A stretch of 64,000 nt of DNA from NCBI GenBank assembly GCA_020832465.1, contig JAFIER010000046.1, forward strand, positions 1 to 64,000, in the 5' to 3' direction. The DNA is from Bernardetiaceae bacterium. GTDB lineage: Bacteria > Bacteroidota > Bacteroidia > Cytophagales > Bernardetiaceae. The position numbers and the translations under genes are program-made. The notes beneath the pieces are model-generated. The model was not told where the DNA came from. It did no database searches and saw only the letters and a list, made by a program, of their open reading frames with translations. Positions 1 to 64,000 of the stretch are shown piece after piece (within the stretch, counting starts at the first letter, position 1; every line of letters starts with the position of its first letter).

Positions 1-1313
1 TGTCCGTTTAGAATGGGTTTTAGAAAAGCCAAAAAAATCAATCGCCATTCCCGTTCTAACATTTTATTGTCTTTTTTGCTGTACTGTTCTTTCATAAAGG
101 CTTGGAACTTACGCAAAACAGTTTCCAAGTCTAAACTGCCGTCGTCTTTTGTGAATTGAGTGCCTAAATAAGTATCTCTGAAATTATGCTGCTGCTCACG
201 AATACTTTTTGCTAATCGGTTGTTAGTCATATAATTGTAAATGACTTGCTCATACACCCGATTATGAATTTTGATAATTCCATTTCCTTTAAAAATACCA
301 TAGGTTTCTCCTAATCGTATGGAACTTACATGAGGGTCATAAGGCATTTTGTAACCCTCTAATAGGATAGCTTCGACCAGCCTATACAAATCCTCATTAT
401 TTTCCAAGTTTTTTATCAAACTATCAAAATTCGTATTGTTTTCTTTGAGTAAAAGTTGCACACTTTCTTCTATGTCGTCGAGTGTCCATTGGTTTTGGTC
501 TTTTCTTTTTGGTAAGATGCGTTCTGCGATATTTTTGCATAACTTAGAAACCAAAAAAGGATAGCCTGATGTATAATAATACAATTTATCTGCTATGGTA
601 TCAATATCCATTTTTACATTTTCTGCTTCGCTGTATTGGCGCAGCATAAAGGCAATTTCTTCGGGATAAAATTCCATCTCGACTTCAAAATCCGTAGCAA
701 TATTCCAGGGGCTATTGTATTGTGCATCTTCGGGGTTTCGCAGTTTGAATTTTAGGGATTTGATGTCGTGAACGCCTGCTAAGACAACGCTGTGGAAGGT
801 GGTAACTAATTTTCTTGTAAAATATCTGTCGCGCAAAAGGGCTAAAAAGTTGAGAAAAGTGTCATAATTACTTCCTGCATCTACCTCGTCAATGAGCAGC
901 ACTAATTTTTTAGGGGTGCTTTTGCATAACTCGGTAAGACGCGCCGAGAGTTGGGCAAAAGTAGTTAAGGGAGCAAGCAATGAGAGTTGAGTAGCGAATT
1001 CATTATCTACTAAATCAATAGCCCTGACGATGTCGCGCCAAAACAATTCACTGAAAAAATCTTCGGACTTGAAGGCTTGTTTAGGCATTCCCTGGAAATC
1101 CATTTTTATCGGCAAATAGTCTTCTCTTTTGTCCAATTCACGCATCAAAGCAAAAAGCATGGTCGTCTTACCGTACTGGCGCGGACGGTTGATAACAAAA
1201 TACTTGCCTCGTTCTACAAAATCAATAATCCCCGCAAAACGGCGGCTATCGTCCATCATATAATGCTCATCGGCGTGGCAGGTACCTGTGATGTTAAATT
1301 CTTTTCTCATCAT
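1..1313 (-). CDS. AAA-type ATPase, truncated by the left window edge
   Basis: Reading leftward from ATG ATG at 1313, the frame stays open to base 1, giving about 437 codons with no stop, so the C-terminus lies outside the window. Near residues 36-47 a P-loop is visible (NRPRQYGKTTML), and a Walker B strand KLVLLIDEVD lies about 100 residues later. The opening EFNITGTC followed by a conserved HYM is typical of a large Bacteroidetes family of predicted AAA-like ATPases of unknown role. Members often carry a C-terminal PD-(D/E)XK nuclease-like domain, and the visible end (FLKPILNG) resembles the junction where that domain usually begins. The nuclease part is inference because it is not in view. 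The start is chosen because a TAnnTTTG box lies about 20 bases upstream on the same strand. No neighbour shares its strand, so it looks monocistronic. Confidence 0.82.
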   Translation of the reverse strand, partial: MMRKEFNITGTCHADEHYMMDDSRRFAGIIDFVERGKYFVINRPRQYGKTTMLFALMRELDKREDYLPIKMDFQGMPKQAFKSEDFFSELFWRDIVRAIDLVDNEFATQLSLLAPLTTFAQLSARLTELCKSTPKKLVLLIDEVDAGSNYDTFLNFLALLRDRYFTRKLVTTFHSVVLAGVHDIKSLKFKLRNPEDAQYNSPWNIATDFEVEMEFYPEEIAFMLRQYSEAENVKMDIDTIADKLYYYTSGYPFLVSKLCKNIAERILPKRKDQNQWTLDDIEESVQLLLKENNTNFDSLIKNLENNEDLYRLVEAILLEGYKMPYDPHVSSIRLGETYGIFKGNGIIKIHNRVYEQVIYNYMTNNRLAKSIREQQHNFRDTYLGTQFTKDDGSLDLETVLRKFQAFMKEQYSKKDNKMLEREWRLIFLAFLKPILNG

Positions 1314-1333
1314 TTCTTGTAGTTTGGAATAGC

Positions 1334-1341
1334 TCAAATAT
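1334..1341 (-). promoter_or_regulatory. Candidate Bacteroidetes -7 box (TATATTTG) for the ATPase gene
   Basis: On the minus strand TATATTTG matches the TAnnTTTG consensus 20 bases before the ATPase start. No TTG element at the usual 17-23 base distance was found, so this is a one-box call. Confidence 0.4.
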
Positions 1342-1457
1342 AAGCATTTTTTTGAGATATGTTTATCTTTTGTTTCAAGTTTGAGAAGAAGGTAGTATCT
1401 TACTTTGTGATTTGAAATAAAATAAGGTTGTTTTTTTCATTAGTCAAAAATAGTTTG

Positions 1458-1465
1458 TAGATTTG
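1458..1465 (+). promoter_or_regulatory. Candidate -7 box (TAGATTTG) upstream of the small membrane protein
   Basis: TAGATTTG fits TAnnTTTG and lies 36 bases before the ATG at 1502. The nearest upstream TTG (1428-1430) is 27 bases away, longer than the usual spacer, so support is partial. Confidence 0.4.
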
Positions 1466-1501
1466 CGGTTCTGAAATTTATTTTTGATTCAAAATTTCCT
1501 T

Positions 1502-1939
1502 ATGCCACATAGTTTTATCCATAAAGCACCTTCTACACAAAGCAGTTTGTTACTGCGTGTGCTCTCTTTCTGCTTGTCCGTTGTGGCATTAGTGGCTTTT
1601 GAGGGTGGTCATTATGGACTTTGGCAGATAGACTCGCTAGATGTATCACTTTCTGGCCAAGGATTTGAGCAAGCTAATACTTCATCTCAAGATGAGAATA
1701 GCGATAAAAAAGAAGATTCTACACCTCAAAAAAACTATTCGCAAGATCGTTCTTTTCAAGGTTTTGTCAAAATCAATATTAAGTCATTAGACTTAACAGA
1801 TTGGTGTTTGCCAGAGCTTAGCCCTGCTTTTTTAGAAGCTACTATTAGCAGACTTCAATATGCTGATAATTTTTATTTTTCTGCTTCTAATCATTTCAAA
1901 ACACTTTTTCGCTGTTTTATTGTTCCCAATGCGCCCTAA
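1502..1939 (+). CDS. Small hypothetical membrane-anchored or secreted protein
   Basis: This 145-residue product is not recognised. The N-terminus has one hydrophobic stretch (about residues 18-36, LLLRVLSFCLSVVALVAF) that could be a signal anchor, then a polar acidic linker rich in S, D, E and K, then a more conserved-looking C-terminal third ending in FIVPNAP. A longer reading from TTG at 1484 is possible, but ATG at 1502 follows a TAnnTTTG box and is preferred. It lies 153 bases before secDF on the same strand, so co-transcription is possible but unproved. The codon use and hydrophobic segment argue that it is real; the function is unknown. Confidence 0.55.
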   Translation: MPHSFIHKAPSTQSSLLLRVLSFCLSVVALVAFEGGHYGLWQIDSLDVSLSGQGFEQANTSSQDENSDKKEDSTPQKNYSQDRSFQGFVKINIKSLDLTDWCLPELSPAFLEATISRLQYADNFYFSASNHFKTLFRCFIVPNAP

Positions 1940-2092
1940 GTAACGTTAAACCTATTGTGCAATAACATTTTCTTATTGTGCATTTATTTTTAGCAATGCT
2001 CTCCTATTTGTTTTTGCTTTATGCGATTAGGTTATGGGAGATGTTTTTTAATTTTCTATCAATTTATATTATTTTCAAAATTAGATTTTACT

Positions 2093-5000
2093 ATGCAAAA
2101 TCGAGGTTTCTTTATTTTTATAGCGGTTTTGTTTTCAGTCTTTTTTATATACTCCCTTTCTTTTACCTTCGTTGCAAGCAACATAGAAAAGAAAGCCGAT
2201 GATGTTTCTAAAGATGAAAACGGTCTTATAGACCGCCAAGTGCGCCAAAAATATATAGATTCTTTGTGGAATACAGAGGTTTATGATTTGGGTTTTGCAC
2301 AATTTACTTATGGTGATGTCAAAGATAAGGCACTCAACTTAGGACTTGACTTACAAGGTGGTATGCACCTTACTGTCGAGGTTTCGCCCGTTGATATTTT
2401 AATAGCTCTTGCTAACCGCAGTCAAGATGAAAACTTTTTGACATCTATAGAAGATGCTAAAAAAGCACAGCTCAATAGTCAAGCAAGTTTTGTAGATTTG
2501 TTTTATAGTGCTTATCGCCAAAAAGCGGGCAATAACAAACTCAATACCCTTTTTGCTACAGCTGCTAACAAAGACCGCATCGCTATCAATGCTACCGATG
2601 AGGAGGTAATGGCGTATTTGAAAGAAGAGATTGAAAGTGCTGTTTCACGTGCATTTGAGGTTATCCGTACACGTATTGATAAGTTTGGCGTTACGCAGCC
2701 TAATGTACAGCTTATTCCAAATACAAGCCGTATTCAAATCGAGCTACCAGGTGTGAGTAACCCTGAGCGTGTGCGCAAACTTGTACAAGACGTGGCTAAG
2801 CTCGAGTTTTGGGAGGTCTATAAAGTAGAAGAATATACACCATTTTTGCAGCAAATCAATGAGTATTGGGTGGCTAATAAAATGAAAGATGAGCGCAAAA
2901 AAGTTAAAACAGACAGCAAAAAGTCTGACGGTGATGAGCTTTTTGATGATACCACTCCTAGCGATACAGCAAGCACTGCTACCGATGAAGATGAGGCGCT
3001 CTTTGCAGATGATGCTACAAGTAGCGATGATACACTTGCTACAGATACTACTGATACTGCTGCTGATTCACTTGCTCTTGAGCAAGATGATCAACTTGTG
3101 TCTCCAATTTTAGGTCGCCGCCTTCAAATTCGTGAGATGCGCTCGGCAGATGACCTTACTTTAGTGTATGAAGCAAGTGATACTGTCAAAATCAACGAAA
3201 TGCTTGCCGATGAAGGTGTAAGAAATATTTTAGGTAATGGCGTTCGCTTTCTTTGGGGTGTAAAGCCTGTTATAGAATCAGAGGGCAAATCTTTTTATGA
3301 ACTTTATGCCATTAAAGTGCCCCCTACGGGAGTTGCACCACTTGATGGGGAGGTTGTATCTGACGCACGTCAGGATATAGATATGCGAGGGCGTGTAGAG
3401 GTCTCTATGGCTATGAACGCCGAAGGTGCACGCAAGTGGGAACGCCTTACTACTGACAATGTGAATCGTCAGATTGCTATTGCATTGGATAGCTATATTT
3501 ATTCTGCACCTAATGTAAACGAACCTATCTCGGGCGGACGCTCATCTATCACGGGTAGTTTTGAGATAGAGGAGGCGCAAGATTTGGCTAACGTACTCAA
3601 AGCAGGTAAATTGCCTGCACCTACACGTATTGTAGAAGAGGCCGTTATCGGACCATCGCTCGGTGCAGCAGCACAAAAACAGGGTATAACTTCTATTGTA
3701 GTTGGTTTAGCTATTGTAGTGCTCTTTATGATTGTGTATTATGCACGTGGAGGTTTTGTAGCTAATAGTGCTTTGCTTTTCAATATTTTCTTTATTTTTG
3801 GTGCATTAGCCCAACTTAAAGCAGCTTTGACACTGCCTGGTATAGCCGGTATCGTACTGACTATTGGTATGTCTATTGATGCTAACGTACTTATTTTTGA
3901 TAGTATTAGAGATGAAATGCGTTCAGGCAGAGGGTTGTTAGATTCTATCAAAAAAGGATATGACCGCGCTTTTGTAGCTATTGTAGATGCCAACATCACC
4001 ACCTTCTTGACTGCCATGATGCTCTATATTTTTGGTGCTGGTCCTATTAAAGGTTTTGCCATTACATTGATGATTGGTATTATCTGCTCGTTTTTTACAG
4101 CGGTTTATATCACACGCATTATTATTTCATATATTGTTGCTAAGGCTGGTGATAAGAGTAAACTTAACTTTGGTTTTCCTTTTACTATCGATATTTTGGC
4201 AGCACCAACTTTTGATTTCTTATCCAAAAGAAAGATAGCTTATGTTATCTCGGGTAGTTTAATCGTAGCGGGTTTGATTTCACTCTTTACTGTAGGCTTA
4301 AACTATGGTGTGGATTTCAAAGGCGGTCGTTCGTATGTATTTGAGTATAAAGAAGCCGTTTCTCCTTCTGAAATTGAAGTCATTCTATCGAATAAACTGC
4401 AAGCGGGCGTAGAAGCCAAAAGTTACGATACGCAAAACAAAGTCAAGATTACAACAACTTACAAAGTGGAGGACGAATCTGATGAAGCCGATGCTGAAGT
4501 AATTGCCGTTGTAAAAAAAGCACTTGAGGAGTACCGCGCTGATGCCGAGCCTGAGCTTTTGAGTACAGCAAAAGTAGGTGCTACGATTGCTGACGATATT
4601 CGTAACTCAGCCAAAAACGCTGTTATACTCTCGCTTTTAGTACTCTTTTCTTATATTTGGTTGAGATTTAGCGACTGGAGATTTGGACTTGGGGCAGTAG
4701 CTGCACTTTTCCACGATACGCTTATCGTACTCTCTATCTTCTCGATTGCTTACGCCTTAGGCTTTAGCCTCGATGTGGACCAGGTATTTGTAGCTGCCGT
4801 ACTGACCATTATTGGTTACTCTCTTAATGATACGGTGGTTGTATTTGATAGAATTAGAGAGGTTTTGAAAGATAGTGTAGGAGAATCCTACGAAAAAACT
4901 TTAAATGCGGCCATAAATAGTACGCTTAGCCGTACTGTAGTTACATCGCTCACAACCCTGCTTGTAGTATTGATTCTACTTTTCTTTGGTGGTGAGGTTT

Positions 5001-5179
5001 TGCGTGGTTTTGCTTTTGCTCTTACAGTAGGTATTCTTGTCGGTACTTATTCTTCAATTTTTGTCTCTACATCAGTAGTGCTCGATACGAGTAGCAAAAA
5101 ATATGTAGGCGAACTCGAAGAGAAAGCTAAAGCAAGAAAAGCCGCAGCTGCTGCTAAAGATGCCGCTGCTAATGCTTAA
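2093..5179 (+). CDS. secDF: SecDF protein-export fusion (SecD + SecF)
   Basis: SecD and SecF are fused in one 1028-residue chain that uses proton motive force to help SecYEG-translocated proteins leave the membrane. The SecD signature LDLQGGMHLTVEV lies near residue 83, a first periplasmic region includes AIALDSYIYSAPNVNEPISGG, and SecD transmembrane segments include GIVLTIGMSIDANVLIFDSIRDE. The SecF half starts with its own GVDFKGGRSYVFEY and carries TIIGYSLNDTVVVFDRIRE. Residues about 265-338 are an acidic low-complexity insert (runs of D, T, S) inside the SecD periplasmic region, which looks like a disordered loop. ATG at 2093 is chosen because the first TM segment follows directly; earlier in-frame starts add non-conserved sequence. 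A strong terminator follows 70 bases after the stop. Confidence 0.97.
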   Translation: MQNRGFFIFIAVLFSVFFIYSLSFTFVASNIEKKADDVSKDENGLIDRQVRQKYIDSLWNTEVYDLGFAQFTYGDVKDKALNLGLDLQGGMHLTVEVSPVDILIALANRSQDENFLTSIEDAKKAQLNSQASFVDLFYSAYRQKAGNNKLNTLFATAANKDRIAINATDEEVMAYLKEEIESAVSRAFEVIRTRIDKFGVTQPNVQLIPNTSRIQIELPGVSNPERVRKLVQDVAKLEFWEVYKVEEYTPFLQQINEYWVANKMKDERKKVKTDSKKSDGDELFDDTTPSDTASTATDEDEALFADDATSSDDTLATDTTDTAADSLALEQDDQLVSPILGRRLQIREMRSADDLTLVYEASDTVKINEMLADEGVRNILGNGVRFLWGVKPVIESEGKSFYELYAIKVPPTGVAPLDGEVVSDARQDIDMRGRVEVSMAMNAEGARKWERLTTDNVNRQIAIALDSYIYSAPNVNEPISGGRSSITGSFEIEEAQDLANVLKAGKLPAPTRIVEEAVIGPSLGAAAQKQGITSIVVGLAIVVLFMIVYYARGGFVANSALLFNIFFIFGALAQLKAALTLPGIAGIVLTIGMSIDANVLIFDSIRDEMRSGRGLLDSIKKGYDRAFVAIVDANITTFLTAMMLYIFGAGPIKGFAITLMIGIICSFFTAVYITRIIISYIVAKAGDKSKLNFGFPFTIDILAAPTFDFLSKRKIAYVISGSLIVAGLISLFTVGLNYGVDFKGGRSYVFEYKEAVSPSEIEVILSNKLQAGVEAKSYDTQNKVKITTTYKVEDESDEADAEVIAVVKKALEEYRADAEPELLSTAKVGATIADDIRNSAKNAVILSLLVLFSYIWLRFSDWRFGLGAVAALFHDTLIVLSIFSIAYALGFSLDVDQVFVAAVLTIIGYSLNDTVVVFDRIREVLKDSVGESYEKTLNAAINSTLSRTVVTSLTTLLVVLILLFFGGEVLRGFAFALTVGILVGTYSSIFVSTSVVLDTSSKKYVGELEEKAKARKAAAAAKDAAANA

Positions 5180-5250
5180 ATAACTTACTAACGTTAATAT
5201 ATTTCTCTGCTTTGAGAAATAATCTTAGCGTTAAACTATTGGATAATCTA

Positions 5251-5290
5251 AAACGGACTATAGGGCTATTGCGCTTTATAGTCCGTTTTT
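5251..5290 (+). terminator. Rho-independent terminator of secDF
   Basis: A perfect 12-bp stem (AAACGGACTATA at 5251-5262, complement at 5277-5288) with a 14-base loop runs into a T tract at 5286-5290. The rest of the 5180-5475 spacer is AT-rich with no further recognisable feature. Confidence 0.85.
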
Positions 5291-5475
5291 GCGTAAAGCA
5301 AAAAACCTATAAATAAGCTAAATTTTGGAATTGATGTGAATTTTCACGATTATTGCTTATTATCAATTAGCGTTGTTGAAAGGCTTTTTTATAGAGCCTG
5401 TTTTTTATGAACATGCTCTGTAACTAATGACGCATAGTTTTTTATTGTTTTATCAAAAATCCAAACACACAAAAT

Positions 5476-5997
5476 ATGAAACATATTTCATTATACTTCT
5501 TGACTTGCATGGCTATCTGGCTTTGTGCTGTAGAAGCAAAAGCGCAAAATGAAGAGAAAAGCGACATCCCAGAAGTAGCCGTAGCCGACCTTAAAGGCAA
5601 CAAAATCTTAATCCATGAAGAACTCAATACAGACGGACCTACACTCATTAGCTTTTGGGCAACTTGGTGCAAACCCTGCATAAACGAACTCAATGCTATT
5701 CACGATGATTATATCGACTGGCAAGACGATACAGGGGTCAAAGTTATTGCTATATCCATAGACGACTCGAGAAGCCGCACACGTGTGCCCACAATTGCTA
5801 ATGGAAAAGGATGGGAGTTTGATGTATATATTGATGAAAACTCCGACCTACGCCGTGCATTAAACGTCAATAACGTGCCTCATACTTTTATCTTAGATAA
5901 AAACGGCAAAATTATTTATCAACATACAGCCTATAATCCAGGTGATGAATACGAGTATTTGCGTGTGCTCAGAGAGTATGTTGCTTCGCAGAAATAG
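5476..5997 (+). CDS. TlpA/ResA-type secreted thioredoxin-like protein
   Basis: This 173-residue protein starts with a signal peptide (hydrophobic to about residue 20, then KAQ) and has a thioredoxin fold. The redox motif WATWCKPC lies near residues 59-66, and the downstream NNVPHTFILDKNGK contains the cis-proline loop. TlpA/ResA family proteins reduce disulfides in periplasmic or envelope proteins such as apocytochromes; the exact client cannot be told here. Length and domain order are typical of the single-domain family. It stands alone between the secDF terminator and lspA, with about 240 bases before lspA that hold a hairpin and a candidate promoter, so it is probably transcribed separately. 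Confidence 0.9.
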   Translation: MKHISLYFLTCMAIWLCAVEAKAQNEEKSDIPEVAVADLKGNKILIHEELNTDGPTLISFWATWCKPCINELNAIHDDYIDWQDDTGVKVIAISIDDSRSRTRVPTIANGKGWEFDVYIDENSDLRRALNVNNVPHTFILDKNGKIIYQHTAYNPGDEYEYLRVLREYVASQK

Positions 5998-6050
5998 TTA
6001 TTTAACAGCACTTAACGCTTCTAAATAGCTGATATATACCGATTTTTTAC

Positions 6051-6058
6051 TACATTTG
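6051..6058 (+). promoter_or_regulatory. Candidate -7 box (TACATTTG) for lspA
   Basis: TACATTTG matches TAnnTTTG. A start about 7 bases downstream would give lspA a leader of roughly 170 bases containing the hairpin at 6121-6150. No clear -33 element is visible. Confidence 0.35.
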
Positions 6059-6120
6059 CAGTGGTTTTTTTATTAGGCTTAGCTCGCTTAGCTTAGAAAA
6101 CTAACTCTACGCAACTAGAG

Positions 6121-6154
6121 AACTAACAGTAACAAAAAAAACTGTTAGTTTTTC
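6121..6154 (+). terminator. Hairpin plus T-rich tail between the thioredoxin gene and lspA
   Basis: Perfect 10-bp stem (AACTAACAGT at 6121-6130, complement at 6141-6150) with a 10-base loop and TTTTC after it. It could terminate the thioredoxin transcript or, if the 6051 promoter is real, sit in the lspA leader. The stem motif AACTAACAGTT also occurs inside family B elements. Confidence 0.55.
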
Positions 6155-6237
6155 TTTGTGATAAACACTTCTTAGGCTTTTAGGAAAAAATCCTGAAAGT
6201 AAGTATTACGCATATCTTAATCAAAACACTTAGCTCA

Positions 6238-6897
6238 ATGGGCAATAAAAGTTTACGATATTTCGGTATTGCAATAGCAGTAATTTTTATAGACCAAGTT
6301 TTCAAACTTTGGATTCACGATACCTTAGTATATGAAGGCAATGAAATTCCAATTTTTGGAGATTGGTTTAAATTGCACTATACGCTTAATCCTGGTATGG
6401 CATTTGGTGTAAAATTTGGTTCTGAATATGGCAAGCTCGGGCTTACGCTGTTTCGAATATTAGCGACTATTTTGATTAGTATTTTCTTATACAAAGCAGC
6501 AAAGAAGCCTGATATGCACGTCGGGTTTTTGTGGAGTATTGCCTTAATTTTGGGTGGTGCAATAGGAAATGTTGTAGATAGCACCTTCTATGGTGTAATG
6601 ATAGAAGGCAACGTTGCACCTTATTTACAAGAAGAGCCGCCATTTTACCCTTGGTTTCATGGGCAGGTAATAGATATGTTTTATTTTGACATCACCTCTG
6701 GGCGTTTCCCAGAAGATTGGTGGTATATTGGTGGAAGCTACTACTCCTTATTTCCGATTTTTAACGTGGCGGATTCAGCCATATTTATTGGTGTTTGCAT
6801 TATTTTGATATGGCAACGTAAGTTTTTTCCTGATGAGGAAAAAGAGCAAGCTACTGAAAAAGATAAAGACAACACTGAAATAGCACCGCAAGATTAA
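6238..6897 (+). CDS. lspA: Lipoprotein signal peptidase (signal peptidase II)
   Basis: LspA cuts the signal peptide of prolipoproteins after Lgt has modified the cysteine. The 219-residue protein has the family opening FIDQVFKLWI, a conserved LNPGMAFGVKF, and the two catalytic-aspartate regions GNVVDSTFYG (near residue 108) and FNVADSAIFIG (near residue 180). About 40 extra residues between the catalytic regions (PYLQEEPPFYPW and around) explain why it is longer than the roughly 160-residue enterobacterial enzyme; such an insert is common in Bacteroidetes. Several transmembrane helices are evident, and the C-terminus is a charged tail. Lgt, which acts one step earlier, is encoded 5.3 kb downstream. 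Several lipobox proteins in this window would be its substrates. Confidence 0.95.
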   Translation: MGNKSLRYFGIAIAVIFIDQVFKLWIHDTLVYEGNEIPIFGDWFKLHYTLNPGMAFGVKFGSEYGKLGLTLFRILATILISIFLYKAAKKPDMHVGFLWSIALILGGAIGNVVDSTFYGVMIEGNVAPYLQEEPPFYPWFHGQVIDMFYFDITSGRFPEDWWYIGGSYYSLFPIFNVADSAIFIGVCIILIWQRKFFPDEEKEQATEKDKDNTEIAPQD

Positions 6898-6977
6898 CAC
6901 TATGATGCTAAAAAATAGCTAAAAATTTCAAAATAGGCATACTTTAATCATCATTTTTTACACTGGCTTATTATTTT

Positions 6978-7068
6978 GGTAGTGTATAACAAGTAATGCT
7001 TAGAACTAACAGTTCTTTGAGAACTGTTAGTTTTGAAAGACTTTGAGCATTACATCTTTAAGACTACC
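6978..7068 (+). mobile_element. Family B MITE, copy B1 (91 bp, 8-bp direct repeats)
   Basis: Starts GGTAGT and ends ACTACC, with nested inverted repeats inside (GAACTAACAGTTC/GAACTGTTAGTTT). The 91 bases are identical to 24751-24841. The direct repeat ATTATTTT flanks it exactly (6970-6977 and 7069-7076). Too short to encode a transposase, so it is read as non-autonomous. Confidence 0.85.
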
Positions 7069-7107
7069 ATTATTTTAATAACCACAACGATTTTAATACT
7101 TATGATA

Positions 7108-7857
7108 ATGTCTTTTCAGCATAAACTTGTTTATATCCCTGTTTTTATCGGGCTATTTTTGTTATTGCTTTTGGGTAGTTGCAACAGACCAGAGTTGCCA
7201 CTCACACGTGTAGATATTCGTGTGAGCAATGAAATTGGAGAATTTGTAGAGGGCGCTGCTATACGTTTTTATGAAACAGAAGCAGATTTTAGAGCAGATA
7301 AAAATGCAATGTTTGCAGGCGATACTTTTTATACTAATGCTAATGGATTTTTACCTATTGCATTTGAGTCTTACATACCTCGTGTATTTGTAAGCGTTGA
7401 GAAAGAAGGTAGGAACAATTGGTACGGTAATTTTGCTTTGATTCTTTACGAAACCGAAGGGGTTAATAGAGCAGCAATCGAGATTCGAGAGACTATGGAG
7501 TCAAGGCTTGTAGGGAGAAATATTAAATATTGGAAACAAGTGCGATATATTATCAACAACAACGAAGAGTCTGCTTGTCAATATAGATACGTACATGGCT
7601 TTAATTATCAAGGTTTTATAGATCTTTTTCAATCTGATGAATGCCCCACACCTGGGCGACGCATGGGTAATGATGTGTGGGTACTCAACGAGGATCCTAA
7701 TATTCTCTCTACGGGTATCGTAAATCGCAGGGTAGATTGGGAACTGACTCGTTTTGATGAAGACGAAATGCGATGGCGCACTACTTATGACAGCGGGCGA
7801 ATCGTCGTAGAACATCATTTTGAACACGTCGGTGTACCTGATTATATCCCAAACTAA
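7108..7857 (+). CDS. Hypothetical lipoprotein
   Basis: The 249-residue product begins with a lipoprotein signal peptide: positive start, hydrophobic core LLLLLGS, then Cys near residue 24 followed by NRPELP. This predicts membrane anchoring by acylation through Lgt and LspA. After the cysteine a stretch around VRVSNEIGEFVEGAAIRFYETEADF looks like a beta-rich domain of the kind seen in secreted Bacteroidetes proteins that carry a carboxypeptidase-regulatory-like fold, but I cannot name the family. A longer in-frame reading begins at TTG 7033 inside the B1 mobile element and is rejected; ATG at 7102 or 7108 gives a normal signal peptide. The B1 element ends 39 bases before the start, so it makes up the local upstream region. 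Confidence 0.72.
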   Translation: MSFQHKLVYIPVFIGLFLLLLLGSCNRPELPLTRVDIRVSNEIGEFVEGAAIRFYETEADFRADKNAMFAGDTFYTNANGFLPIAFESYIPRVFVSVEKEGRNNWYGNFALILYETEGVNRAAIEIRETMESRLVGRNIKYWKQVRYIINNNEESACQYRYVHGFNYQGFIDLFQSDECPTPGRRMGNDVWVLNEDPNILSTGIVNRRVDWELTRFDEDEMRWRTTYDSGRIVVEHHFEHVGVPDYIPN

Positions 7858-7864
7858 TCGCTTA

Positions 7865-7907
7865 AATTTAACTCTGACAAAGCACCAAGCCTTGTCAGAG
7901 TTAAATT
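7865..7907. terminator. Palindromic terminator shared by convergent genes
   Basis: A 16-bp perfect stem (arms 7865-7880 and 7892-7907, core ACTCTGACAA) with an 11-base loop lies between the lipoprotein gene and proC, whose 3' ends face each other. On the plus strand a T tract follows at 7913-7919. Confidence 0.7.
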
Positions 7908-7918
7908 CGGTTCTTTTT

Positions 7919-8740
7919 TTATTGTTTAGGGCGTGCTTGTTCTGCAATATCTGCAATTTTGTGATACGAACTTAGTATGCCTTTAATAAGTGCGGAGCTA
8001 AAGCCTCTATGTTCCATTTCATTAAGCCCCGTGATAGTGCAACCTTGTGGGGTTGTTACTTTATCTATTTCATACTCGGGGTGCTGTCCGTTGGCGAGGA
8101 GCAGTGCAGCAGAACCTTTTACCATTTGTGCAGCGATTTTTTGAGCTGTTTGTGCATCAAAACCAATTTCAATACCGCCTTGCGAAGCTGCTCTAATGTA
8201 GCGCATAGAGTAGGCAATACCGCAAGCTGCAAGTACGGTAGCTGAAGCCATAAGTTCCTCATCAATAAAAACAGTACTTCCAAGTTGCTCAAAAAGATTT
8301 TCTATGATATTTTTTTGTTCGTGGCTCGCCTCTGCCATGGCAATGCAAGTCATAGATTCTCTGATGGCAATAGCTGTATTAGGCATAGCCCTAAAAATAG
8401 GCTGATTCGTGCCAATTACCGCTTGCATCTCTGCAATAGATACGCCCGTAGCCACGGATACGACAATGGTCTCGGGTTTAATGACATTTTTAAGCTCGGC
8501 AAGTACGTCTCTAATGACCTTGGGTTTTAAAGCAAGGATAAGAATATCAGCCTCCTGAGCCGCTGCTTGGTTATCGGCTGTAATGGCTATGCCTTGCTGT
8601 CCGAGATGTCTAATTTTTTCAATTTTACGCCTTGTCAGCGTAATCTTATTGATATAGAGCATATCGCTTTGCGCGATACCAAGTGCAATGGCTGTACCTA
8701 AATTGCCTCCTCCAATGATGCTTATCTTATAACTTTGCAT
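7919..8740 (-). CDS. proC: Pyrroline-5-carboxylate reductase
   Basis: ProC catalyses the last step of proline synthesis, NAD(P)H-dependent reduction of pyrroline-5-carboxylate. The N-terminal Rossmann motif KISIIGGGNLGTAIALG is clear. ILALKP appears at the usual place, followed by VSVATGVSIAEMQ and the conserved RAMPNTAIAIRES. The C-terminal dimer domain includes TTPQGCTITGLNEME. The length of 273 is normal. ATG at 8740 is supported by the Rossmann motif starting at residue 5. It is divergent from the adaptor gene at 9150 and convergent with the lipoprotein gene, so it is monocistronic. Confidence 0.96.
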   Translation of the reverse strand: MQSYKISIIGGGNLGTAIALGIAQSDMLYINKITLTRRKIEKIRHLGQQGIAITADNQAAAQEADILILALKPKVIRDVLAELKNVIKPETIVVSVATGVSIAEMQAVIGTNQPIFRAMPNTAIAIRESMTCIAMAEASHEQKNIIENLFEQLGSTVFIDEELMASATVLAACGIAYSMRYIRAASQGGIEIGFDAQTAQKIAAQMVKGSAALLLANGQHPEYEIDKVTTPQGCTITGLNEMEHRGFSSALIKGILSSYHKIADIAEQARPKQ

Positions 8741-8790
8741 ATTTTTTTGCTAAATATTTAAATTAAGGGCGTTAAAAATTCAATTCATTG

Positions 8791-8798
8791 CAAATTTA
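8791..8798 (-). promoter_or_regulatory. Candidate -7 box (TAAATTTG) for proC
   Basis: TAAATTTG on the minus strand matches TAnnTTTG and lies about 50 bases upstream of the proC start. A TTTG occurs 15 bases further up (8814-8817), slightly closer than the usual spacer. Confidence 0.45.
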
Positions 8799-8896
8799 GC
8801 AAAATACAGCGAACAAATCGGGCATTAGAAATAACATTTTGCAAACAAAATCATAAAGCAACGATATTTATATCAGCCTTCTGATGGTTTTACATC

Positions 8897-8912
8897 TTGA
8901 TTGCGCAATCAA
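8897..8912. promoter_or_regulatory. Perfect 16-bp palindrome in a divergent spacer
   Basis: TTGATTGCGCAATCAA is its own reverse complement. It lies between divergent proC and the HlyD-like gene, where a dimeric repressor site would be expected. The binding role is inference. The 8741-9149 spacer otherwise holds the proC box and repeat D1. Confidence 0.35.
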
Positions 8913-9029
8913 AAAGAATCTTAATTTTTTGTATTTTAGCAAGCATTTATATACATTTGAAATTGATTTACGCAAGTTGCGTTGTGTGCATTTTATATTT
9001 ACTCGGAAGCATAATTTTATGCACGAAGT

Positions 9030-9095
9030 CTGCTACTCTTGCCGTGTTTGCTGCCTGCGCCAAATACCAACGAAGTAGTTTTGAAATGCACCCCG
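9030..9095 (+). repeat. Family D dispersed repeat, copy D1
   Basis: Shares GCCGTGTTTGCTG and GTAGTTTTGAAATGCA with 51918-51986, in the same order and spacing. It lies just upstream of the HlyD-like gene. Confidence 0.6.
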
Positions 9096-9149
9096 TTGCG
9101 TTTTTTTAGGAATTACTTTTGAAAACTATCTCGATTGATTTTTTATTTT

Positions 9150-10394
9150 ATGAAACGAAAACGCATACTGCTTATCGCAGCGATTTCTCTTATACTTTTA
9201 GTGAGTTATTTTGTTTTTTCAAAAGCTACGGATACTGAAGGTGAAGCTATTTTAGTGCCTGTCAAAAAGGGCGATTTTAGCATTGTTATTAGCTCCTCGG
9301 GAGAGCTACGTGCTAAAAACTCTGTTGATATTACCGGTCCGCAAGGGTTAAGAGATGCACAAATTTGGAATGTGCGTATTGATAAAATGATACCAGAAGG
9401 CAAGGTTGTTAAAAAAGGAGATTTTGTAGCTAACCTTGATCGTTCTGCGCTTATAGATAAGCTGCGCACTCGTCAGTCAGATTTAGATAAAGCTATAGCT
9501 GCTTACACCCAAACCAAGCTCGATACTACGCTTGAGCTGCGCGAAACCCGCGATAATCTTATCAATTTGCAATATTCAGTAGAGGAAAAAAAACTTATTG
9601 TAGAGCAATCTCAATACGAACCGCCCGCTACAATTCAGCAAGCAAAAATGGATTTAGAAAAAGCCAAAAGAACCCTTTCACAAGCTGAAGAAAATTATAA
9701 AATAAAACGAGACAAAGCCATTGCACGCATGCAAGAAGCCGCAGCTACTTTATCTTTGGTGCAAAGTAGTGTAGATTTTATGGAAGATTTGCTCAAAGAG
9801 TTTACGATTAACGCACCTGAAAATGGTATGGTCGTGTATCAAAAAAGTTGGAGAGGGAATAAAGTCAAAGAAGGTTCAGAAATTAGTGCCTGGAATCCCG
9901 TCGTGGCGACCCTGCCAGACCTTACGGTTATGATTTCTAAGACTTACGTCAACGAAGTCGATATCCGAAAAGTACAGAAGGGGCAACCCGTAGAAATAGG
10001 ACTTGATGCATTTCCTGATAAGCAACTCACGGGAAAAGTCATTTCAGTAGCTAATGTAGGTGAGCAGCGCCCGAACTCCGATAGTAAAGTCTTCGAAGTA
10101 GAAATAGAAATTAGCGAAAGCGATAGTACGATTTTACCTGCCATGACAACCTCTAATCATATCATTACAGATAAGTTAGAAAATCAAATTTATGTACCGC
10201 TCGAAGCTATTTTTTCAGAAAACGATAGCCTGACTTTTGTGTATAAAAAAGAAGGATTAGGGCTTAAAAAGCAAATGGTAAAAGTAGGGAAAAGCAATGA
10301 AAATGAAATTGTAATTTTAGAAGGATTAAAAGAAGATGATATGGTTTCGCTTACGGCACCACCCAGCAGCAACAAAGAGGTGGCTTTAAAATAG
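9150..10394 (+). CDS. HlyD/MacA-like periplasmic adaptor (membrane fusion protein)
   Basis: The 414-residue protein has an N-terminal signal anchor (IAAISLILLVSYFVF), a biotinyl-lipoyl-like half (GDFSIVISSSGELRAKNSVDI), a long coiled-coil hairpin (about residues 105-225, rich in K, E, Q and A), the second lipoyl half (TINAPENGMVVYQKSW), then a beta-barrel region with VQKGQPVEIGLDAFP. Such proteins link an inner-membrane transporter to an outer-membrane TolC channel. The next gene, 80 bases downstream, is a MacB-like permease and almost certainly its partner. ATG at 9150 gives the short basic start; the in-frame TTG at 9135 is less likely. A TolC-like gene lies at 36 kb, but no link to it is shown. 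Confidence 0.9.
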   Translation: MKRKRILLIAAISLILLVSYFVFSKATDTEGEAILVPVKKGDFSIVISSSGELRAKNSVDITGPQGLRDAQIWNVRIDKMIPEGKVVKKGDFVANLDRSALIDKLRTRQSDLDKAIAAYTQTKLDTTLELRETRDNLINLQYSVEEKKLIVEQSQYEPPATIQQAKMDLEKAKRTLSQAEENYKIKRDKAIARMQEAAATLSLVQSSVDFMEDLLKEFTINAPENGMVVYQKSWRGNKVKEGSEISAWNPVVATLPDLTVMISKTYVNEVDIRKVQKGQPVEIGLDAFPDKQLTGKVISVANVGEQRPNSDSKVFEVEIEISESDSTILPAMTTSNHIITDKLENQIYVPLEAIFSENDSLTFVYKKEGLGLKKQMVKVGKSNENEIVILEGLKEDDMVSLTAPPSSNKEVALK

Positions 10395-10474
10395 CGATAA
10401 TACTTGATTTTTCCATACTAATAAATCTTACATTTCCTACTCAAAACATTATACGCCAACCCAAATTAAGCCTT

Positions 10475-11812
10475 ATGCAACGCTACCTCACAAATTTAGG
10501 AATCGCTTGGGAAGCCCTTTTGGGCAATAAACTGCGCTCGCTACTCACTGCTTTAGGAATTATCTTTGGTGTAGCGGCTGTTATTGCCATGTTGGCTATT
10601 GGCAATGGCGCACAGCAAGAAATCCTTGACCAACTCAAGCTCGTAGGCGTTAATAATATCGTAATTACACCGATTGTAGAAGACAAAAATGATAAAAAAA
10701 CAGATGATGATGCCGACGATGACACCCAAGAAAACAGCAAAAAATTTTCACCTGGTCTTACCTTAAGTGATGTACATAGCATTCAAAAAATTCTACCTAC
10801 AGCACAGCGTGTGAGTCCTGAAATTGAAATTGAACTCCCCGCCGTCCGTAAGGGCAAGCAACGCAGGGTCAAACTCATTGGCGTAACGCCTACTTATTTT
10901 GAAATTATTGATTTTAAACTCTCACAGGGTAAAATGTTTTCGCAAAGGCATTTGGAATACGGTGAACCCGTTTGTATTATTGGGCGTTCGGTGCAAGCCA
11001 AATTTTTTAATCAAGAAAACCCTATTGGCAAAGAAATTAAGTGTGGAAATCAATGGCTTCGCATTATTGGTGTTTTAGAAATGCGTGAAACAATCAACGA
11101 AAGTATAGGGGGATTGAGCCTCGATGACTACAATATGAATATTTATAGCCCCGTACAAACCTTACTTGTGCGATACGAAAATCGTGCTCAAATTACAGAA
11201 GCTGCCATCAGAAAAGCAGATGAAGAGCGCAGAGATGGCAAAGAAACTCAAAACCTAAACTACCACCAAATAGATAGGCTCATCGTACAAGTAGATAAAA
11301 GCGATAATTTGAGTGCATCTGCCGAAATTATTGCACGCATGTTGCGCCGCCGTCATTTCGAGGCTGATGATTTTAGAATTACAATCCCCGAGTTACTGCT
11401 CAAGCAGCAGCAACGAACCAAAGATATTTTTAATATTGTGCTGGGAGCTATTGCAGGCATTTCGCTGCTCGTCGGTGGAATTGGTATTATGAATATTATG
11501 CTGGCCTCTGTCTTAGAACGCATCAAAGAAATCGGACTCCGACTTTCGCTGGGGGCAAAAAAACAAGATATTATTTCCCAATTTATGTTCGAAGCTATGC
11601 TCATTAGCATCTCTGGTGGCGTTATTGGTATTGTACTGGGTGTGCTCCTGAGCGTGCTTGTTGCACATATTGCCGAAATTCCAACGCTAATTTCATTTGC
11701 TTCTATTGCACTGTCTTTTCTTGTATCGGCAAGCATAGGGCTTATTTTTGGAATTGCACCCGCACGAAAAGCTGCTAATCAAAACCCTATTGAATCTTTG
11801 CGATATGAATAA
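10475..11812 (+). CDS. MacB-like ABC transporter permease without an ATPase domain
   Basis: The 445-residue protein has the MacB topology: one TM segment near the start (LLTALGIIFGVAAVIAMLAIG), a large periplasmic core, then three C-terminal FtsX helices including SLLVGGIGIMNIMLASVLER and ending APARKAANQNPIESLRYE. MacB of E. coli carries an N-terminal ATPase domain; this chain does not, and no ATPase gene adjoins it, so the motor must be encoded elsewhere. An acidic K/D-rich linker (residues about 70-90) interrupts the start of the periplasmic core. It is the second gene after the adaptor, in the same orientation and 80 bases away. Likely substrates are peptides, lipids or lipoproteins; none can be chosen from sequence. 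Confidence 0.92.
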   Translation: MQRYLTNLGIAWEALLGNKLRSLLTALGIIFGVAAVIAMLAIGNGAQQEILDQLKLVGVNNIVITPIVEDKNDKKTDDDADDDTQENSKKFSPGLTLSDVHSIQKILPTAQRVSPEIEIELPAVRKGKQRRVKLIGVTPTYFEIIDFKLSQGKMFSQRHLEYGEPVCIIGRSVQAKFFNQENPIGKEIKCGNQWLRIIGVLEMRETINESIGGLSLDDYNMNIYSPVQTLLVRYENRAQITEAAIRKADEERRDGKETQNLNYHQIDRLIVQVDKSDNLSASAEIIARMLRRRHFEADDFRITIPELLLKQQQRTKDIFNIVLGAIAGISLLVGGIGIMNIMLASVLERIKEIGLRLSLGAKKQDIISQFMFEAMLISISGGVIGIVLGVLLSVLVAHIAEIPTLISFASIALSFLVSASIGLIFGIAPARKAANQNPIESLRYE

Positions 11813-11816
11813 GATA

Positions 11817-11862
11817 ATAAGACATTCCCCAGCCAGAAATAACATTTCTTTGAGAAATGTTT
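11817..11862 (+). repeat. Family A fragment (A1)
   Basis: Contains the family A left part (AGACATTCCCC, then CCAGAAATAACATTTC and its hairpin mate) but stops before the second hairpin and right end. No flanking duplication is visible. Confidence 0.6.
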
Positions 11863-11895
11863 ACTCCTGTATATCGTTTTTTTAGCTAAAAAATG

Positions 11896-11903
11896 TATCT
11901 TTG
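11896..11903 (+). promoter_or_regulatory. Candidate -7 box (TATCTTTG) 300 bases upstream of lgt
   Basis: TATCTTTG is a good TAnnTTTG match. If used for lgt, the leader would be about 290 bases and include the A2 element, suggesting that A2 inserted between promoter and gene. No -33 element is evident. Confidence 0.35.
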
Positions 11904-12032
11904 CTTATTCAAAAATTATCATCTTTGGTTTAGCGTTTTCGTGAGATGTGCGTAAAAATTAACTATTAGAAATAATATGCCACTCAGAAAGGTCTTTTAT
12001 ATCGCTTGCTTTATGAATTTGCTAAACGTAAT

Positions 12033-12147
12033 CATACTATTTACACAGCCATAAATAATATTTCTCAAAGAAATATTATTGCTAAGCTCATTTTTTCAAT
12101 AAGGTGTGCAAACCTTACAACGCTATGGAAAAATGTATAGTGGTATG
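12033..12147 (+). mobile_element. Family A MITE, copy A2
   Basis: Runs from CATACTAT to GTGGTATG with both internal hairpins. The flanks AAACGTAAT (12024-12032) and AAACCTGAT (12148-12156) match at 7 of 9 positions, consistent with an aged 9-bp target duplication. Confidence 0.7.
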
Positions 12148-12202
12148 AAACCTGATAATTGATATTCTAAAATTTGATTTTTCACTCAAGACTGATTAGC
12201 AC

Positions 12203-13069
12203 ATGCTTTCTGCAATTATATGGGACGCAGATCCTATAATTTTTAGCTTATTTGATGGTTTTATTGAGTTAAGGTGGTATGGGCTTGCCTTTGTTACGGC
12301 TTTCCTACTCGGTTATTTTGCTTTGATGCGCCCTTTTTATAAGAGAGAGGGGAAAAATGTAGAAGACCTCGATATTTTGCTCAACTATATGATTGCCGCT
12401 ACAATTATAGGCGCGCGCTTAGGCCATTGCCTTTTCTACCAGCCAGAGTACTACCTTTCTAATCCCGTCAAAATCCTGATGATTTGGGAGGGAGGATTGG
12501 CAAGTCATGGCGGTGCAATCGGTATTTTAGTGGCGCTTTATATCTATTCACGTCGCCACCCAGACCAACCCTATCTTTGGCTTTTAGACCGCATTGTGAT
12601 AACCGTAGCCTTAGGCGGAACTTTCATTCGCTTAGGCAATTTGATGAACTCCGAAATTGTAGGTAGTATTACCGATTTGCCCTGGGGGTTTGTATTTATG
12701 AATTGCTCGGATTGCGTCATGCCTGATGGTACGATACCGCCTCGACACCCCGCGCAGCTTTACGAATCTATTTCCTACTTTTTTATATTTCTAATTACAC
12801 TGGGCATTTACAAACGTACAAAATCCCAAACGCCACAAGGCCTAATTTTTGGAATATTTTTAATTTTACTTTTTGGCGCACGATTTGTCATCGAGTTTTT
12901 AAAGAAAGAACAAGTAGATTTTGAGCAAACTATGGCACTCAATATGGGACAGATTTTGAGTATTCCTTTTGTGCTTGCTGGGGCTTTTTTACTGTATAAA
13001 GCACTTGCAGAACCCAATATCCCCCCACTTTCTACGCCCGATACTAAAAATAAAGACCATAAAAAGTAG
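12203..13069 (+). CDS. lgt: Prolipoprotein diacylglyceryl transferase
   Basis: Lgt moves a diacylglyceryl group from phosphatidylglycerol to the lipobox cysteine, the first step of lipoprotein maturation. The 288-residue membrane protein shows the family signatures ARLGHCLFYQPEYY, GGLASHGGAIG (near residue 97), GGTFIRLGNLMNSEIVG and RHPAQLYES, in the usual order with about seven hydrophobic segments. The length is normal. ATG at 12203 is the first start and leads directly into the conserved N-terminus. It is a single gene; the spacer before it holds repeats A1 and A2. It works with LspA, encoded 5.3 kb upstream. Confidence 0.96.
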   Translation: MLSAIIWDADPIIFSLFDGFIELRWYGLAFVTAFLLGYFALMRPFYKREGKNVEDLDILLNYMIAATIIGARLGHCLFYQPEYYLSNPVKILMIWEGGLASHGGAIGILVALYIYSRRHPDQPYLWLLDRIVITVALGGTFIRLGNLMNSEIVGSITDLPWGFVFMNCSDCVMPDGTIPPRHPAQLYESISYFFIFLITLGIYKRTKSQTPQGLIFGIFLILLFGARFVIEFLKKEQVDFEQTMALNMGQILSIPFVLAGAFLLYKALAEPNIPPLSTPDTKNKDHKK

Positions 13070-13104
13070 TTTTTATACAAAATGGAGGAGATATTTCTCA
13101 CAGA

Positions 13105-13180
13105 GGGTGTACGCCAAGTGGGTAAAACGACTTAGGTAGTTGCAGAACAAACAGCTTTTCTAAATCTGTTTGTTCTGTCC
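13105..13180 (+). repeat. Family C related repeat with 12-bp hairpin
   Basis: GTGTACGCCAAGTGGGTAAA followed by CGACTTAGGTAGTT resembles the segments at 24487, 39373 (reverse) and 52499. It is followed by a perfect 12-bp stem (CAGAACAAACAG at 13143-13154, complement at 13166-13177) without a T tract. Confidence 0.55.
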
Positions 13181-13225
13181 GGGTTAAGTCTAATACACAC
13201 CGACTGACTTATTTAATAATTTGAG

Positions 13226-14299
13226 ATGCAAAACATACGATTTTTTATATTGATATTGAGTTATGGCTTTATTTTTTTGCTCTTCTTTTTGAGTGAAGTA
13301 AGAAGTCAAAACCTAGAAGGGCAAGTTTTTGATGCCGAGACTAAAGAACCGCTCACTGGGGCGAGCGTATATCTAGACGGTACGACGCTCGGTACAGTTA
13401 CTGATAGCGAGGGTAAATATAGCATTGAGGTAAGCCAGCGTATCAATACAAATTTGATTATTCGGTTTATAGGCTACAAATCAGAGGTTATTGCTAACCC
13501 ATTTGAAACTAAATTTTCAAAAGTATATTTACAGCCTTCAACAGCAGAATTAGAAGAAATTATTGTTTCTGACGGGCTTTTTACAAGAGAAGAGATGCTC
13601 GAAGCCTTTCGCGAGCAGTTTTTAGGCCGCACCTCTGCCGGGAAAACCGCTTCTATCCAAAACGAAGAGGATATCCAGCTATTTTATGATGGAAAAACAA
13701 ATAGCCTTAAAGCCACAGCAAGCAAGCCCCTCAAAGTGGAAAATCCATTTTTAGGGTATCGAATTATCTTTACATTATACCGTTTTGAAACACAATTCAA
13801 TCAATTAAGTCTTAAATACGAACACGCCAAAAATTGTATTTTTTATGGCACAAACCAGTATGAAGACATAGAAGGTAGCGCATCTTCTAAAATGAAAAGA
13901 CGCAGATATAGAACCTATATGGGCTCAAAACGACATTTTTTCAAGACCTTAGCTACAAATAGCTGGGGCAGAAGCTCGTTTCTTTTGTATCGTAATAATA
14001 AAAAAGTCGACACAAAGGAGTTTTTTAGCGTGCGTGATTCGGCAGGTATTGCACGTGTAAAAGTACTCAAAAATTTTGCAGATCTTATAGAAGTCGAAAA
14101 TGTAGCGGCAGCACCTTCTTTTTTCTCCACGATTATAGCTGTTTATCGTTTAGAGGAGCAGTCAAGAGTGGTTTTTAAAACTGATATCTTTTATGTTGAT
14201 GACTATGGCAATTATGATGCTGTAGATAAAATTCAGTTTGGCGGAGGCATGGGAGTGCGCCGTCTTGCAGATATGCTACCGCTTGACTACCGTCCTTAA
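13226..14299 (+). CDS. Secreted protein with carboxypeptidase-regulatory-like domain
   Basis: The 357-residue product has a signal peptide (to about residue 27, SEVRSQ) followed by a carboxypeptidase-D regulatory-like beta-sandwich (residues about 29-110, with GQVFDAETKEPLTGASVYL, GTVTDSEGKYSIE and LIIRFIGYKS). In Bacteroidetes this domain commonly sits at the N-terminus of TonB-dependent receptors and of DUF5686-type outer-membrane proteins. Here the rest (about 245 residues) is shorter than either and has no plug or barrel that I can name. It could be a stand-alone envelope protein related to the N-terminal part of the DUF5686 family. It stands alone between lgt and argC. Confidence 0.75.
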   Translation: MQNIRFFILILSYGFIFLLFFLSEVRSQNLEGQVFDAETKEPLTGASVYLDGTTLGTVTDSEGKYSIEVSQRINTNLIIRFIGYKSEVIANPFETKFSKVYLQPSTAELEEIIVSDGLFTREEMLEAFREQFLGRTSAGKTASIQNEEDIQLFYDGKTNSLKATASKPLKVENPFLGYRIIFTLYRFETQFNQLSLKYEHAKNCIFYGTNQYEDIEGSASSKMKRRRYRTYMGSKRHFFKTLATNSWGRSSFLLYRNNKKVDTKEFFSVRDSAGIARVKVLKNFADLIEVENVAAAPSFFSTIIAVYRLEEQSRVVFKTDIFYVDDYGNYDAVDKIQFGGGMGVRRLADMLPLDYRP

Positions 14300-14585
14300 A
14301 CAATCGTTTTGTATTTGATAATCAAGTACTAATAGCTTCTAAAACCTTCAATATGCAAATATAGCTTGCTTATTGTATTGCACCTTCCCGCTATATTTTT
14401 GGATTATTGCTCAAAAATTCGTATCTTTTGCACTATCACTTCAAAATTAACAGCTTTTTTTAAACTGTTAGTGTTGAAGTGGTAGTTATTAAAGATTATC
14501 GCCTTTGCCTACAATCGCTCAATTAAAACAGGTAGAAAACAAAGGTGATAATGCCTATTACACAAAAAATACAAACCACTAAATT

Positions 14586-15632
14586 ATGAGTAACTCATCA
14601 AAAATATCCGTAGCTATTGTCGGGGCTACAGGATTTACAGGTTCGGAATTAGCATCGCTTTTATATATGCACGAGGCTACCGAACTTAGATATATCAGTT
14701 CGGAGAGCCATGCTGGTAAAGCCTTTTCAGATATTCACCCTCAGTTTACGGGTATTATAGATATGCCACTTTGCAAAGCTGATGATATAGATATTGATGC
14801 TGTAGAGGTTGTTTTCTTGGCACTCCCTCACGGTATCTCGATGGAATATGTAAAAAAATGGTATGATAGCGATGTAAAAATGATAGATTTTTCGGGCGAT
14901 TATCGCTTGAGTAGTGCTGAGGTCTATGAAGATTGGTATCAAAAAAAGCATAGCTTTACGCAAGTTTTTGAAGAGGCTGTGTATGGACTGCCCGAGCTTT
15001 TCGAGGCGCAGATTAAGGCAGCGCGTATTGTAGCGAATCCAGGTTGCTATCCTACGGCGAGTATTTTGGGGCTTTATCCTTTGGTTCAGCATCAGCTTAT
15101 CGATACTAAACGCATTATTATAGATGCTAAATCCGGCACTACGGGGGCAGGCGTAAAGCCCAAAGCGGGCACAATGTTTACGCACGTAAATGATAATTTT
15201 TTTGCTTATGGACTTAAAAATCATCGACATACCGTAGAGATTCAAGAAATATTAAGTCATTTTCAGCAGGCGGCATTAGAGGTTCAATTTACGCCTCACC
15301 TGCTACCCATAGATAGAGGGATTTTGGCTACTATCTATGCCCCCGCCCAAACAGCTATCGATGATGCAACTTTGCGCAAAACATACGAAGAAGCATACGC
15401 CCATTCAGATTTTATACGCATTCGAAAAACACCTCCTACGCTTAAAGAAGTGCGTGCAAGTCATTATTGCGATATTTATCCTACTTTTGATGCGCGCACG
15501 GGTAATGTTATCGTGCTCTCGGCTATTGATAACCTTATGCGCGGCGCCTCAAGTCAAGCCTTGCACAACTTTAATTTGATGTTTGGGCTTGCGCCTGATG
15601 CCGGATTAAGAAGAGTGCCGCTCAAGCCTTAA
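14586..15632 (+). CDS. argC: N-acetyl-gamma-glutamyl-phosphate reductase
   Basis: ArgC reduces N-acetylglutamyl phosphate to the semialdehyde, the third step of arginine synthesis. The 348-residue protein begins with the NADP-binding VAIVGATGFTGSELASLL, carries the active-site cysteine in VANPGCYPTASILGLYPL (near residue 152), and has the KSGTTGAG and NHRHTVEI segments that position substrate and the catalytic histidine. The length is normal. ArgJ is encoded 470 bases downstream on the same strand, but the spacer holds a hairpin and a complete family A element, so the two are probably separate units. The 286-base spacer upstream has a short AACAGTTT-type hairpin near 14447-14480 and no clear ARG-box-like operator. 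Confidence 0.96.
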   Translation: MSNSSKISVAIVGATGFTGSELASLLYMHEATELRYISSESHAGKAFSDIHPQFTGIIDMPLCKADDIDIDAVEVVFLALPHGISMEYVKKWYDSDVKMIDFSGDYRLSSAEVYEDWYQKKHSFTQVFEEAVYGLPELFEAQIKAARIVANPGCYPTASILGLYPLVQHQLIDTKRIIIDAKSGTTGAGVKPKAGTMFTHVNDNFFAYGLKNHRHTVEIQEILSHFQQAALEVQFTPHLLPIDRGILATIYAPAQTAIDDATLRKTYEEAYAHSDFIRIRKTPPTLKEVRASHYCDIYPTFDARTGNVIVLSAIDNLMRGASSQALHNFNLMFGLAPDAGLRRVPLKP

Positions 15633-15723
15633 AGGAATGCTTATTCCCTATCTAAAAAGAGTTTTTGGGGGGCTATATGATAGTACGCTTAAAGCCCCTA
15701 TAATGGACTTAGCTATTCAAAAC

Positions 15724-15754
15724 CGTAGGTAAGCTAATAAAAAATTAGCCTACG
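15724..15754 (+). terminator. Bulged hairpin downstream of argC
   Basis: CGTAGG-TAA-GCTAAT pairs with ATTAGCCTACG across a run of A, with a three-base bulge. There is no T tract directly after, so it is only a possible terminator or RNA end. Confidence 0.35.
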
Positions 15755-15858
15755 ACAAACCCAAAATTTAGACAAAAAATTCTTATATTAGCATTTACAA
15801 AAAAATTATACACCCAAGAGATGTATATACTACTTGTCTTGGGGTTGTAATTAAGGGT

Positions 15859-15981
15859 CATACTACATAGACATTTTCTATCCAGAAATAATATTTCTTT
15901 GAGAAATGTTATTTCTAAGCCCATTTTTGCATAGCGTGGGGTTTGCAAACTACACGCTATGCAAAAATGTATAGTAGTATG
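15859..15981 (+). mobile_element. Family A MITE, copy A3, with perfect 9-bp duplication
   Basis: Runs from CATACTAC to GTAGTATG, 123 bp. Inside are hairpin 1 (AGAAATAATATTTC with its mate) and hairpin 2 (CATTTTTGCATAGCGTG with its mate, arms ending near 15970). The flanks are identical ATTAAGGGT at 15850-15858 and 15982-15990. This is the best-supported copy. The remaining spacer 15633-16099 is AT-rich without other features. Confidence 0.88.
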
Positions 15982-16099
15982 ATTAAGGGTACAAAAATAA
16001 CAGCCCTTTTTAGTTATTTAATAAGCTTATAAACAGACACCTGCTGAAATAATAAAAAAGCACTGGTGCTTGGTATTTTCAAAGCAAAGCAAAACAAAT

Positions 16100-17311
16100 A
16101 TGAATAAAAATTTAACCCACGTAAGAGGCATAAAATGCTGGGGTACGCACAGCGGTGTAAAATCTATGCGAAGAGATTTGGCATTTATTTATTCCGAAGT
16201 GCCCTGCGCTGCTGCTGCTACTTATACACGCAACAAAGTACAAGCCGAGCCACTCAAGCTCACTCAAAAGCACCTCGCTGACGGCAGGGCGCAATTTATT
16301 ATCTGCAATGCGGGTAATGCAAACGCCTGCACTGGCACTCAAGGTTATAAAGGGGCAGAGGCTATGGCAACCACAGCAGCAGAGCTACTCGGCATAGACA
16401 AAGAAATGGTTATTGTAGCCTCCACGGGCATCATAGGAGAGCCATTTCCAACAGATGATATTGTTAATGCAATTCAAGAGAATATTCACAAACTCAGCAA
16501 CCTCGAGAAAGCAAGTGCTTTTGCAGCGAATGCGATTTTGACAACGGATACCTTTGCTAAAGAAGGTTTTTTAGATTTTCAAATCAACGACATTACCGTC
16601 AATATGGCGGGTATTGCTAAAGGATCTGGGATGATTCACCCTAATATGGGCACTATGCTGGCTTTTATCGTTTGTGATATTGCTATCGAACCCCAAATTT
16701 TGGATAAGGCTGTCAAAGAAGCCGTAGATTATAGCTTCAATATGATTACTGTTGATGGCGATACCTCTACCAATGATATGGTTGCAGTGATGTGTAACGG
16801 ACTTGCAGAAAATCAAATGATTAACGATACGGCGCAGCCAGAGTATGAAGTATTTGTCGATAAACTCAAATTTATGATGTTGCATTTGGCAAAACTCATT
16901 GTATCTGACGGGGAGGGCTCGAGCAAGTTCGTAGAGTATAGGGTAAGCAAAGCGGCAAGTGAAGCCTCAGCTCGTAAAATTATCCGAAGTATTAGCGATT
17001 CAACTTTGGTCAAAACAGCACTTTTTGGGCGAGACCCCAACTGGGGACGCATTATCGCTGCCGCAGGAAATGCTGGTGTAGCTTTCAATTATAAAAAAGC
17101 AAATCTTTATATCGGTGATAACGAAAATATGATCAAAGTCCTCGAGCGCGGCGCCCCCCTCTCTTACGATCGCAATTATGCCAAAAAACTCCTGCGTGAG
17201 GCTCATATACGTATCAACCTCGAACTCAACACGGGTAAAAATGATATAATTGGCTACGGTAGTGATCTCACAACCGATTATATTTTGTTTAATGCCGTTT
17301 ATACAACTTAA
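16100..17311 (+). CDS. argJ: Bifunctional ornithine acetyltransferase / N-acetylglutamate synthase
   Basis: ArgJ recycles the acetyl group from N-acetylornithine to glutamate and often also makes N-acetylglutamate from acetyl-CoA. It is a self-cleaving enzyme: the cleavage and nucleophile threonine lies in IHPNMGTMLAFIVCD, preceded by the conserved KGSGM. Other family segments are CNAGNANACTG, STGIIGEPFP, VDGDTSTNDM and FGRDPNWGRIIAAAG. From ATG 16100 the protein has 403 residues, a normal length; an in-frame TTG at 16070 would add ten non-conserved residues. Presence of ArgJ together with ArgC indicates the acetylated arginine pathway. Whether it has both activities cannot be judged from sequence alone. 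Confidence 0.95.
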   Translation: MNKNLTHVRGIKCWGTHSGVKSMRRDLAFIYSEVPCAAAATYTRNKVQAEPLKLTQKHLADGRAQFIICNAGNANACTGTQGYKGAEAMATTAAELLGIDKEMVIVASTGIIGEPFPTDDIVNAIQENIHKLSNLEKASAFAANAILTTDTFAKEGFLDFQINDITVNMAGIAKGSGMIHPNMGTMLAFIVCDIAIEPQILDKAVKEAVDYSFNMITVDGDTSTNDMVAVMCNGLAENQMINDTAQPEYEVFVDKLKFMMLHLAKLIVSDGEGSSKFVEYRVSKAASEASARKIIRSISDSTLVKTALFGRDPNWGRIIAAAGNAGVAFNYKKANLYIGDNENMIKVLERGAPLSYDRNYAKKLLREAHIRINLELNTGKNDIIGYGSDLTTDYILFNAVYTT

Positions 17312-17376
17312 AAAACTAAAAAAAAGCTGTGCTCCCCAAGATGAGTACAGGTAGCGCACTATTGAAAATAAATCTT

Positions 17377-17479
17377 CATACTATTAGACATTCTCCATAT
17401 AGAAATAACACAGCTCAAAGATGTGTTATTTCTAAACCCATTTTTTCATAACGCTATGGAAAAATGGTGTAGTAGTATG
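17377..17479 (+). mobile_element. Family A MITE, copy A4
   Basis: CATACTATTAGACATTC at the left, GTAGTAGTATG at the right. Hairpin 1 has a changed loop region (ACACAGCTCAAAGATGTG) with compensating arms, and hairpin 2 lacks its GC-rich tip. No convincing 9-bp duplication is seen. It occupies much of the 17312-17634 spacer. Confidence 0.7.
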
Positions 17480-17586
17480 AAGGTTTTTTAAATTTTCTAA
17501 AAATTTTAGTGCTTTGATTTTCAGTTTTGTCTGTTTTTTGTTAAGTTTGAAGTATTGTTGGTAGAATTATTGAATAATCTTACTCC

Positions 17587-17594
17587 TACATTTG
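17587..17594 (+). promoter_or_regulatory. Candidate -7 box (TACATTTG) for the CHASE2 cluster
   Basis: TACATTTG matches TAnnTTTG, 40 bases before the first CHASE2 gene. TTG triplets occur 14 and 26 bases upstream, neither at the ideal distance. Confidence 0.45.
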
Positions 17595-17634
17595 AATACT
17601 TGTTTTTGTTTACCCCTTCAAATTTTAATTTGTT

Positions 17635-18909
17635 ATGCTCAGACGCATATTCAATTGGACGGCACTCTCGAGCATGATAGCTGTATTTACTGTTATATGG
17701 CTTATCAAAACCTTAGCTATCAATCTTGACTTTTTGAATATTATCGAAGAAGTTTTTCAAGATTTTAAAGTAACGGATTTATATTTTTCTCACATCAGAG
17801 ACAATGATGCTATAGAGAAAGATGACCGCATTGTTATAGTCAATATCGGTGAGGGTAGTAATGTAAGAGGTGATATTGCCATGCAAGTAGCACTGATTAA
17901 CGAGGGGCAGCCACGTGCTATCGGAATTGATGTACTCTTGGCAGCGCCAAAAGAAGAGATGACGGATAATATATTGGCAGAGAGCTTTGCACAAACAAAA
18001 AATCTAATCCTTGCCACAAAGCTACTTCTTGATTCTATTAAGCAGAGCAATGATAGCCTGATATGGCAAAGTGCATTGTGCCCAATCCCTGCTTTTGCTA
18101 AATCGGGTTACCTCGCTTACGTGAATTTGGTTACAGAAGACGATACCAAAGTTTTTGAAACTTCGCGCCTTATTGCAAGGCAAGAATATGTATTGGATTC
18201 GTTGATGCTGAGTTTCCCCGCTGCGCTGGCTGCTTCCTACGACTCGGCAGCAGTAAAGACTTTTTTAGATAGACAGTTGCACCGCGACCCCTTTCCTTTT
18301 AATCTTTTGCCGTTAGCAAGCCGTCAAAATCAGCTTGAGATGATTCGTTATACGCGCAATACAGATAAATATACAGTATTAGACCCAGAGTATTTTTATA
18401 GTGACGACTTTGACCCTTCTATTTTTAAAGATAAAATCGTGCTTTTAGGATTTATGGGGCATACCTATAAAGAACTCACGGGCGAAGACCGTTATTATAC
18501 ACCTATGAACGAACGTCCTATCGGACGAACCGAAGCAGATATGTACGGGGTTGTTATTCATGCAAATGTAATTTCTATGATTTTGGATAATGATTATATA
18601 GCCCCTTCTCCCAATGGTTTTTCTTGGATTATGGCAATTATCTTTGGTTATTTTAATGCAGCTCTGTTTTGTAACTGGTATTTTAGTCCAAGACTTGGCT
18701 CTTGGTACGATTTTATCAGCAAATCTTTTCAAGTCGTGGAAGTTTTGGTGTTGGCAGCTATAGGGCTTTGGGCTTTGGCTGTATATGGTGTAGTTCTTGA
18801 TTTTAGCATTGCTATGGTTGTAATTTTATTTTCAAGCGATGTACTTGAAATTTATTTAGCCTTGCTTTCGCGCTGGGTAAAATCGGCTTCGAAGCCATTT
18901 TATTCTTAA
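17635..18909 (+). CDS. CHASE2-domain membrane protein without output domain (first of pair)
   Basis: The 424-residue protein has one N-terminal TM helix (about residues 14-33), a CHASE2-type extracytoplasmic sensor region (about 34-315), and three C-terminal hydrophobic helices. CHASE2 hallmarks include DDRIVIVNIGEG, PRAIGIDVLLAAP and FKDKIVLLGFMG, followed by RYYTPMNERPIGRTEADMYG. CHASE2 proteins usually end in a kinase, cyclase or GGDEF domain; this one stops after the TM bundle (ends KSASKPFYS). It must therefore signal through a partner or have another role. The next gene is a paralogue of the same layout, 93 bases downstream, followed by a secreted FecR-like protein. Confidence 0.85.
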   Translation: MLRRIFNWTALSSMIAVFTVIWLIKTLAINLDFLNIIEEVFQDFKVTDLYFSHIRDNDAIEKDDRIVIVNIGEGSNVRGDIAMQVALINEGQPRAIGIDVLLAAPKEEMTDNILAESFAQTKNLILATKLLLDSIKQSNDSLIWQSALCPIPAFAKSGYLAYVNLVTEDDTKVFETSRLIARQEYVLDSLMLSFPAALAASYDSAAVKTFLDRQLHRDPFPFNLLPLASRQNQLEMIRYTRNTDKYTVLDPEYFYSDDFDPSIFKDKIVLLGFMGHTYKELTGEDRYYTPMNERPIGRTEADMYGVVIHANVISMILDNDYIAPSPNGFSWIMAIIFGYFNAALFCNWYFSPRLGSWYDFISKSFQVVEVLVLAAIGLWALAVYGVVLDFSIAMVVILFSSDVLEIYLALLSRWVKSASKPFYS

Positions 18910-19002
18910 AAATGCAAAGTAAGGAAGTGAAATTATCCACACTTACATAAGTAAAAAGTGTTTATTATTGGAATAATCTATCAAATGTAAGATATAACGA
19001 TT

Positions 19003-20217
19003 ATGTGGCGAAAAATTTTTAATTGGACAGTACTCTCCGGCACGCTATTCTTAATAGCGATTATATGGCTTTTGCAGATTATCACAACAAATTTGAGCTT
19101 TTTGGACGTGGTAGAGGAGGTATTATTAGATTTTCAGATTTCTGATATTTACTACTCTAAAATTAGAGATAATGCAGCCCTTGCACCCGATGATAGAATT
19201 GTAATTATCAATGTTGGTGAGAATTTCCCAGCCCACATGGCTGCACTTGCCACTTTAGAGTTGCTCAATGAAGCCTCGCCCAAAGTTATTGGTTTGAACT
19301 TAGATATTGCCAAGCCCGCGCCAGATGAGATGATAGATTCGCTACTGCGTCTTAATATTCAAAAAGCCTCTAATTTAGTGTTGAGCACTGATATTGAAAC
19401 TATTAAAAATACGAATCCAACGCAGAAAGCCACAGCACTACACTATTATAAAGACGACGCTTTTATAGGATTTAAGGATTTAGGAAGCAATGTCAAACGC
19501 AACGGATTCGAGACTTCTCGATTTTTCTCCCCTTTTATACCCATAGAAGATACGCTTATCCATAGCTTTGCTTTACAAATCACTGCTTTGTACGACAGAG
19601 AAGCAGCGCAGAATCTAAAAAAACGACATGATACCCAACAACAATCAGCTGAATTGATTAATTATCGTGGAAATTGGGACAAATTTACAGTAGTAGATTT
19701 AGATGATATGTTTCAGGATTTTGACCCAGATTTAGTGCGCAACAAAATTGTGCTTATCGGTACTATGGGGGAAAGTTTTATAGACCAAACAGGAAGCGAT
19801 AGATATTATACACCTCTTAACGATAGCCCTATAGGCAGGAATAATCCTGATATGTACGGCATAGTAGTACAAGCTAATATTATATCTATGATATTGGGTA
19901 GCAATTACTTGATAAAGGTTCCAAGCTATTTTAGCATCATTATAGCTATTTTCTTTGCTTATTTTAATGCGGCTATCTTTGCTAATTGGTATTTCAGTAG
20001 TGGGTACGGCACTTGGTATGATGTCATCACCAAAGTTTTTCAACTCATTGAGATTATCATCTTAGTATTTTTGTTATTACAAGCCTTAGAAAACTTTAAT
20101 TTGCAAATAGACTTGACTTTTGCAATTGTAGTTATTGCACTATCTGGAGATTTGTTAGAGATGTACTTTTCCTTACTCTCCAATACCGTAGAAAAATCTT
20201 CAAAATATTTTCAATAA
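19003..20217 (+). CDS. CHASE2-domain membrane protein without output domain (second of pair)
   Basis: This 404-residue paralogue of the preceding gene shares RKIFNWTVLSG at the start, PDDRIVIINVGEN, VRNKIVLIGTMGES and DRYYTPLNDSPIGRNNPDMYG, and has the same layout of one N-terminal and three C-terminal TM segments. The two sensor regions differ strongly between the shared motifs, so the duplication is old and ligands may differ. It also ends without an output domain. Two similar but diverged subunits encoded side by side suggest a heteromer; this is inference. A 204-base spacer separates it from the secreted FecR-like/TPR protein, and no terminator hairpin was seen there. Confidence 0.85.
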   Translation: MWRKIFNWTVLSGTLFLIAIIWLLQIITTNLSFLDVVEEVLLDFQISDIYYSKIRDNAALAPDDRIVIINVGENFPAHMAALATLELLNEASPKVIGLNLDIAKPAPDEMIDSLLRLNIQKASNLVLSTDIETIKNTNPTQKATALHYYKDDAFIGFKDLGSNVKRNGFETSRFFSPFIPIEDTLIHSFALQITALYDREAAQNLKKRHDTQQQSAELINYRGNWDKFTVVDLDDMFQDFDPDLVRNKIVLIGTMGESFIDQTGSDRYYTPLNDSPIGRNNPDMYGIVVQANIISMILGSNYLIKVPSYFSIIIAIFFAYFNAAIFANWYFSSGYGTWYDVITKVFQLIEIIILVFLLLQALENFNLQIDLTFAIVVIALSGDLLEMYFSLLSNTVEKSSKYFQ

Positions 20218-20421
20218 CATCAAAATACTTGTAACTTTAGTTCGAGTTATTACGTTTCATAAGCATAACAAAGTCGATAAGTTTACATTAGTAACAAAAT
20301 GTAATTTAACCCACTTATTCAGCCTCGCTCGTAAAAGCTTTACGATTACAGTAATTTTAATATCTGTTTTTTATTTTTAAGCATTCGTAATTATTTTATC
20401 AAACTCAAATCATATTGTATA

Positions 20422-21393
20422 ATGCAAACCAAACAAATTTTATTGAGCGTGCTATTCTTATTCTTAGCCGCAACCGTATCAGCGCAAGATTACGCTTTTC
20501 GCGTCCTTGCAAGTAAAGGTAGTAATAGCGCAAGCGAAGCTGCACTCCGCACGGGTAGTAAAATCGCTGCCGATGCTACTATAGAAGTTGCCGAAGGTGG
20601 ATACCTCGGACTCGTTCATGCCAATGGTAAAACCCTTGAAATCAAAGAAAAAGGTACGTACAAAGTAGCTGATTTGCAGAAAAAAGTAGGCGTAGAGGAC
20701 AAAGGACTTAGCTCTCGCTATGCTGCTTATGTATCTTCTGAAGTTATCAAAAGCGATAATGAAGGTGTAAGTGCTGAAAATCGCCATAAGCACATGGGCA
20801 AAACAGGAGCAGTAGTGCGCGCAACTGGTGAGAACGCTATCATGGGTGTCTATGAAAAAACCGAAACTCTTGTGGGCGAAAAGGTTACTATTAACTGGTT
20901 TCTCTACGAAGATATAGCCAAAGTAGAAGAAACTGAAGTAGATAACTACCGAGTTGTTATCAACGACCTCTTTGGTAATGTGCTTGTAAACAAAGAAGTA
21001 AAAAGCACAAACTATAAGCTCGATTTTGCAAGCCCTGAAATGAAAGGTAATACTGCTGTTGTGTACCGTGTATATGCTGTAAAAGAGGGCAAAGAAGTAT
21101 TTGCTTCAGACGAAAAAAGCATTAAAAGAGCAAGTAGAAGAGACATTGAAAAGTATAGCAACGAAGCAAGTGAGTTAGCTGATGCTAATACAGCACTTGG
21201 TCAAATCATACGTGCACAGTATTTTGAAGAAAAAGGATTCTATGCTGATGCTATGCAAGCCTACGAAACGGCTATTGATATGGCGCCTGGCGTAGAGGCT
21301 TACGAAGAACTCTATAACAATTTCCTCACTCGCAATTTGATGAGCAAAGATGCTATTATTGAGGAGATTCAGCGTACATCTTCAAAAGACTAA
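20422..21393 (+). CDS. Secreted FecR-like protein with C-terminal TPR-like segment
   Basis: The 323-residue product has a clear signal peptide (ending VSAQ, residue 21). Residues about 24-75 (LRTGSKIAADATIEVAEGGY, then LVHANGKTLEIKEKGTYK) resemble the FecR-like beta domain. The middle region (about 140-230) has TVNWF-like and YRVYAVKEGKEVF segments typical of a beta-sandwich. The last 70 residues contain a TPR-like helix pair (AQYFEEKGFYADAMQAYETA). FecR-domain proteins are known neighbours of CHASE2 genes in other bacteria, which supports grouping it with the two genes upstream. It would lie in the periplasm, where the CHASE2 sensor regions are. A strong terminator follows, so the cluster ends here. 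Confidence 0.72.
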   Translation: MQTKQILLSVLFLFLAATVSAQDYAFRVLASKGSNSASEAALRTGSKIAADATIEVAEGGYLGLVHANGKTLEIKEKGTYKVADLQKKVGVEDKGLSSRYAAYVSSEVIKSDNEGVSAENRHKHMGKTGAVVRATGENAIMGVYEKTETLVGEKVTINWFLYEDIAKVEETEVDNYRVVINDLFGNVLVNKEVKSTNYKLDFASPEMKGNTAVVYRVYAVKEGKEVFASDEKSIKRASRRDIEKYSNEASELADANTALGQIIRAQYFEEKGFYADAMQAYETAIDMAPGVEAYEELYNNFLTRNLMSKDAIIEEIQRTSSKD

Positions 21394-21442
21394 GAAGCAA
21401 CGCTAAAATAAATCATAGCTATATGATGGCTAAATTAAAGAG

Positions 21443-21477
21443 ACCTTGCAGAATTTTATAATTTTGCAAGGTTTTTT
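21443..21477 (+). terminator. Terminator after the CHASE2/FecR-like cluster
   Basis: ACCTTGCAGAATT pairs with AATTTTGCAAGGT (one G-T pair) and is followed by TTTTTT. It separates the cluster from mlaE. Confidence 0.85.
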
Positions 21478-21550
21478 GATGCTTTTCTAATAAAAACATG
21501 CTATTTTGCGACTGCTGAAATACAAAAATTTGTGCTACTAAATCGTTAAT

Positions 21551-22279
21551 ATGAAAAGTATTGGTAAGTTTGTCCTATTTATTGGTAAGATGTTCAGACA
21601 GTTTGAGTCGCCTCGTGTATATTTGCGACTTTTTATTGATGAGTGCATGCTTATTGGTATAGATTCTGTTTATCTTGTTGTCATTATCTCCTCATTTATT
21701 GGCGCGGTTACTGCTGTTCAGACGGCCTTCAACTTAGTCAGCCCGCTTATTCCTCTCTACCTTATCGGTACGATTGTTAGGGATATGACTATTTTAGAAC
21801 TTGCACCGACCATTACAGCCTTAGTTTTTGCTGGTAAAGTCGGCTCAAGTATCGCTGGTGGCTTAGGAACGATGCGCATCACCGAGCAGGTAGATGCCTT
21901 AGAAGTTATGGGAATCAATTCTGTTTCTTATTTGGTGTTGCCCAAAGTGCTCGCCGCACTTTTTACTTATCCTATGCTTGTTATATTGGCTGCATTTTTA
22001 TCAATTACGGGTGGCTATCTTGCCGGTACATTAGCAGGCTTGCTCACACCAGAGGAGTATGTATATGGTATTCGTATAGATTTCATACAGTTTAATGTGA
22101 GTTTTATGCTTATTAAAGCATTGGTATTTGCCATTTTAGTAACTACAATTTCTGCTTATAAAGGGTATTACACACGTGGAGGTGCACTTGAAGTTGGGCG
22201 TGCAAGTACGCAAGCTGTTACAAATAGCTGTATTGCTATTTTACTTGCTGATTATCTTTTAGCACAGCTTTTAGTATAA
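21551..22279 (+). CDS. mlaE: MlaE-type ABC permease for lipid transport
   Basis: The 242-residue membrane protein belongs to the MlaE/YrbE permease family, which works with an MlaF-type ATPase and an MCE (MlaD) protein to move phospholipids between membranes. It shows the family hallmarks SSFIGAVTAVQTAFNL, LAPTITALVFAGKVGSSIAG and LGTMRITEQVDALEVMGINSVSYLVLPKVLA, and five to six hydrophobic segments. The ATPase gene starts 129 bases downstream in the same direction. No MCE-domain gene follows in the window, so that partner is encoded elsewhere. ATG at 21551 gives the typical amphipathic N-terminus before the first conserved helix. Confidence 0.93.
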   Translation: MKSIGKFVLFIGKMFRQFESPRVYLRLFIDECMLIGIDSVYLVVIISSFIGAVTAVQTAFNLVSPLIPLYLIGTIVRDMTILELAPTITALVFAGKVGSSIAGGLGTMRITEQVDALEVMGINSVSYLVLPKVLAALFTYPMLVILAAFLSITGGYLAGTLAGLLTPEEYVYGIRIDFIQFNVSFMLIKALVFAILVTTISAYKGYYTRGGALEVGRASTQAVTNSCIAILLADYLLAQLLV

Positions 22280-22408
22280 CAAACAGGCAACCCATAAAAA
22301 GCGATTAAAATACCTGCTTACCTTCTATAAAGGCGGTAGGTGTGCAGTTACAAACAAAATAACATGGCTTTGAGCCATAATCAGAGTTATCTAATACATC
22401 TTAATATT

Positions 22409-23161
22409 ATGAGTATTCGTGCAGTCAATATCAAAAAATCCTTCGGAGATATCGAAGTACTAAAAGGCGTAAGTGCTGATTTTGTCGCAGGGCAAACGAA
22501 TCTTATTATTGGCTCAAGTGGTACGGGAAAAAGTGTTTTTCTCAAGTGCATTGTTGGGCTTTTTCCTATCAATGAAGGTGAAATTTTTTATGGAAAGCGA
22601 AATTTTCATCAAGTATCCCTCGACGAACAGAAAAAAATTCGTACAGAAATCGGTATGCTTTTTCAAGGAGGTGCACTCTTCGATTCAAAAACCGTCTTTG
22701 AAAATACAGCATTCCCTCTCATTATGCGTGCTAAAATGAGTAAATCTGAAATGGAAGACCGCGTTATGTTTTGTCTTAAAAGAGTAGGACTCGAAAAAGC
22801 AGCGCACAAAATGCCATCTGAAATTAGTGGGGGAATGAAAAAAAGAGTAGGTATCGCACGTGCTATCGTTATGCAACCTGATTTTCTCTTTTGCGACGAA
22901 CCCAACTCTGGACTCGACCCACAAACCGCCATTATGATTGATGAGCTTATAAGGGATATTACACACGAAAATAACATGACTACCGTCATCGTTACCCACG
23001 ACATGAACTCCGTCATGACCATCGGCGAGCACGTTATTTTTCTCGCCGATGGATATAAAGTATGGGAAGGGCAGCAGAAAGATATTCTCGATACTGATGT
23101 AAAAAAACTTAACGATTTTGTCTTTACAGGCGTAGCTATGCAAAAATACAAAAACGGTTAA
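22409..23161 (+). CDS. mlaF: MlaF-type ABC ATPase
   Basis: The 250-residue ATPase pairs with the MlaE permease upstream. Walker A is GSSGTGKSVF (near residue 37), the Q-loop follows in GMLFQGGALFDS, the ABC signature is SGGMKKRVGIARAI, Walker B is FLFCDEPNSGLDP, and the H-loop is VIVTHDMNS. The GALFDS sequence is characteristic of the MlaF subfamily. Earlier in-frame starts (22340 and 22364) add unconserved residues, so ATG at 22409 is chosen. Its stop codon overlaps that of the convergent lipoprotein gene by four bases (TTAA). Confidence 0.94.
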   Translation: MSIRAVNIKKSFGDIEVLKGVSADFVAGQTNLIIGSSGTGKSVFLKCIVGLFPINEGEIFYGKRNFHQVSLDEQKKIRTEIGMLFQGGALFDSKTVFENTAFPLIMRAKMSKSEMEDRVMFCLKRVGLEKAAHKMPSEISGGMKKRVGIARAIVMQPDFLFCDEPNSGLDPQTAIMIDELIRDITHENNMTTVIVTHDMNSVMTIGEHVIFLADGYKVWEGQQKDILDTDVKKLNDFVFTGVAMQKYKNG

Positions 23162-23676
23162 TCCGCAGGTTCAAGAATGCTTGTGATGTAATAAACTTTG
23201 CCACTTGGAGATTTTGCCTCCGTGCTATATATAAACTGCTCCTCGTCTAATCGCCTTACGATAATTTTGGGTGGAGTTATGCCTTCCTCTTCCATATTAG
23301 GCACTTCCATAATCAAGCGATTAGGTTCTTTTGCATGCCAACGCCAAAAAGCATCGCCATCTTGCGCACCAACGATAGAAACACTGTTGTCGGATTTGAA
23401 TTCAAAAGAGTTGCGTGTATAAGCCTTTTCACGGCCCAGAAGAATGCGATCGCGCATCTGCTCACGCTCACCCGCAGCGTATCTTTCAAGTATCAAATCC
23501 ATATTTCCATGGTCGTCTATCTTGCGCAAATTCCATTTGCCCACAAGTAAATCCTTACTTACTACGCCATTATAATCCTCTGGTTTGCTATTGCGATCGC
23601 AAGCCTGCATCAAAAACATGGTGAAGATTAGCCCTATAAGTAGGCTATGTACATACCGAAATTTAATTCTTGTCAT
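23158..23676 (-). CDS. Lipocalin-like hypothetical lipoprotein
   Basis: The 172-residue product has a lipoprotein signal peptide (hydrophobic core LLIGLIFTMFLM, then QAC at about residue 26). The mature part begins near LLVGKWNLRKIDDHG, which resembles the lipocalin-like domain of many small Bacteroidetes lipoproteins, followed by predicted beta strands (NSFEFKSDNSVSIVG, RLIMEVPNM, KIIVRRLDEEQFIYS). The match is by pattern only. It lies convergent to mlaF and shares its TTAA stop, so neither gene has space for a separate terminator between them. Confidence 0.72.
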   Translation of the reverse strand: MTRIKFRYVHSLLIGLIFTMFLMQACDRNSKPEDYNGVVSKDLLVGKWNLRKIDDHGNMDLILERYAAGEREQMRDRILLGREKAYTRNSFEFKSDNSVSIVGAQDGDAFWRWHAKEPNRLIMEVPNMEEEGITPPKIIVRRLDEEQFIYSTEAKSPSGKVYYITSILEPAD

Positions 23677-23818
23677 AACAATCCTTTTAATCTTAGGTTT
23701 TAATTACTATATTTGAATACTGCTACAAAGATACAGCATCAAAAATACATCTAAAAACACACAGCAAATTTTAAGATAAAATAAATCCACTAATTCACAC
23801 ATAAAAATATATTTTGAG

Positions 23819-24448
23819 ATGAATATTGCCGATTTACGTGCCGAGTATGCACTTAATTCCTTAGATGAAAGTGATGTAATGCCTGATCCCATAGCCCAAT
23901 TTAAAAAATGGTTTGCAGAAGCCCTACGTGCGGAAATCCCAGAGCCAAATGCCTTGCATTTAGCCACTGTTACCCCAAATGGAAAACCCGCAGGACGTAT
24001 CGTATTGCTCAAAGAGCTCGATAGCGGATTTGTTTTTTATACCAATTATGAAAGCCGAAAAGCACAAGAATTAGCTCAAAATCCAAGCGCTGCCCTTACT
24101 TTTTTATGGCTCGAGCTCGAACGGCAAGTCAGAGTAGAAGGAAGAATAGAGAAAGTAAGTGCACAAGAGTCTGATGAATATTTCAAATCCAGACCCTTGG
24201 CCAGTCAAATCGGGGCAATAGCCTCTCCACAAAGTCAAGTTATCCCCAATAGAGATTATTTAGAAAAAGCGCAGCAAGCATGGCAAGCCAAAGCCGGTGA
24301 ACCAATTAAAAGACCTGAAAACTGGGGTGGTTTTAGGCTTATACCTAACTATATAGAATTTTGGCAAGGTAGAAAGAGTAGATTGCACGACCGTATAGCC
24401 TATACTGACGAAGGTAAACAATGGAAAATACAAAGACTTGCACCCTGA
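23819..24448 (+). CDS. pdxH: Pyridoxamine 5'-phosphate oxidase
   Basis: PdxH uses FMN and oxygen to convert pyridoxine or pyridoxamine 5'-phosphate to PLP, the cofactor for HisC and LysA encoded in this window. The 209-residue protein has the family opening ([18 protein letters not shown], then [10 protein letters not shown]), the FMN-binding segment [24 protein letters not shown], the [12 protein letters not shown] strand and the C-terminal signature [12 protein letters not shown]. Length and order are normal. It is divergent from the lipoprotein gene on its left and is followed by a 448-base repeat-rich spacer. Confidence 0.96.
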
Positions 24449-24483
24449 AAAACTATGCCAGGACGCTAACTTGATTAAATGAA

Positions 24484-24603
24484 CAGGGGTACGTCAAGTT
24501 AGTCAATCGATTTAGATAATTTCAGCCTTCACAGTTTTTAAAGCTGTAGCCCGAAGCTCCAGCTTCGAAAGTGGCTTATAACGAAGCTGGAGCTTCGTAC
24601 TAC
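24484..24603 (+). repeat. Family C repeat, copy C1
   Basis: GGGTACGTCAAGTTAGTCAA, a segment ending CAGCCTTCACAGTTTTTAAA, then CCCGAAGCTCCAGCTTCG and a second GAAGCTGGAGCTTCG. The first two segments match 39286-39373 read on the other strand. The spacer 24449-24896 is fully accounted for by C1, A5 and B2. Confidence 0.65.
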
Positions 24604-24613
24604 AGGCCTTAAA

Positions 24614-24731
24614 GATATTAGATGTCAAATTTTCAGAAATAACATTTCTGTCAGAAATGTTATTTCTAAGCCCATTTTTCCATAGCGTGGGGTTTGCAAA
24701 CCCCACGCTATGGAAAAATGTACAGTAGTGG
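24614..24731 (+). repeat. Family A element, copy A5, with a 48-bp perfect palindrome
   Basis: Diverged left end (GATATTAGATGTCA), hairpin 1 (AGAAATAACATTTCTG with mate), then a perfect palindrome at 24673-24720 centred on GGGGTTTGCAAACCCC with outer arms CATTTTTCCATAGCG. The right end is degenerate (GTACAGTAGTGG). No clear duplication is seen. Confidence 0.7.
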
Positions 24732-24750
24732 CTTTTCATATAAACTATAT

Positions 24751-24841
24751 GGTAGTGTATAACAAGTAATGCTTAGAACTAACAGTTCTTTGAGAACTGT
24801 TAGTTTTGAAAGACTTTGAGCATTACATCTTTAAGACTACC
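24751..24841 (+). mobile_element. Family B MITE, copy B2 (91 bp, 8-bp direct repeats)
   Basis: Identical over 91 bases to 6978-7068. It is flanked by AACTATAT at 24743-24750 and 24842-24849. Sequence identity of the two copies implies recent movement. Confidence 0.87.
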
Positions 24842-24896
24842 AACTATATTAGTAGAAGCACTTAACTCTAAATGATTTGTGTGCAGGTTCATCAAT

Positions 24897-26531
24897 TCAT
24901 AACGTCAAGAAAACTTGTTTTTTGCGTTCATAGATTTTGGGTAAAGTAATGCGAAACTCACTGCCTATGTCCGGGCTGCTACTCACCTCGATAGTGCCAT
25001 TGTGTTTTTGTATAATACCGTAAGCAATCGAGAGACCCAGACCAGAGCCTTTGTCTTTTTCAGTTTCTTGCTGGCTAAAAAAAGGCTCAAATACCTTTTC
25101 TAAAACATCTGCCGTCATGCCTTTGCCATTATCTTTGATCAAAATTTCTATTTCATTGCTCATATTGCGAGTTTGAATCAGTATCTCGCCCTTATCCTTG
25201 ATGGCTTTGATAGAGTTATTTAGAATATTGACAAACACTTGATTAAGCTCGCCAGGATTACACTCAATTTTGGGTATATGATGATCATATTTTCGTTTGA
25301 TATAAATGCGGTGTTTAGTCTCTGGTGTGAGCAAAACAAGTGTAGCATCTAAGCCTTCGTGGATATTGACAAACTTTTGATGACTCTCATCAAGACGCGA
25401 AAAATGACGTAATCCTTTGATAAGTTCAATAATCCGTAAAGCACCTTTACATATATCTTCGTTGAGGTCTTTTATATCTTGCTCGAGATGCTCAAAATCA
25501 ATCTCTTCTTTATAGGCTTGGATTTCTGCTATATCTTCCGCTTCCAATACATAGGCTATGTTTTCATATTTTTCTAACAACTGAAAAACTTCACGTACAC
25601 GCTCGCTCAAAGCCCCACTTCCTGCATAGACAAAGTTAATCGGGTTATTTATCTCGTGTGCAATCCCAGCCGTAAGCTGTCCGAGAGAAGCCATTTTTTC
25701 GGATTGAATAAGCTTGACCTGTGCTGATTTAAGCTCTTTGAGTGCTATATCGAGTTGCTTACGACTCTCTTTTTCGCTTTTGAGCGAAGCCTCCGTCCGT
25801 TGCTGCGAACGTTTGAGCTTTTCATAAGAATGTGATAGCTCCTCTTGCTTCTTGGCAAGAGCTTGATTCGCTACTTCACTCTGTTCGAGTAGCATACTGA
25901 CCTCCTCCTCCGAGCGCAAATTTGCACGTTGCAAAAGCCAAAAACCATAACTGAGCATAAAACAAGCACCAATCGTAACAATATTTACTATAGAGGTATA
26001 GCCTGAAAAATGAAGCACGGCCACCTCTACACCTATACCCAAATACGTATGCAAAGGGTCAAAAAGAATTAAGCAGGCAAAATTAGCACCAATACCCAAA
26101 AATAAATGCCAGCGATTTTGTACATCTAAAATCGTAACAGGGAGAACCAAAAGACCCAGCAGGGCAATACGAGGTAGAAAATAATGCACTATCTCACGCT
26201 GCTCATAAATCAAAGTTTTAGAATAAGCCAAAGTCAATAATACCAAAAAAGGGGCAACTATACATACTGATATGCGAGAAAAATTGACAAACCCCGCTAA
26301 GTTCAATAGCAAAACAACCAAAAAATAAATCATGCCCAATCCAAAAAGGAATGCTGTTACATAAGCCTCTAATGCAAGCACAAAGAGCAGTATGACCGCT
26401 ATAGCTAAAAATACGAAGATAATACTGATTTGATTCGTAAGCAAAATGTACTTCCGCAAGCGTCTATCTGTATCAGCAGTGATACCTAAATGCGTAACAT
26501 AATCCCAAAAATCTAAAAGCTCTTGTTTCAT
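24897..26531 (-). CDS. Membrane sensor histidine kinase
   Basis: The 544-residue protein has six predicted TM segments (about residues 34-200), a coiled coil (about 205-275), then a HisKA-type dimerisation domain with the phospho-accepting His292 in QLTAGIAHEINNPINF. The ATPase domain follows with N-box-like VFVNILNNSIKAIKD, G1 IKDNGKGMTADV and G2 KGSGLGLSIAYGII. The HEINNP H-box is typical of the group of kinases that often have no adjacent regulator. No response regulator gene lies next to it, so it is an orphan here. The membrane region resembles a multi-helix sensor without a large periplasmic domain; the signal is unknown. Confidence 0.93.
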   Translation of the reverse strand: MKQELLDFWDYVTHLGITADTDRRLRKYILLTNQISIIFVFLAIAVILLFVLALEAYVTAFLFGLGMIYFLVVLLLNLAGFVNFSRISVCIVAPFLVLLTLAYSKTLIYEQREIVHYFLPRIALLGLLVLPVTILDVQNRWHLFLGIGANFACLILFDPLHTYLGIGVEVAVLHFSGYTSIVNIVTIGACFMLSYGFWLLQRANLRSEEEVSMLLEQSEVANQALAKKQEELSHSYEKLKRSQQRTEASLKSEKESRKQLDIALKELKSAQVKLIQSEKMASLGQLTAGIAHEINNPINFVYAGSGALSERVREVFQLLEKYENIAYVLEAEDIAEIQAYKEEIDFEHLEQDIKDLNEDICKGALRIIELIKGLRHFSRLDESHQKFVNIHEGLDATLVLLTPETKHRIYIKRKYDHHIPKIECNPGELNQVFVNILNNSIKAIKDKGEILIQTRNMSNEIEILIKDNGKGMTADVLEKVFEPFFSQQETEKDKGSGLGLSIAYGIIQKHNGTIEVSSSPDIGSEFRITLPKIYERKKQVFLTL

Positions 26532-26682
26532 AAATACTGTTTATTGGAATAAAATCATTTTGAGAGTACAAAATACAATTTTTTATTCAATTAAAACGAA
26601 TAATTCTACGTTTTTTTTGCTTTAATTTTGGAATATCTAAAAAATGTCATAATATCTATATCTATGAGCAGCAAGATTTGTT

Positions 26683-27639
26683 TTATCCTTGGGCGGCTGC
26701 ACGCCTAAGTCTATCATTGATAGCTATGCCTAAATCCCGTTCTGGAAGCAAATCAGCTACAATCATATCTGCATCAGATACATCTAACTCACGCATAGCA
26801 CTAAAAAGCCGCGCTGCTGCCTCTGCAAAATCTCCTCTTTCGGAAAGCACAATATTGATATAAGCAGATGCATAAAAATGCTCAAAGGATAATACAGCTA
26901 TTTTTTTGCCTTCATGAGAAGCTAAAAAAGAAGGAATATCACACAAAAAAAACGGAATTTTAGGTGAGTAATGACTTTTAAGCTGCCCAGGAACTTCTGG
27001 CCGTGAGCTTGAGTGAGACAAAACTTCTACTTTATCCGCGCCTAAAATACGCCTTAAATCTTCTATACGCACACCACCTTTGCGCAATACAATGGCTTTA
27101 TCGCCTACGATACGCACTATAGTCGATTCTATTCCAATACGAGAACACCCCCCATCTAAAATATAAGCTACTTGATCGCCCAATTGCGTGGCTACATGCG
27201 CTGCCGATGTAGGGCTAATATATCCAAAAGGATTTGCACTTGGCGCAGCCAGTGGAAAGTCCAAACTTTCAAGTAAATCCAGTGTGAGTGCATGATGGGG
27301 TATGCGTACAGCCACATCAGGAAGCCCGCTCGTTACTAAATCTGAAACGATAGGTTTCTTCGGAAGCACAAGTGTTAGCGCACCTGCCCAAAAATTTTCA
27401 GCAAGTAGATAAGCCGTATCAGATATTTCTGTTACAAAATCTTTGATTTGATGAAGTGATGCTGTATGCAAAATTAAAGGATCAAAAAAAGGGCGATTTT
27501 TGGCTTTAAAAATTGCTGCTACGGCTTCAGCATTATAGGCATTAGCGGCAAGCCCATAGACCGTTTCTGTAGGTATCGCTACGAGTTTGCCCTCACGTAA
27601 GTAGTCGGCAGCCAGTTTTGTATCCGTTCCTATTATCAT
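26683..27639 (-). CDS. Threonylcarbamoyl-AMP synthase (Sua5/TsaC type)
   Basis: This enzyme makes threonylcarbamoyl-AMP from threonine, bicarbonate and ATP for the t6A base at position 37 of ANN-decoding tRNAs. The 318-residue protein has the YrdC domain (KLVAIPTETVYGLAANAYN, KNRPFFDPLILH, LTLVLPKK, VAVRIPHH, APSANPFGYISPTSA) and a further C-terminal region starting near PGQLKSHYSPK, which marks it as the longer Sua5 form rather than short TsaC. It lies downstream of a tRNA-Ser gene on the same strand, but a terminator separates them. Confidence 0.94.
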   Translation of the reverse strand: MIIGTDTKLAADYLREGKLVAIPTETVYGLAANAYNAEAVAAIFKAKNRPFFDPLILHTASLHQIKDFVTEISDTAYLLAENFWAGALTLVLPKKPIVSDLVTSGLPDVAVRIPHHALTLDLLESLDFPLAAPSANPFGYISPTSAAHVATQLGDQVAYILDGGCSRIGIESTIVRIVGDKAIVLRKGGVRIEDLRRILGADKVEVLSHSSSRPEVPGQLKSHYSPKIPFFLCDIPSFLASHEGKKIAVLSFEHFYASAYINIVLSERGDFAEAAARLFSAMRELDVSDADMIVADLLPERDLGIAINDRLRRAAAQG

Positions 27640-27687
27640 ATTCCTATCATAAAAAATACACGACTTGATTGAGCACTAAATTATCAT

Positions 27688-27725
27688 AAAAAAAAGTCTT
27701 CACAACCTTAGGCTATGAAGACTTT
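27688..27725 (-). terminator. Terminator downstream of tRNA-Ser
   Basis: On the minus strand AAAGTCTTCA pairs with TGAAGACTTT across a 13-base loop and is followed by a T tract (complement of the A run at 27688-27692). Confidence 0.82.
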
Positions 27726-27734
27726 ATCTTATTG

Positions 27735-27819
27735 TAGAGGGTGAGGGATTCGAACCCCCGGTACCTCACGGTACAACGGTTTTCAAGACCGCCGCATTCG
27801 ACCACTCTGCCAACCCTCT
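27735..27819 (-). tRNA. tRNA-Ser (anticodon UGA)
   Basis: Read on the minus strand, acceptor arms AGAGGGT and ACCCTCT pair fully. The D arm (GCAGAGTGG), the anticodon loop CTTGAAA with UGA, a long variable arm (GTACC-GTGA-GGTAC) and the T arm with GGTTCGAATCC are all present. The long variable arm and anticodon identify serine. CCA is not encoded; the bases after the acceptor stem are ACA, giving an apparent A at the discriminator position rather than the usual G of bacterial serine tRNAs. Confidence 0.96.
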
Positions 27820-27965
27820 GTGGTACGATAAAGGAAACAAAATCGCTTTCCCTTAAATGCTGATGCAAAGGTATAGCTAAAAAATATATTTTGCAAATAT
27901 TTCTTTAATTTTTTTATTGCCTTAGGTATTTGAATCTGATAATCAAAGTTTTATTTGTGTTTTTT

Positions 27966-28745
27966 TTAGCTTTCGATGACCGTTACTGTCGGGCAGTGGT
28001 CTGAATGCTTGGCATCAGGGAGCATATAAGCCGCTTTGAGCTTATTGGCTAAGGGCTTTGCGATGGCTTGGTAGTCTATGCGCCAGCCTTTGTTATTGAG
28101 CCTTGCGGTTTTGGAGCGAAAAGTCCACCAAGTGTAGTGTGCGGGCAACTCGGGGTGCAGATACCTAAATGTATCGATAAAATTTTCGGTTTCAAAAAAC
28201 TCACTTAACCAAGCGCGCTCTTCGGGCAGGAAGCCTGAGTTTTTTTCATTGCGCTTAGGGGCGTGAATATCAATAGGGTGATGTGCAATGTTATAATCCC
28301 CACAAATAAGTAGTTTATCCTTTTGTGGAAGTGTGTTGATATAGGCTTGAAAATCATGCATCCATTGCATTTTAAACTCCTGCCGCTCCGTACCGCTCGT
28401 ACCCGAAGGCATATAGACATTCATAATGGATAGATTTTCAAAATCCATACGCAGGACTCGTCCCTCGCTATCCTCTCGCTCACTTCCAGCGTAGCCATAG
28501 GCTATCTGGGTGGGTTTTATTTTTGAAAAAATAGCCACGCCGCTGTATCCCTTTCTCGATGTGGCTGCCTGCCAGCCAATATGATGAAATCCTAAGGCTT
28601 CAAATGCTGTAAGTGGTACTTGTGTGGCTGTAGCTTTAACTTCTTGAAGGCAGAGCACATCGCAATCCTCGCCTTTAAGCCACGCCAAAAAATCTTTACC
28701 TAAAGCGGCACGAATGCCATTGATATTGTAAGAGATAATCTTCAT
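27966..28745 (-). CDS. xth: Exodeoxyribonuclease III / AP endonuclease
   Basis: The 259-residue enzyme cuts DNA at abasic sites and degrades 3' ends during base-excision repair. Metal and phosphate-binding motifs of the exonuclease III family are in order: MKIISYNINGIRAAL at the start, DVLCLQEVKA with the catalytic glutamate, GYSGVAIFSK, LLICGDYNIAH with the D-x-N pair, and the closing HSDHCPTVTVI with the catalytic histidine. ATG at 28745 starts on the first conserved strand; an in-frame TTG at 28775 is less likely. It is preceded on the same strand by the TM protein at 28864, separated by a family A fragment. Confidence 0.95.
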   Translation of the reverse strand: MKIISYNINGIRAALGKDFLAWLKGEDCDVLCLQEVKATATQVPLTAFEALGFHHIGWQAATSRKGYSGVAIFSKIKPTQIAYGYAGSEREDSEGRVLRMDFENLSIMNVYMPSGTSGTERQEFKMQWMHDFQAYINTLPQKDKLLICGDYNIAHHPIDIHAPKRNEKNSGFLPEERAWLSEFFETENFIDTFRYLHPELPAHYTWWTFRSKTARLNNKGWRIDYQAIAKPLANKLKAAYMLPDAKHSDHCPTVTVIES

Positions 28746-28800
28746 TTGTTGTGTAAAATAGAAGGTAATTGCCAAAATGAATAAATGATTTTATGGCAAG

Positions 28801-28860
28801 TCAGAAATAATATTTCTCAAAGAATATGTTAGCTCTAAGGCTTTTTTGCATATAGCCTAC
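28801..28860. repeat. Family A fragment (A6)
   Basis: AGTCAGAAATAATATTTCTC and the following partial mate resemble family A hairpin 1, with a degenerate second half. Ends are not recognisable. Confidence 0.4.
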
Positions 28861-28863
28861 TTT

Positions 28864-29625
28864 TTATGAATCTGCACCTGCTTCATGCGTATAAAGTCCG
28901 TTGGCGTAGGGCGCAAATTTTTTGCGTATTTTTAAGTATTGCTTAGCCTTAGATTTTTTGCCTATTTTATGCCAAGCGTGTTGCACTGCCCAAAATAAAA
29001 AAGCGCGTTCTTGTGGGCGCAGTTCTGGATTTTGCTCGGCTATTTGTGTGAGGCTTTTAATATTTTTTTTCTCGGGTTTGTCTTCAGATAGCATCTGACT
29101 GACTTGAAAAAGTCTTTCGTGGAGGTCTCTAAAATCAGTAAAATTATCATCAGCAAGAGCGAGGTAGCGAGATTTTTCTGCCATTTTAGCTGCTTGTTCC
29201 CACTCTTGATCTATGTAATTGAGCATAGCAAGAGCGGCGTATTCTAAGGCTTGAATACCGGGAGATTGGTTCTGCCAGCCACCGTATTTAATAGCTTTTA
29301 GCGACTCTTCTTTATGATTATACAGCGCATAATTGACGGCTTCTAAGAAGTTTGCCGTAGCTTTTTCGCCTGCGTCATTCATATTGGCTTGTGCTATAGT
29401 TTGCTCATTGAGTGCAACAACATCTGGATTATCAAAACGTTGATAAGGCTTTTTTTTGAAAAGTGAGAAAAAGGCAAGGAGCAGTTTGTATATCAAAAAA
29501 AAGAAAAGAAGTACCAAAAGCAAAACAGATACTGCCGCAAGAATACGTAGGTATAAAGGCATATCATCAAGTACGATGCGTGCCTCTTCGGAAGTCCAAG
29601 ATGCTAACCAATCATTTAATTTCAT
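28864..29625 (-). CDS. Hypothetical membrane-anchored protein with helical repeat-like region
   Basis: The 253-residue protein has one strong TM helix (about residues 28-50, LAAVSVLLLVLLFFFLIY) and a basic juxtamembrane segment (FKKKPYQRF). The rest is alpha-helical with pairs such as ATANFLEAVNYALYNH and ALEYAALAMLNYIDQEWEQAA that look like TPR-type helices, without a family I can name. The layout of a short N-terminal anchor plus a cytoplasmic helical domain suggests a scaffold role; this is inference. It follows the FMN reductase gene by 31 bases, so the two are probably co-transcribed. Confidence 0.68.
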   Translation of the reverse strand: MKLNDWLASWTSEEARIVLDDMPLYLRILAAVSVLLLVLLFFFLIYKLLLAFFSLFKKKPYQRFDNPDVVALNEQTIAQANMNDAGEKATANFLEAVNYALYNHKEESLKAIKYGGWQNQSPGIQALEYAALAMLNYIDQEWEQAAKMAEKSRYLALADDNFTDFRDLHERLFQVSQMLSEDKPEKKNIKSLTQIAEQNPELRPQERAFLFWAVQHAWHKIGKKSKAKQYLKIRKKFAPYANGLYTHEAGADS

Positions 29626-29656
29626 AATATCGGGGGTCTGTTGAATACGGATTTAT

Positions 29657-30211
29657 TCAACTAATTTGCACATCTTTATTTGTAGATGCAAATTCTACGA
29701 GCATTTTTATCTGTTCGTTTATAACTGTATTTAAAAAAACATCTTGTATTTGCCCCTCGAGAAAATGTTTTTGGATTTGAGGAAGCCTTACTTTAAGAGG
29801 TAGCACCATCGCACCTAAGTAATGCAAAATATCTGTCAGGTGGCTCAATGCCAGCAAACCGCCCTGGGGACCGGCCGAAAGCCCAACAAGCGCAACGGGC
29901 TTGAGTTTAAAATCGCTTGGGTAAGGCAAACCGTCAATAAAAGCCTTGAGCACACCTGGAAAGGAGTTATTATACTCAGCCACGATAAATATATATTTAT
30001 CCGCACGCTGAATTTTTTCTACAAATGTATTGAATATATCATTTTTTCCGTTGTTTTCATATAATGCCGAGACTATAAAATCTGGCGGTAGCTCATCTAA
30101 ATCGAGAAGTATAACTTGCTCGCCCATAGCCTCAAGTGCTTTTTGATAAAGTAGCGCAATTTGATAAGAGTAGGCTTGCTTGCGATTTGTACCTGAAATA
30201 ATAGCAATCAT
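29657..30211 (-). CDS. NADPH-dependent FMN reductase-family flavoprotein
   Basis: The 184-residue protein has the flavodoxin-like fold of the SsuE/ChrR/ArsH-type NAD(P)H-dependent oxidoreductases. IISGTNRKQAYSYQIALLY at the N-terminus forms the FMN phosphate loop, VAEYNNSFPGVLKAFIDGLP holds the conserved Y-N segment that contacts the flavin, and KPVALVGLSAGPQGGLLAL follows. Such enzymes reduce quinones, chromate, azo dyes or free FMN; the substrate is not predictable. It is the first gene of a short minus-strand unit with the membrane protein at 28864. Confidence 0.88.
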   Translation of the reverse strand: MIAIISGTNRKQAYSYQIALLYQKALEAMGEQVILLDLDELPPDFIVSALYENNGKNDIFNTFVEKIQRADKYIFIVAEYNNSFPGVLKAFIDGLPYPSDFKLKPVALVGLSAGPQGGLLALSHLTDILHYLGAMVLPLKVRLPQIQKHFLEGQIQDVFLNTVINEQIKMLVEFASTNKDVQIS

Positions 30212-30243
30212 AATAAATTCTAAAAAAGTTGCTTTTTTGTCGT

Positions 30244-30251
30244 TAATTTTG
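30244..30251 (+). promoter_or_regulatory. Candidate -7 box (TAATTTTG) upstream of ppk
   Basis: TAATTTTG fits TAnnTTTG in the divergent spacer 30212-30548, about 300 bases from the ppk start. No other regulatory element, hairpin or gene is apparent in this spacer. Confidence 0.3.
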
Positions 30252-30548
30252 TAATTTGTAGAGTTACATACTTAGTTCAAAACTCAAAAGCCTCGCGCTT
30301 GTTTAAATAATTTAAATTTAGCCCAAAATTCATATACTAAAATGCGTTTTTGCTAAAAATATGAGTTGCTTTGTGTGTATTTTATTCAAACAAAGAATGC
30401 AATAGCTATGCTTAAGGGTTTGTACAAAGCTTGTTTGCAAAGCGCAGTTTGTATATTGCGCTGGCAGTTTGCCCGTATTCAATATCGCTGTGCGGTTAGC
30501 TATCCATTACAATATCAAAATTATCTATCTCTAAAAGTTCGTAGTAGC

Positions 30549-32726
30549 ATGATGTCAGACGATAAAATTCAATCTTTAATAGACGAGAGCCCTTATTTTA
30601 GTCGTGATTTGAGTTGGTTAGAATTTAATTATAGAGTGCTTGACCAAGCCAAATCGGGTGAGCGTAGCCTTACCGAAAAGCTCAAATTTATGGCAATTAC
30701 GGCAGCTAATCTCGATGAGTTTTTTATGATTAGGGTTGGAAGTTTGTATAACTACTTAGATTATGGAAAAAAACGTCTGGACTATTCAGGTTTGCGCGCA
30801 TTGCCACTAAAAAATAAAATTTATCAACGCACAAAAGAGTTTGTCCGCGAGCAGTATCGCTATTTTTATGACGAGCTTGAGCCACAGTTTGCTTCCCAAA
30901 ATTTTCGCATCACGCGCTCCTTAGAAGAGCTCTCGGGCGTTGAGCAACTTTTGGTGTATGATTATTTTGAGCGTACCGTATTTCCGATGCTTACACCTAT
31001 GGTTTATGACAACTACCATAGTTTTCCGTTGCTTGTCAATAAATTTTTGATATTTGGTGTCGTTACGCAAGACGAGCAGTCAGATACGCATAGCAATAAA
31101 ATATCTTTTGTGCAGATACCGCAAAATCTACCTCGTTTTTTTGAAATAGAATCAGAGGATATACTCATATTTGTACCTATTGAGCAGATTATTCGTGCGC
31201 ATATCAGTAAGCTATTTCGCAATATCAAGATCGTGTCGGTAACGCTCTTTCGCATCACACGCAATGGCGATTTTACACTTGATGAGAGCGAAGATATGGA
31301 CGTAGATTTTTTGCAAGAAGTGAAGCAAAAACTTAAATCACGCAAAACAGGCAGGGTCGTGCGCCTCGAGACAGAAACTAATATCTCCCGATGGATGCTC
31401 AAGCTACTCAAAAAACGCTGGCGCATTGATGACGATAATATATTTAAGATTCCTCATTTTATAGACCTCACCGGGCTTTGGCAAATTGTAAAACACAAGA
31501 GTTTGCAACATCTAAGTCCAAAATCGCCCTCAACCGTCGTGCCTTTGGCTTGTAGAGATAATGATACGAGTGATATTATGGAAAAACTCCGACAAAGAGA
31601 TATTTTCCTACATCACCCCTACAACAGCGTCGAACCACTGATGGATTTATTAGAAAAAGCTGCCGAAGCACCTGATGTATTGGCTATTAAAATGACAATC
31701 TACCGATTGGCTGAGGACTCTCGTGTAACTAAAGCCCTGCTGCGCGCCGCTGAAAAAGGCAAACACATTTCAGTCCTTTTTGAAGTCAAAGCCCGATTTG
31801 ATGAAGAGAATAACATCAAAGAAGCTAAAAGGCTACAAGAGGCAGGTTGCTTTGTTATCTTTGGCGTAAGCAACCTCAAAACCCATACAAAAATGATGTT
31901 GATTGTACGAAAAGTGGAAGACGAAATCGTTAGATACGTACACATGGGAACGGGCAACTACAACGAAGATACAGCCAAACTCTACACAGATGTCGGTATG
32001 CTTACTACTAATGAAATGTATGGAAGAGATGTATCAGAGTTTTTTAATGCCATAACAGGGCATTCAGTGCCTACTAAATACGAACAAATCCTGACCGCAC
32101 CGCACTATATGCGAGATGCACTCATTGCACTCATACAAAAAGAAATTGAAAGGGCGCAAATAGGTGATTTTGCGGCGGTTGTCATCAAAGTAAACTCTTT
32201 GCAAGATAGTGATTTGATAGATGCACTTTATGAAGCCTCCCAAGCAGGCGTAAAAGTTAAGCTCATCGTGCGTGGAATTTGTTGCATTCGACCACAGAGA
32301 AAGGGTTTGAGCGAAAATATTGAGGTTATCTCGCTCGTAGGCGATTATTTGGAGCATTCGCGTTTCTTTTATTTTCATAACGGTGGTGATGCTGTTATCT
32401 ATAGTGGTAGTGCTGATGCTATGGTACGAAGCTTCGACCGACGCATAGAATCTCTTTTCAAAATCAATGACCCCCTTTGCAAACAAGAAGCTATCAATAT
32501 TTTGGCTTACAATTTGCGTGATAATGTCAATGCTTACCGACTCGACGAAGACGGTAGTTATATCCCTAAAACACCAAAAGAAGGAGAAGAACCTTTTAGT
32601 GTACACAAAAAATTTTATGATATAACTATTAACGAGGTCATGAACGCACGCCTTTTTGAAACAGAAGAAGAGACTGAAAAAAAAGTAGATACAAAACCTG
32701 AAATAGCGATGCGTATTGAAGGCTAA
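30549..32726 (+). CDS. ppk: Polyphosphate kinase 1
   Basis: Ppk polymerises ATP gamma-phosphate into polyphosphate. From ATG 30549 the protein has 726 residues, matching the usual 690-730. The N-domain opens with YFSRDLSWLEFNYRVL and TAANLDEFFMIRVGSLY, then LTPMVYDNYHSFPLL. The catalytic domain contains PYNSVEPLMDLLEKAA, the autophosphorylated histidine in SNLKTHTKMMLIVRK and HMGTGNYNEDTAKLYTDVG. A further in-frame extension to 30366 is rejected, since it adds 61 unconserved residues. The C-terminal 30 residues are a charged tail. A family A-type hairpin follows and could act as the terminator. Confidence 0.96.
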   Translation: MMSDDKIQSLIDESPYFSRDLSWLEFNYRVLDQAKSGERSLTEKLKFMAITAANLDEFFMIRVGSLYNYLDYGKKRLDYSGLRALPLKNKIYQRTKEFVREQYRYFYDELEPQFASQNFRITRSLEELSGVEQLLVYDYFERTVFPMLTPMVYDNYHSFPLLVNKFLIFGVVTQDEQSDTHSNKISFVQIPQNLPRFFEIESEDILIFVPIEQIIRAHISKLFRNIKIVSVTLFRITRNGDFTLDESEDMDVDFLQEVKQKLKSRKTGRVVRLETETNISRWMLKLLKKRWRIDDDNIFKIPHFIDLTGLWQIVKHKSLQHLSPKSPSTVVPLACRDNDTSDIMEKLRQRDIFLHHPYNSVEPLMDLLEKAAEAPDVLAIKMTIYRLAEDSRVTKALLRAAEKGKHISVLFEVKARFDEENNIKEAKRLQEAGCFVIFGVSNLKTHTKMMLIVRKVEDEIVRYVHMGTGNYNEDTAKLYTDVGMLTTNEMYGRDVSEFFNAITGHSVPTKYEQILTAPHYMRDALIALIQKEIERAQIGDFAAVVIKVNSLQDSDLIDALYEASQAGVKVKLIVRGICCIRPQRKGLSENIEVISLVGDYLEHSRFFYFHNGGDAVIYSGSADAMVRSFDRRIESLFKINDPLCKQEAINILAYNLRDNVNAYRLDEDGSYIPKTPKEGEEPFSVHKKFYDITINEVMNARLFETEEETEKKVDTKPEIAMRIEG

Positions 32727-32746
32727 GCTATAAGATTGTAAAACAA

Positions 32747-32787
32747 TTAGAAATAACTTGTCGCTACGCGAAATGTTATTTCTAATC
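32747..32787 (+). repeat. Family A type hairpin after ppk (A7)
   Basis: ATTAGAAATAAC and GTTATTTCTAAT form the outer arms, with TCGC/GCGA inside. It is the family A hairpin 1 with a different centre and may fold at the end of the ppk transcript. Confidence 0.5.
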
Positions 32788-32826
32788 GTTCTCTTATTTT
32801 ATCACCCTAATATTCCCTATTGCCTT

Positions 32827-34764
32827 ATGATAAAGTCAATAATATGCTCAATTGCACTTATTTTGTGCTGTCTAAATTATGATGCCTATGCCCAAGGCAC
32901 AAATTCTAATCGTGCTGAAAGGCTCTATAAAAGTGGCGTAGAAAATCTCAAAGCACGAAATTTTACAGAAGGAATTGCGCTATTAGAAAAAGCAATTGCC
33001 GCCGACCCCAACTATTTTGAGGCGCACTACTCCTTAGCTATCAACTATGCAATGTTGAGAAAATCCGAAAAAGCAATCATGCACTACCGAGAAGCCGCAC
33101 GCATCGTACCTAACTCAGAAGACTATAAAATGCTATACATCAGATTAGCTGAAATAGAATTTAGAGACGGAAACTACGATCAAGCACAAACTCTTTTTAC
33201 TACTTTCGCCTCATTTAAAGCGCAAAACGAACAAGAAGAAAACTTTCTAACCGCTGCTAAATTTGGCATCGAGCGATGTAAGTTTGCAAAAAATGCGCTT
33301 AAAAATCCTGTGCCTTTTGAGCCAAAGCCTATGAGCGATGTGCTTAATTTTAAAGATTTTCAATATTTTGCCGTACTGACGGCTGATGAAGAGTATATCT
33401 ACTTTACAGCCACAGACGGACACGCCAGAGGCCAAGACGAAGACATATTTGTAAGTAAGCAAATAAATGGAAAATGGACAGCACCAAGAGCGATAACAGA
33501 GCTAAATACACGCCAAAATGAAGGAACTTGTACTATCTCCGCCGACGGACGAACCATGATTTTTACTATTTGTAATGGATCGCCTGATAGACCCGTTATA
33601 GGCAGATGCGACCTATTTATTAGCTATAAAAAAGGCGAAATATGGAGCAAACCCCAAAATATGGGAAGTGCAGTCAATAGCAAACACTGGGATACGCAAG
33701 CCTCCCTCTCCGCTGATGGAAATACCATTTATTTCGCCTCCGACAGACCTGGCGGATTGGGGGGAGTAGATATTTGGTATAGCACAAGGGACGAACAAGG
33801 CGAATGGGGAATAGCTCAAAACGTAGGTGCACCTATAAATACACCCGGAGATGAAATGGGCGCATTCATACACGTAAACGGAAGAAGCCTATACTTCTCC
33901 TCCGACGGACACTTGGGTATGGGCAACTTAGACCTCTTTAAAGCCGAAAAAGATGATAATGGCGTATGGGGGCAACCCAAAAATTTAGGATACCCTATCA
34001 ACACTAACGAAAACCAAGTAGGACTTTTCGTAACTTCTGATGGAAAAACAGCAATTTATGCTAACGAAGAAGTAAAAAATGGCGAAATATTATCGAGCAA
34101 ACTTTATACCTTCGAACTACCCGAAGAGGTGCGTGCGCAAGTAGCAAGTGCTTATATCAAAGGTACGGTATATGATGCCAAAACAAAAAAGAAACTCGCT
34201 GCCCATATCAAACTTTATAACCTCGAAAATAAGCAACTTGAATCATCGGTGCGTTCAGACGAAATCAACGGGCAGTATCTTTTTACCCTTAATGAAGGCG
34301 GTGAGTATGCCCTTAATGTAAATGCAAGTGGATACCTGCCAGATAGTAAGGATTTTAATATGAACGAAAATAAAGAAAATCAATCCCTCACTATCGATAT
34401 CTATTTGCAACCCATAGAAAAAGGCTCGAGCATGACCCTGCGCAATATATTCTTCGATACCGATAAAGCTGATTTAAAAGAAAAATCTAAAGTTGAACTC
34501 GATATTTTAGCAAACTTTCTCAAAGATAATCCCAAAATTAAGGTAGAAGTTGCAGGGCATACGGATAACGTCGGAGCGGCTGCTTATAATCAAAATCTAT
34601 CTGAAAGGCGTGCGCAATCTGTTGTAAATTATTTAGTAGAGAAGCAAATCCCAGAAACACAGCTCATTGCCAAAGGTTATGGACAAAGCAAGCCCGCAGT
34701 AGCTAACGACTCTGACGAAAATCGTAAAAAAAATAGACGAATAGAACTCAAAATTTTGGAATAA
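32827..34764 (+). CDS. PorE-like protein: TPR, PD40 beta-propeller, regulatory-like domain, OmpA
   Basis: The 646-residue protein has a signal peptide (to YAQG, about residue 21), TPR helices (about 25-155, with YFEAHYSLAINYAMLRKSEK), a PD40/WD40-like propeller (about 170-430, repeats such as ISADGRTMIFTICNG, LSADGNTIYFASDRPGG and LYFSSDGHLGMGNLDLF), a carboxypeptidase-regulatory-like domain (about 440-530, IKGTVYDAKTKKKL) and a C-terminal OmpA peptidoglycan-binding domain (EVAGHTDNVGAAAYNQNLSERRAQSVVNYL). This order is that of PorE, which anchors the type IX secretion system to the wall. Other Bacteroidetes proteins share the layout, so T9SS membership is likely but not certain. ATG at 32827 gives the signal peptide. 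Confidence 0.88.
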   Translation: MIKSIICSIALILCCLNYDAYAQGTNSNRAERLYKSGVENLKARNFTEGIALLEKAIAADPNYFEAHYSLAINYAMLRKSEKAIMHYREAARIVPNSEDYKMLYIRLAEIEFRDGNYDQAQTLFTTFASFKAQNEQEENFLTAAKFGIERCKFAKNALKNPVPFEPKPMSDVLNFKDFQYFAVLTADEEYIYFTATDGHARGQDEDIFVSKQINGKWTAPRAITELNTRQNEGTCTISADGRTMIFTICNGSPDRPVIGRCDLFISYKKGEIWSKPQNMGSAVNSKHWDTQASLSADGNTIYFASDRPGGLGGVDIWYSTRDEQGEWGIAQNVGAPINTPGDEMGAFIHVNGRSLYFSSDGHLGMGNLDLFKAEKDDNGVWGQPKNLGYPINTNENQVGLFVTSDGKTAIYANEEVKNGEILSSKLYTFELPEEVRAQVASAYIKGTVYDAKTKKKLAAHIKLYNLENKQLESSVRSDEINGQYLFTLNEGGEYALNVNASGYLPDSKDFNMNENKENQSLTIDIYLQPIEKGSSMTLRNIFFDTDKADLKEKSKVELDILANFLKDNPKIKVEVAGHTDNVGAAAYNQNLSERRAQSVVNYLVEKQIPETQLIAKGYGQSKPAVANDSDENRKKNRRIELKILE

Positions 34765-34811
34765 TAAAGTGCCAGAGACTTACTTCTGCGGCACAAACAA
34801 CGGCAAGGTTT

Positions 34812-34853
34812 AGCCCTAACAGTCCTCGGAGAAATGTTAGGGCTATTTTTTTT
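34812..34853 (+). terminator. Terminator of the PorE-like gene
   Basis: AGCCCTAACA pairs with TGTTAGGGCT over a 13-base loop, followed by a run of eight T. Confidence 0.88.
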
Positions 34854-34933
34854 GCAAAGTGTGCGCTTTATTTATCATTTGTAAAAAGATATTTGTTTCA
34901 AAAGTACGACCTTTGTTGTCATAACAAAACAAT

Positions 34934-36136
34934 ATGAAACAAATACAACTTGGATTGAAAGAAAACTGGAAGCAATTCACGCTTTTAGTTATTGTAAATG
35001 CTTTTGTAGGCGGTATGGTGGGCATAGAGCGCACGATTTTTCCTCAATTTGCGGAGCTCGAGTTTGGGGTAGCCTCCAAAACGGCTATTTTATCTTTTAT
35101 TACAGCTTTTGGTTTTGCTAAGGCATTGGCTAATTACTACACCGGTAGGCTTGCTAATCAATTTGGACGCAAAAACTTACTATTATTTGGCTGGATTCTC
35201 GCTATACCCGTGCCTTTTATTTTGATTTATGCAACACATTGGAATTGGGTTATTTTTGCAAATGTACTTTTAGGAATAAGTCAAGGGCTGACTTGGAGCA
35301 GTACTGTTGTCATGAAAATCGACCTTGTAGGCGAGAAGGATAGGGGCTTTGCTATGGGGTTGAACGAGTTTGCAGGCTATTTTGCCGTAGGCGTATTAGC
35401 GTTTCTAACAGGTTATATAGCAAGTAATTATGGCGTTACGCCTTATCCATTTTATCTTGGAATTTTTATATCTATTGTGGGCTTTGTGCTGACGCTTTTA
35501 TGGGTTAAAGATACACGGGTTTTTGTGCAAAAAGAAAGTACTTCGGATAAAAAAGCACCATTAAAAAACGTATTTTGGCAAACTACTTTCAAAGACAAAA
35601 CCTTAAGTGCTGTAACGCAGGCGGGTTTGATTAACAATCTCAATGATGGTATGATATGGGGATTGCTGCCTATAGTGCTTTTGGCATTAAGCTACAGCAA
35701 TAAGGATATAGGTATTATCACGGCTATTTATCCAACGATTTGGGGTATTGGGCAACTTTTTACAGGAAAAATGTCAGACCATTACTCCAAAAAAGCGATG
35801 CTATTTTGGGGCATGCTATTGCAAGGCATAGCCATATTATTTATTCCGTATAGCAGTAATTTTTATGTATTAGCTTCATTATCAGCAATTTTAGGATTAG
35901 GCACGGCATTAGTGTATCCTACATTTCTCGCTACGATTGCGCAGGCGACAAGCCCACAGCAACGTGCAGAGAGCATCGGTACTTTTCGCCTTTGGCGAGA
36001 TTTGGGATATGCTTTTGGTGCAATCTTATCGGGGATTGTTGCTGATGCTTTTGGTATCGAGTATGCTATTTTTATGATTGGCGCGCTTACAGTAGTTTCT
36101 GCACTGATTATTCAAATGCGCATGCCTAAGCAGTAA
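34934..36136 (+). CDS. Major facilitator superfamily transporter
   Basis: The 400-residue protein has about 12 hydrophobic segments and the MFS loop 2-3 signature YTGRLANQFGRKNLLLFGW near residue 72. Later segments include GLTWSSTVVMKIDLVG, FTGKMSDHYSKKAMLFWGM and LWRDLGYAFGAILSGIVADAFG. No substrate can be assigned. It stands alone between the PorE-like gene, which ends in a strong terminator, and the convergent TolC-like gene. ATG at 34934 precedes a short amphipathic lead and the first helix. Confidence 0.88.
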   Translation: MKQIQLGLKENWKQFTLLVIVNAFVGGMVGIERTIFPQFAELEFGVASKTAILSFITAFGFAKALANYYTGRLANQFGRKNLLLFGWILAIPVPFILIYATHWNWVIFANVLLGISQGLTWSSTVVMKIDLVGEKDRGFAMGLNEFAGYFAVGVLAFLTGYIASNYGVTPYPFYLGIFISIVGFVLTLLWVKDTRVFVQKESTSDKKAPLKNVFWQTTFKDKTLSAVTQAGLINNLNDGMIWGLLPIVLLALSYSNKDIGIITAIYPTIWGIGQLFTGKMSDHYSKKAMLFWGMLLQGIAILFIPYSSNFYVLASLSAILGLGTALVYPTFLATIAQATSPQQRAESIGTFRLWRDLGYAFGAILSGIVADAFGIEYAIFMIGALTVVSALIIQMRMPKQ

Positions 36137-36146
36137 ATACAAAGGC

Positions 36147-36282
36147 TGTGTACACCTAGCGGTCAAGTTGGAAAAACAGCAACAGTAGCCCTACACACAC
36201 TAACAGGTCTGCCAGAACTGTTAGTGCTAAAATTCAGCCATAGACAGCTACTATCACCGTGTTTGCTGTCCCCATCAAATAC
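36147..36282 (+). repeat. Family D/C composite repeat (D3)
   Basis: GTGTACACCTAGCGGTCAAG, an AACAGTTCT-type hairpin (CTAACAGGTCTGCCAGAACT and following TGTTAG) and CACCGTGTTTGCTGTCCCC. The last part matches D2 and, on the other strand, D4 at 39171-39198. It lies between two converging genes. Confidence 0.55.
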
Positions 36283-36322
36283 TACATATAAACAAACAAG
36301 TAAACTAAATTTATGCAAGTAC

Positions 36323-37708
36323 TTATTCGGCAAAGTTACCACTTACAAAGCGTAATTGAGCTTTGGCTTTAGCATATTTACCAATTAAATCTACTGCTTT
36401 GAGCCGTGAATCTATATAAAATCTATCTCTGAGGTTTATAAGAAAGAAGGTTGAGCGTCCGAGTTCAAAAAGAGTTTGTTCTCCGTCTCTTAAAATGAGT
36501 GCATTAGCAACATTTTGTTCTTGCAAATCCCGCATTTTTGATAGTTCTTCTATGCTTTGATGCGCCTGTCTGACTTCGTTGCTAATTCGCTGTTGCAAAA
36601 ACGAAAAGCCAAGCGTTTCTTGTTGTAGTTTAATGCGGGACATACCCAGCTTTGCACGTTCTTTACGCAAAAACAAAGGTGCATAAACTGTAACGCCCAG
36701 TTTGTAATCTTGCATAAAAGCTGCTTCGTTATCAGTTGGATATAAAATAGGTTTTACATCTAAGTTTACTATGGGCATGAGCATAAACTTTGAGAGTTTT
36801 AAATCTACCTCTCGGGCGGCTATTTTTTGCATCGTACTCATGATTTCAGGGTGTTGCTCACGTGCAAATTCAAGCCTACCATCGAGGGAGAATACTTCAC
36901 GTTCGCTTCCAGCACTACTTGGAAATACATCGGGTGAGAGAAAAACAGGCACATTGTCTTCGTCCCACAAAAAGTTGGATAGCATAAGGCGTGCAGCTTC
37001 ATAATCAATGAGTGATTGTCTATAATCTACTTCCCTTCGTTGCGTCTCGAGGCGTGCTTCTACGGAATCTATTCCTCTAAACCTACCAAGCTCGGCTGCG
37101 TCTCTTATACCTTCTAAACGCTCCTCGGCAATGCGCACACTCTCTTCTTGCAAAAGCATTTTTTCGTAGCTTGTGTACCAGTCCCAATAAGCTTTTGCAG
37201 CATCAAAATAAAGTTTGTTTATCATTTTTTGTTGCTCGGCAAGCGACATATCATAAAAAATATTGGCTTTGTTGAGCATTGCCCTACGACTATCAAAAAT
37301 TAAATTGCGCAAAACGGGTAGCGTGATGCCCGCATAAAGAAGCCCTTCATTGGGTACACGCAATTCTGGATTGAGAAACTCACCCTGAGCACGTTCATAG
37401 CCCGCACTTATATCAAAACCTAAAAGGGTCGGAATCTTTAAATCCCCCTGAAAACGGTTATAATATTGTGTCGTTTTGTACTCCTTTGCCGTAAGATTAG
37501 CATATACCGAAGGCTCAAAAGCACCACGTGCATAACGTATCTCCTCTTGTGCAAATGCTGGCATAAGCTCCGCCTGACGCATCAAAGGGTGATAAAGCCG
37601 TAGCATATCAAAAACTTCTGCTAAAGAGAGGCTGTCCTGAGCTTTAGTGAGAGAAGGACAAAAAAATAAGAAAAATGTAAGAACGAGTAGAATAGATTGC
37701 TTTTGCAT
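36323..37708 (-). CDS. TolC-family outer-membrane efflux protein
   Basis: The 461-residue protein has a signal peptide (to KAQD, about residue 25) and the all-alpha/beta-barrel pattern of the TolC family: LAEVFDMLRLYHPLMRQAEL near the N-terminus, two long helical stretches with heptad-like Leu/Ala, and barrel strands such as LGVTVYAPLF. TolC channels carry substrates from an inner-membrane pump and HlyD adaptor across the outer membrane. No pump gene adjoins it; the adaptor/permease pair at 9-12 kb is 25 kb away. ATG at 37708 gives the signal peptide; an earlier in-frame start at 37744 adds twelve residues and is less plausible. Confidence 0.88.
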   Translation of the reverse strand: MQKQSILLVLTFFLFFCPSLTKAQDSLSLAEVFDMLRLYHPLMRQAELMPAFAQEEIRYARGAFEPSVYANLTAKEYKTTQYYNRFQGDLKIPTLLGFDISAGYERAQGEFLNPELRVPNEGLLYAGITLPVLRNLIFDSRRAMLNKANIFYDMSLAEQQKMINKLYFDAAKAYWDWYTSYEKMLLQEESVRIAEERLEGIRDAAELGRFRGIDSVEARLETQRREVDYRQSLIDYEAARLMLSNFLWDEDNVPVFLSPDVFPSSAGSEREVFSLDGRLEFAREQHPEIMSTMQKIAAREVDLKLSKFMLMPIVNLDVKPILYPTDNEAAFMQDYKLGVTVYAPLFLRKERAKLGMSRIKLQQETLGFSFLQQRISNEVRQAHQSIEELSKMRDLQEQNVANALILRDGEQTLFELGRSTFFLINLRDRFYIDSRLKAVDLIGKYAKAKAQLRFVSGNFAE

Positions 37709-37766
37709 CTTAATATATAAATTTTTTGTCTTAATTTTACGCAATGAAAGCGCAATGATAGAAAAC

Positions 37767-37868
37767 CATACTACTAAACAGGCTCCATCAAGAAATAATA
37801 TTTCTCAAAGAAATGTCATTTCTGAGCCCATTTTTCCATAACGCTATGGAAAAATGTATAGTAGTATG
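37767..37868 (+). mobile_element. Family A MITE, copy A8
   Basis: CATACTAC at 37767 to GTAGTATG ending 37868, 102 bp. Hairpin 1 is intact; hairpin 2 is shortened to CATTTTTCCATA and CTATGGAAAAATG around ACG. The flanks ATAGAAAAC (37758-37766) and ATAGAAAGC (37869-37877) match 8 of 9. The rest of the 37709-38082 spacer is AT-rich and shows nothing else. Confidence 0.85.
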
Positions 37869-38082
37869 ATAGAAAGCATACATTTGCGCGCTTTTATTTT
37901 GAAAATGAGTTTTTTGAATACCAAAAAACGCCATAAACTTTTATGTAAATACACATTGATTTATGAGTTTACAAAAATAGTTTATTGCAAGCAAAAATTC
38001 ACTTTTTGCAAGCAAACTTCTAAAACTTTTATGTTTTGTTAAAGACTATAAGCCACAAGCCTATTTTATTTACCCATATTTT

Positions 38083-39132
38083 ATGAACACTACCAAAAAT
38101 ATTTTTGATTATTTGCGACCGCACATCGCTGCCCTTAAGCCTTATAGCTCGGCAAGAGATGAGTTTAGCGGAAGCGAAGGCATATTTTTAGATGCCAATG
38201 AAAACCCTTATCAAAACTCCGAAAAAGCACTTAATCGCTATCCAGACCCCTTACAAAAGCAATTAAAAGCGCAAATTGCGATACTTAAAGCCTGCAAAGC
38301 AGAGCAAATTTTTTTGGGCAACGGAAGCGATGAAGCCATTGATTTGCTTATAAGGGCTTTTTGCGAACCTCAAAAAGATAGCATACTTATTACACCGCCG
38401 ACCTATGGAATGTATAGAGTAAGTGCTGATATACATCAAATTCATATCGCACACGCACCCCTGGCACCCGAAACGTTTGAAATTGAGCCAGAAGATTTAC
38501 TCATAAAAGCAAAAGCATCAAAAGCCAAAATTGTTTTTTTGTGTAGCCCCAATAATCCGACAGGAAACTGTCCACTCACGCTACAGCAAATTGCATATAT
38601 AGCCCAAAAACTCGATGCTTTGCTCGTTATTGATGAGGCTTATGCCGATTTTGCGCTCATGCCCTCGGCAATCAAACTCCTCGAGGAACATGAAAACCTG
38701 CTCGTATTACAAACATTTTCTAAAGCCTGGGGATTAGCTGCTTTGAGGCTCGGTATGGCATTTGCCAATCCTAAGCTCATCGCTATTCTCAACAAAATCA
38801 AACCGCCTTATAATATCAATGCACTTACACAGCAATATGCACAAAAAGCATTGGCTGCTATTGAAAATAAAGATAAACAAGTGAGTGAAATTAAGCAAAG
38901 AAGAGCCTATTTAGCAGAAGCACTACGCCAAAAAAGTAATGTAGTGAAAGTTTTTGACTCAGAAGCTAATTTTTTGTTGGTAAGGGTAGATGATGCTGAT
39001 GCTGTGTATCAAAAAATGTTAGCACATAAAATTATCTTGAGAAACCGAAGCCGAGAGCTACACTGCGAGAATTGCTTACGCATAACTATTGGCACAGAGC
39101 AAGAGGTCGAAATGCTACTCAGGTGTTGGTAA
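38083..39132 (+). CDS. hisC: Histidinol-phosphate aminotransferase
   Basis: HisC is a PLP-dependent aminotransferase in histidine synthesis. The 349-residue protein has the type I fold signatures FLDANENPYQNS, ILITPPTYGMYRV, FLCSPNNPTGN, VIDEAYADF and the PLP lysine in LQTFSKAWGLAALRLGMAFA, then NFLLVRVDDADAVY and ELHCENCLRITIGT at the C-terminus. The length fits. It is not with other his genes here, which is unusual because hisC is often in a his operon. Some HisC-like enzymes act on aromatic amino acids, so histidine specificity is likely but not proved. It converges with the HNH nuclease gene. Confidence 0.9.
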   Translation: MNTTKNIFDYLRPHIAALKPYSSARDEFSGSEGIFLDANENPYQNSEKALNRYPDPLQKQLKAQIAILKACKAEQIFLGNGSDEAIDLLIRAFCEPQKDSILITPPTYGMYRVSADIHQIHIAHAPLAPETFEIEPEDLLIKAKASKAKIVFLCSPNNPTGNCPLTLQQIAYIAQKLDALLVIDEAYADFALMPSAIKLLEEHENLLVLQTFSKAWGLAALRLGMAFANPKLIAILNKIKPPYNINALTQQYAQKALAAIENKDKQVSEIKQRRAYLAEALRQKSNVVKVFDSEANFLLVRVDDADAVYQKMLAHKIILRNRSRELHCENCLRITIGTEQEVEMLLRCW

Positions 39133-39170
39133 GTACTTGCATAAATTTAGTTTACATGATTATTGGTGGG

Positions 39171-39198
39171 GGTAGCAAACACGGCGATAGTAGTTGCC
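39171..39198 (-). repeat. Family D repeat fragment (D4)
   Basis: GGTAGCAAACACGGCGATAG and following bases are the reverse complement of the conserved part of D3 (36245-36272). GGCTGAATTTTAG just downstream also matches D3. Confidence 0.5.
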
Positions 39199-39285
39199 TA
39201 AGGCTGAATTTTAGAGCTAACATAGTCCCTTACCCCCCTCGCCTAATTACTTGACCTTTAATAAATATTTGTGCGCTATAAGTTA

Positions 39286-39373
39286 CTTCCGAAGCTGGAG
39301 CTTCGGGCTACATTTTTTAAAAACTGTGAAGGCTGAAACTATCTAAGTTGATTTACCAACTTGACGTACACCC
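39286..39373 (-). repeat. Family C repeat, copy C2
   Basis: CCGAAGCTGGAGCTTCGGG, then GTGAAGGCTGAAACTATCTA and CCAACTTGACGTACACCC; reverse complement of C1 from 24484 in the same order. This and D4 fill most of the 39133-39466 spacer. Confidence 0.65.
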
Positions 39374-39398
39374 ATGTAAAATCATGAGTATAGGCGAG

Positions 39399-39450
39399 CT
39401 TGTTTACAACATGTTTTTAAGGATTTTAATAAAAACATGTTGTAAACAAG
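39399..39450. terminator. Long palindrome between hisC and the HNH nuclease gene
   Basis: Perfect 21-bp arms (39399-39419 and 39430-39450, core TTGTTTACAACATGTTTT) with a 10-base loop, at the point where two convergent genes end. T/A-rich flanks are consistent with bidirectional termination. Confidence 0.72.
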
Positions 39451-39466
39451 TCTTTTGCCACTAACA

Positions 39467-39970
39467 CTAATGCAACAGATAGGGTTGCCATGAGTCATCA
39501 CCTATGCGTGAAAAGTCTCTTAAAAACATCACAAAAGTAGGCTTAAAAGGCTCATAAGGCAAGTTCATGCCAATTTTTTCGAGCGAATAATTGCCTTTGT
39601 GTGAGTTGCAACGCTGGCAGGCTGTAACCAAATTAGTCCAAGAAGTTTTACCGCCTTGCGAACGGGGTATGACGTGGTCTAGGGTGAGTAATGCTTTGTT
39701 GCGTTCCCCACAATATACACATTGATAATTGTCTCTTTTGAAAAGATTCTGACGTGAAAGCACCACGCCCCTATAAGGCACTTTGACATAACGCATCAAA
39801 CGAATGACCGATGGCATAGGAAAAGAACGAGATACAGTACGCAAAAAGCCATCTTTTACGCTACTTACAAGTTCTGCTTTTTGCATATATACCAATACAA
39901 AAGCCTTGCTTGCGCTGCATACAGAAATCGCCCGATAATCAGCATTCAAAACCAAAACTTTACTTTTCAT
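39467..39970 (-). CDS. HNH endonuclease family protein
   Basis: The 167-residue protein has the zinc-binding HNH fold. CVYCGERNKALLTLDHVIPRS carries the first Cys pair and catalytic His, GGKTSWTNLVTACQRCN holds the Asn and second Cys pair, and SHKGNYSLEKIGM follows. The N-terminus (VLVLNADYRAISVCSASKAFVLVY) and middle region (PMPSVIRLMRYVKVP) match a widely conserved bacterial HNH family whose biological role is unclear. It is not next to restriction, intron or phage genes. Length is typical. Confidence 0.88.
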   Translation of the reverse strand: MKSKVLVLNADYRAISVCSASKAFVLVYMQKAELVSSVKDGFLRTVSRSFPMPSVIRLMRYVKVPYRGVVLSRQNLFKRDNYQCVYCGERNKALLTLDHVIPRSQGGKTSWTNLVTACQRCNSHKGNYSLEKIGMNLPYEPFKPTFVMFLRDFSRIGDDSWQPYLLH

Positions 39971-40209
39971 AATACCAAACAGATTTGTACTACTGCGAAA
40001 CTACTAAAATAAAAAAAACTATGTGTTAAGGATAGTTTAAAATATTGTTTTGTTTTATCAAAAATATAGGCTAAAAACTTTGTAACAATCTGATTTATAC
40101 AAAAGTTCATGGTATTTTTGAATTTTTATGCTAATGCAAAAAGTTCTACCTTAGCATGCGAATCAGAGATGCAGTGTTCGCCCCGCAAATTTTTATAGTT
40201 CATTTTTAG

Positions 40210-40330
40210 TTTCAGCACTCACCATTTTTCGCCAACTATAGCCCGAAGATCCAGCTTCGGAAGTTTACAATAAAGCTGGAGCTTTAAATTAGCTTAGAAA
40301 TAATATTTCTGACAGAAATGTTATTTTGGG
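40210..40330 (+). repeat. Family C copy C3 joined to a family A hairpin (A9)
   Basis: TTTCAGCACTCACC, GCCCGAAGATCCAGCTTCGG and AAAGCTGGAGCTTT are family C; AGCTTAGAAATAATATTTCT with its mate is family A hairpin 1. In the 39971-40449 spacer only this repeat and the -7 box at 40381 are recognised; the part next to the HNH gene is AT-rich with nothing evident. Confidence 0.55.
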
Positions 40331-40380
40331 GCTAATTTAGCAAAGTTGTTGTGCACCCTAATTTCTTACATTTAATTTTG

Positions 40381-40388
40381 TATCTTTG
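40381..40388 (+). promoter_or_regulatory. Candidate -7 box (TATCTTTG) for scpA
   Basis: TATCTTTG matches TAnnTTTG and would give a leader of about 55 bases for ATG at 40450. Confidence 0.5.
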
Positions 40389-40449
40389 TAATGCGCTTGG
40401 GCGCAACGCCTAATTTATACGCTTGTTATTACCATTTGGAAAAATACTT

Positions 40450-41259
40450 ATGAATGCTTACGAAATAAAATTACCTATTTTTGAAGGTCCTTTTGACTTG
40501 CTTCTGTTTTTTATAGAGCGAGACGAGTTAGATATTTATGATATTCCGATAGCTAAAATTACAGGCGATTTTTTAGCTTATATGCGTGCGCTCGAGCAGC
40601 TCAACATCGAAGTAACCAGTGATTTTATCCTCATGGCAGCTACACTCATGAGTATCAAAGCCAAGATGCTAATTCCAAGAGAAGAACTCAATAAAGGCAG
40701 TAACGATCCACGCAAATCTTTAATTGATAAAATTCTGGAATACAAACGCTACAAACCCGTCTTAGAAAAACTCAAAGCCCTCGAGGAAGAAGAGGAAGGA
40801 CGCTGGGCAAGAGGCAACCTTAAAGCAGAGCTCAAGCAACTTTCCAAAGAAATTCAAGGAGATATGGATTTGAAAGATTTGGATTTGTATAAGCTACTCC
40901 GCGCCTATCAAGAGGTTATAGCAGACTATGAGCTCCGCCGTACACGCATTCATAGCATACGCCCTTATCCTTACAGTGTGAGTGGGCAGCGCGATTTTAT
41001 GATTCGAGAGTTACAAAAACGAGAGCGTTGGCATTTCAAAGAAATTTTAGTGTATAGCGAAGATCGAATTTTAGTGGTTTTTAATTTTTTGGCAATTCTC
41101 GAGCTTTTGCAACGAGGCGTACTCGGTATTGAGGCCGACCATTCGCCAGAATTTAATGATTTTATGATTTATTGGCAGGGCGATAATGAAGAAAACGACG
41201 AGCATACAGCAACATTACCAAAAATGCCACAAGCAGGAAGCCAAACATCAATAGAATAG
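40450..41259 (+). CDS. scpA: Segregation and condensation protein A
   Basis: ScpA is the kleisin that bridges the heads of the SMC dimer in the bacterial condensin. The 269-residue protein opens with YEIKLPIFEGPFDLLLFFIE and continues ELDIYDIPIAKITGDFLAYM, both family signatures. MAATLMSIKAKMLIPRE follows, a charged middle carries the KRYKPVLEKLK helix, and the C-terminal winged helix region includes VVFNFLAILELLQRGVLGI. ATG at 40450 is favoured because it starts five residues before the first signature and follows a -7 box. Its last 98 bases overlap the convergent MFS transporter gene. No scpB lies next to it. Confidence 0.95.
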   Translation: MNAYEIKLPIFEGPFDLLLFFIERDELDIYDIPIAKITGDFLAYMRALEQLNIEVTSDFILMAATLMSIKAKMLIPREELNKGSNDPRKSLIDKILEYKRYKPVLEKLKALEEEEEGRWARGNLKAELKQLSKEIQGDMDLKDLDLYKLLRAYQEVIADYELRRTRIHSIRPYPYSVSGQRDFMIRELQKRERWHFKEILVYSEDRILVVFNFLAILELLQRGVLGIEADHSPEFNDFMIYWQGDNEENDEHTATLPKMPQAGSQTSIE

Positions 41260-42445
41260 CGTAGCGTACATTGTCGCCTATAGCAAAAAAAGGCAATGCA
41301 AGCAATGATATAAGCAGTGTGCGTAGCAGTACATTAAACATACTAAATACGCTATTTACCCTGCCTACAAGCGCATTAGGAACTCGCTCTAAAATGTAAG
41401 TCAGGCGCATGATGCGTGTGCTTGAGTTGGCAAAACCCATCACAAAACCCGCTAAGAGAAGTATCCATTCTGCTTTGCTAAAAAACAAAAAACAAAGACT
41501 TATAAGCACGATACCCATTGCCCACAAAATAGCAGTAGGTATGCTCAAGTATTTTAAGGCCTGCCGCACAAGCAAACCCGATATAACTGAACCAAAAGCC
41601 ATGGTCATACGGTAAAGCCCAAATATTTGTGCATCTGATGCTAAATAATTGGTGATATACATAGGCAAAATCCCATACAAAATAACCAACATCGATATAA
41701 AAACACTGAAAGATGACAAACCAAAAATCAATAGCAAACGATTGCTACGCAAATAACCAAAACCAGTTTTGATGCGCCTAAGCACCGGACCACGCTCAAT
41801 TTGAGGTACTTGAAACGGCCGATAGCGAATTTGTATAATAAAAATAACCGCAAGCAAATAAGCACAACCATCGATAAAAAATATTTGTTCAATCCCTAAT
41901 TTAGGCACGTATAAAGTCCAATGGAAAGACCAACTACCTAACTGCAAAAACATAGATCGCTCAAAACCCTCAAGCAAGAGCGCGCCCAAAAAGCCCGCCG
42001 TAGCTAATGCAGACTGACCCACAACTTCAATATAAGAGTTGATACGGCTGTAATCTTCTGGTGCTACAAGCTGCTGTGCAAAAGCATAAAGATTCGGAAA
42101 ATGAACCTGATAACCCAGCATCGTTATCATAAAAACTGATAATATAGCATAGCTCGGAAGCCCACCTTCCACAAGACCTATAGTGCCGATAATAAAAATT
42201 AAAAGCCCCTCTGTAATGTTGCGCACCAAAAATACCAATTTACGTGGATAGCGATCTACTAATGAACCCGCAAAAAGTCCCCAAAAAAGCATGGCAAAAG
42301 TAATCAAAGCATAATAAAAATTGAAAGTTTCTGACGCACCTATACGAGCAAAATGCCAAGGCACGCTAATCATAGCTATGCCTTGTGCCATACCCAAAAG
42401 TGCATTAGCAAGAAAAAGATAAACAATAGCAGATTTATTAGGCAT
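41162..42445 (-). CDS. MFS transporter (MFS_3/EntS-like)
   Basis: The 427-residue protein has about 12 TM segments and MFS motifs including AGSLVDRYPRKLVFLVRNITEG (first 20 residues form loop 2-3) and a second-half TRIMRLTYILERVPNALVGR segment, which marks the MFS_3 group that includes the EntS-type exporters. The substrate is unknown. Starts at 42445 (ATG); an in-frame TTG at 42502 adds nineteen residues that lack a membrane helix. Its coding end overlaps that of scpA by 98 bases, an unusually large convergent overlap, so both tails are read in antisense. Confidence 0.87.
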   Translation of the reverse strand: MPNKSAIVYLFLANALLGMAQGIAMISVPWHFARIGASETFNFYYALITFAMLFWGLFAGSLVDRYPRKLVFLVRNITEGLLIFIIGTIGLVEGGLPSYAILSVFMITMLGYQVHFPNLYAFAQQLVAPEDYSRINSYIEVVGQSALATAGFLGALLLEGFERSMFLQLGSWSFHWTLYVPKLGIEQIFFIDGCAYLLAVIFIIQIRYRPFQVPQIERGPVLRRIKTGFGYLRSNRLLLIFGLSSFSVFISMLVILYGILPMYITNYLASDAQIFGLYRMTMAFGSVISGLLVRQALKYLSIPTAILWAMGIVLISLCFLFFSKAEWILLLAGFVMGFANSSTRIMRLTYILERVPNALVGRVNSVFSMFNVLLRTLLISLLALPFFAIGDNVRYAILLMFGFLLVAFLVMLLYARRFLHYRPANKS

Positions 42446-42571
42446 AAAATCTAAATAGTCGGAAAGGTGAGATGAGGTATTCGAAAAGAACTGCGGCTGC
42501 AAAAGCTATGATTGCCAATGCTTAAATAATTTCACAATTTTTACGTCGTTTTAATAAAAAATTCGTATTTT

Positions 42572-42615
42572 GGTAGTGGGTAATAAGTAAAGCCAAGTAA
42601 GGCTTTAAAACTGCC
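42572..42615 (+). repeat. Possible shortened family B element (B3)
   Basis: GGTAGTGGGTAATAAGTAAA at the left and AAAACTGCC at the right resemble family B ends, with about half of the middle missing. TATTTT flanks it on both sides. Weak resemblance, so only tentative. Confidence 0.35.
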
Positions 42616-42709
42616 TATTTTCAAAAAATGTTATATTTTGTTTCAATTTTGCCATATTTTGAAAGACGCTCAAAGTTGAATTTAACAGAATCAAAAATAT
42701 TAAATCAAT

Positions 42710-44020
42710 ATGTCCCGAACTCTCTTGCTTACTTTGATTTGCCTGCTTGCATCGCTTTTGCAAGCACAAGACAAAAAAAATGATTATTTTGCTAACTTAG
42801 ATAAGGCTTTCGAGCATAAGGATTTGCGCTATAGCTTTCATGGCCTTATGGTTTATGATTTAGACAAACAAAAAACATTATATAGCTATAATGCCGACCG
42901 CTATTTTACGCCTGCTTCTAATGTCAAAATTGCAACTTTTTATGTCGGTTTGAAAGCATTAAAAACGCAGCTACCTTCTATTAAGTACCTTATTAAAGGC
43001 GATTCACTTATTTTTTGGGGAACGGGAGACCCTACGTTTTTACACCCCAAGTTTGATAATCAAGCAGTTTTTAATTTTTTTAAACAGCATACAAACAAAA
43101 AACTTTTTTTTGCTACGAATAACTTTACTGACGAACATTTTGGAGACGGCTGGGCATGGGAAGACTACCGCACCCGTTTTGCACCCGAGAAATCCGCTTT
43201 TCCTATCTATGGCAATGCCGTAGAGTTTACGGCTGACGAGGATTGTAAAGTTACGGCTTCGCCTGAAATATTTATTTATTTTAGCGAGGACGAAAACTTG
43301 GATACAAAGCGTAAGTTTGAAATTACACGCAACTTAGGTGAAAATTATTTTAGATACAAATTAGATAATTTCAAAGGATCGGTAAGCCATACCGTACCCT
43401 TCCACGCCACGCCTATTTTTATAGCACAACTTCTTAGCGATACATTGCGCATGCCCGTAGGCCTGATAGATTACCCCTGCCCAGCTAATCTGACTACACT
43501 TTATACCGCAAATCGCAATGAAGTGCTTAAGCGTGTGATGGTATATAGTGATAATTTTTTGGCAGAGCAAACCCTACTCATGGCTTCAGAAGTTATTTTT
43601 GGAGACTTGAACACAACCCAAGTTATCAATTTTGCAAAGCGTTACTACCTCAATGACTTAGAGCAAATGCCACGATGGGTCGACGGCTCGGGGCTGTCTC
43701 GTTATAATCTGTTCACGCCTCATTCTTTTGTGCAGATTTTGGCAAAAATTCATAAAATCATGCCCGAAAAAGAACTTTTTGAAATGATGGCAGCAGGCGG
43801 AAAATCAGGCACACTCTACCGAAGGTATAAAAAATATCCTACTTTTCTCTATGCCAAAACAGGTACTCTGAGCAACCACCACTGCCTGAGTGGATACCTG
43901 GTTACAAAAAGTGGAAAACGCTTGTGTTTTTCTTTTTTGAATAACCACCATATCGTCTCCGCAGGTAAAATCGCAGACCACATGGAAAAAATACTTACCG
44001 ATATTTACCTAAACTATTAG
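42710..44020 (+). CDS. dacB: D-Ala-D-Ala carboxypeptidase / endopeptidase (S13, DacB type)
   Basis: This S13 serine peptidase trims or cuts peptidoglycan peptides. The 436-residue protein has a signal peptide (to about residue 19, LLQAQ). The catalytic SxxK is in TPASNVKIAT, the SxN element in YSDNFLAEQ and the KTG element in AKTGTLSNHH, with the large insert between SxxK and SxN that is typical of the DacB group. FTPASNVK and MPRWVDGSGLSRYN are further family segments. It stands alone on the plus strand. The spacer to the next gene (44021-44233) shows no terminator. Confidence 0.93.
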   Translation: MSRTLLLTLICLLASLLQAQDKKNDYFANLDKAFEHKDLRYSFHGLMVYDLDKQKTLYSYNADRYFTPASNVKIATFYVGLKALKTQLPSIKYLIKGDSLIFWGTGDPTFLHPKFDNQAVFNFFKQHTNKKLFFATNNFTDEHFGDGWAWEDYRTRFAPEKSAFPIYGNAVEFTADEDCKVTASPEIFIYFSEDENLDTKRKFEITRNLGENYFRYKLDNFKGSVSHTVPFHATPIFIAQLLSDTLRMPVGLIDYPCPANLTTLYTANRNEVLKRVMVYSDNFLAEQTLLMASEVIFGDLNTTQVINFAKRYYLNDLEQMPRWVDGSGLSRYNLFTPHSFVQILAKIHKIMPEKELFEMMAAGGKSGTLYRRYKKYPTFLYAKTGTLSNHHCLSGYLVTKSGKRLCFSFLNNHHIVSAGKIADHMEKILTDIYLNY

Positions 44021-44233
44021 GCAGATAGCGATAAAACGATACGTTATTGAATCTTAAAACAATGAAAATATATCCCCAACTGATTCATTTGTATAACTTT
44101 AGCGCACAATTATTTGTTTTTATTAAACTTAGACTGTATATTTAGCGTTAATTGTGATTAAACGAGCAAATATAACCTACCTCAATCAATCCCTGAGGCT
44201 ATGCAATATCCAAAAATCTAATATCTATTTCTT

Positions 44234-47200
44234 ATGCGAGTAAATTTTTACCTAAGTTATATTATTCTTACCCTCAGTATTTTATGCTTTTCAATGCTTA
44301 AATTGAAAGCACAAGGTACTGATTTGCAACCATTAAGTGATAAACTTATGGTAAAGGTAAAGGCTTCAGCTAGCGCACGCACGGCAGAGCACTTTGCTAA
44401 TGTACCACTGCAAAAATTGCAAATTAAGGAAACAAAAAGTACATTCTCGGATATTATACGAAATAGCCCCAGAACTCGCCAACAAGCTAATATGCGCAAA
44501 GCACCCCTACCAGAAGGTGTCAAAACAGATATCGAAAATCTACATCAAGTTACAATCGCAGAGGGGCAGACAGTAGAAGAAGCCATAGCTTACTTCTCAG
44601 CACAAGATTGGGTAGAATATGCCGAGCCTATTTATCCACACGAACTTATGGGACCGCCACCGCCATATATCCCTGACGACCCTATGGTGCAATGGCATCT
44701 AAACGTGAGCCAGTTTTACCAAGCATGGGGATTGCATCAAGGCGATACGAATACCGTAATTGGAATTATAGACACAGGGCTTTTCAAAGGACACCCCGAT
44801 TTGATAGGTAATGTATATTACAACAATGCAGAGCGGTACGGTACGCCAGGGTTTGATGACGACGGAAACGGATTTGTAGATGATTCCTTAGGATATGATT
44901 TTGGCGATTGGAATGCCGATGTATCTGATGTTCACGCCCACGGCACAGCCGTAGCTGGCATGTCTAGTGCTGTTGTTGATAACGGAATAGGTATTGCAGG
45001 CGGTGGTTTCAAATGCCGTTTTATGCCTTTGAAAGTAATGAACTCAAGCATGCGCATTGTCAATATGTTTGAGGCTATGGTGTACGGAGCTGAAAATGGT
45101 TGTGATATTATAAACCTTTCACTCGGACGTGCTTATGTACGCTTTCAATGGGAACAGGAAGTAATTAACTATGTAGCACTCGAGCGGGATGTCAGCATCA
45201 TCGCATCGGCGGGTAATGCCTTTCATGAAATGGATTACTACCCCGCTGCTTATCAATATGTGCTCTCCGTAGCCCATTCGCAATCGAGTGATGCAAGGGC
45301 TAATGGTACATTTCATCGTTCAATATCAATAATGGCGCCCGGCTTAGGCACGCTCACAACCTATAACCCATTTTTCCCACCCGGAGGTTGGTATCGCTGG
45401 GGGACAGGCTCGTCCTTCGCCGCACCACTAACGGCAGGAGCTGTCGGACTCGTAAGAAGTGCTTTTCCCGAACTTACGGGATTGCAAGCCAACGAACTTG
45501 TGAGGGTAACCTCTGACAACCGCTACGACTTACCCGCTAATGCACCCTATTTAGAAAAAATAGGCTACGGACGGCTCAATGCTTTCCGCGCACTTGCCGA
45601 GCGAAATATAGCCAAATCCGTACGTATGGATAATTTTTCTTATCAAGGTTCGCACCCTGATTTTGCCGTCTCAGGCGATGTCATAGAAATTACAGCAGAT
45701 TTTATCAATTATTTAGCACCCACAAGTAGCAATCTCAAAATTAAGATATCTACGGAGTCGCCCTATGCTACGGTGATAGATAGCGTTTTTAATATGGGGG
45801 CAACGCCCACCCTCGAACGAAGAACAAATAGCGACCAAAAATATCGCATAGCCGTCGCTGCTGATGCGCCTTTAAACCACGCTATTATTGTGAGATTGGG
45901 CTACGAAGATGGTGACTACAATGATTACGAATACTTTACAGTCTATGCAAATCCTAAATCGCTCGTTATCCCCTTCAATACTATGAGTTATGCACTCAAT
46001 AGCAACGGACGCTGGGGCTTTTACGACCGCAGTTTTCGATATGGAGATGCGATTCGCGCTGATGATGATATGGTCCTTACCGATGGAGGTCTTATGATTG
46101 CGCAAAGCAGCACAAAAGTTTCTGATTGTGTAATTACACACCCTCCAAGTGGGTTTTTTAATAATCATTTTACCATAGAAAATGCCCCTGATTATAACGA
46201 ACAAACTCCTTTTTACAAAGAAGCACAAACCGCATTTTCAGATACAGCAGCGCACCCCACGCCTATAGGTGTGCATGTTAGTAAGAGAGTTTGGGGAAAT
46301 ACGAATACGCCCCACCACAAGTATATCATTGCCGAGTATAGCATCAGAAATGTAAGTGGTGCATTTATAGATTCTCTCAATGTAGGGCTTTATGCCGATT
46401 GGAACATCGGTAACTTTAATAATAATTACGCACGCTGGGATAATGTAAGACAATTTGGCTACGTCTATGAACCAGGAGGAAAGTACGCCGCTATCAAATC
46501 TACACAACCTAATCGCAATTATTTTGCCCTAGACCTCACTGATGTCGGTGGTGATAATATCAACCTGCTCGATAGCTTTACTGTTGCCGAAAAATATCAA
46601 ACCCTCTCCCAGCGCATCAAAAGACCAGAAGCGGGGTTTCTTACCACAGGTAACAATGTAGCCCACGTCGTAGGCTCTACAATTTTTGCTATAAATGCTG
46701 GTGAAACGCGTATTATTCGCTTTATCATCAGTACTGGAAATAGCTTGCCCGAAGTAATTCAAGCCATTCAGCAAGCAGAGCTGAGCCTCAACCCGACGAC
46801 AAGCCGTAGCCCCGCACCGCTTTTGAGCGATACGCTTTGCGCAACGCCGCCTTATCTTGTAAGTCCATCGGGTGGTTCGCAGTTTAGATTTTATAAAACG
46901 GATAATACGCAAACACCAGTGCACATAGGTGCTACCTATACAATACCCCCTTCTGAAATAAATGTACCTCTTTATGTAACAAATGTAGATTCTACGTTGG
47001 AGGGCACACCTGGGTATGTAAAGTTTCAAGCTATTCTCAACGAACCAGAAGTGGATTTTTCACTGCCCGATACCTTAGATATTACCACAGGCGCGCCCTT
47101 GCTCGTAACTGCTACGGGAAGTACGCCACTTATTTCTTGGACTTGGAACTTTGGCGACGGCACGCCTGATGTAACAGGGGCAAGTTCGCTATCACATAAT

Positions 47201-49021
47201 TATAATTCTCAAGGACTTTTTGAAGTTAGCTTGCATGCTACGGATACTTTTGGTTGCGAAAAAATAGTTACACGCTCGCTTTGGGTAGTCAGGAAAAGTC
47301 CTACGCCAATTATAGGTACAATCCCACAAGCCTGCCCGGAGCAGGAAGTTACGATTGCACCAGAAGGTGGAAGCCATTTTAAGTTTTTTGATATGAACGG
47401 CGAGCTTTTACATTCAGGTAGTGAGCTTACGCTCAATGGCGTTACTCACGATTCTGTATATGTAGCCAATTACGATTCCTTGCGTCCAAGTGAGCGCGTT
47501 TTTGTGCGCATACGCCGCACAGTACTTGCACCGCAAATCAATGCTTCGCCCATGTTTGATTCTGTTTTATATGCCAATGTTGTCTTTCGTGATATAGGTG
47601 AAAATCAGTACAACACTATTGAAAGACGCTGGGATTTTGGCGACGGCACTGCACCAAAGTTTGGCGCTCTTGTAACGCATACTTATGCTGCACAAGGCAT
47701 TTATACCGTAAGGCTTAAAGTTACAGATGTTACGGGTTGTGTCGTAGAGGTCAGTCGTGAGTTTAGAGTTGGTAAGCGCGCTGATGCACCGTTGCTGCCC
47801 TCCGTGATTACAATTTGTAAAAATGGCAGTGCGGTTATCAAACCAGAAATTGGCACTAATTTTAACTTTTATACCGATACGACGGAAGCACCTATTGCTT
47901 CTGGTCGTGCTTATATCCTTGAGTATGCCGAAGATATGCCTGATGTAATTTATGTAACCCGCACGGATTCTATTATAGAGAGCATCGCTACTGCAGTTTT
48001 TATTGAGCATATAGAGGCTATTGCTAACTTTGAGTTTAATCGAGAGTTGTTCTTAAACGAGAGCAATACTGTAAATTTTGAAGATAGAAGTCCTGATGCT
48101 GTATATTGGGAATGGGATTTTGGCAACGGGCGCACTTCTTTTTTACAAAATCCTTCCTCGCAGTTTTTTGCGGAGGGTGAGTATGAAATTCGTTTGCGCA
48201 TCCGTGATAGTCGGGGTTGCGAAGCAGAGCGAACTAAAATACTTACGACTTTTAGCCGTTCGCCACAGCCGCAGCACCCACCAGTATATATATGTCATAA
48301 TGATTCTGTAACGCTTACCCCACGAGGTGGTTCGCTCTTTAGGTTTTATCGTGGAAATACGGATACGGAGCCTGTGCATGTCGGTAATTCATACCATTTA
48401 GGTTGGGTAACGGCCCCTCAAACTTATTTTATTACCTGTGCAGATTCAACCCTTGAGAGTGTAGCTCGCCGTGTAGATGTATTGCTTAGTAAGCCTTTTG
48501 CTGATTTTGAAATGAGTAGCGATACCGTCAATTTATTCTATCGAGAAACGCTCACACTTACGGATAGAAGCGAGGGTGCAACCCGTCGTCGCTGGCAAGT
48601 AAGCAGTGGCGTAGGAAGTGCAGAAGCAGAGTGGGAGGTGGCTTTTGAAGAAAAAGGCACTTATGAAATTCGCTTGGTTGCTTTTGATTCTTTGGGCTGT
48701 ATAGATACACTATCACGTTTTGTGCAGGTAATTGATACACCCATTATCAACGCTATTGATTCTAATAAAAATTACAGTTTGATGGTGTATCCCAATCCAA
48801 CAACTGATATTGTCAATGTTATCTTAAATCTAAGGCAGAGTCAATTTGCACAGCTTAGTGTGTATGATAATAGAGGTGTGAGTGTATTAGAATTGCCTCG
48901 TAAACAAATTACGCAAGAGCATTACGTGCTCGATTTAAAACGATTAAGCCATGGTATGTATCATTTACGTATTGTCATGGATAGTGAGGTGATATACTAC
49001 AAAATCGTACTTCAAAAATAA
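44234..49021 (+). CDS. Type IX secreted subtilisin-like protease with PKD modules
   Basis: The 1595-residue protein has a signal peptide (to KAQG, about residue 27), a propeptide-like region (to about 150), and a peptidase S8 domain with the triad Asp180 (GIIDTGLFKG), His236 (HAHGTAVAG) and Ser394 (GSSFAAP), plus the oxyanion Asn328. After a long middle region four modules repeat about every 145 residues, each a sugar/Ig-like segment (for example EGGSHFKFF, GGSLFRFYRG) followed by a PKD domain (WNFGDGTPD, RWDFGDGTA, EWDFGNGRT). A C-terminal sorting domain begins near LMVYPNPTTDIVNV and ends SEVIYYKIVLQK. Together these predict export by the Sec and type IX systems, then surface attachment or release. 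Target proteins are unknown. Confidence 0.94.
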   Translation: MRVNFYLSYIILTLSILCFSMLKLKAQGTDLQPLSDKLMVKVKASASARTAEHFANVPLQKLQIKETKSTFSDIIRNSPRTRQQANMRKAPLPEGVKTDIENLHQVTIAEGQTVEEAIAYFSAQDWVEYAEPIYPHELMGPPPPYIPDDPMVQWHLNVSQFYQAWGLHQGDTNTVIGIIDTGLFKGHPDLIGNVYYNNAERYGTPGFDDDGNGFVDDSLGYDFGDWNADVSDVHAHGTAVAGMSSAVVDNGIGIAGGGFKCRFMPLKVMNSSMRIVNMFEAMVYGAENGCDIINLSLGRAYVRFQWEQEVINYVALERDVSIIASAGNAFHEMDYYPAAYQYVLSVAHSQSSDARANGTFHRSISIMAPGLGTLTTYNPFFPPGGWYRWGTGSSFAAPLTAGAVGLVRSAFPELTGLQANELVRVTSDNRYDLPANAPYLEKIGYGRLNAFRALAERNIAKSVRMDNFSYQGSHPDFAVSGDVIEITADFINYLAPTSSNLKIKISTESPYATVIDSVFNMGATPTLERRTNSDQKYRIAVAADAPLNHAIIVRLGYEDGDYNDYEYFTVYANPKSLVIPFNTMSYALNSNGRWGFYDRSFRYGDAIRADDDMVLTDGGLMIAQSSTKVSDCVITHPPSGFFNNHFTIENAPDYNEQTPFYKEAQTAFSDTAAHPTPIGVHVSKRVWGNTNTPHHKYIIAEYSIRNVSGAFIDSLNVGLYADWNIGNFNNNYARWDNVRQFGYVYEPGGKYAAIKSTQPNRNYFALDLTDVGGDNINLLDSFTVAEKYQTLSQRIKRPEAGFLTTGNNVAHVVGSTIFAINAGETRIIRFIISTGNSLPEVIQAIQQAELSLNPTTSRSPAPLLSDTLCATPPYLVSPSGGSQFRFYKTDNTQTPVHIGATYTIPPSEINVPLYVTNVDSTLEGTPGYVKFQAILNEPEVDFSLPDTLDITTGAPLLVTATGSTPLISWTWNFGDGTPDVTGASSLSHNYNSQGLFEVSLHATDTFGCEKIVTRSLWVVRKSPTPIIGTIPQACPEQEVTIAPEGGSHFKFFDMNGELLHSGSELTLNGVTHDSVYVANYDSLRPSERVFVRIRRTVLAPQINASPMFDSVLYANVVFRDIGENQYNTIERRWDFGDGTAPKFGALVTHTYAAQGIYTVRLKVTDVTGCVVEVSREFRVGKRADAPLLPSVITICKNGSAVIKPEIGTNFNFYTDTTEAPIASGRAYILEYAEDMPDVIYVTRTDSIIESIATAVFIEHIEAIANFEFNRELFLNESNTVNFEDRSPDAVYWEWDFGNGRTSFLQNPSSQFFAEGEYEIRLRIRDSRGCEAERTKILTTFSRSPQPQHPPVYICHNDSVTLTPRGGSLFRFYRGNTDTEPVHVGNSYHLGWVTAPQTYFITCADSTLESVARRVDVLLSKPFADFEMSSDTVNLFYRETLTLTDRSEGATRRRWQVSSGVGSAEAEWEVAFEEKGTYEIRLVAFDSLGCIDTLSRFVQVIDTPIINAIDSNKNYSLMVYPNPTTDIVNVILNLRQSQFAQLSVYDNRGVSVLELPRKQITQEHYVLDLKRLSHGMYHLRIVMDSEVIYYKIVLQK

Positions 49022-49053
49022 TCTATTATTTGCTGGCTGGCGAGTAGGCAATT

Positions 49054-49103
49054 TCTGAAGCTGGAGCTTCGGGCTACAGTTTGCAAAAAACTGTTAGTGC
49101 TGC
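49054..49103 (+). repeat. Family C fragment (C4)
   Basis: TGAAGCTGGAGCTTCGGGCT followed by CAGTTTGC and AACTGTTAGTGCTG. It matches the central part of C1-C3. The 49022-49330 spacer otherwise holds the promoter below. Confidence 0.5.
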
Positions 49104-49224
49104 ACAACATATAGGCAATTCATAGCCCTTTTATCTATCGCTAAAAAAAGAGGGCTTATCTTTACAAAACAAATTTCTATCGAAAAAAGAAGGTGTATTT
49201 TGAAAATAGCATCAAATTTGAACC

Positions 49225-49254
49225 TTGATGTTTTAGGGAACTTTGTTATTTTTG
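49225..49254 (+). promoter_or_regulatory. Bacteroidetes promoter with both elements, TTG-N19-TATTTTTG
   Basis: TTG at 49225-49227 is spaced 19 bases from TATTTTTG at 49247-49254, an exact fit to the known TTG-N17-23-TAnnTTTG consensus. Transcription would start near 49261. A 9-bp hairpin (TTTATCAAA at 49258-49266, complement at 49273-49281) begins at that point, so it lies at the very 5' end of the predicted RNA. Confidence 0.72.
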
Positions 49255-49330
49255 CGCTTTATCAAATTTCGGTTTGATAAAATCAAAAAATAAATTATTG
49301 TGTTTAAAATTTTATAAATCAAAATATACC

Positions 49331-50008
49331 ATGAAAAAATACTGTTTGGGGATTTTTGCCTTTTGCTTTTTGAGCTTTTTTATGTTTACTTCTACCGATA
49401 GCTCGGCACAAGAAATGAGTAAAGATGAGAAAAAGCAATGGAAAAAACGAATGAAAGATATGAGCCTCGAGGAATTTAAATCTACAATGCAAGAATACTC
49501 CTCGCTCAAAACCGAAGCAGAAGGGCTAAAGCGCCAAGTACGTTCTATGAGCCAAGCCATTTCTGACCGTGATGTTATTATTGATAGCTTGAGGTCGGTA
49601 GCACGTGAGGGAAACCAAGCTAAACCTAAAGAAAACAAATCCTCGACTGAAAATCCTGATAATTATGAACAAGGTAAAGTCTATAGGGTGCAGGTCGGCG
49701 CTTTTAAAAATAAAGACCTTACCAAGTACACAGAACACCCAAGGTTTCATGCCGAACACGATGGTGATAATGTCAAAAAATATACAATAGGTACATTTAG
49801 GGACTACTGGGAGGCTGATTTATTTAAAAAATACCTCCGTGAAATGGGCGTAAAAGACGCATGGATTGTTGCTTATGTTGATGGAAAGCGCACTGATATT
49901 AAAAACGTACTCGGCGAGGCTGATATTAAAATGGTACAAGACGGAGAAAGCAAAAATAGCGATGTCGGTGGTGGTTCTAATAATAAAAGTAGCGATGATG
50001 GCTGGTAG
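49331..50008 (+). CDS. SPOR-domain protein with coiled coil
   Basis: The 225-residue protein has a signal peptide (to SSAQ, about residue 26), a charged helical coiled-coil segment (about 30-100, EYSSLKTEAEGLKRQVRSM), a linker, and a SPOR-like domain (about 115-185: GKVYRVQVGAFKNKDL, then KYTIGTFRDYWEADLFKKYL). SPOR domains bind denuded glycan strands of peptidoglycan. The C-terminal tail is acidic with Gly/Ser/Asn. ATG at 49331 is supported by the signal peptide and the 5' promoter; an earlier in-frame TTG (49274) falls near the hairpin. Its position just before the PorP-OmpA gene suggests that both serve the cell envelope. Confidence 0.88.
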   Translation: MKKYCLGIFAFCFLSFFMFTSTDSSAQEMSKDEKKQWKKRMKDMSLEEFKSTMQEYSSLKTEAEGLKRQVRSMSQAISDRDVIIDSLRSVAREGNQAKPKENKSSTENPDNYEQGKVYRVQVGAFKNKDLTKYTEHPRFHAEHDGDNVKKYTIGTFRDYWEADLFKKYLREMGVKDAWIVAYVDGKRTDIKNVLGEADIKMVQDGESKNSDVGGGSNNKSSDDGW

Positions 50009-50023
50009 GCTATACCATATAGC

Positions 50024-50165
50024 TCACACTACTATACATTTTTTCATAGCGTTATGGAAAATGGGCTTAGAAATAACATTTCTCAAAGAAATGTTATTTC
50101 TATATGGATTTTCCACAGCTTAGGCTTTGCAAACCTCAGGGTATGGAAAAAATGTATAATAGTGT
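50024..50165 (-). mobile_element. Family A element, copy A10, inverted
   Basis: CACACTACTATACATTTTTT at the left and its inverted relative ending AATAGTGTG at the right. Hairpin 1 lies at about 50067-50101. Terminal repeats are well preserved but no 9-bp duplication is recognisable. Remaining bases of 50009-50330 show no other feature. Confidence 0.68.
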
Positions 50166-50330
50166 GTTTTTAAGCTATTTTGAGAAAAAGTAAAAGTGCC
50201 AAATCGTTTTCATACGGTTTGGCATAATTTTTTACATATTAGCAAGTATATGAGTATGACCTTACGCAAAGATAACAGAGAGTTCCCTATTCTTATTTGA
50301 TTTTCGTATTTCAATAAATCTATCCCGCGT

Positions 50331-51770
50331 ATGGCACTCAAAAAATTACATTACCTATTTATTTGGTGTTTATTTTTGGGTTTGGGGCATCATTTGCAAG
50401 CGCAAAATTTGCCTTTATATACCCATCACTTTCAAAATCCTTTTTTTTATAATCCTTCATTTGCGGGTATGTCTGGCTATCACGAAGCTAACTTAACATA
50501 TCGCAATCAATGGGCTGGTATAGAAGGCGCACCGCAAAGCCTATTTGCCACTTATCACATGCCGATTAGCAATAATGCAGGCGTAGGCGCACAAATTTTG
50601 CAAGATCAAGCCGGCATGTTTAGCCGTACTTCTTTTAGATTTTCCTATGCCTATAAAGCTAAACTCAATGAAGATAGCGATTTACAAATGGGCTTGGCAT
50701 TAGGCGCGGGCTACAACGGACTTAATTTTAACCACCTCTCCGAACGAGATTTGAATGACCCAGCATTGCTTCGTTATGATAAAAGTTGGAATATAGAAAG
50801 TGGCTTTGGAGCAGCTTTCAGACATAAGCAATTACAAATAGCTGTTGCACTGCCTAATATGCTTTATCAAAATTTTGCTATGCAGGAACAAGCCGATGCC
50901 TCCCCTGCTTATACCAATAGTATTTTCAGACTGGCACAGCAAATGGTGGCATCTATTTCTTACGAATGGGAACTCTCAGAGCAGGGAATTAGCATTCGTC
51001 CAATATTGCTATATCGCAATCAATTGTTAGATGTAGCGCAGTTTGAGGCAGGGGCAGTAGCCGAGTGGCAGAAAATGTTCCGATTTGGATTTACTATCAG
51101 GCAGGGGTATGGCGCAGCCGTAATGGCGGGTGTTACCTATCAAAATCTATCTATTGGATACGCCTATGAAATAGCGCAAGGAAGAATCAGCACGCACTCT
51201 TCTGGGGGGCACGAAATAAACCTCGCTTATCGCTTTGGAAAAAGAAACGATGCCCTACAAGATACCATTAACTTTACGCCACCCTTAGAAGAAATCGTAG
51301 ATAACAATGAAAGTAGTGATACGACTATTGCTGATATAAATATCGAAAATCCGGACTCCCTAATCACAGAGCCTAATGTAGTCGTAGAAATTCCCAATGA
51401 GGAAATAGTTACGGATACGAACAATTTCCCCCCTGATTTTGGTGAAGTCTATGCCCTACCGCTCGAAGTTTTTGTAGAAAAAACAACAGAAATTACAAGT
51501 GATGCCATACCTATGCTCGAGCAGATTGCTGTATTTTTGGAAGAAAATCCAAATACTTATATGGAAATTGCCGTTCATACGGGGCTTAAGGGAAGCCCAG
51601 GCGAGCAGCGTACACTCTCTGAAAAACAAGCAGAAGTTTTGGTTAATTATTTCAGTCAAAAGGGAATTGCTAAGCGACGACTCTCTACCTTCGGCTATGG
51701 CTCGACAATGCCACTAAGCAATAGCAATGACGCTATAAATAGAAGAGTTGAAATCAAAATTACACGCTGA
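50331..51770 (+). CDS. PorP/SprF-type T9SS membrane protein fused to OmpA domain
   Basis: The 479-residue protein has a signal peptide (to LQAQ, about residue 25), then a PorP/SprF outer-membrane domain. Hallmarks are NPFFYNPSFAGMSG, NLTYRNQWAGIEGAPQSLFA and the GVGAQILQDQAGMF turn. An acidic linker (about 305-365, rich in D, E, N and T) leads to a C-terminal OmpA domain (EIAVHTGLKGSPGEQRTLSE, RRLSTFGYG, NRRVEIKITR). PorP/SprF proteins assist type IX secretion or attach its substrates; fusion to a peptidoglycan-binding domain would tether the barrel to the wall. The gene is near the T9SS substrate at 44 kb. Confidence 0.92.
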   Translation: MALKKLHYLFIWCLFLGLGHHLQAQNLPLYTHHFQNPFFYNPSFAGMSGYHEANLTYRNQWAGIEGAPQSLFATYHMPISNNAGVGAQILQDQAGMFSRTSFRFSYAYKAKLNEDSDLQMGLALGAGYNGLNFNHLSERDLNDPALLRYDKSWNIESGFGAAFRHKQLQIAVALPNMLYQNFAMQEQADASPAYTNSIFRLAQQMVASISYEWELSEQGISIRPILLYRNQLLDVAQFEAGAVAEWQKMFRFGFTIRQGYGAAVMAGVTYQNLSIGYAYEIAQGRISTHSSGGHEINLAYRFGKRNDALQDTINFTPPLEEIVDNNESSDTTIADINIENPDSLITEPNVVVEIPNEEIVTDTNNFPPDFGEVYALPLEVFVEKTTEITSDAIPMLEQIAVFLEENPNTYMEIAVHTGLKGSPGEQRTLSEKQAEVLVNYFSQKGIAKRRLSTFGYGSTMPLSNSNDAINRRVEIKITR

Positions 51771-51790
51771 TTTTGAAGCAATAAGCAAAC

Positions 51791-51840
51791 AAAAAAGTAG
51801 CAATAGCATTTCTTTGAAAAATGTTATTGCTACTTTTTTT
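51791..51840 (+). terminator. Terminator of the PorP-OmpA gene
   Basis: AAAAAGTAGCAATAGCATTT pairs with AAATGTTATTGCTACTTTTT with one mismatch, closing in a T tract. The inner part resembles family A hairpin 1. Confidence 0.85.
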
Positions 51841-51917
51841 AAGGGGGGGGATCAAAATTAACTTTTACTGGGTGCAATTCCTTTTTACGCAGTAGCATAA
51901 GCTACTGTCTTAATAAC

Positions 51918-51986
51918 AACTACTCTCGCCGTGTTTGCTGTCCCCACCGAACACAAACCGCGTAGTTTTGAAATGCATTCCTTTTA
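51918..51986 (+). repeat. Family D dispersed repeat, copy D2
   Basis: AACTACTCTCGCCGTGTTTG, CTGTCCCC and GTAGTTTTGAAATGCA match D1 in order and spacing. It ends a few bases before the stop of the gene below. Confidence 0.6.
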
Positions 51987-52364
51987 CTTGATAATAAATT
52001 TTTTGGTTGTAACGTTTTGATTATCTATCGAGACACGATAAAAATAAACACCTGACTTGAAAGCATGTACAGGGATTTGTATTTTATTTTCAAAAGCATC
52101 TAATTTATACTCTTTGACGACACTGCCCAAAAGATTGAGTATCGTAATTTTAGCCTCTGAATGCATAGATTCGAGTTGGTAATCAAAATTTACATATTCA
52201 GTAGCAGGGTTAGGATAAGCATTAGATATCTTGATAGGTACACGCTCGTTAGTTGTATTTTGCGTGTTATCTATGTTATTATTACTACCACTCCAGTTAT
52301 TTTGAGCTGATAAGCTTGCGCTCAGAAAAAGGAATAGAAAAAGAAAAAGTAGCAAATTTTTCAT
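51984..52364 (-). CDS. Small secreted protein made almost entirely of a T9SS sorting domain
   Basis: The 126-residue product is a signal peptide (to SAQN, about residue 22), a short Ser/Asn-rich linker (23-44) and a complete type A C-terminal sorting domain: AYPNPATEYVNFDYQL, the ITILNLLGSVVKEYKL strand, IQIPVHAFKSGVYFYRVS and a terminal KKFIIK. No cargo domain exists. The domain is normally removed from T9SS substrates after secretion, so a free one is unusual. It may be a decoy, a pseudogene remnant of a larger substrate or a small surface protein. It is intact with a normal start. Close to the PorP-OmpA gene, but on the opposite strand. Confidence 0.85.
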   Translation of the reverse strand: MKNLLLFLFLFLFLSASLSAQNNWSGSNNNIDNTQNTTNERVPIKISNAYPNPATEYVNFDYQLESMHSEAKITILNLLGSVVKEYKLDAFENKIQIPVHAFKSGVYFYRVSIDNQNVTTKKFIIK

Positions 52365-52466
52365 CTTGTCTTTGTTTTGTTTGTTATTGTTTTCGAAAAG
52401 GGATTAAATAGCAATCGGATTTTGACTTAATATACGAATCTTTATTCCATAGGGTTTCACTTTATA

Positions 52467-52631
52467 GATACTAATACACGTAATTTAGTTGCATAGAGTG
52501 CACGCCAAGTTGATAAATCGCCTTAGGATAGTTTCATAACTTACCGTTTTTGAAAACGGTGAGTGTTAAGCCCATTTTTTATATCATAGTGGGGGCAACT
52601 CCATGTTATGGAAAAAATCTATAGAAATATG
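52467..52631 (+). repeat. Composite family C/A repeat
   Basis: Starts GATACTAATACACG, contains GTGCACGCCAAGTTGATAAA as in C1, an AACCGTTTTTGAAAACGG-like hairpin and the family A right part (AAGCCCATTTTTT, then GTTATGGAAAAA). Ends near ATAGAAATATG. The 52365-52839 spacer holds only this and the -7 box at 52806. Confidence 0.5.
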
Positions 52632-52805
52632 ATTTTACGGCTAAGAACCTTACTTGTGGCTACACGTGCATAATGACAAATATATCATTTTTTTTGCTCA
52701 ATATCAAATCTTTACAACAAATTCATCATGATAGCATATAAAGGCAATGTACTAAATTTACAGTAAAATTTATGCCAACTGTATGGTATTCATTATTGCT
52801 TTTCG

Positions 52806-52813
52806 TATTTTTG
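52806..52813 (+). promoter_or_regulatory. Candidate -7 box (TATTTTTG) for the glycosyltransferase gene
   Basis: TATTTTTG matches TAnnTTTG and lies 27 bases before ATG 52840, which argues against the longer in-frame start at 52783. Confidence 0.5.
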
Positions 52814-52839
52814 CTTCACTTACCAATTTCAATAATCGC

Positions 52840-53835
52840 ATGCCTTATTCTCAGCCCAATATTTCTGTTGTTATTCCACTGCTGAACGAAGCCGAATCAC
52901 TACCCGAACTTTACACTTGGATTGTCAAAGTTATGGAGCAGCATAAGTTTAGTTATGAGATTTTATTCATAGATGATGGTAGCCGAGATGAGTCTTGGCA
53001 GGTAATCGAAGGTTTTGCAAGTGCTAATCCCTCCGTTAAGGGAATTTCGTTTACTCGCAATTACGGAAAATCCGCTGCCTTAGATGTAGGTTTTAAATAC
53101 GCAAAAGGTTCGGTTATTATTACTATGGACGCTGATTTGCAAGACAGTCCAGACGAGATTCCTGAGTTATATAGAAAAATTATACAAGATAAATTAGATT
53201 TAGTCTCGGGTTGGAAGAAAAAACGCTACGACCCACTTTCAAAAACAATTCCTACAAAATTATTTAATGGCGTTACTCGCTTCTTCTCGGGTATCAAACT
53301 TCATGATTTCAACTGCGGGCTAAAAGCCTATAGCTACCGCACTGCCAAAAGCATTTCGCTTTATGGTGAAATGCACCGTTATATTCCCGTCATTGCTAAA
53401 GCCAACGGGTTTGCAAGCATTGGAGAGCAGGTCGTCCAGCACAGAGAGCGCAAATACGGACAAACTAAATTTGGGCTTGAGCGTTTTGTCAATGGTTTTT
53501 TGGATTTGATGTCTGTAATATTTATTACAAAATTTAAGAAAAAACCGATGCACTTTTTTGGCGTACTTGGCATTTTAGCTTTTTTGCTTGGTTTTGTCAT
53601 TACTGCTTGGCTTGCATTAGAAAAAATGATGGGCTGGCATACGCGAGAGGTCGTAGAGCAACCTGTATTTTTTCTTTCAATTGCAGCCTTGATTATAGGT
53701 GTGCAACTCTTCTTAGCGGGTTTTGTAGGTGAGATGATTGTTATTTATGCCTCCGATAAGCAGGGCTATGTATTTGGCAATACTGTTAATCTGAATACCA
53801 AAGAAACAGACAATCAAACGACTAAGCAGTCTTAA
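52840..53835 (+). CDS. Family 2 glycosyltransferase (GtrB/DPM-like)
   Basis: The 331-residue enzyme has a GT2 catalytic domain (SVVIPLLNEAESLPELY, ILFIDDGSRDESW, TMDADLQDSPDEIPELY, HDFNCGLKAYSY) and two C-terminal TM helices (about 245-315). This is the layout of polyprenyl-phosphate sugar transferases such as GtrB and dolichol-phosphate mannose synthase, which load a sugar on a lipid carrier at the membrane. DADLQD supplies the D-x-D metal site. ATG at 52840 starts right before the first beta strand. A short AT-rich hairpin follows at 53849-53875. Confidence 0.92.
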   Translation: MPYSQPNISVVIPLLNEAESLPELYTWIVKVMEQHKFSYEILFIDDGSRDESWQVIEGFASANPSVKGISFTRNYGKSAALDVGFKYAKGSVIITMDADLQDSPDEIPELYRKIIQDKLDLVSGWKKKRYDPLSKTIPTKLFNGVTRFFSGIKLHDFNCGLKAYSYRTAKSISLYGEMHRYIPVIAKANGFASIGEQVVQHRERKYGQTKFGLERFVNGFLDLMSVIFITKFKKKPMHFFGVLGILAFLLGFVITAWLALEKMMGWHTREVVEQPVFFLSIAALIIGVQLFLAGFVGEMIVIYASDKQGYVFGNTVNLNTKETDNQTTKQS

Positions 53836-53848
53836 ATTAGGCATTAAA

Positions 53849-53875
53849 AAAGCAAAAAATCAGAATTTTTGCTTT
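53849..53875 (+). terminator. Weak AT-rich hairpin after the glycosyltransferase gene
   Basis: AAAGCAAAAA pairs with TTTTTGCTTT over a short loop. Low GC and no T tract after it, so weak. Confidence 0.3.
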
Positions 53876-53966
53876 AAATATAAGCAGTATGACTTTTTTT
53901 TTGTAATTTGCTTTCAATAATACCCTTTTGAACTTATCACACAAAAACAAAACAAACGAATACATA

Positions 53967-55481
53967 ATGAAAATAAAAAAATTATTAGTAGCCAATAGGG
54001 GTGAAATTGCAATAAGAGTGATGCGCTCAGCGCGCGAAATGGGCATTTCAACCGTAGCTATTTATAGCGAAGTAGATCGCACCGCACCGCATGTGCGTGC
54101 AGCCGATGAGTCTGTTTGCGTGGGTAAAGCAGCCTCTTCAGAATCTTATTTACGTATGGATACAATTATTACCGAGGCAGTGCGCTTAGGTGTAGATGCG
54201 ATTCACCCTGGTTATGGTTTTCTCTCCGAAAATGCTGAGTTTGCGCGTAAAGTCAAGCAAGCGGGTATGATATTCGTAGGCCCTTCGCCAGAGGCTATAG
54301 AAGTGATGGGGAGTAAGCTCGCTGCTAAAAATGCTGTTTTGGCTTATGATATTCCGCTTGTGCCTGGCACTGATGAAGCCGTATCCGATATTGCTGTAGC
54401 TAAAAAAGAGGCGCAGCGTATCGGCTATCCTATTTTGATTAAAGCCAGTGCGGGCGGCGGTGGCAAAGGTATGCGTATTATCGAACGAGAAGAAGATTTT
54501 GAATCGCAAATGGAAAGGGCGGTAAGCGAAGCGGTATCTGCCTTTGGAGATGGTTCAGTTTTTATCGAAAAATACATTACCTCGCCACGCCACATCGAAA
54601 TACAAGTCTTGGGCGATACGCACGGTAATATTGTGCACCTCTTCGAACGTGAATGTTCCGTACAGAGAAGGCATCAGAAGGTTATAGAGGAAGCACCCTC
54701 AGCAGTGGTGAGCCAGCAAATGCGCGAAGCTATGGGAAAAGCTGCTATAGATGTCGCTCGTGCTTGTGATTATTTTGGTGCAGGTACGGTAGAGTTTATC
54801 GTAGATGAAAAACTCGATTTTTACTTCCTCGAGATGAACACAAGATTGCAGGTAGAGCACCCCGTTACCGAAGAAATAACAGGTATAGACCTTGTCAAAG
54901 AGCAAATCAAAATTGCCGAAGGCAAAGCTATTTCTTTTTCACAAGAAGACCTAAGCATTAAAGGGCACGCCATTGAAGTACGTGTATATGCCGAAGACCC
55001 CGCAAGCAACTTCTTACCCAATGTCGGTACAGTACATACCTATCAGCCACCTAAAGGTGTAGGTATAAGGGTTGATGACGGCTTTGAATCGAATATGGAA
55101 GTACCTATTTACTACGACCCCATGATTGCAAAGCTCGTCGTAAAAGCAGCCACGCGTGAAGATGCTATCGAGCGTATGATTCGAGCAATTAACGAATATA
55201 AAATTACAGGAATAGAGACTACACTAAGCTTTTGTAAATTTGTGCTCGAGCACGAGGCTTTCCGAAGTGGTAATTTTAATACGAAGTTCGTGGAGAAATA
55301 CTTTAAACCCGAGCTACTCAAAACAAAGCCCACACCAGAGGAAGCCCAACTTATCGCTGCATTTGTGGCAGAATGGCTCAATCAAAAACAACAAAATCAA
55401 GAAGGAACAAGTCCTTTTAAAAATGAAAAAACGCAAGCTAAAAGCAAATGGAAGCAAAATCGCCTCCAAAGCAACGCATAA
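53967..55481 (+). CDS. accC: Biotin carboxylase subunit
   Basis: The 504-residue enzyme carboxylates biotin using ATP and bicarbonate. It shows the family opening KLLVANRGEIAIRVMRSARE, HPGYGFLSENAEFA, the ATP-binding KASAGGGGKGMRI, the HIEIQVLGDTHGN and ERECSVQRRHQKVIEEAPS segments, and the EMNTRLQVEHPVTEE active-site motif. The body fits AccC, but about 50 charged extra residues at the C-terminus (rich in K, Q, E, N) exceed the roughly 450-residue enterobacterial subunit. The accB carrier is not adjacent, so it could serve acetyl-CoA or propionyl-CoA carboxylase. ATG at 53967 begins four residues before the first motif. Confidence 0.93.
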   Translation: MKIKKLLVANRGEIAIRVMRSAREMGISTVAIYSEVDRTAPHVRAADESVCVGKAASSESYLRMDTIITEAVRLGVDAIHPGYGFLSENAEFARKVKQAGMIFVGPSPEAIEVMGSKLAAKNAVLAYDIPLVPGTDEAVSDIAVAKKEAQRIGYPILIKASAGGGGKGMRIIEREEDFESQMERAVSEAVSAFGDGSVFIEKYITSPRHIEIQVLGDTHGNIVHLFERECSVQRRHQKVIEEAPSAVVSQQMREAMGKAAIDVARACDYFGAGTVEFIVDEKLDFYFLEMNTRLQVEHPVTEEITGIDLVKEQIKIAEGKAISFSQEDLSIKGHAIEVRVYAEDPASNFLPNVGTVHTYQPPKGVGIRVDDGFESNMEVPIYYDPMIAKLVVKAATREDAIERMIRAINEYKITGIETTLSFCKFVLEHEAFRSGNFNTKFVEKYFKPELLKTKPTPEEAQLIAAFVAEWLNQKQQNQEGTSPFKNEKTQAKSKWKQNRLQSNA

Positions 55482-55517
55482 TCTTTGAAAGTCTTTTAGC
55501 GCAAAACTGTTATTATT

Positions 55518-56759
55518 ATGAATAAACATGACTTTTTACAACTCGTAAGCCACCCAGAACAGGCTAATAGTCTGAATGCAAGTGATTTGTACGATATTCA
55601 AGAGCAATATCCTTATTTTCAGGCGGCATCGCTGTTGCTGGCAAAAGCTACTAAAAGCCAAGCTAATATACAGCAAGCAGCACTGCAAACTATAGATAGG
55701 GCTGTATTGAGAGCACACCTAGACCCGAGCTTTAAGTTGAAGCCTAAAAGTCCGACCCCTATTTTTGCCGCTAAGGAGAGCCAGCAGAGCCTCAACTCCC
55801 CAGCACAAGCTGCGGAGGCTTTCGAAAGCATGGAACTACAAACAGAGAATATCAATGCTTTTGATAAATTCAAAACCGAAGAGACGCAAACCGAGCAGTA
55901 CGAAATTACGGAGGTGCAGGAAGAGCAAGACGAACCTGAAAATATTGAGCATCAAGAAGTAAGACAAAGCCTGGAAGATGCCGTAGCTGAAAGCCAAACC
56001 TATGCACAAGCCGTAATAGATAACGCCCTGGAGGGCGAGCAGGTAGCTACGCCCGAAGCTCAAAGCCAGCAGATAGCCACCACCGAGCAGGAAGTAGCAC
56101 CTGCTATACCAGAAGAGTCTGCCTTAGAGAAAGCCCGTCGTTATTTAGCTGACGACGATAATAGCCATACTGCCAACCATATCCCAACGCCAGAAAAACA
56201 AGAAGCCGAGCAGCCGCAAAGCGAAGCACAACCTCATGGACAGCCCCAAGAAGAGGAGAGCAAAGCAGCACAAGGATCAAGTTTTTTTGATGAAATAGCT
56301 ACAGATAGCTCACCCAAAGAATCCGCTACAACAGCTATATCTAATCAGGAAGAACCGCATACAAGTGGAAACAAAGGCAGTTTTTTTGATGAAATACCTG
56401 AAAGCAATAACGACGATTATAAGATTGATAATGACGCTCGTAATACGCCCCAAGAGCAAATTGCACCCAAAAAAGTGCATCAATTGTACGACGAAGAGCC
56501 ACCGCTTAAATCCGCTACACCTACAACCAAGCATAGCGAAAGTTTTTTTGATGAAATTGCGCCCGAGCCTTATGCCAATGAGCCAGAGTTCGAAGAGCCA
56601 AGTTTTATCTCCGAAGCAGATAGCGAGCCAGTAGCCGATGCCTTTAAAAAAACAGAAAGTTTTTTTGATAGCATAGACCAAGATATGCAAGAAGAGCCAC
56701 AGGCTTCGTCAGAAAATACAAATAAAAAGCCTCCTCAAAACTTTTTTGATGAGTTTTAG
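55518..56759 (+). CDS. Disordered acidic protein with repeated SFFDEI motifs
   Basis: The 413-residue protein is not recognised beyond its first 50 residues, where a helical segment (DFLQLVSHPEQ, then QEQYPYFQAASLLLAKA) is shared with many Bacteroidetes proteins next to envelope and secretion genes. The rest is low-complexity, rich in E, Q, A, S and P, and predicted disordered. Within it a six-residue motif recurs: SFFDEI at residues 255-260, 288-293 and 342-347, SFFDSI at 381-386, and NFFDEF at the extreme C-terminus (408-413). Regular aromatic-acidic motifs in a disordered tail suggest repeated docking sites for one partner. It is followed 103 bases later by secG on the same strand. Confidence 0.72.
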   Translation: MNKHDFLQLVSHPEQANSLNASDLYDIQEQYPYFQAASLLLAKATKSQANIQQAALQTIDRAVLRAHLDPSFKLKPKSPTPIFAAKESQQSLNSPAQAAEAFESMELQTENINAFDKFKTEETQTEQYEITEVQEEQDEPENIEHQEVRQSLEDAVAESQTYAQAVIDNALEGEQVATPEAQSQQIATTEQEVAPAIPEESALEKARRYLADDDNSHTANHIPTPEKQEAEQPQSEAQPHGQPQEEESKAAQGSSFFDEIATDSSPKESATTAISNQEEPHTSGNKGSFFDEIPESNNDDYKIDNDARNTPQEQIAPKKVHQLYDEEPPLKSATPTTKHSESFFDEIAPEPYANEPEFEEPSFISEADSEPVADAFKKTESFFDSIDQDMQEEPQASSENTNKKPPQNFFDEF

Positions 56760-56862
56760 TGTTTAAATTTGAAAAGTAAGCAAAAAAAGCCGTACTTTGC
56801 CGTACTTTAAAAACAAGTTTTAAAACGAAATCTTAGTATAGCTACATTTTAATAATAAAATC

Positions 56863-57246
56863 ATGGTCGTAACGCTAATTATTCTTACTGTTATCATCTC
56901 TATTTTGATGATTTTTATCGTACTTATGCAAAACCCCAAAGGAAGCGGTATCTCCTCCCAGTTTGGAGGCGCAGGTGCTACGCAAATGCTTGGTGCAAAA
57001 AGTAGTACAAATATCTTTGAAAAAATTACTTGGGGAATGGCTACTGCCGTTTTTGTGCTTTGTATTGTGGCTAACTTATTATTGGAAAACCCCGCTAATC
57101 AAAGCTCGGGTTATATTAGCCCCAACGAAAAAGCCGCACGTGATGCAGTGCCTGTAAACCTCGAAGAGCTCACCCCCGCAGAAAAAGAAGAGCTCGAGCA
57201 GGATAGCAAACCCGCAGAAAATCAACTGCCGTCAGAAGATGAATAA
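56863..57246 (+). CDS. secG: Protein translocase subunit SecG
   Basis: SecG is the small accessory subunit of the SecYEG channel. The 127-residue protein has two TM helices (about residues 2-20 and 53-73), joined by the conserved loop QNPKGSGISSQFGGAGATQ. The C-terminal tail is acidic and longer than the enterobacterial one, as often found in Bacteroidetes. It follows the SFFDEI-repeat gene by 103 bases and ends in a strong terminator. SecDF, encoded at 2-5 kb, acts with the same channel. Confidence 0.94.
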   Translation: MVVTLIILTVIISILMIFIVLMQNPKGSGISSQFGGAGATQMLGAKSSTNIFEKITWGMATAVFVLCIVANLLLENPANQSSGYISPNEKAARDAVPVNLEELTPAEKEELEQDSKPAENQLPSEDE

Positions 57247-57300
57247 TCAAAATCCTGATATAAGAAGCCTAAAACGCTAAGGCTAATTCAAAAAAATAAA

Positions 57301-57357
57301 AAAGCCCTTTATCTATCGAAAGCCACCATTGCATACGATAAATAAAGGGCTTTTTTT
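57301..57357 (+). terminator. Terminator after secG
   Basis: AAAGCCCTTTAT (57301-57312) pairs with ATAAAGGGCTTT (57342-57353), followed by seven T. It is preceded by an A run, so it could work in both directions. The rest of the 57247-57580 spacer is very AT-rich, with a weak -7-like TACCTTTA about 115 bases before the RNA-binding protein gene. Confidence 0.88.
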
Positions 57358-57580
57358 CGCTCATAACACTAAAATACAAGCACAAAAACGCATTTTCAAA
57401 AAAAAATAAAGAAAAATAAAAAAAAAATGGTGAAATATTAGGAATTATAAAAAAAAAGCCGTACCTTTACTTTAGTTATTACGGAAAAGCCGTGATACTT
57501 TATATTTTCTTATTGCCGAAATAATTACCCTTAGAAGTAATTGTTTAGGTGTTCCTTTTCTCTTATAATTTCTTTTTCTA

Positions 57581-57886
57581 ATGAACATTTACGTAGGTAA
57601 CATCAATTTCAAGTCGTCTGAAGACCAAATCAGAGAAGTATTTGAAGAATTTGGCGAAGTAACGTCAGTAAAAATTATTATGGATCGTGAAACAGGCAGA
57701 AGCCGTGGTTTCGGTTTTGTTGAAATGTCTGATGAAGACGATGCAAAAGACGCTATTGACGAGCTTAACGGCGCAGAAGTTGATGGTAAAGCTCTTGTGG
57801 TAAATCCTGCACGTCCACGCAAGCCTATGGGCGGCGGCGGAGGTGGCGGTGGATACCGCAGACCTTATCGCAACGATAGTTATTGA
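57581..57886 (+). CDS. Small RRM-type RNA-binding protein with glycine-rich tail
   Basis: The 101-residue protein is one RNA-recognition motif: RNP2 is IYVGNI (residues 3-8) and RNP1 is RGFGFVEM (near residues 43-50), the standard order and spacing. The tail is glycine-rich and basic (GGGGGGGG then YRRPYRNDSY). Such proteins are widespread in Bacteroidetes and cyanobacteria, where some respond to cold; they probably act as RNA chaperones or post-transcriptional regulators. The spacer before it is unusually AT-rich, with a TAATTACCC/AGTAATT-type hairpin in the likely leader. It ends in a strong terminator and is therefore monocistronic. Confidence 0.95.
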   Translation: MNIYVGNINFKSSEDQIREVFEEFGEVTSVKIIMDRETGRSRGFGFVEMSDEDDAKDAIDELNGAEVDGKALVVNPARPRKPMGGGGGGGGYRRPYRNDSY

Positions 57887-57924
57887 AACTTTGATAATAA
57901 TAGTCAATAATATATCTTTGAAAA

Positions 57925-57959
57925 AAAGCAAGCCTTTATGCAAAGGCTTGCTTTTTTTT
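57925..57959 (+). terminator. Terminator of the RNA-binding protein gene
   Basis: AAAGCAAGCCTTT pairs perfectly with AAAGGCTTGCTTT over a 4-base loop, followed by eight T. Confidence 0.92.
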
Positions 57960-58050
57960 GTGCCTTTTTAGCAAAGAATGCCTATATTGAGCCTTGAAAG
58001 TAAAAAAATCATAAGAAAATGGTTTGAGGTGCTAAAATAGCCCAGCAATA

Positions 58051-58115
58051 ATGGGCTTAGAAATAACATTTCTTTGAGAAATGTTATTTCTGGTTGGAAA
58101 ATGTATAGCAGCATG
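58051..58115 (+). repeat. Family A fragment (A12)
   Basis: ATGGGCTTAGAAATAACATT with full hairpin 1, then a right-end-like GGAAAATGTATAGCAGCATG. The hairpin 2 centre is absent. The rest of the 57887-58230 spacer holds only the terminator above. Confidence 0.6.
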
Positions 58116-58230
58116 TATTGCTACATATATAAACCGCCTACAATAAAGCTAAATCAAATGTAATAATCTTTAATGACTTAGGCTTGCTTGCTTAAAAAAG
58201 CCTCAAATATTTGTTTCAAACTTTGCATTT

Positions 58231-59280
58231 ATGTCTAAAAATACCATTATCGTTACAGGTGGATGCGGATACATCGGTTCGCACACCATTATAGCCCTAC
58301 TCGAACATACTGACTTTGAAGTCGTTTCAGTAGATAATTTTATCAACTCTTCAGTGCGCACACTTGAGCGTATAAAAGCCGTTACAGGCAAAACAATTAC
58401 CAACTACGATATAGACCTTTGTGAGCCTGCTGCTTTTGAGCGTCTTCTCGAGCAGTTGCCTAATGTCCTGGCTGTTATTCATTTCGCTGCACTCAAATCC
58501 GTGCCCGAGTCGGTAGAAAAGCCTCTTTTATACTATCAAAATAACCTCGAATCTTTAAGATTAGTCTTAGAAGCTACTGCTACGGCAGCAGTACCTTACT
58601 TGATATTCTCCTCATCTTGTTCTGTATATGGAAATGTAGCCGATTTGCCCGTAGATGAGACTACTGCATTGGCTTTTGCTGAATCTCCTTATGCTTATAC
58701 AAAGCAAATCAGCGAGCGTATGATTTCAGATTTTACAAGCGTTTCGCCTTATCCTAAAGCTGTTTCTTTGCGTTATTTCAATCCCGTAGGTGCACATATA
58801 TCAGGTAAAAATGGAGAAGACCCTATCAACCCGCCGACTTCATTAGTCCCCATTATTACACGCACTGCGATAGGTATGCAAAAAGAAATGAAAGTTTTTG
58901 GTGATGACTATCAAACAAGAGACGGCTCCTGCGTACGCGATTATATTCACGTTTCTGATATTGCAGATGCGCATATTAAAGCACTTTATTATCTTATTGA
59001 AAATGATAAAAAAGGCATAAAATCGCTGTTAAACGAGGTTTTTAATCTCGGTACAGGAAATGGAGTTACTGTGCTCGAGGCTATAGCGGCTTTTGAGCAA
59101 GTGAGTGGGCAGAGACTCAATTATCAAATTACAGGAAGACGAGACGGAGATGTCGAAGCTATTTATTCAGATTCTACAAAAGCCTACAAAAAACTCGGCT
59201 GGAAGCCCCAATATACAATTCACGAAATGATGCAATCGGCTTGGAAGTGGCAACAGCTACTGCATCATACTCACAAATAA
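58231..59280 (+). CDS. galE: UDP-glucose 4-epimerase
   Basis: GalE interconverts UDP-glucose and UDP-galactose for polysaccharide synthesis. The 349-residue protein is a short-chain dehydrogenase/reductase with the NAD motif VTGGCGYIGSH at residue 8, the FAALKSVPESVEKPLLYY segment, the catalytic serine in IFSSSCSVYGN and the YxxxK pair in YAYTKQ. FNPVGAH and GDGSCVRDYIHVSDIA-like (DGSCVRDYIHVSDIADAH) segments complete the family pattern. The length is normal. It is a single gene preceded by a family A fragment. Confidence 0.95.
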   Translation: MSKNTIIVTGGCGYIGSHTIIALLEHTDFEVVSVDNFINSSVRTLERIKAVTGKTITNYDIDLCEPAAFERLLEQLPNVLAVIHFAALKSVPESVEKPLLYYQNNLESLRLVLEATATAAVPYLIFSSSCSVYGNVADLPVDETTALAFAESPYAYTKQISERMISDFTSVSPYPKAVSLRYFNPVGAHISGKNGEDPINPPTSLVPIITRTAIGMQKEMKVFGDDYQTRDGSCVRDYIHVSDIADAHIKALYYLIENDKKGIKSLLNEVFNLGTGNGVTVLEAIAAFEQVSGQRLNYQITGRRDGDVEAIYSDSTKAYKKLGWKPQYTIHEMMQSAWKWQQLLHHTHK

Positions 59281-59452
59281 TACATACCTATGTACCTCAT
59301 TTTTTCAAAGTTTCAAACATAATTTACAAAAATCTTGTTTTTTATTGTGATTATTTCCTTGTTATGGTTTAGATTTGTAATCTATTCAAAATTTATAGCA
59401 ATTTCGTGAAGATTTAATTCCAAAGGCTTCACTTCATTTTATTATTTTCACA

Positions 59453-60706
59453 ATGGAACTTCAAAATGATGGGCATCGCTATACCGTAGCCGATGTAGAT
59501 TTAGTAGGTTTGGCAGAGCAGTATGGCTCGCCTTTGTATGTATATGATTTGGCATGTATTGAGAAGCAGTACAAACGGTTAAAAAAGGCTTTTTCTGGTG
59601 CTAACGTGCATTTTAAATATGCTTGCAAAGCACTTACTAATGTCAATATTTTGCGCTACCTCAAATCCTTAGGTTTGGGATTAGATGCCGTATCAATTTC
59701 TGAGGTAAAATTAGGGCTTAAGGCAGGCTTTACGCCAGATAAGATTATTTATACACCTAACTGTGTGTCTATCAATGAGTTTGAAGAAGCAGCTGCCTTA
59801 GGCGTTGCCATCAATATTGATAACCTCTCTATCTTGGAGCAGTTTGGTTCTTTATTTGGCAGCGCTCACCCAGTTTGCATACGCATCAATCCACATATTT
59901 ATGCAGGTGGTAACCACAAAATATCAACAGGGCATATCGATTCTAAATTTGGTATATCTATCTATCAGCTCCCTCACGTGGAGCGTGTGATACAAAATAC
60001 AGGACTAAGAATCAATGGCTTGCACATGCATACTGGCTCCGATATCATTGATCCCGATGTGTTTTTGCGTGGTGCGCAAGTCCTTTTTGATGCCGCTAAA
60101 AACTTTAAAGATTTAGAGTTTTTAGATTTAGGTAGTGGCTTTAAAGTACCATATAAGCCCAACGATCTTTTTACTGATGTTGAATTACTGGGCGAAAAAC
60201 TCTCAACATATTTCAATGCCTTTTCAAAAGAATATGGAAAAGAATTAGCCTATTACTTCGAACCTGGTAAATTTTTAGTGAGCGAAGCAGGATATTTTCT
60301 GGCCAGCACAAACGTCATCAAGCATACTACGGCAAATGTATTTGTAGGCATCAACTCAGGGTTTAATCATCTGATTCGTCCAATGTTTTATGACGCACAT
60401 CATGAAATAGTGAATATATCAAATCCACAAGGCACGGAGAGAATTTATACCGTAGTAGGTTATATCTGCGAAACAGATACATTTGGCCACGACCGCCGCT
60501 TGAATGAAGTCAGAGAAGGTGATATTTTATGCTTCCGAAATGCGGGCGCATACTGCTTTGAAATGTCTTCAAACTTTAATTCAAGGTTAAGGCCCGCAGA
60601 GGTAATGCTCTATAATGGCGAATCTTATCTCATTCGTGAGAGAGAAGTATTTGAAGACCTACTCGATAAGCAGCGCATCGTCGAGCTCGATACTGTAACA
60701 GTGTAA
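59453..60706 (+). CDS. lysA: Diaminopimelate decarboxylase
   Basis: LysA decarboxylates meso-diaminopimelate to lysine using PLP. The 417-residue protein has the alanine racemase-like barrel with the PLP lysine in VHFKYACKALTN, then GLGLDAVSISEVKLGLKAG, the HMHTGSDI segment and the phosphate-binding LGSGFKVPY. The C-terminal domain has FEPGKFLVSEAGYFLA, ICETDTFG (with the conserved cysteine) and GAYCFEMSSNFNSRLRPAE, which bind substrate across the dimer. The length is normal. A 172-base spacer after galE makes an operon possible; no terminator is seen between them. A hairpin terminator follows. Confidence 0.95.
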   Translation: MELQNDGHRYTVADVDLVGLAEQYGSPLYVYDLACIEKQYKRLKKAFSGANVHFKYACKALTNVNILRYLKSLGLGLDAVSISEVKLGLKAGFTPDKIIYTPNCVSINEFEEAAALGVAINIDNLSILEQFGSLFGSAHPVCIRINPHIYAGGNHKISTGHIDSKFGISIYQLPHVERVIQNTGLRINGLHMHTGSDIIDPDVFLRGAQVLFDAAKNFKDLEFLDLGSGFKVPYKPNDLFTDVELLGEKLSTYFNAFSKEYGKELAYYFEPGKFLVSEAGYFLASTNVIKHTTANVFVGINSGFNHLIRPMFYDAHHEIVNISNPQGTERIYTVVGYICETDTFGHDRRLNEVREGDILCFRNAGAYCFEMSSNFNSRLRPAEVMLYNGESYLIREREVFEDLLDKQRIVELDTVTV

Positions 60707-60826
60707 AAAAGACTATACTGCTATATATGCGCAGGTCGGCGAATAATACATTTATTTGATAAATGTTACGTCTTTAAAAACTATCAACTTTTTTCGCATA
60801 ATTCCTATGTAGCGATACTTACAAGC

Positions 60827-60867
60827 CAGCAATAACATTTTTTTATGAAATGTTATTGCTGTTTTTG
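60827..60867 (+). terminator. Terminator of lysA
   Basis: CAGCAATAACATTT pairs with AAATGTTATTGCTG over a short loop, followed by TTTTT. The stem is closely related to family A hairpin 1. Confidence 0.82.
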
Positions 60868-60969
60868 TATAAAAAGCAAAACATTAACAACTTTTCTAAA
60901 AAACTTACGTTTAATGACAAAACTGCCTATGGTAGCAGTACGGTTTTTGTGTTTTATTTTATATTGCTT

Positions 60970-61058
60970 CATACTACCAGACATTCGCTAGCCCGAAATA
61001 ATACATCTTTGAGATAGGTTATTTCTAAGCCCATCTGGAAAAATGGTACAGTAGTATG
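60970..61058 (+). mobile_element. Family A MITE, copy A13
   Basis: CATACTAC to GTAGTATG, 89 bp, with a diverged hairpin 1 and a collapsed hairpin 2. The flanks ATATTGCTT (60961-60969) and ATATTACTT (61059-61067) match 8 of 9. The rest of the 60707-61104 spacer holds the lysA terminator and a short hairpin near 60750. Confidence 0.82.
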
Positions 61059-61104
61059 ATATTACTTAATGTATTGTTCTTGATAGCTTTGGTTTCTATA
61101 TTTT

Positions 61105-62352
61105 ATGATGCGCTCACATACTTGCTCTTACTTCTTATCGTGTTTTTTATTGGCTCTTTTTTTATCTCACGAACTTTATGCACAGGAAGATGTTATCCCT
61201 ACGGATAGCAGTTCTGTGGAAGATTTTAAGCCTTCTATTCAATTAGGGTTCTTTTTGCAATCGCATTGGCGCGCTTCGCAGGAGCGGCTGTCGGTGGGCA
61301 GTCCTTCTTCGGATTTTAATAACCAACTTTATTTATATCGGGCGCGTATTTTGCTCGGTGCAGAGCTTTCGCCACGCACGAGTTTCTTTTTTCAGACCGA
61401 ACTTCCCCAGCCTGTAGGCTTAGTTGGCGGTGATGGCAATAAGAATATTCAAACTGTAGCACCCGTCATTTTAGATGCACAGATTCAATATCAATTTCAC
61501 AAAAACTTCATGATGCTTGGGGGTATGCAACTTGTCGGTAGTTCGCGGCAGGCTTTGCAGTCGCCAGTAACGCTTTTAGGGCTCGATTTCAGCTACTACC
61601 AATATGCTTACAACCTTTTTGGTTTTCAGGCACTTCAAAACTTTTTTGGGCGTGATATTGGTGTCAATGCACGTGGATTTGTACTTGACGAGCGGCTTGA
61701 GTGGAGATTGGGTGCATTCAGAGGTGGTAGTATGATGGGCAACTCGCAAGCCCCCCTCCGATTTGTAAGCAGGCTCAACTACAATTTTTTGGATAAAGAA
61801 ACTTTTTTATATTACTCGGGTACGAATTTAGGTAAAGCCAAGTTGTTGGCTATTGGTGGCGGGGCGGACGTGCAGGGTAGTTATAGAGCCTTTTCGGCAG
61901 ATATTTTTGTGGATTTGCCTTTTGGCAATCGCAATGCTATTTCGGGGCAGTTGGCGTTTACGCAGCAGACAGGAGGCGACCCCTCGCAGGATTTCTTTTT
62001 AGAAATTCCCAATCAACAAGTCTTGTTTTTTGAGGCAGGCTTGTATCTTCACAAATTGCGTTTGCAACCTTGCATTAAATACGAGATGCAAAATATCGAT
62101 GCTAATACCGAGCAATTTGGATTTTATAATATACTTGGAATCAATGATATAGCGGGGTTTAATCGTTTTGAGTCTCTTAATCGCTTGGCTTTTGGGTTGA
62201 ATTTCTATCCCGAAGAGTTTGGTTTTCATATCAAAGCCCAATATGAGCGTATAAGCTATGGTAATGTCAGCAGTTTGGCTAACCTCGAGACCGTAAACAG
62301 ACTAAGTGGTGGTGAGTTTACGTTACAACTTACATTTTTTATGTTTCAATAA
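61105..62352 (+). CDS. Porin-like outer-membrane beta-barrel protein
   Basis: The 415-residue protein has a signal peptide (to YAQE, about residue 27). The rest alternates aromatic and hydrophobic residues in amphipathic strands (for example QLGFFLQSHWRASQE, SFFFQTELPQP, YLYRARILLGAEL), a beta-barrel pattern with a closing aromatic (TLQLTFFMFQ, ending in Phe-Gln). It resembles the phosphate-selective porin O/P type, though no specific residue proves that. The start is ATG ATG at 61105/61108. The next gene, a substrate-binding lipoprotein, begins 50 bases downstream, so they are likely co-transcribed and the porin may admit that ligand. Confidence 0.75.
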   Translation: MMRSHTCSYFLSCFLLALFLSHELYAQEDVIPTDSSSVEDFKPSIQLGFFLQSHWRASQERLSVGSPSSDFNNQLYLYRARILLGAELSPRTSFFFQTELPQPVGLVGGDGNKNIQTVAPVILDAQIQYQFHKNFMMLGGMQLVGSSRQALQSPVTLLGLDFSYYQYAYNLFGFQALQNFFGRDIGVNARGFVLDERLEWRLGAFRGGSMMGNSQAPLRFVSRLNYNFLDKETFLYYSGTNLGKAKLLAIGGGADVQGSYRAFSADIFVDLPFGNRNAISGQLAFTQQTGGDPSQDFFLEIPNQQVLFFEAGLYLHKLRLQPCIKYEMQNIDANTEQFGFYNILGINDIAGFNRFESLNRLAFGLNFYPEEFGFHIKAQYERISYGNVSSLANLETVNRLSGGEFTLQLTFFMFQ

Positions 62353-62401
62353 GTGCTGAATCGGCTTCAAGCTTTAACAGACTTAATCAATTTGTAATTA
62401 C

Positions 62402-63658
62402 ATGGAATTTATCAAGAAAAAAATTGTATTATTGGGCTTCTTTTTACTTGTCTTGAGCTTGCTTTTTGGCGGTTGTGCGCAAATAGAAAAAGAGCCTATT
62501 CGAGTAGGTGTGCTACATTCTTTGAGTGGTACAATGGCTATCAGCGAAACGGCAGTAAAAGAAGCTACGCTCATGGCAATAGAAGAGATAAATGCCAATG
62601 GCGGGCTTTTGGGAAGACAAATTGAACCCATTGTGGTCGATGGTGCTTCCGATTGGGATACTTTTGCACAGAAAGCTGATAGTCTTATCAAGAAAGCTCA
62701 AGTGCAGGTCGTTTTTGGTTGTTGGACATCGGCAAGTCGCAAAACTGTAAAGCCCGTTTTTGAAAAATACAAGCATTTGCTTTTTTATCCTGTGCAGTAC
62801 GAGGGCTTAGAGCAATCTCCTCATATTGTCTATACTGGCGCTGCGCCTAATCAGCAAATTATACCAGCGGTGCGCTGGGCAATGGCTGAAAAAAAAGCAA
62901 AAAGTTTTTACTTAGTGGGTTCTGATTATGTATTCCCACGCACGGCAAATGCTATTATTAAAGACTTACTCGTAGCGCTCGAGGGCGAACTGGCAGGCGA
63001 GTCTTATTTGCTTTTGGGAAGCCAAGACGTAGAGGATATTGTCGCTGATATTTTAGAAAAAAAGCCCGATGTAGTGCTCAACACAATCAATGGAGATAGC
63101 AATGTAGCTTTTTTTAAGGCCTTAGCCGCCGCTGGGGTTCAGTCTGAAGATATGCCCGTAATTTCTTTTAGCATTGCTGAAGACGAACTGCGCGCTATGC
63201 CTGTGGAGCTTTTGGAAGGGCATTATGCCGCTTGGAATTATTTTCAAAGTGTAGAAAGTGTGCAAAATCATAAATTTATTCGTAATTTTAAAGCTAAATA
63301 CGGAAACGACAGAGTTACGGACGATCCTATAGAAGCGGGTTATTTCGGTGTGTATCTTTGGGCAGAAGCTGTCAAAAAAGCGGATACGCCCGAAGTAGAT
63401 AAGGTTAGGGCAAATTTAGCTAATCTTACTTTTGATGCACCAGGCGGTCTGGTTTATATCGATGGTGAGACGCAGCATACTTGGAAAAGTGTGCGCATTG
63501 GTAGCATCGAGAAAAATGGACAATTTAATATTGTATGGGACTCTAAAAAGCCCGTGCGCCCCTTGCCTTTTCCCGATACAAGAGAAGTACAAGTCTGGAA
63601 TAATTTTTTAGAAGATATGTACTTCAATTGGAACAGAAGCTGGGCTAATCCAGGGTAG
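62402..63658 (+). CDS. Urea/amide-type periplasmic substrate-binding lipoprotein
   Basis: The 418-residue protein has a lipoprotein signal peptide (hydrophobic core, then LFGGC, Cys near residue 25) and a type I periplasmic-binding fold of the UrtA/FmdD/AmiC group. Characteristic parts are [66 protein letters not shown] and [12 protein letters not shown]. UrtA binds urea or short amides, but no urtBCDE permease or ATPase genes follow; instead a membrane sensor begins 83 bases downstream. The more likely role is ligand detection for that sensor. The true ligand is unknown. Confidence 0.9.
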
Positions 63659-63741
63659 CGAGAGTTATCAATAGAAATTCACTGTTCGTATAGAGTGGTG
63701 AGTTTTACACTAAAAAAATTATTTTTATTTCGTGTTGCATC

Positions 63742-64000
63742 ATGCCTAATCACAAAAAAAGACATATCAAAATTGCTTGGCAATTGCTTTTCTGGTTTCT
63801 TATTATTGAGTTTCCTGCAGAAGTACTGCTTACTTACGTAAGTTTTTGGAAAGCACGTGAGGCACTCACCGAAGAGATTACCAATAATTTATCATCTATT
63901 GCGGAGCGGCAGTCTAAGCAAATTACAAATTACCTTGCTGAAAAAGAACGGCACGTCAATACCCTTTCGGCGATTCCGGAGGTGCAGCAGGCTTTTGATG
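63742..64000 (+). CDS. Membrane sensor protein, cut by the right window edge
   Basis: Reading from ATG 63742 the frame is open to the last base, giving 86 complete codons. A TM helix occupies about residues 9-35 (IAWQLLFWFLIIEFPAEVLL), followed by a charged helical segment (ALTEEITNNLSSIAERQSKQ) typical of the first extracytoplasmic helix of Cache-type sensors. The C-terminal part, which would reveal a kinase, cyclase or phosphatase domain, is outside the window. The gene follows the binding lipoprotein by 83 bases, so the two probably form a ligand-sensing pair. Confidence 0.72.
   Translation, partial: MPNHKKRHIKIAWQLLFWFLIIEFPAEVLLTYVSFWKAREALTEEITNNLSSIAERQSKQITNYLAEKERHVNTLSAIPEVQQAFD

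Follow-up and report, generated by a model that had tools for sequence, protein, structure and literature searches.

Prokaryotic MITEs are described as elements shorter than 500 bp that have short terminal inverted repeats and stem-loops, occupy AT-rich intergenic sites, are bordered by target duplications, and have an insertion sequence (IS) relative (PMC10969869). Among the insertion sequences themselves, the IS4Sa subgroup is defined by ends of the form CA------T, lengths of 1150–1750 bp, and direct repeats of 8–10 bp (De Palmenaer et al. 2008, PMC2266710, Table 1); for the IS4 family as a whole, our criterion was direct repeats of about 8–13 bp. The repeat family described here, family A of a Bernardetiaceae bacterium, shares with these MITEs a length below 500 bp, short terminal inverted repeats, a stem-loop interior, target duplications, an IS relative in the genome, and a location in AT-rich intergenic sites. 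It is unlike the prokaryotic MITEs reviewed in having a modular interior, one hairpin of which (H1) is common to families with other ends and other duplication lengths. The kind of element, a MITE with an IS4-type partner, is known; family A is new, and it was not reported in the literature on MITEs of the host lineage that we searched. We consider it highly probable (about 0.93) that family A is a non-autonomous MITE that depends for its movement on an IS4-family DDE transposase acting in trans, with the production of 9-bp duplications.

Family A copies and their flanking repeats

The window, by which we mean the entire 64,000-nucleotide stretch that was analyzed, is contig C134 of a 4.6-Mb assembly in 289 contigs. 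The protein most similar to its Lgt comes from a Bernardetia MAG (57% identity), and Bernardetia is among the genomes placed in the host family: a hit in genome G001 has almost the coordinates of one on the Bernardetia sp. ABR2-2B plasmid NZ_CP147021.1. A first-pass annotation had placed four family A copies with 9-bp direct repeats in it, and their coordinates, ends, and flanks (9/9, 8/9, 8/9, and 7/9) proved to be as described (Table 1). The three further copies that it listed as near-complete and free of a duplication fared unevenly. The copy at 17377 has good ends and, as claimed, no duplication, its flanks agreeing at 4/9; that at 50024 indeed has no duplication, but its ends are mutated; and that at 24614 is a mosaic half-element without a left end, in which the left part of another repeat runs at H1 into the family A right half, with H1 and H2. 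Fragments, also announced by the annotation, were found at about 11820–11861 and 58045–58107. Full-length elements contain two hairpins, H1 and H2. A scan of the window against Rfam matched a tRNA only, and hence no known RNA family for family A.

Table 1. Family A and family B features of the window, in window coordinates
Feature	Position	Strand	Details
Family B copy	6978–7068		91 bp; GGTAGTGTATAAC...GACTACC; exact 8-bp duplications; near-identical to the copy at 24751–24841
Family A fragment	about 11820–11867	+	Subterminal box and H1
Family A copy	12033–12147		115 bp; flanks AAACGTAAT / AAACCTGAT, 7/9
Left target-site duplication of the 15859–15981 copy	15850–15858		ATTAAGGGT
Family A full-length copy	15859–15981	+	123 bp; H1 then H2; ATTAAGGGT on both sides, 9/9
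Hairpin H1 of the 15859–15981 copy	15884–15916		AGAAATAATATTTCT TTG AGAAATGTTATTTCT
Hairpin H2 of the 15859–15981 copy	15929–15962		GCATAGCGTGGGGTTTGCAAACTACACGCTATGC
Right target-site duplication of the 15859–15981 copy	15982–15990		ATTAAGGGT
Family A copy	17377–17479	+	103 bp; ends intact; flanks 4/9, duplication gone
Mosaic, incomplete family A	24600–24733	+	Left part of another repeat, H1 (24635–24667), family A right half with H2 (24680–24713)
Family B copy	24751–24841		91 bp; GGTAGTGTATAAC...GACTACC; exact 8-bp duplications
Family A copy	37767–37868	+	102 bp; flanks ATAGAAAAC / ATAGAAAGC, 8/9
Decayed family A copy	50025–50166	-	Mutated ends CACACTAC / TAGTGTG; no duplication
Family A fragment	about 58045–58115	-	H1 and one outer end, ...GTATAGCAGCATG
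Family A copy	60970–61058	+	89 bp; flanks ATATTGCTT / ATATTACTT, 8/9

Both ends of family A carry the terminal inverted repeat CATACTACTANACATT, which at 16 bp lies within the roughly 4–30 bp used to define MITEs. Genome-wide, this end has 360 matches with at most one mismatch (179 + 181), against 2 (1 + 1) for the reversed control, and from these end counts we estimate about 180 element equivalents. Copy counts refer to the whole genome, and flank statistics to a sample of about 1.06 Mb together with individually fetched loci. Among 59 elements for which both ends and flanks were available, lengths span 81–156 bp, mostly 80–135 bp and most often 122 bp, bearing out the earlier claim that the family lacks coding capacity. 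The genome-wide excess of matching 9-bp flanks that had been proposed as a check was found: 22 of the 59 have exact 9-bp repeats, 35 match at 8/9 or better, and 44 at 7/9 or better, and none has an exact flanking repeat of length 5–8 or 10–13. Within the 1.06-Mb sample, 18 of 74 paired-end elements have exact 9-bp flanks, with no other exact flank length from 4 to 13 represented. When flanks were shuffled between elements, none reached 8/9 (expectation about 0). The remaining 15 of the 59 elements have flanks matching at 6/9 or less, which is consistent with age and is no proof of insertion for those copies. Symmetrized, the exact 9-mers have A at position 1 (73%), T at position 2 (57%), A at position 8 (57%), and T at position 9 (73%), a target preference for the weak palindrome AT-N5-AT.

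Further evidence of movement comes from an empty paralogous site, of which we have one case: when the two flanks of the C258:18182 element are joined, they match a member of another repeat family at a different locus, and this contains a single ATCTGCAAT. Two family A copies are identical and others are 99% identical, all at different sites, so movement was recent.

These data bear on a quite different account, in which family A consists of fixed intergenic hairpins (terminators or other RNA or DNA structures) maintained by selection, with the 9-mers arising by chance. The elements are mostly intergenic, even though open reading frames make up 83% of the sample, and paired changes preserve the stems of both hairpins (22 cells versus 9.4 after shuffling, and far above slid structures), as such an account expects. 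Paired stem changes are, however, predicted alike by selection on the hairpins and by templated correction of imperfect palindromes. Against fixed hairpins stand the single exact flank length at unrelated sites, the empty paralogous site, and the absence of convergent-gene enrichment among family A contexts (7 convergent, 7 divergent, and 25 tandem). We regard this account as very improbable, and as the cause of the dispersal of family A it is refuted by the 9-bp flanks and the empty site; some copies may nonetheless have a secondary structural role.

A candidate partner insertion sequence and its relatives

The annotation had further suggested looking for an IS with a transposase gene between the same ends, and the genome that harbors family A contains one. 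This candidate partner, a 1224-bp IS at C277:26832–28055, is bounded by inverted CATACTACTAGACAAAA ends on both sides and shares the 14-bp end CATACTACTAGACA with the MITE. Beyond these terminal 14 bp we found no similarity between the two, and by this comparison the MITE interior is not derived from the C277 IS. The open reading frame is intact and encodes 384 amino acids with the DDE and YREK residues; D105, D169, and E278, together with Y271-x2-R274-x3-E278-x6-K285, are invariant in four proteins. Against profiles, the transposase scores above the cut-off of PF01609 and reaches 149.7 bits with NF033591 (NCBIfam IS4_2), whose cut-off is 152. Its named relatives by sequence, ISDra1 and ISAba1, are just 24–32% identical, and a sequence search of the PDB with it returned no match. 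The length of the C277 IS, its CA------T ends, the 9-bp repeats of the MITE, and its full YREK motif agree with IS4Sa, a likeness judged on these features and not on transposase clustering. Because the IS adjoins a contig end, its own duplication is unreadable, and a search for the second flank gave nothing. Three PF01609 transposases of this genome were considered as partners; the IS5-type (L092) and IS701-type (L094) candidates were rejected, as they have no CATACTAC ends.

Could family A have been moved by a different DDE transposase, no longer present or unassembled, whose ends resembled CATACTACTAGACATT more closely than the C277 IS ends do? One assembled IS copy faces about 180 MITEs, and the MITE ends read ...GACATT, like those of ISs from Persicobacter, where the C277 IS has ...GACAAA. 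A composite at C194:766–908 (L096, L193) argues the other way, as it pairs a C277-type IS end with a MITE end. It has the structure GGTTTGGAT | 31 bp of IS left end + MITE | GGTTTGGAT, and because this 9-bp repeat is perfect, the IS and MITE ends were used as a pair. The sequence most readily suggests that a MITE inserted into an IS end and that the outer ends of the IS and of the MITE would then have been used together; the composite is a new, hybrid-ended element. We rate a separate transposase as unlikely, though by no means negligible. Adjacent to the C277 IS, the 9 bp at C277:26823–26831 (ATTAGCTAT) agree at 8/9 with IS positions 23–31 next to the C194 MITE (TTTAGCTAT); the likeness may be due to chance, to target preference, or to an event common to both.

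Returning to family A as a MITE moved by an IS4-family transposase, we propose that the transposase would recognize the shared 14–16-bp end CATACTACTAGACA(TT), excise the element, and insert it into a target site opened with a 9-bp stagger, so that a 9-bp direct repeat would result; targets would be weak AT-N5-AT palindromes, mainly intergenic. The enzyme would be the 384-amino-acid protein of the C277 IS or a close relative that has disappeared or is missing from the assembly, and the C277 IS itself is probably the mover. A cut-and-paste mechanism is likely by analogy, being known for IS4-family members, and the inner hairpins are probably passengers rather than required parts. Transposition by a 9-bp staggered cut, as the first-pass annotation had it, is supported by the genome-wide flanks, the partner IS, and the empty paralogous site.

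Homologous ISs occur in other genera. Those of Persicobacter (43% amino acid identity, ends CATACAGCTAGACATT) and Spirosoma (40%, ends CAGACTACTGGACA) are 1203–1217 bp long and have 9/9 duplications at 4/4 sites, and that of Bernardetia (35%, ends TACAGTACTGGACATG) also has 9/9 duplications. Bernardetia genomes (G004 and G007) additionally contain two-hairpin MITEs, about 130 bp long, whose ends are TACAGTACTGGACATG-like; in several of these, 9/9 duplications were read by eye: GAGGTCTTT (L188), TGTTTCTTT (L189), and TAAATATAC (L190). They resemble family A in having ends cognate to a local IS4-type IS, 9-bp duplications, and two hairpins, whereas the hairpins themselves differ from H1 and H2 and resemble a GTTGGTGGGGACACCAAC module. 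Since the Bernardetia IS and MITEs share TACAGTACTGGACATG-like ends, the pairing of IS and MITE recurs in this sister genus, with the ends of both having changed together. The GTTGGTGGGGACACCAAC-type hairpin occurs in several Bernardetia MITEs (L188, L189, L191, and L192), and a similar sequence, GTGTTTGGTGGGGACACCAAACAC, is found near solo H1 copies in the genome that carries family A.

Hairpin modules shared between element families

The interior of full-length family A elements consists of H1 (AGAAATAACATTTCT-nnn-AGAAATGTTATTTCT) and H2 (CCATAGCGTGGGGTTTGCAAACCCCACGCTATGG), and the two are distributed differently. In its own genome H2 hardly occurs outside family A and fragments of that family, and in Bernardetia it is present in elements with other ends. 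H1, at up to three mismatches, has 636 copies in its own genome and 2 in genome G003, and was absent from nine other members of the host family that we searched. It is common to at least three MITE families that differ in their ends and have duplications of 9, 8, and 8 bp. Sampled family B elements are 91 bp long (GGTAGTG...ACTACC) and contain an H1-type hairpin; of 31, 25 are bordered by exact 8-bp duplications. Family C, as sampled (for example, C220:93084–93236), has the form GGGTGTACG...CGTACACCC, spans 102–171 bp, has 8-bp duplications in 5 of 16 cases, and carries one or two H1-type hairpins.

H1 also exists as solo palindromes, at 51799–51831 of the window and at many sites of the sample; some are followed by T runs and look terminator-like. 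Of 152 solo H1 palindromes in the sample, 48 have unique outer arms that lengthen the stem by 4 bp or more, where about 4.5 would be expected. Among intergenic H1 copies with known neighbors, 67 of 268 lie between convergent genes, compared with 99 of 599 gaps, a mild enrichment that neither explains nor excludes a terminator role for solo H1.

Dispersed palindromes of this sort recall REP/BIME-type elements, which a RAYT (Y1 transposase) would spread via single-stranded DNA. Three Y1_Tnp proteins are encoded in this genome, one of them RAYT-like by length (235 amino acids), and family A has palindromes inside its elements, but it also has 9-bp duplications, and the loci examined around the Y1 genes contain no H1 palindrome. 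Transposition of the IS200/IS605 or RAYT type is not known to duplicate the target. For the CATACTAC element, spread by a RAYT is accordingly refuted by the target duplications, and we give it hardly any weight as an origin of family A; RAYT or Y1 proteins as spreaders of H1 are likewise unsupported, with no H1 in those loci.

Tentatively, and at somewhat less than even odds, we suggest that unrelated MITE families exchange H1 as a module, through nesting followed by re-mobilization (compare C194) or through recombination at H1 (compare the mosaic of the window), or that H1 spreads alone. A nested insertion of family B within family A was observed; judged by their sequences, this nesting, the C194 composite, and the mosaic at window position 24635 could all be ways in which modules are exchanged. 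If the suggestion is correct, H1 has, in one genome, reached at least three families mobilized by different transposases (with 9-bp and 8-bp duplications), and also exists as solo palindromes at a density of about 100 per Mb or higher.

Family A and the C277 IS provide, in a Bacteroidota lineage, a clearly documented MITE family and its likely parent IS, for which the exact length of the duplication, an empty site, and a transposition event with hybrid ends are on record. The H1 hairpin that it has in common with other families raises the question of how short palindromes, as modules, travel from one family of mobile elements to another and come to occupy intergenic regions.

Follow-up and report, generated by a model that had tools for sequence, protein, structure and literature searches.

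What is conserved at this locus is, judging by the genomes compared, a duo rather than a trio: one CHASE2 membrane protein without an output domain, and one secreted protein, which we call F. A large group of relatives of gliding bacteria has retained this module, which looks like a real cell-envelope sensing complex, and we give slightly better than even chances to the idea that it is a two-part receptor module of the cell envelope, in which the output-less CHASE2 protein and F would serve an effector acting in trans. CHASE2 is usually described as an input domain, and we know of no ligand for it. The locus lies in a 64,000-nucleotide stretch of DNA from a Bernardetiaceae bacterium, the whole of which we refer to as the window, and here the CHASE2 gene is present in two tandem copies.

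The locus and its three products

The two CHASE2 proteins, C1 (424 amino acids; 17635..18909, + strand) and C2 (404 amino acids; 19003..20217, + strand), are tandem paralogues with 40% identity across 423 aligned columns, and theirs are the sole CHASE2 genes in a genome of 4.6 Mb. Both score far above the curated cut-off of 26.3 bits for PF05226 (94 bits and E 1.4e-26 for C1; 80.5 bits and E 1.9e-22 for C2), and a Pfam search gave no second significant domain in either. An earlier note, made from the sequence alone, had proposed two CHASE2 genes side by side without a kinase, cyclase or GGDEF domain, and the reading frames and the Pfam search bear this out; in addition, neither a histidine kinase nor a response regulator is encoded within the unit of C1, C2 and F. 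The C-terminal transmembrane bundle that it had described is likewise found in the AlphaFold2 model of C1 (pLDDT 89), which has a transmembrane helix at residues 8-28, a periplasmic alpha/beta domain and further transmembrane helices at 329-350, 355-384 and 391-423, the last of which ends at the C-terminus. Since these three C-terminal helices reach the end of the protein, C1 is predicted to have no cytoplasmic domain. The same arrangement of the bundle is part of the CHASE2 topology in Burkholderia (PMC5192318). Comparison of the C1 model with the PDB by Foldseek gave nothing significant (best E 0.2), and a PDB search by sequence found no CHASE2 relative. NCBIfam matches to ArsK and to LapA retention at the locus lay far below cut-off and were dismissed.

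The third gene encodes F (323 amino acids; 20422..21393, + strand), for which the AlphaFold2 model (pLDDT 86) predicts a signal peptide (helix 2-17, with an AxA-Q site), a FecR-like beta domain at about 26-81, an Ig-like domain at about 140-236 and TPR-type helices at 239-322, with a conserved linker motif, TGxVxR, at 128-133. The secreted nature and the TPR-type helices of this gene product, as first proposed, agree with the model, whereas the assignment to FecR has moderate profile-profile support and no Pfam match. Indeed, PF04773 (FecR) does not match F and is not listed among 37 relatives; in hhalign comparisons, F aligned with a set of short FecR proteins from this phylum, several of which are CHASE2-linked, at a probability of 76.5% and a pairwise E of 2.2e-5 over the first half of the domain only, and with other FecR sets at 14% and 31%. 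A FecR-like identity of the N-terminus is thus plausible from these profiles.

When the F model was compared with the PDB, the top Foldseek match was the C-terminal domain of MtxA (4z29; E 4.9e-7, probability 1.00). MtxA is a secreted Ig/TPR protein, and in magnetotactic bacteria the gene for a CHASE2-adenylate cyclase is the next one downstream (PMC4439547). No other single clue to function is as strong as this one, in which a fold search arrived independently at a protein with a CHASE2 link. F does not reach the cut-off of the narrow family model PF22121 (MtxA_C): among 37 partner proteins this model finds 3, all weakly (best E 0.0063), in the organism's own genome none, and in the phylum 2, again weakly. 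On its predicted fold we would therefore call F MtxA-like, similar in kind, and do not class it as MtxA. The structure of MtxA has been solved and, to our knowledge, its function is not known.

C2 and F are separated by 204 bp (20218..20421) in which F could have its own promoter, and a promoter-like match at 20396-20423 is weak evidence that it may do so. Given this gap, C1, C2 and F may or may not share one transcript; gaps of >340 bp are also present in relatives of the Bernardetia group. The terminator said to close the unit has its counterpart in a strong hairpin 3' of F (18 pairs and a T run; 21438..21477, + strand), although four such terminator-like sites are observed in the region against 2.9 expected.

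A lineage of CHASE2 proteins without output

Searched with C1, 121 of 292 sampled genomes of the same order have relatives, and among the matches listed their frames, counted from stop to stop, are no longer than 540 amino acids. Beyond the alignment column of residue 411, none of 110 output-less relatives has more than 56 residues. A tree was built from the output-less set together with 30 longer CHASE2 proteins from this phylum; the longer ones were the best-scoring matches, so that other output types may be under-represented. In this phylum sample a single branch splits output-less from output-bearing CHASE2 (SH-aLRT 100). A cyclase domain was found in all three of the longer proteins scanned. 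The output-less set includes named members of the Cytophagales, Flavobacteriales, Chitinophagales, Kapaibacteria and Ignavibacteria. A scan of contigs gave matches with an alignment as the query and none with a single protein. Fusion to an output protein in most homologues, which had been named beforehand as the result that would speak against the proposal, is not seen: within this clade none is fused.

The clade also has residues of its own, which the cyclase-fused CHASE2 proteins lack. Three of these lie in or at the transmembrane bundle (E405, 94%; Y407, 92%; F345, 86%) and three in the periplasmic domain (G297, D302 and N311); E405 and Y407 are present in C1, and the clade-invariant residues are kept in both C1 and C2. 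The clade-specific positions in the bundle argue that the bundle itself does something, and the combination of a single clade with conserved residues of its own points to a maintained lineage rather than to decay. CHASE2 without output is, on this comparative evidence, a real, widespread and stable architecture. The opposite idea, that these are receptors stripped of their output domain which persist by chance, draws on the role of CHASE2 elsewhere as an input domain, but we give it practically no credence: one clade is kept across the order and beyond, the partner is strictly co-retained and the residues are clade-specific, a pattern that refutes it.

What the clade does not support is the pair of CHASE2 genes as a conserved unit. 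C1 groups with C2 in the tree as its sister (SH-aLRT 98), and each of the family's ten other genomes has one CHASE2 copy only; the pair thus appears to have arisen by duplication within this lineage, and within the family it is seen in this genus only, which is represented by this genome alone. Tandem duplications have occurred independently at three other loci (L044, L066 and L131), and an older output-less tandem pair has been co-inherited in loci of Kapaibacteria/Ignavibacteria type (L095, L100, L111, L130 and L135), where the first copies cluster together and the second copies likewise. From these separate events and the older pair we conclude that CHASE2 duplication is recurrent. An obligate heteromer of C1 and C2 regulated by F would be compatible with our preferred receptor module, and could draw on the invariant clade residues in both paralogues and on the co-inherited pair of the Kapaibacteria and Ignavibacteria. 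We nevertheless rate it as rather improbable, because one CHASE2 suffices in every other genome of the family, so that a required heteromer is not general, and because the local origin of the pair makes it at most a local elaboration. A heteromer may exist in some lineages, but the general design does without it, and the older pair is a better place than this window for putting the question to the test.

One CHASE2 protein and one secreted partner

F does go with output-less CHASE2. F relatives are found in 125 of the 292 genomes, namely in all 121 that have CHASE2 and in 4 that have F alone, and the Fisher p-value for this co-occurrence, calculated with kinship between genomes ignored, is extreme. 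Both genes are jointly absent in parts of several families that otherwise have both. Across 101 distinct loci, CHASE2 is followed directly by F on the same strand in 81, at a median gap of 24 bp; F is one gene further on in 2, upstream and divergent in 3 and not beside CHASE2 in 11, and the remaining 4 loci are cut by the contig end. F is still retained in genomes with a CHASE2 gene that lacks F beside it (G066, G068, G147 and G008); in G066, for instance, CHASE2 lies on contig 44, while contig 45 has two copies of F. The expectation that the three genes stay together in other species therefore holds for CHASE2 with F and fails for the second CHASE2.

There is some variety around this theme. 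In Flavobacteriales-type loci (L110, L112, L117 and L132), F lies upstream of CHASE2 and divergent, not downstream. Two of the loci with the older CHASE2 pair (L130 and L135) continue with four consecutive F-type genes, which suggests that the partner diversifies too, and three genomes (G054, G136 and G165) carry 5 to 7 F matches.

Conservation among 92 F proteins is highest at positions that include G129 (98%), V131 (91%) and R133 (99%), all three of which sit in a linker that AlphaFold2 models at low confidence. Conserved residues in such a linker are as a docking motif would predict, and TGxVxR is accordingly our candidate for one, if it is not a misplaced or ill-modelled end of the FecR-like domain.

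Loci with CHASE2-cyclases of the same phylum offer a useful comparison. In four that were read (L188, L189, L191 and L193) a PF04773 FecR gene lies two genes upstream, and in a further locus (L194:6653-7327) a secreted FecR-like/TPR protein of 224 amino acids is encoded directly upstream of a CHASE2-adenylate cyclase. The N-terminal part of this protein matches the F profile. The protein is too short for an Ig domain and is possibly an evolutionary intermediate.

Several known systems resemble the module in part. MtxA of Magnetospirillum (4z29, PMC4439547) is, like F, a secreted protein with Ig-like and TPR parts whose gene adjoins CHASE2, but the CHASE2 protein next to it carries an adenylate cyclase domain and the one next to F carries none. 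The CHASE2-cyclase clusters of the Campylobacterota (PMC9239204) and the Ignavibacteria-side loci share PF05226 and secreted companions of FecR and TPR type; in those clusters, however, CHASE2 carries the cyclase, whereas here it ends after the transmembrane bundle and the partner gains an Ig-like domain. BiofilmReg of Burkholderia (PMC5192318) also combines a periplasmic FecR-domain protein with a CHASE2 receptor of the same transmembrane topology, but it adds PAS, HisKA and HATPase domains as well as a response regulator, and its partner is a LysM-FecR protein without Ig or TPR parts. In Sinorhizobium, CyaD1, CyaD2 and CyaK are three CHASE2 paralogues that respond via an envelope protein, and the FecR-domain protein SMc02177, which is dispensable for signal perception, belongs to the same cAMP regulon; there the output is cAMP from a fused cyclase, and NsrA is an outer membrane beta-barrel (PMC13001267, PMC5498481). 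That FecR-type proteins are linked to CHASE2 is thus already on record (PMC5192318, PMC9239204, PMC4439547), and output-less CHASE2 was not found in the open-licence papers searched. The suggestion that the system is undescribed therefore fits the output-less version and not the FecR-CHASE2 pairing; as far as we have searched, what is new is a long-lived CHASE2 without output together with a FecR-like/Ig/TPR partner.

What the module might do

As we picture it, an inner-membrane CHASE2 protein with four transmembrane helices and no output would pair with a periplasmic F of FecR-like, Ig-like and TPR parts. Most likely F would bind the periplasmic domain of CHASE2, possibly via the TGxVxR linker, and, by analogy with known systems, might set the state of CHASE2 in response to an envelope or surface condition, loading or gating that domain. 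Because a cytoplasmic domain is absent, the signal would have to exit via the transmembrane bundle, through which the change would travel to an effector with its gene at another site; the tandem duplication in this genome would yield two receptors for one partner. We favour this receptor module, and with it infer physical binding of CHASE2 and F, a direction of signalling and an effector in trans, because of the co-occurrence and adjacency of the genes, the MtxA-like fold, the FecR genes near CHASE2-cyclases, the clade-specific residues and the conservation of R133 and G129. Counted against it are the lack of an effector among the neighbours, the lack of correlation with cyclases and the deletion of mtxA, which gave no visible phenotype under standard conditions. 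A more specific version, with a sizeable chance that we would still put somewhat short of even, is that 'empty' CHASE2 proteins form an old class at the level of the phylum, non-catalytic by design, which would signal entirely via the bundle, with its conserved E405 and Y407, to a membrane or cytosolic effector and be gated by F.

The search for the effector bears directly on the alternatives. Beyond F, no neighbour is conserved with CHASE2 as a unit, and the other genes vary between genomes. The main rival, in which CHASE2 would anchor a secreted FecR/Ig/TPR scaffold and organise the envelope with no signal passing inwards, fits this lack of a conserved effector gene nearby, as well as the absent cytoplasmic domain and the adhesion and scaffold folds of which F is made. 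A conserved acidic residue and a tyrosine in the last transmembrane helix exceed the needs of an anchor, though, and CHASE2 with FecR/TPR companions belongs elsewhere to signalling operons, which leaves this structural role a serious contender that we hold to be unlikely. Far less can be said for a class III adenylate cyclase as the trans effector, that is for a split CHASE2-cyclase: CHASE2-cyclase fusions do exist elsewhere in the phylum and this genome has two unlinked cyclases, but PF00211 was found in 73 of the 121 CHASE2-bearing genomes and gave no match in the other 48, without association (p=0.27), so that as a general rule the idea is largely refuted and we regard it as very improbable.

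Some neighbours deserve mention in their own right. An MlaE-type permease and an ABC ATPase are encoded directly downstream in the window (21551-22279 and 22340-23161), but are not conserved next to CHASE2 elsewhere; the MlaE/MlaF link was dropped because two other CHASE2 loci with ABC genes nearby have different ABC proteins, and neither these genes nor the flanking ArgC/ArgJ genes have a conserved link to CHASE2. A membrane histidine kinase of 544 amino acids (24897-26531, - strand; HATPase_c E 5.8e-25) is encoded in the opposite orientation a few genes further downstream, with no evidence of a link to the CHASE2 unit. Upstream of 17 loci there is a gene for what looks by eye like a MeaB-like GTPase, on the opposite strand, which seems to be plain synteny. 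Near distant CHASE2/F loci we noted a prolyl-oligopeptidase family protein (L137:7156-9114) and, by eye from its SGHG motif, a caspase-like protein (L139:11159-13132); these recall the reported links of CHASE2 to caspase homologues.

If the receptor module is the right reading, its value lies in what has been kept: with the input and the secreted partner alone retained, it would isolate what CHASE2 senses and which protein receives the signal, and it suggests for MtxA a general role as a periplasmic partner of CHASE2 receptors.
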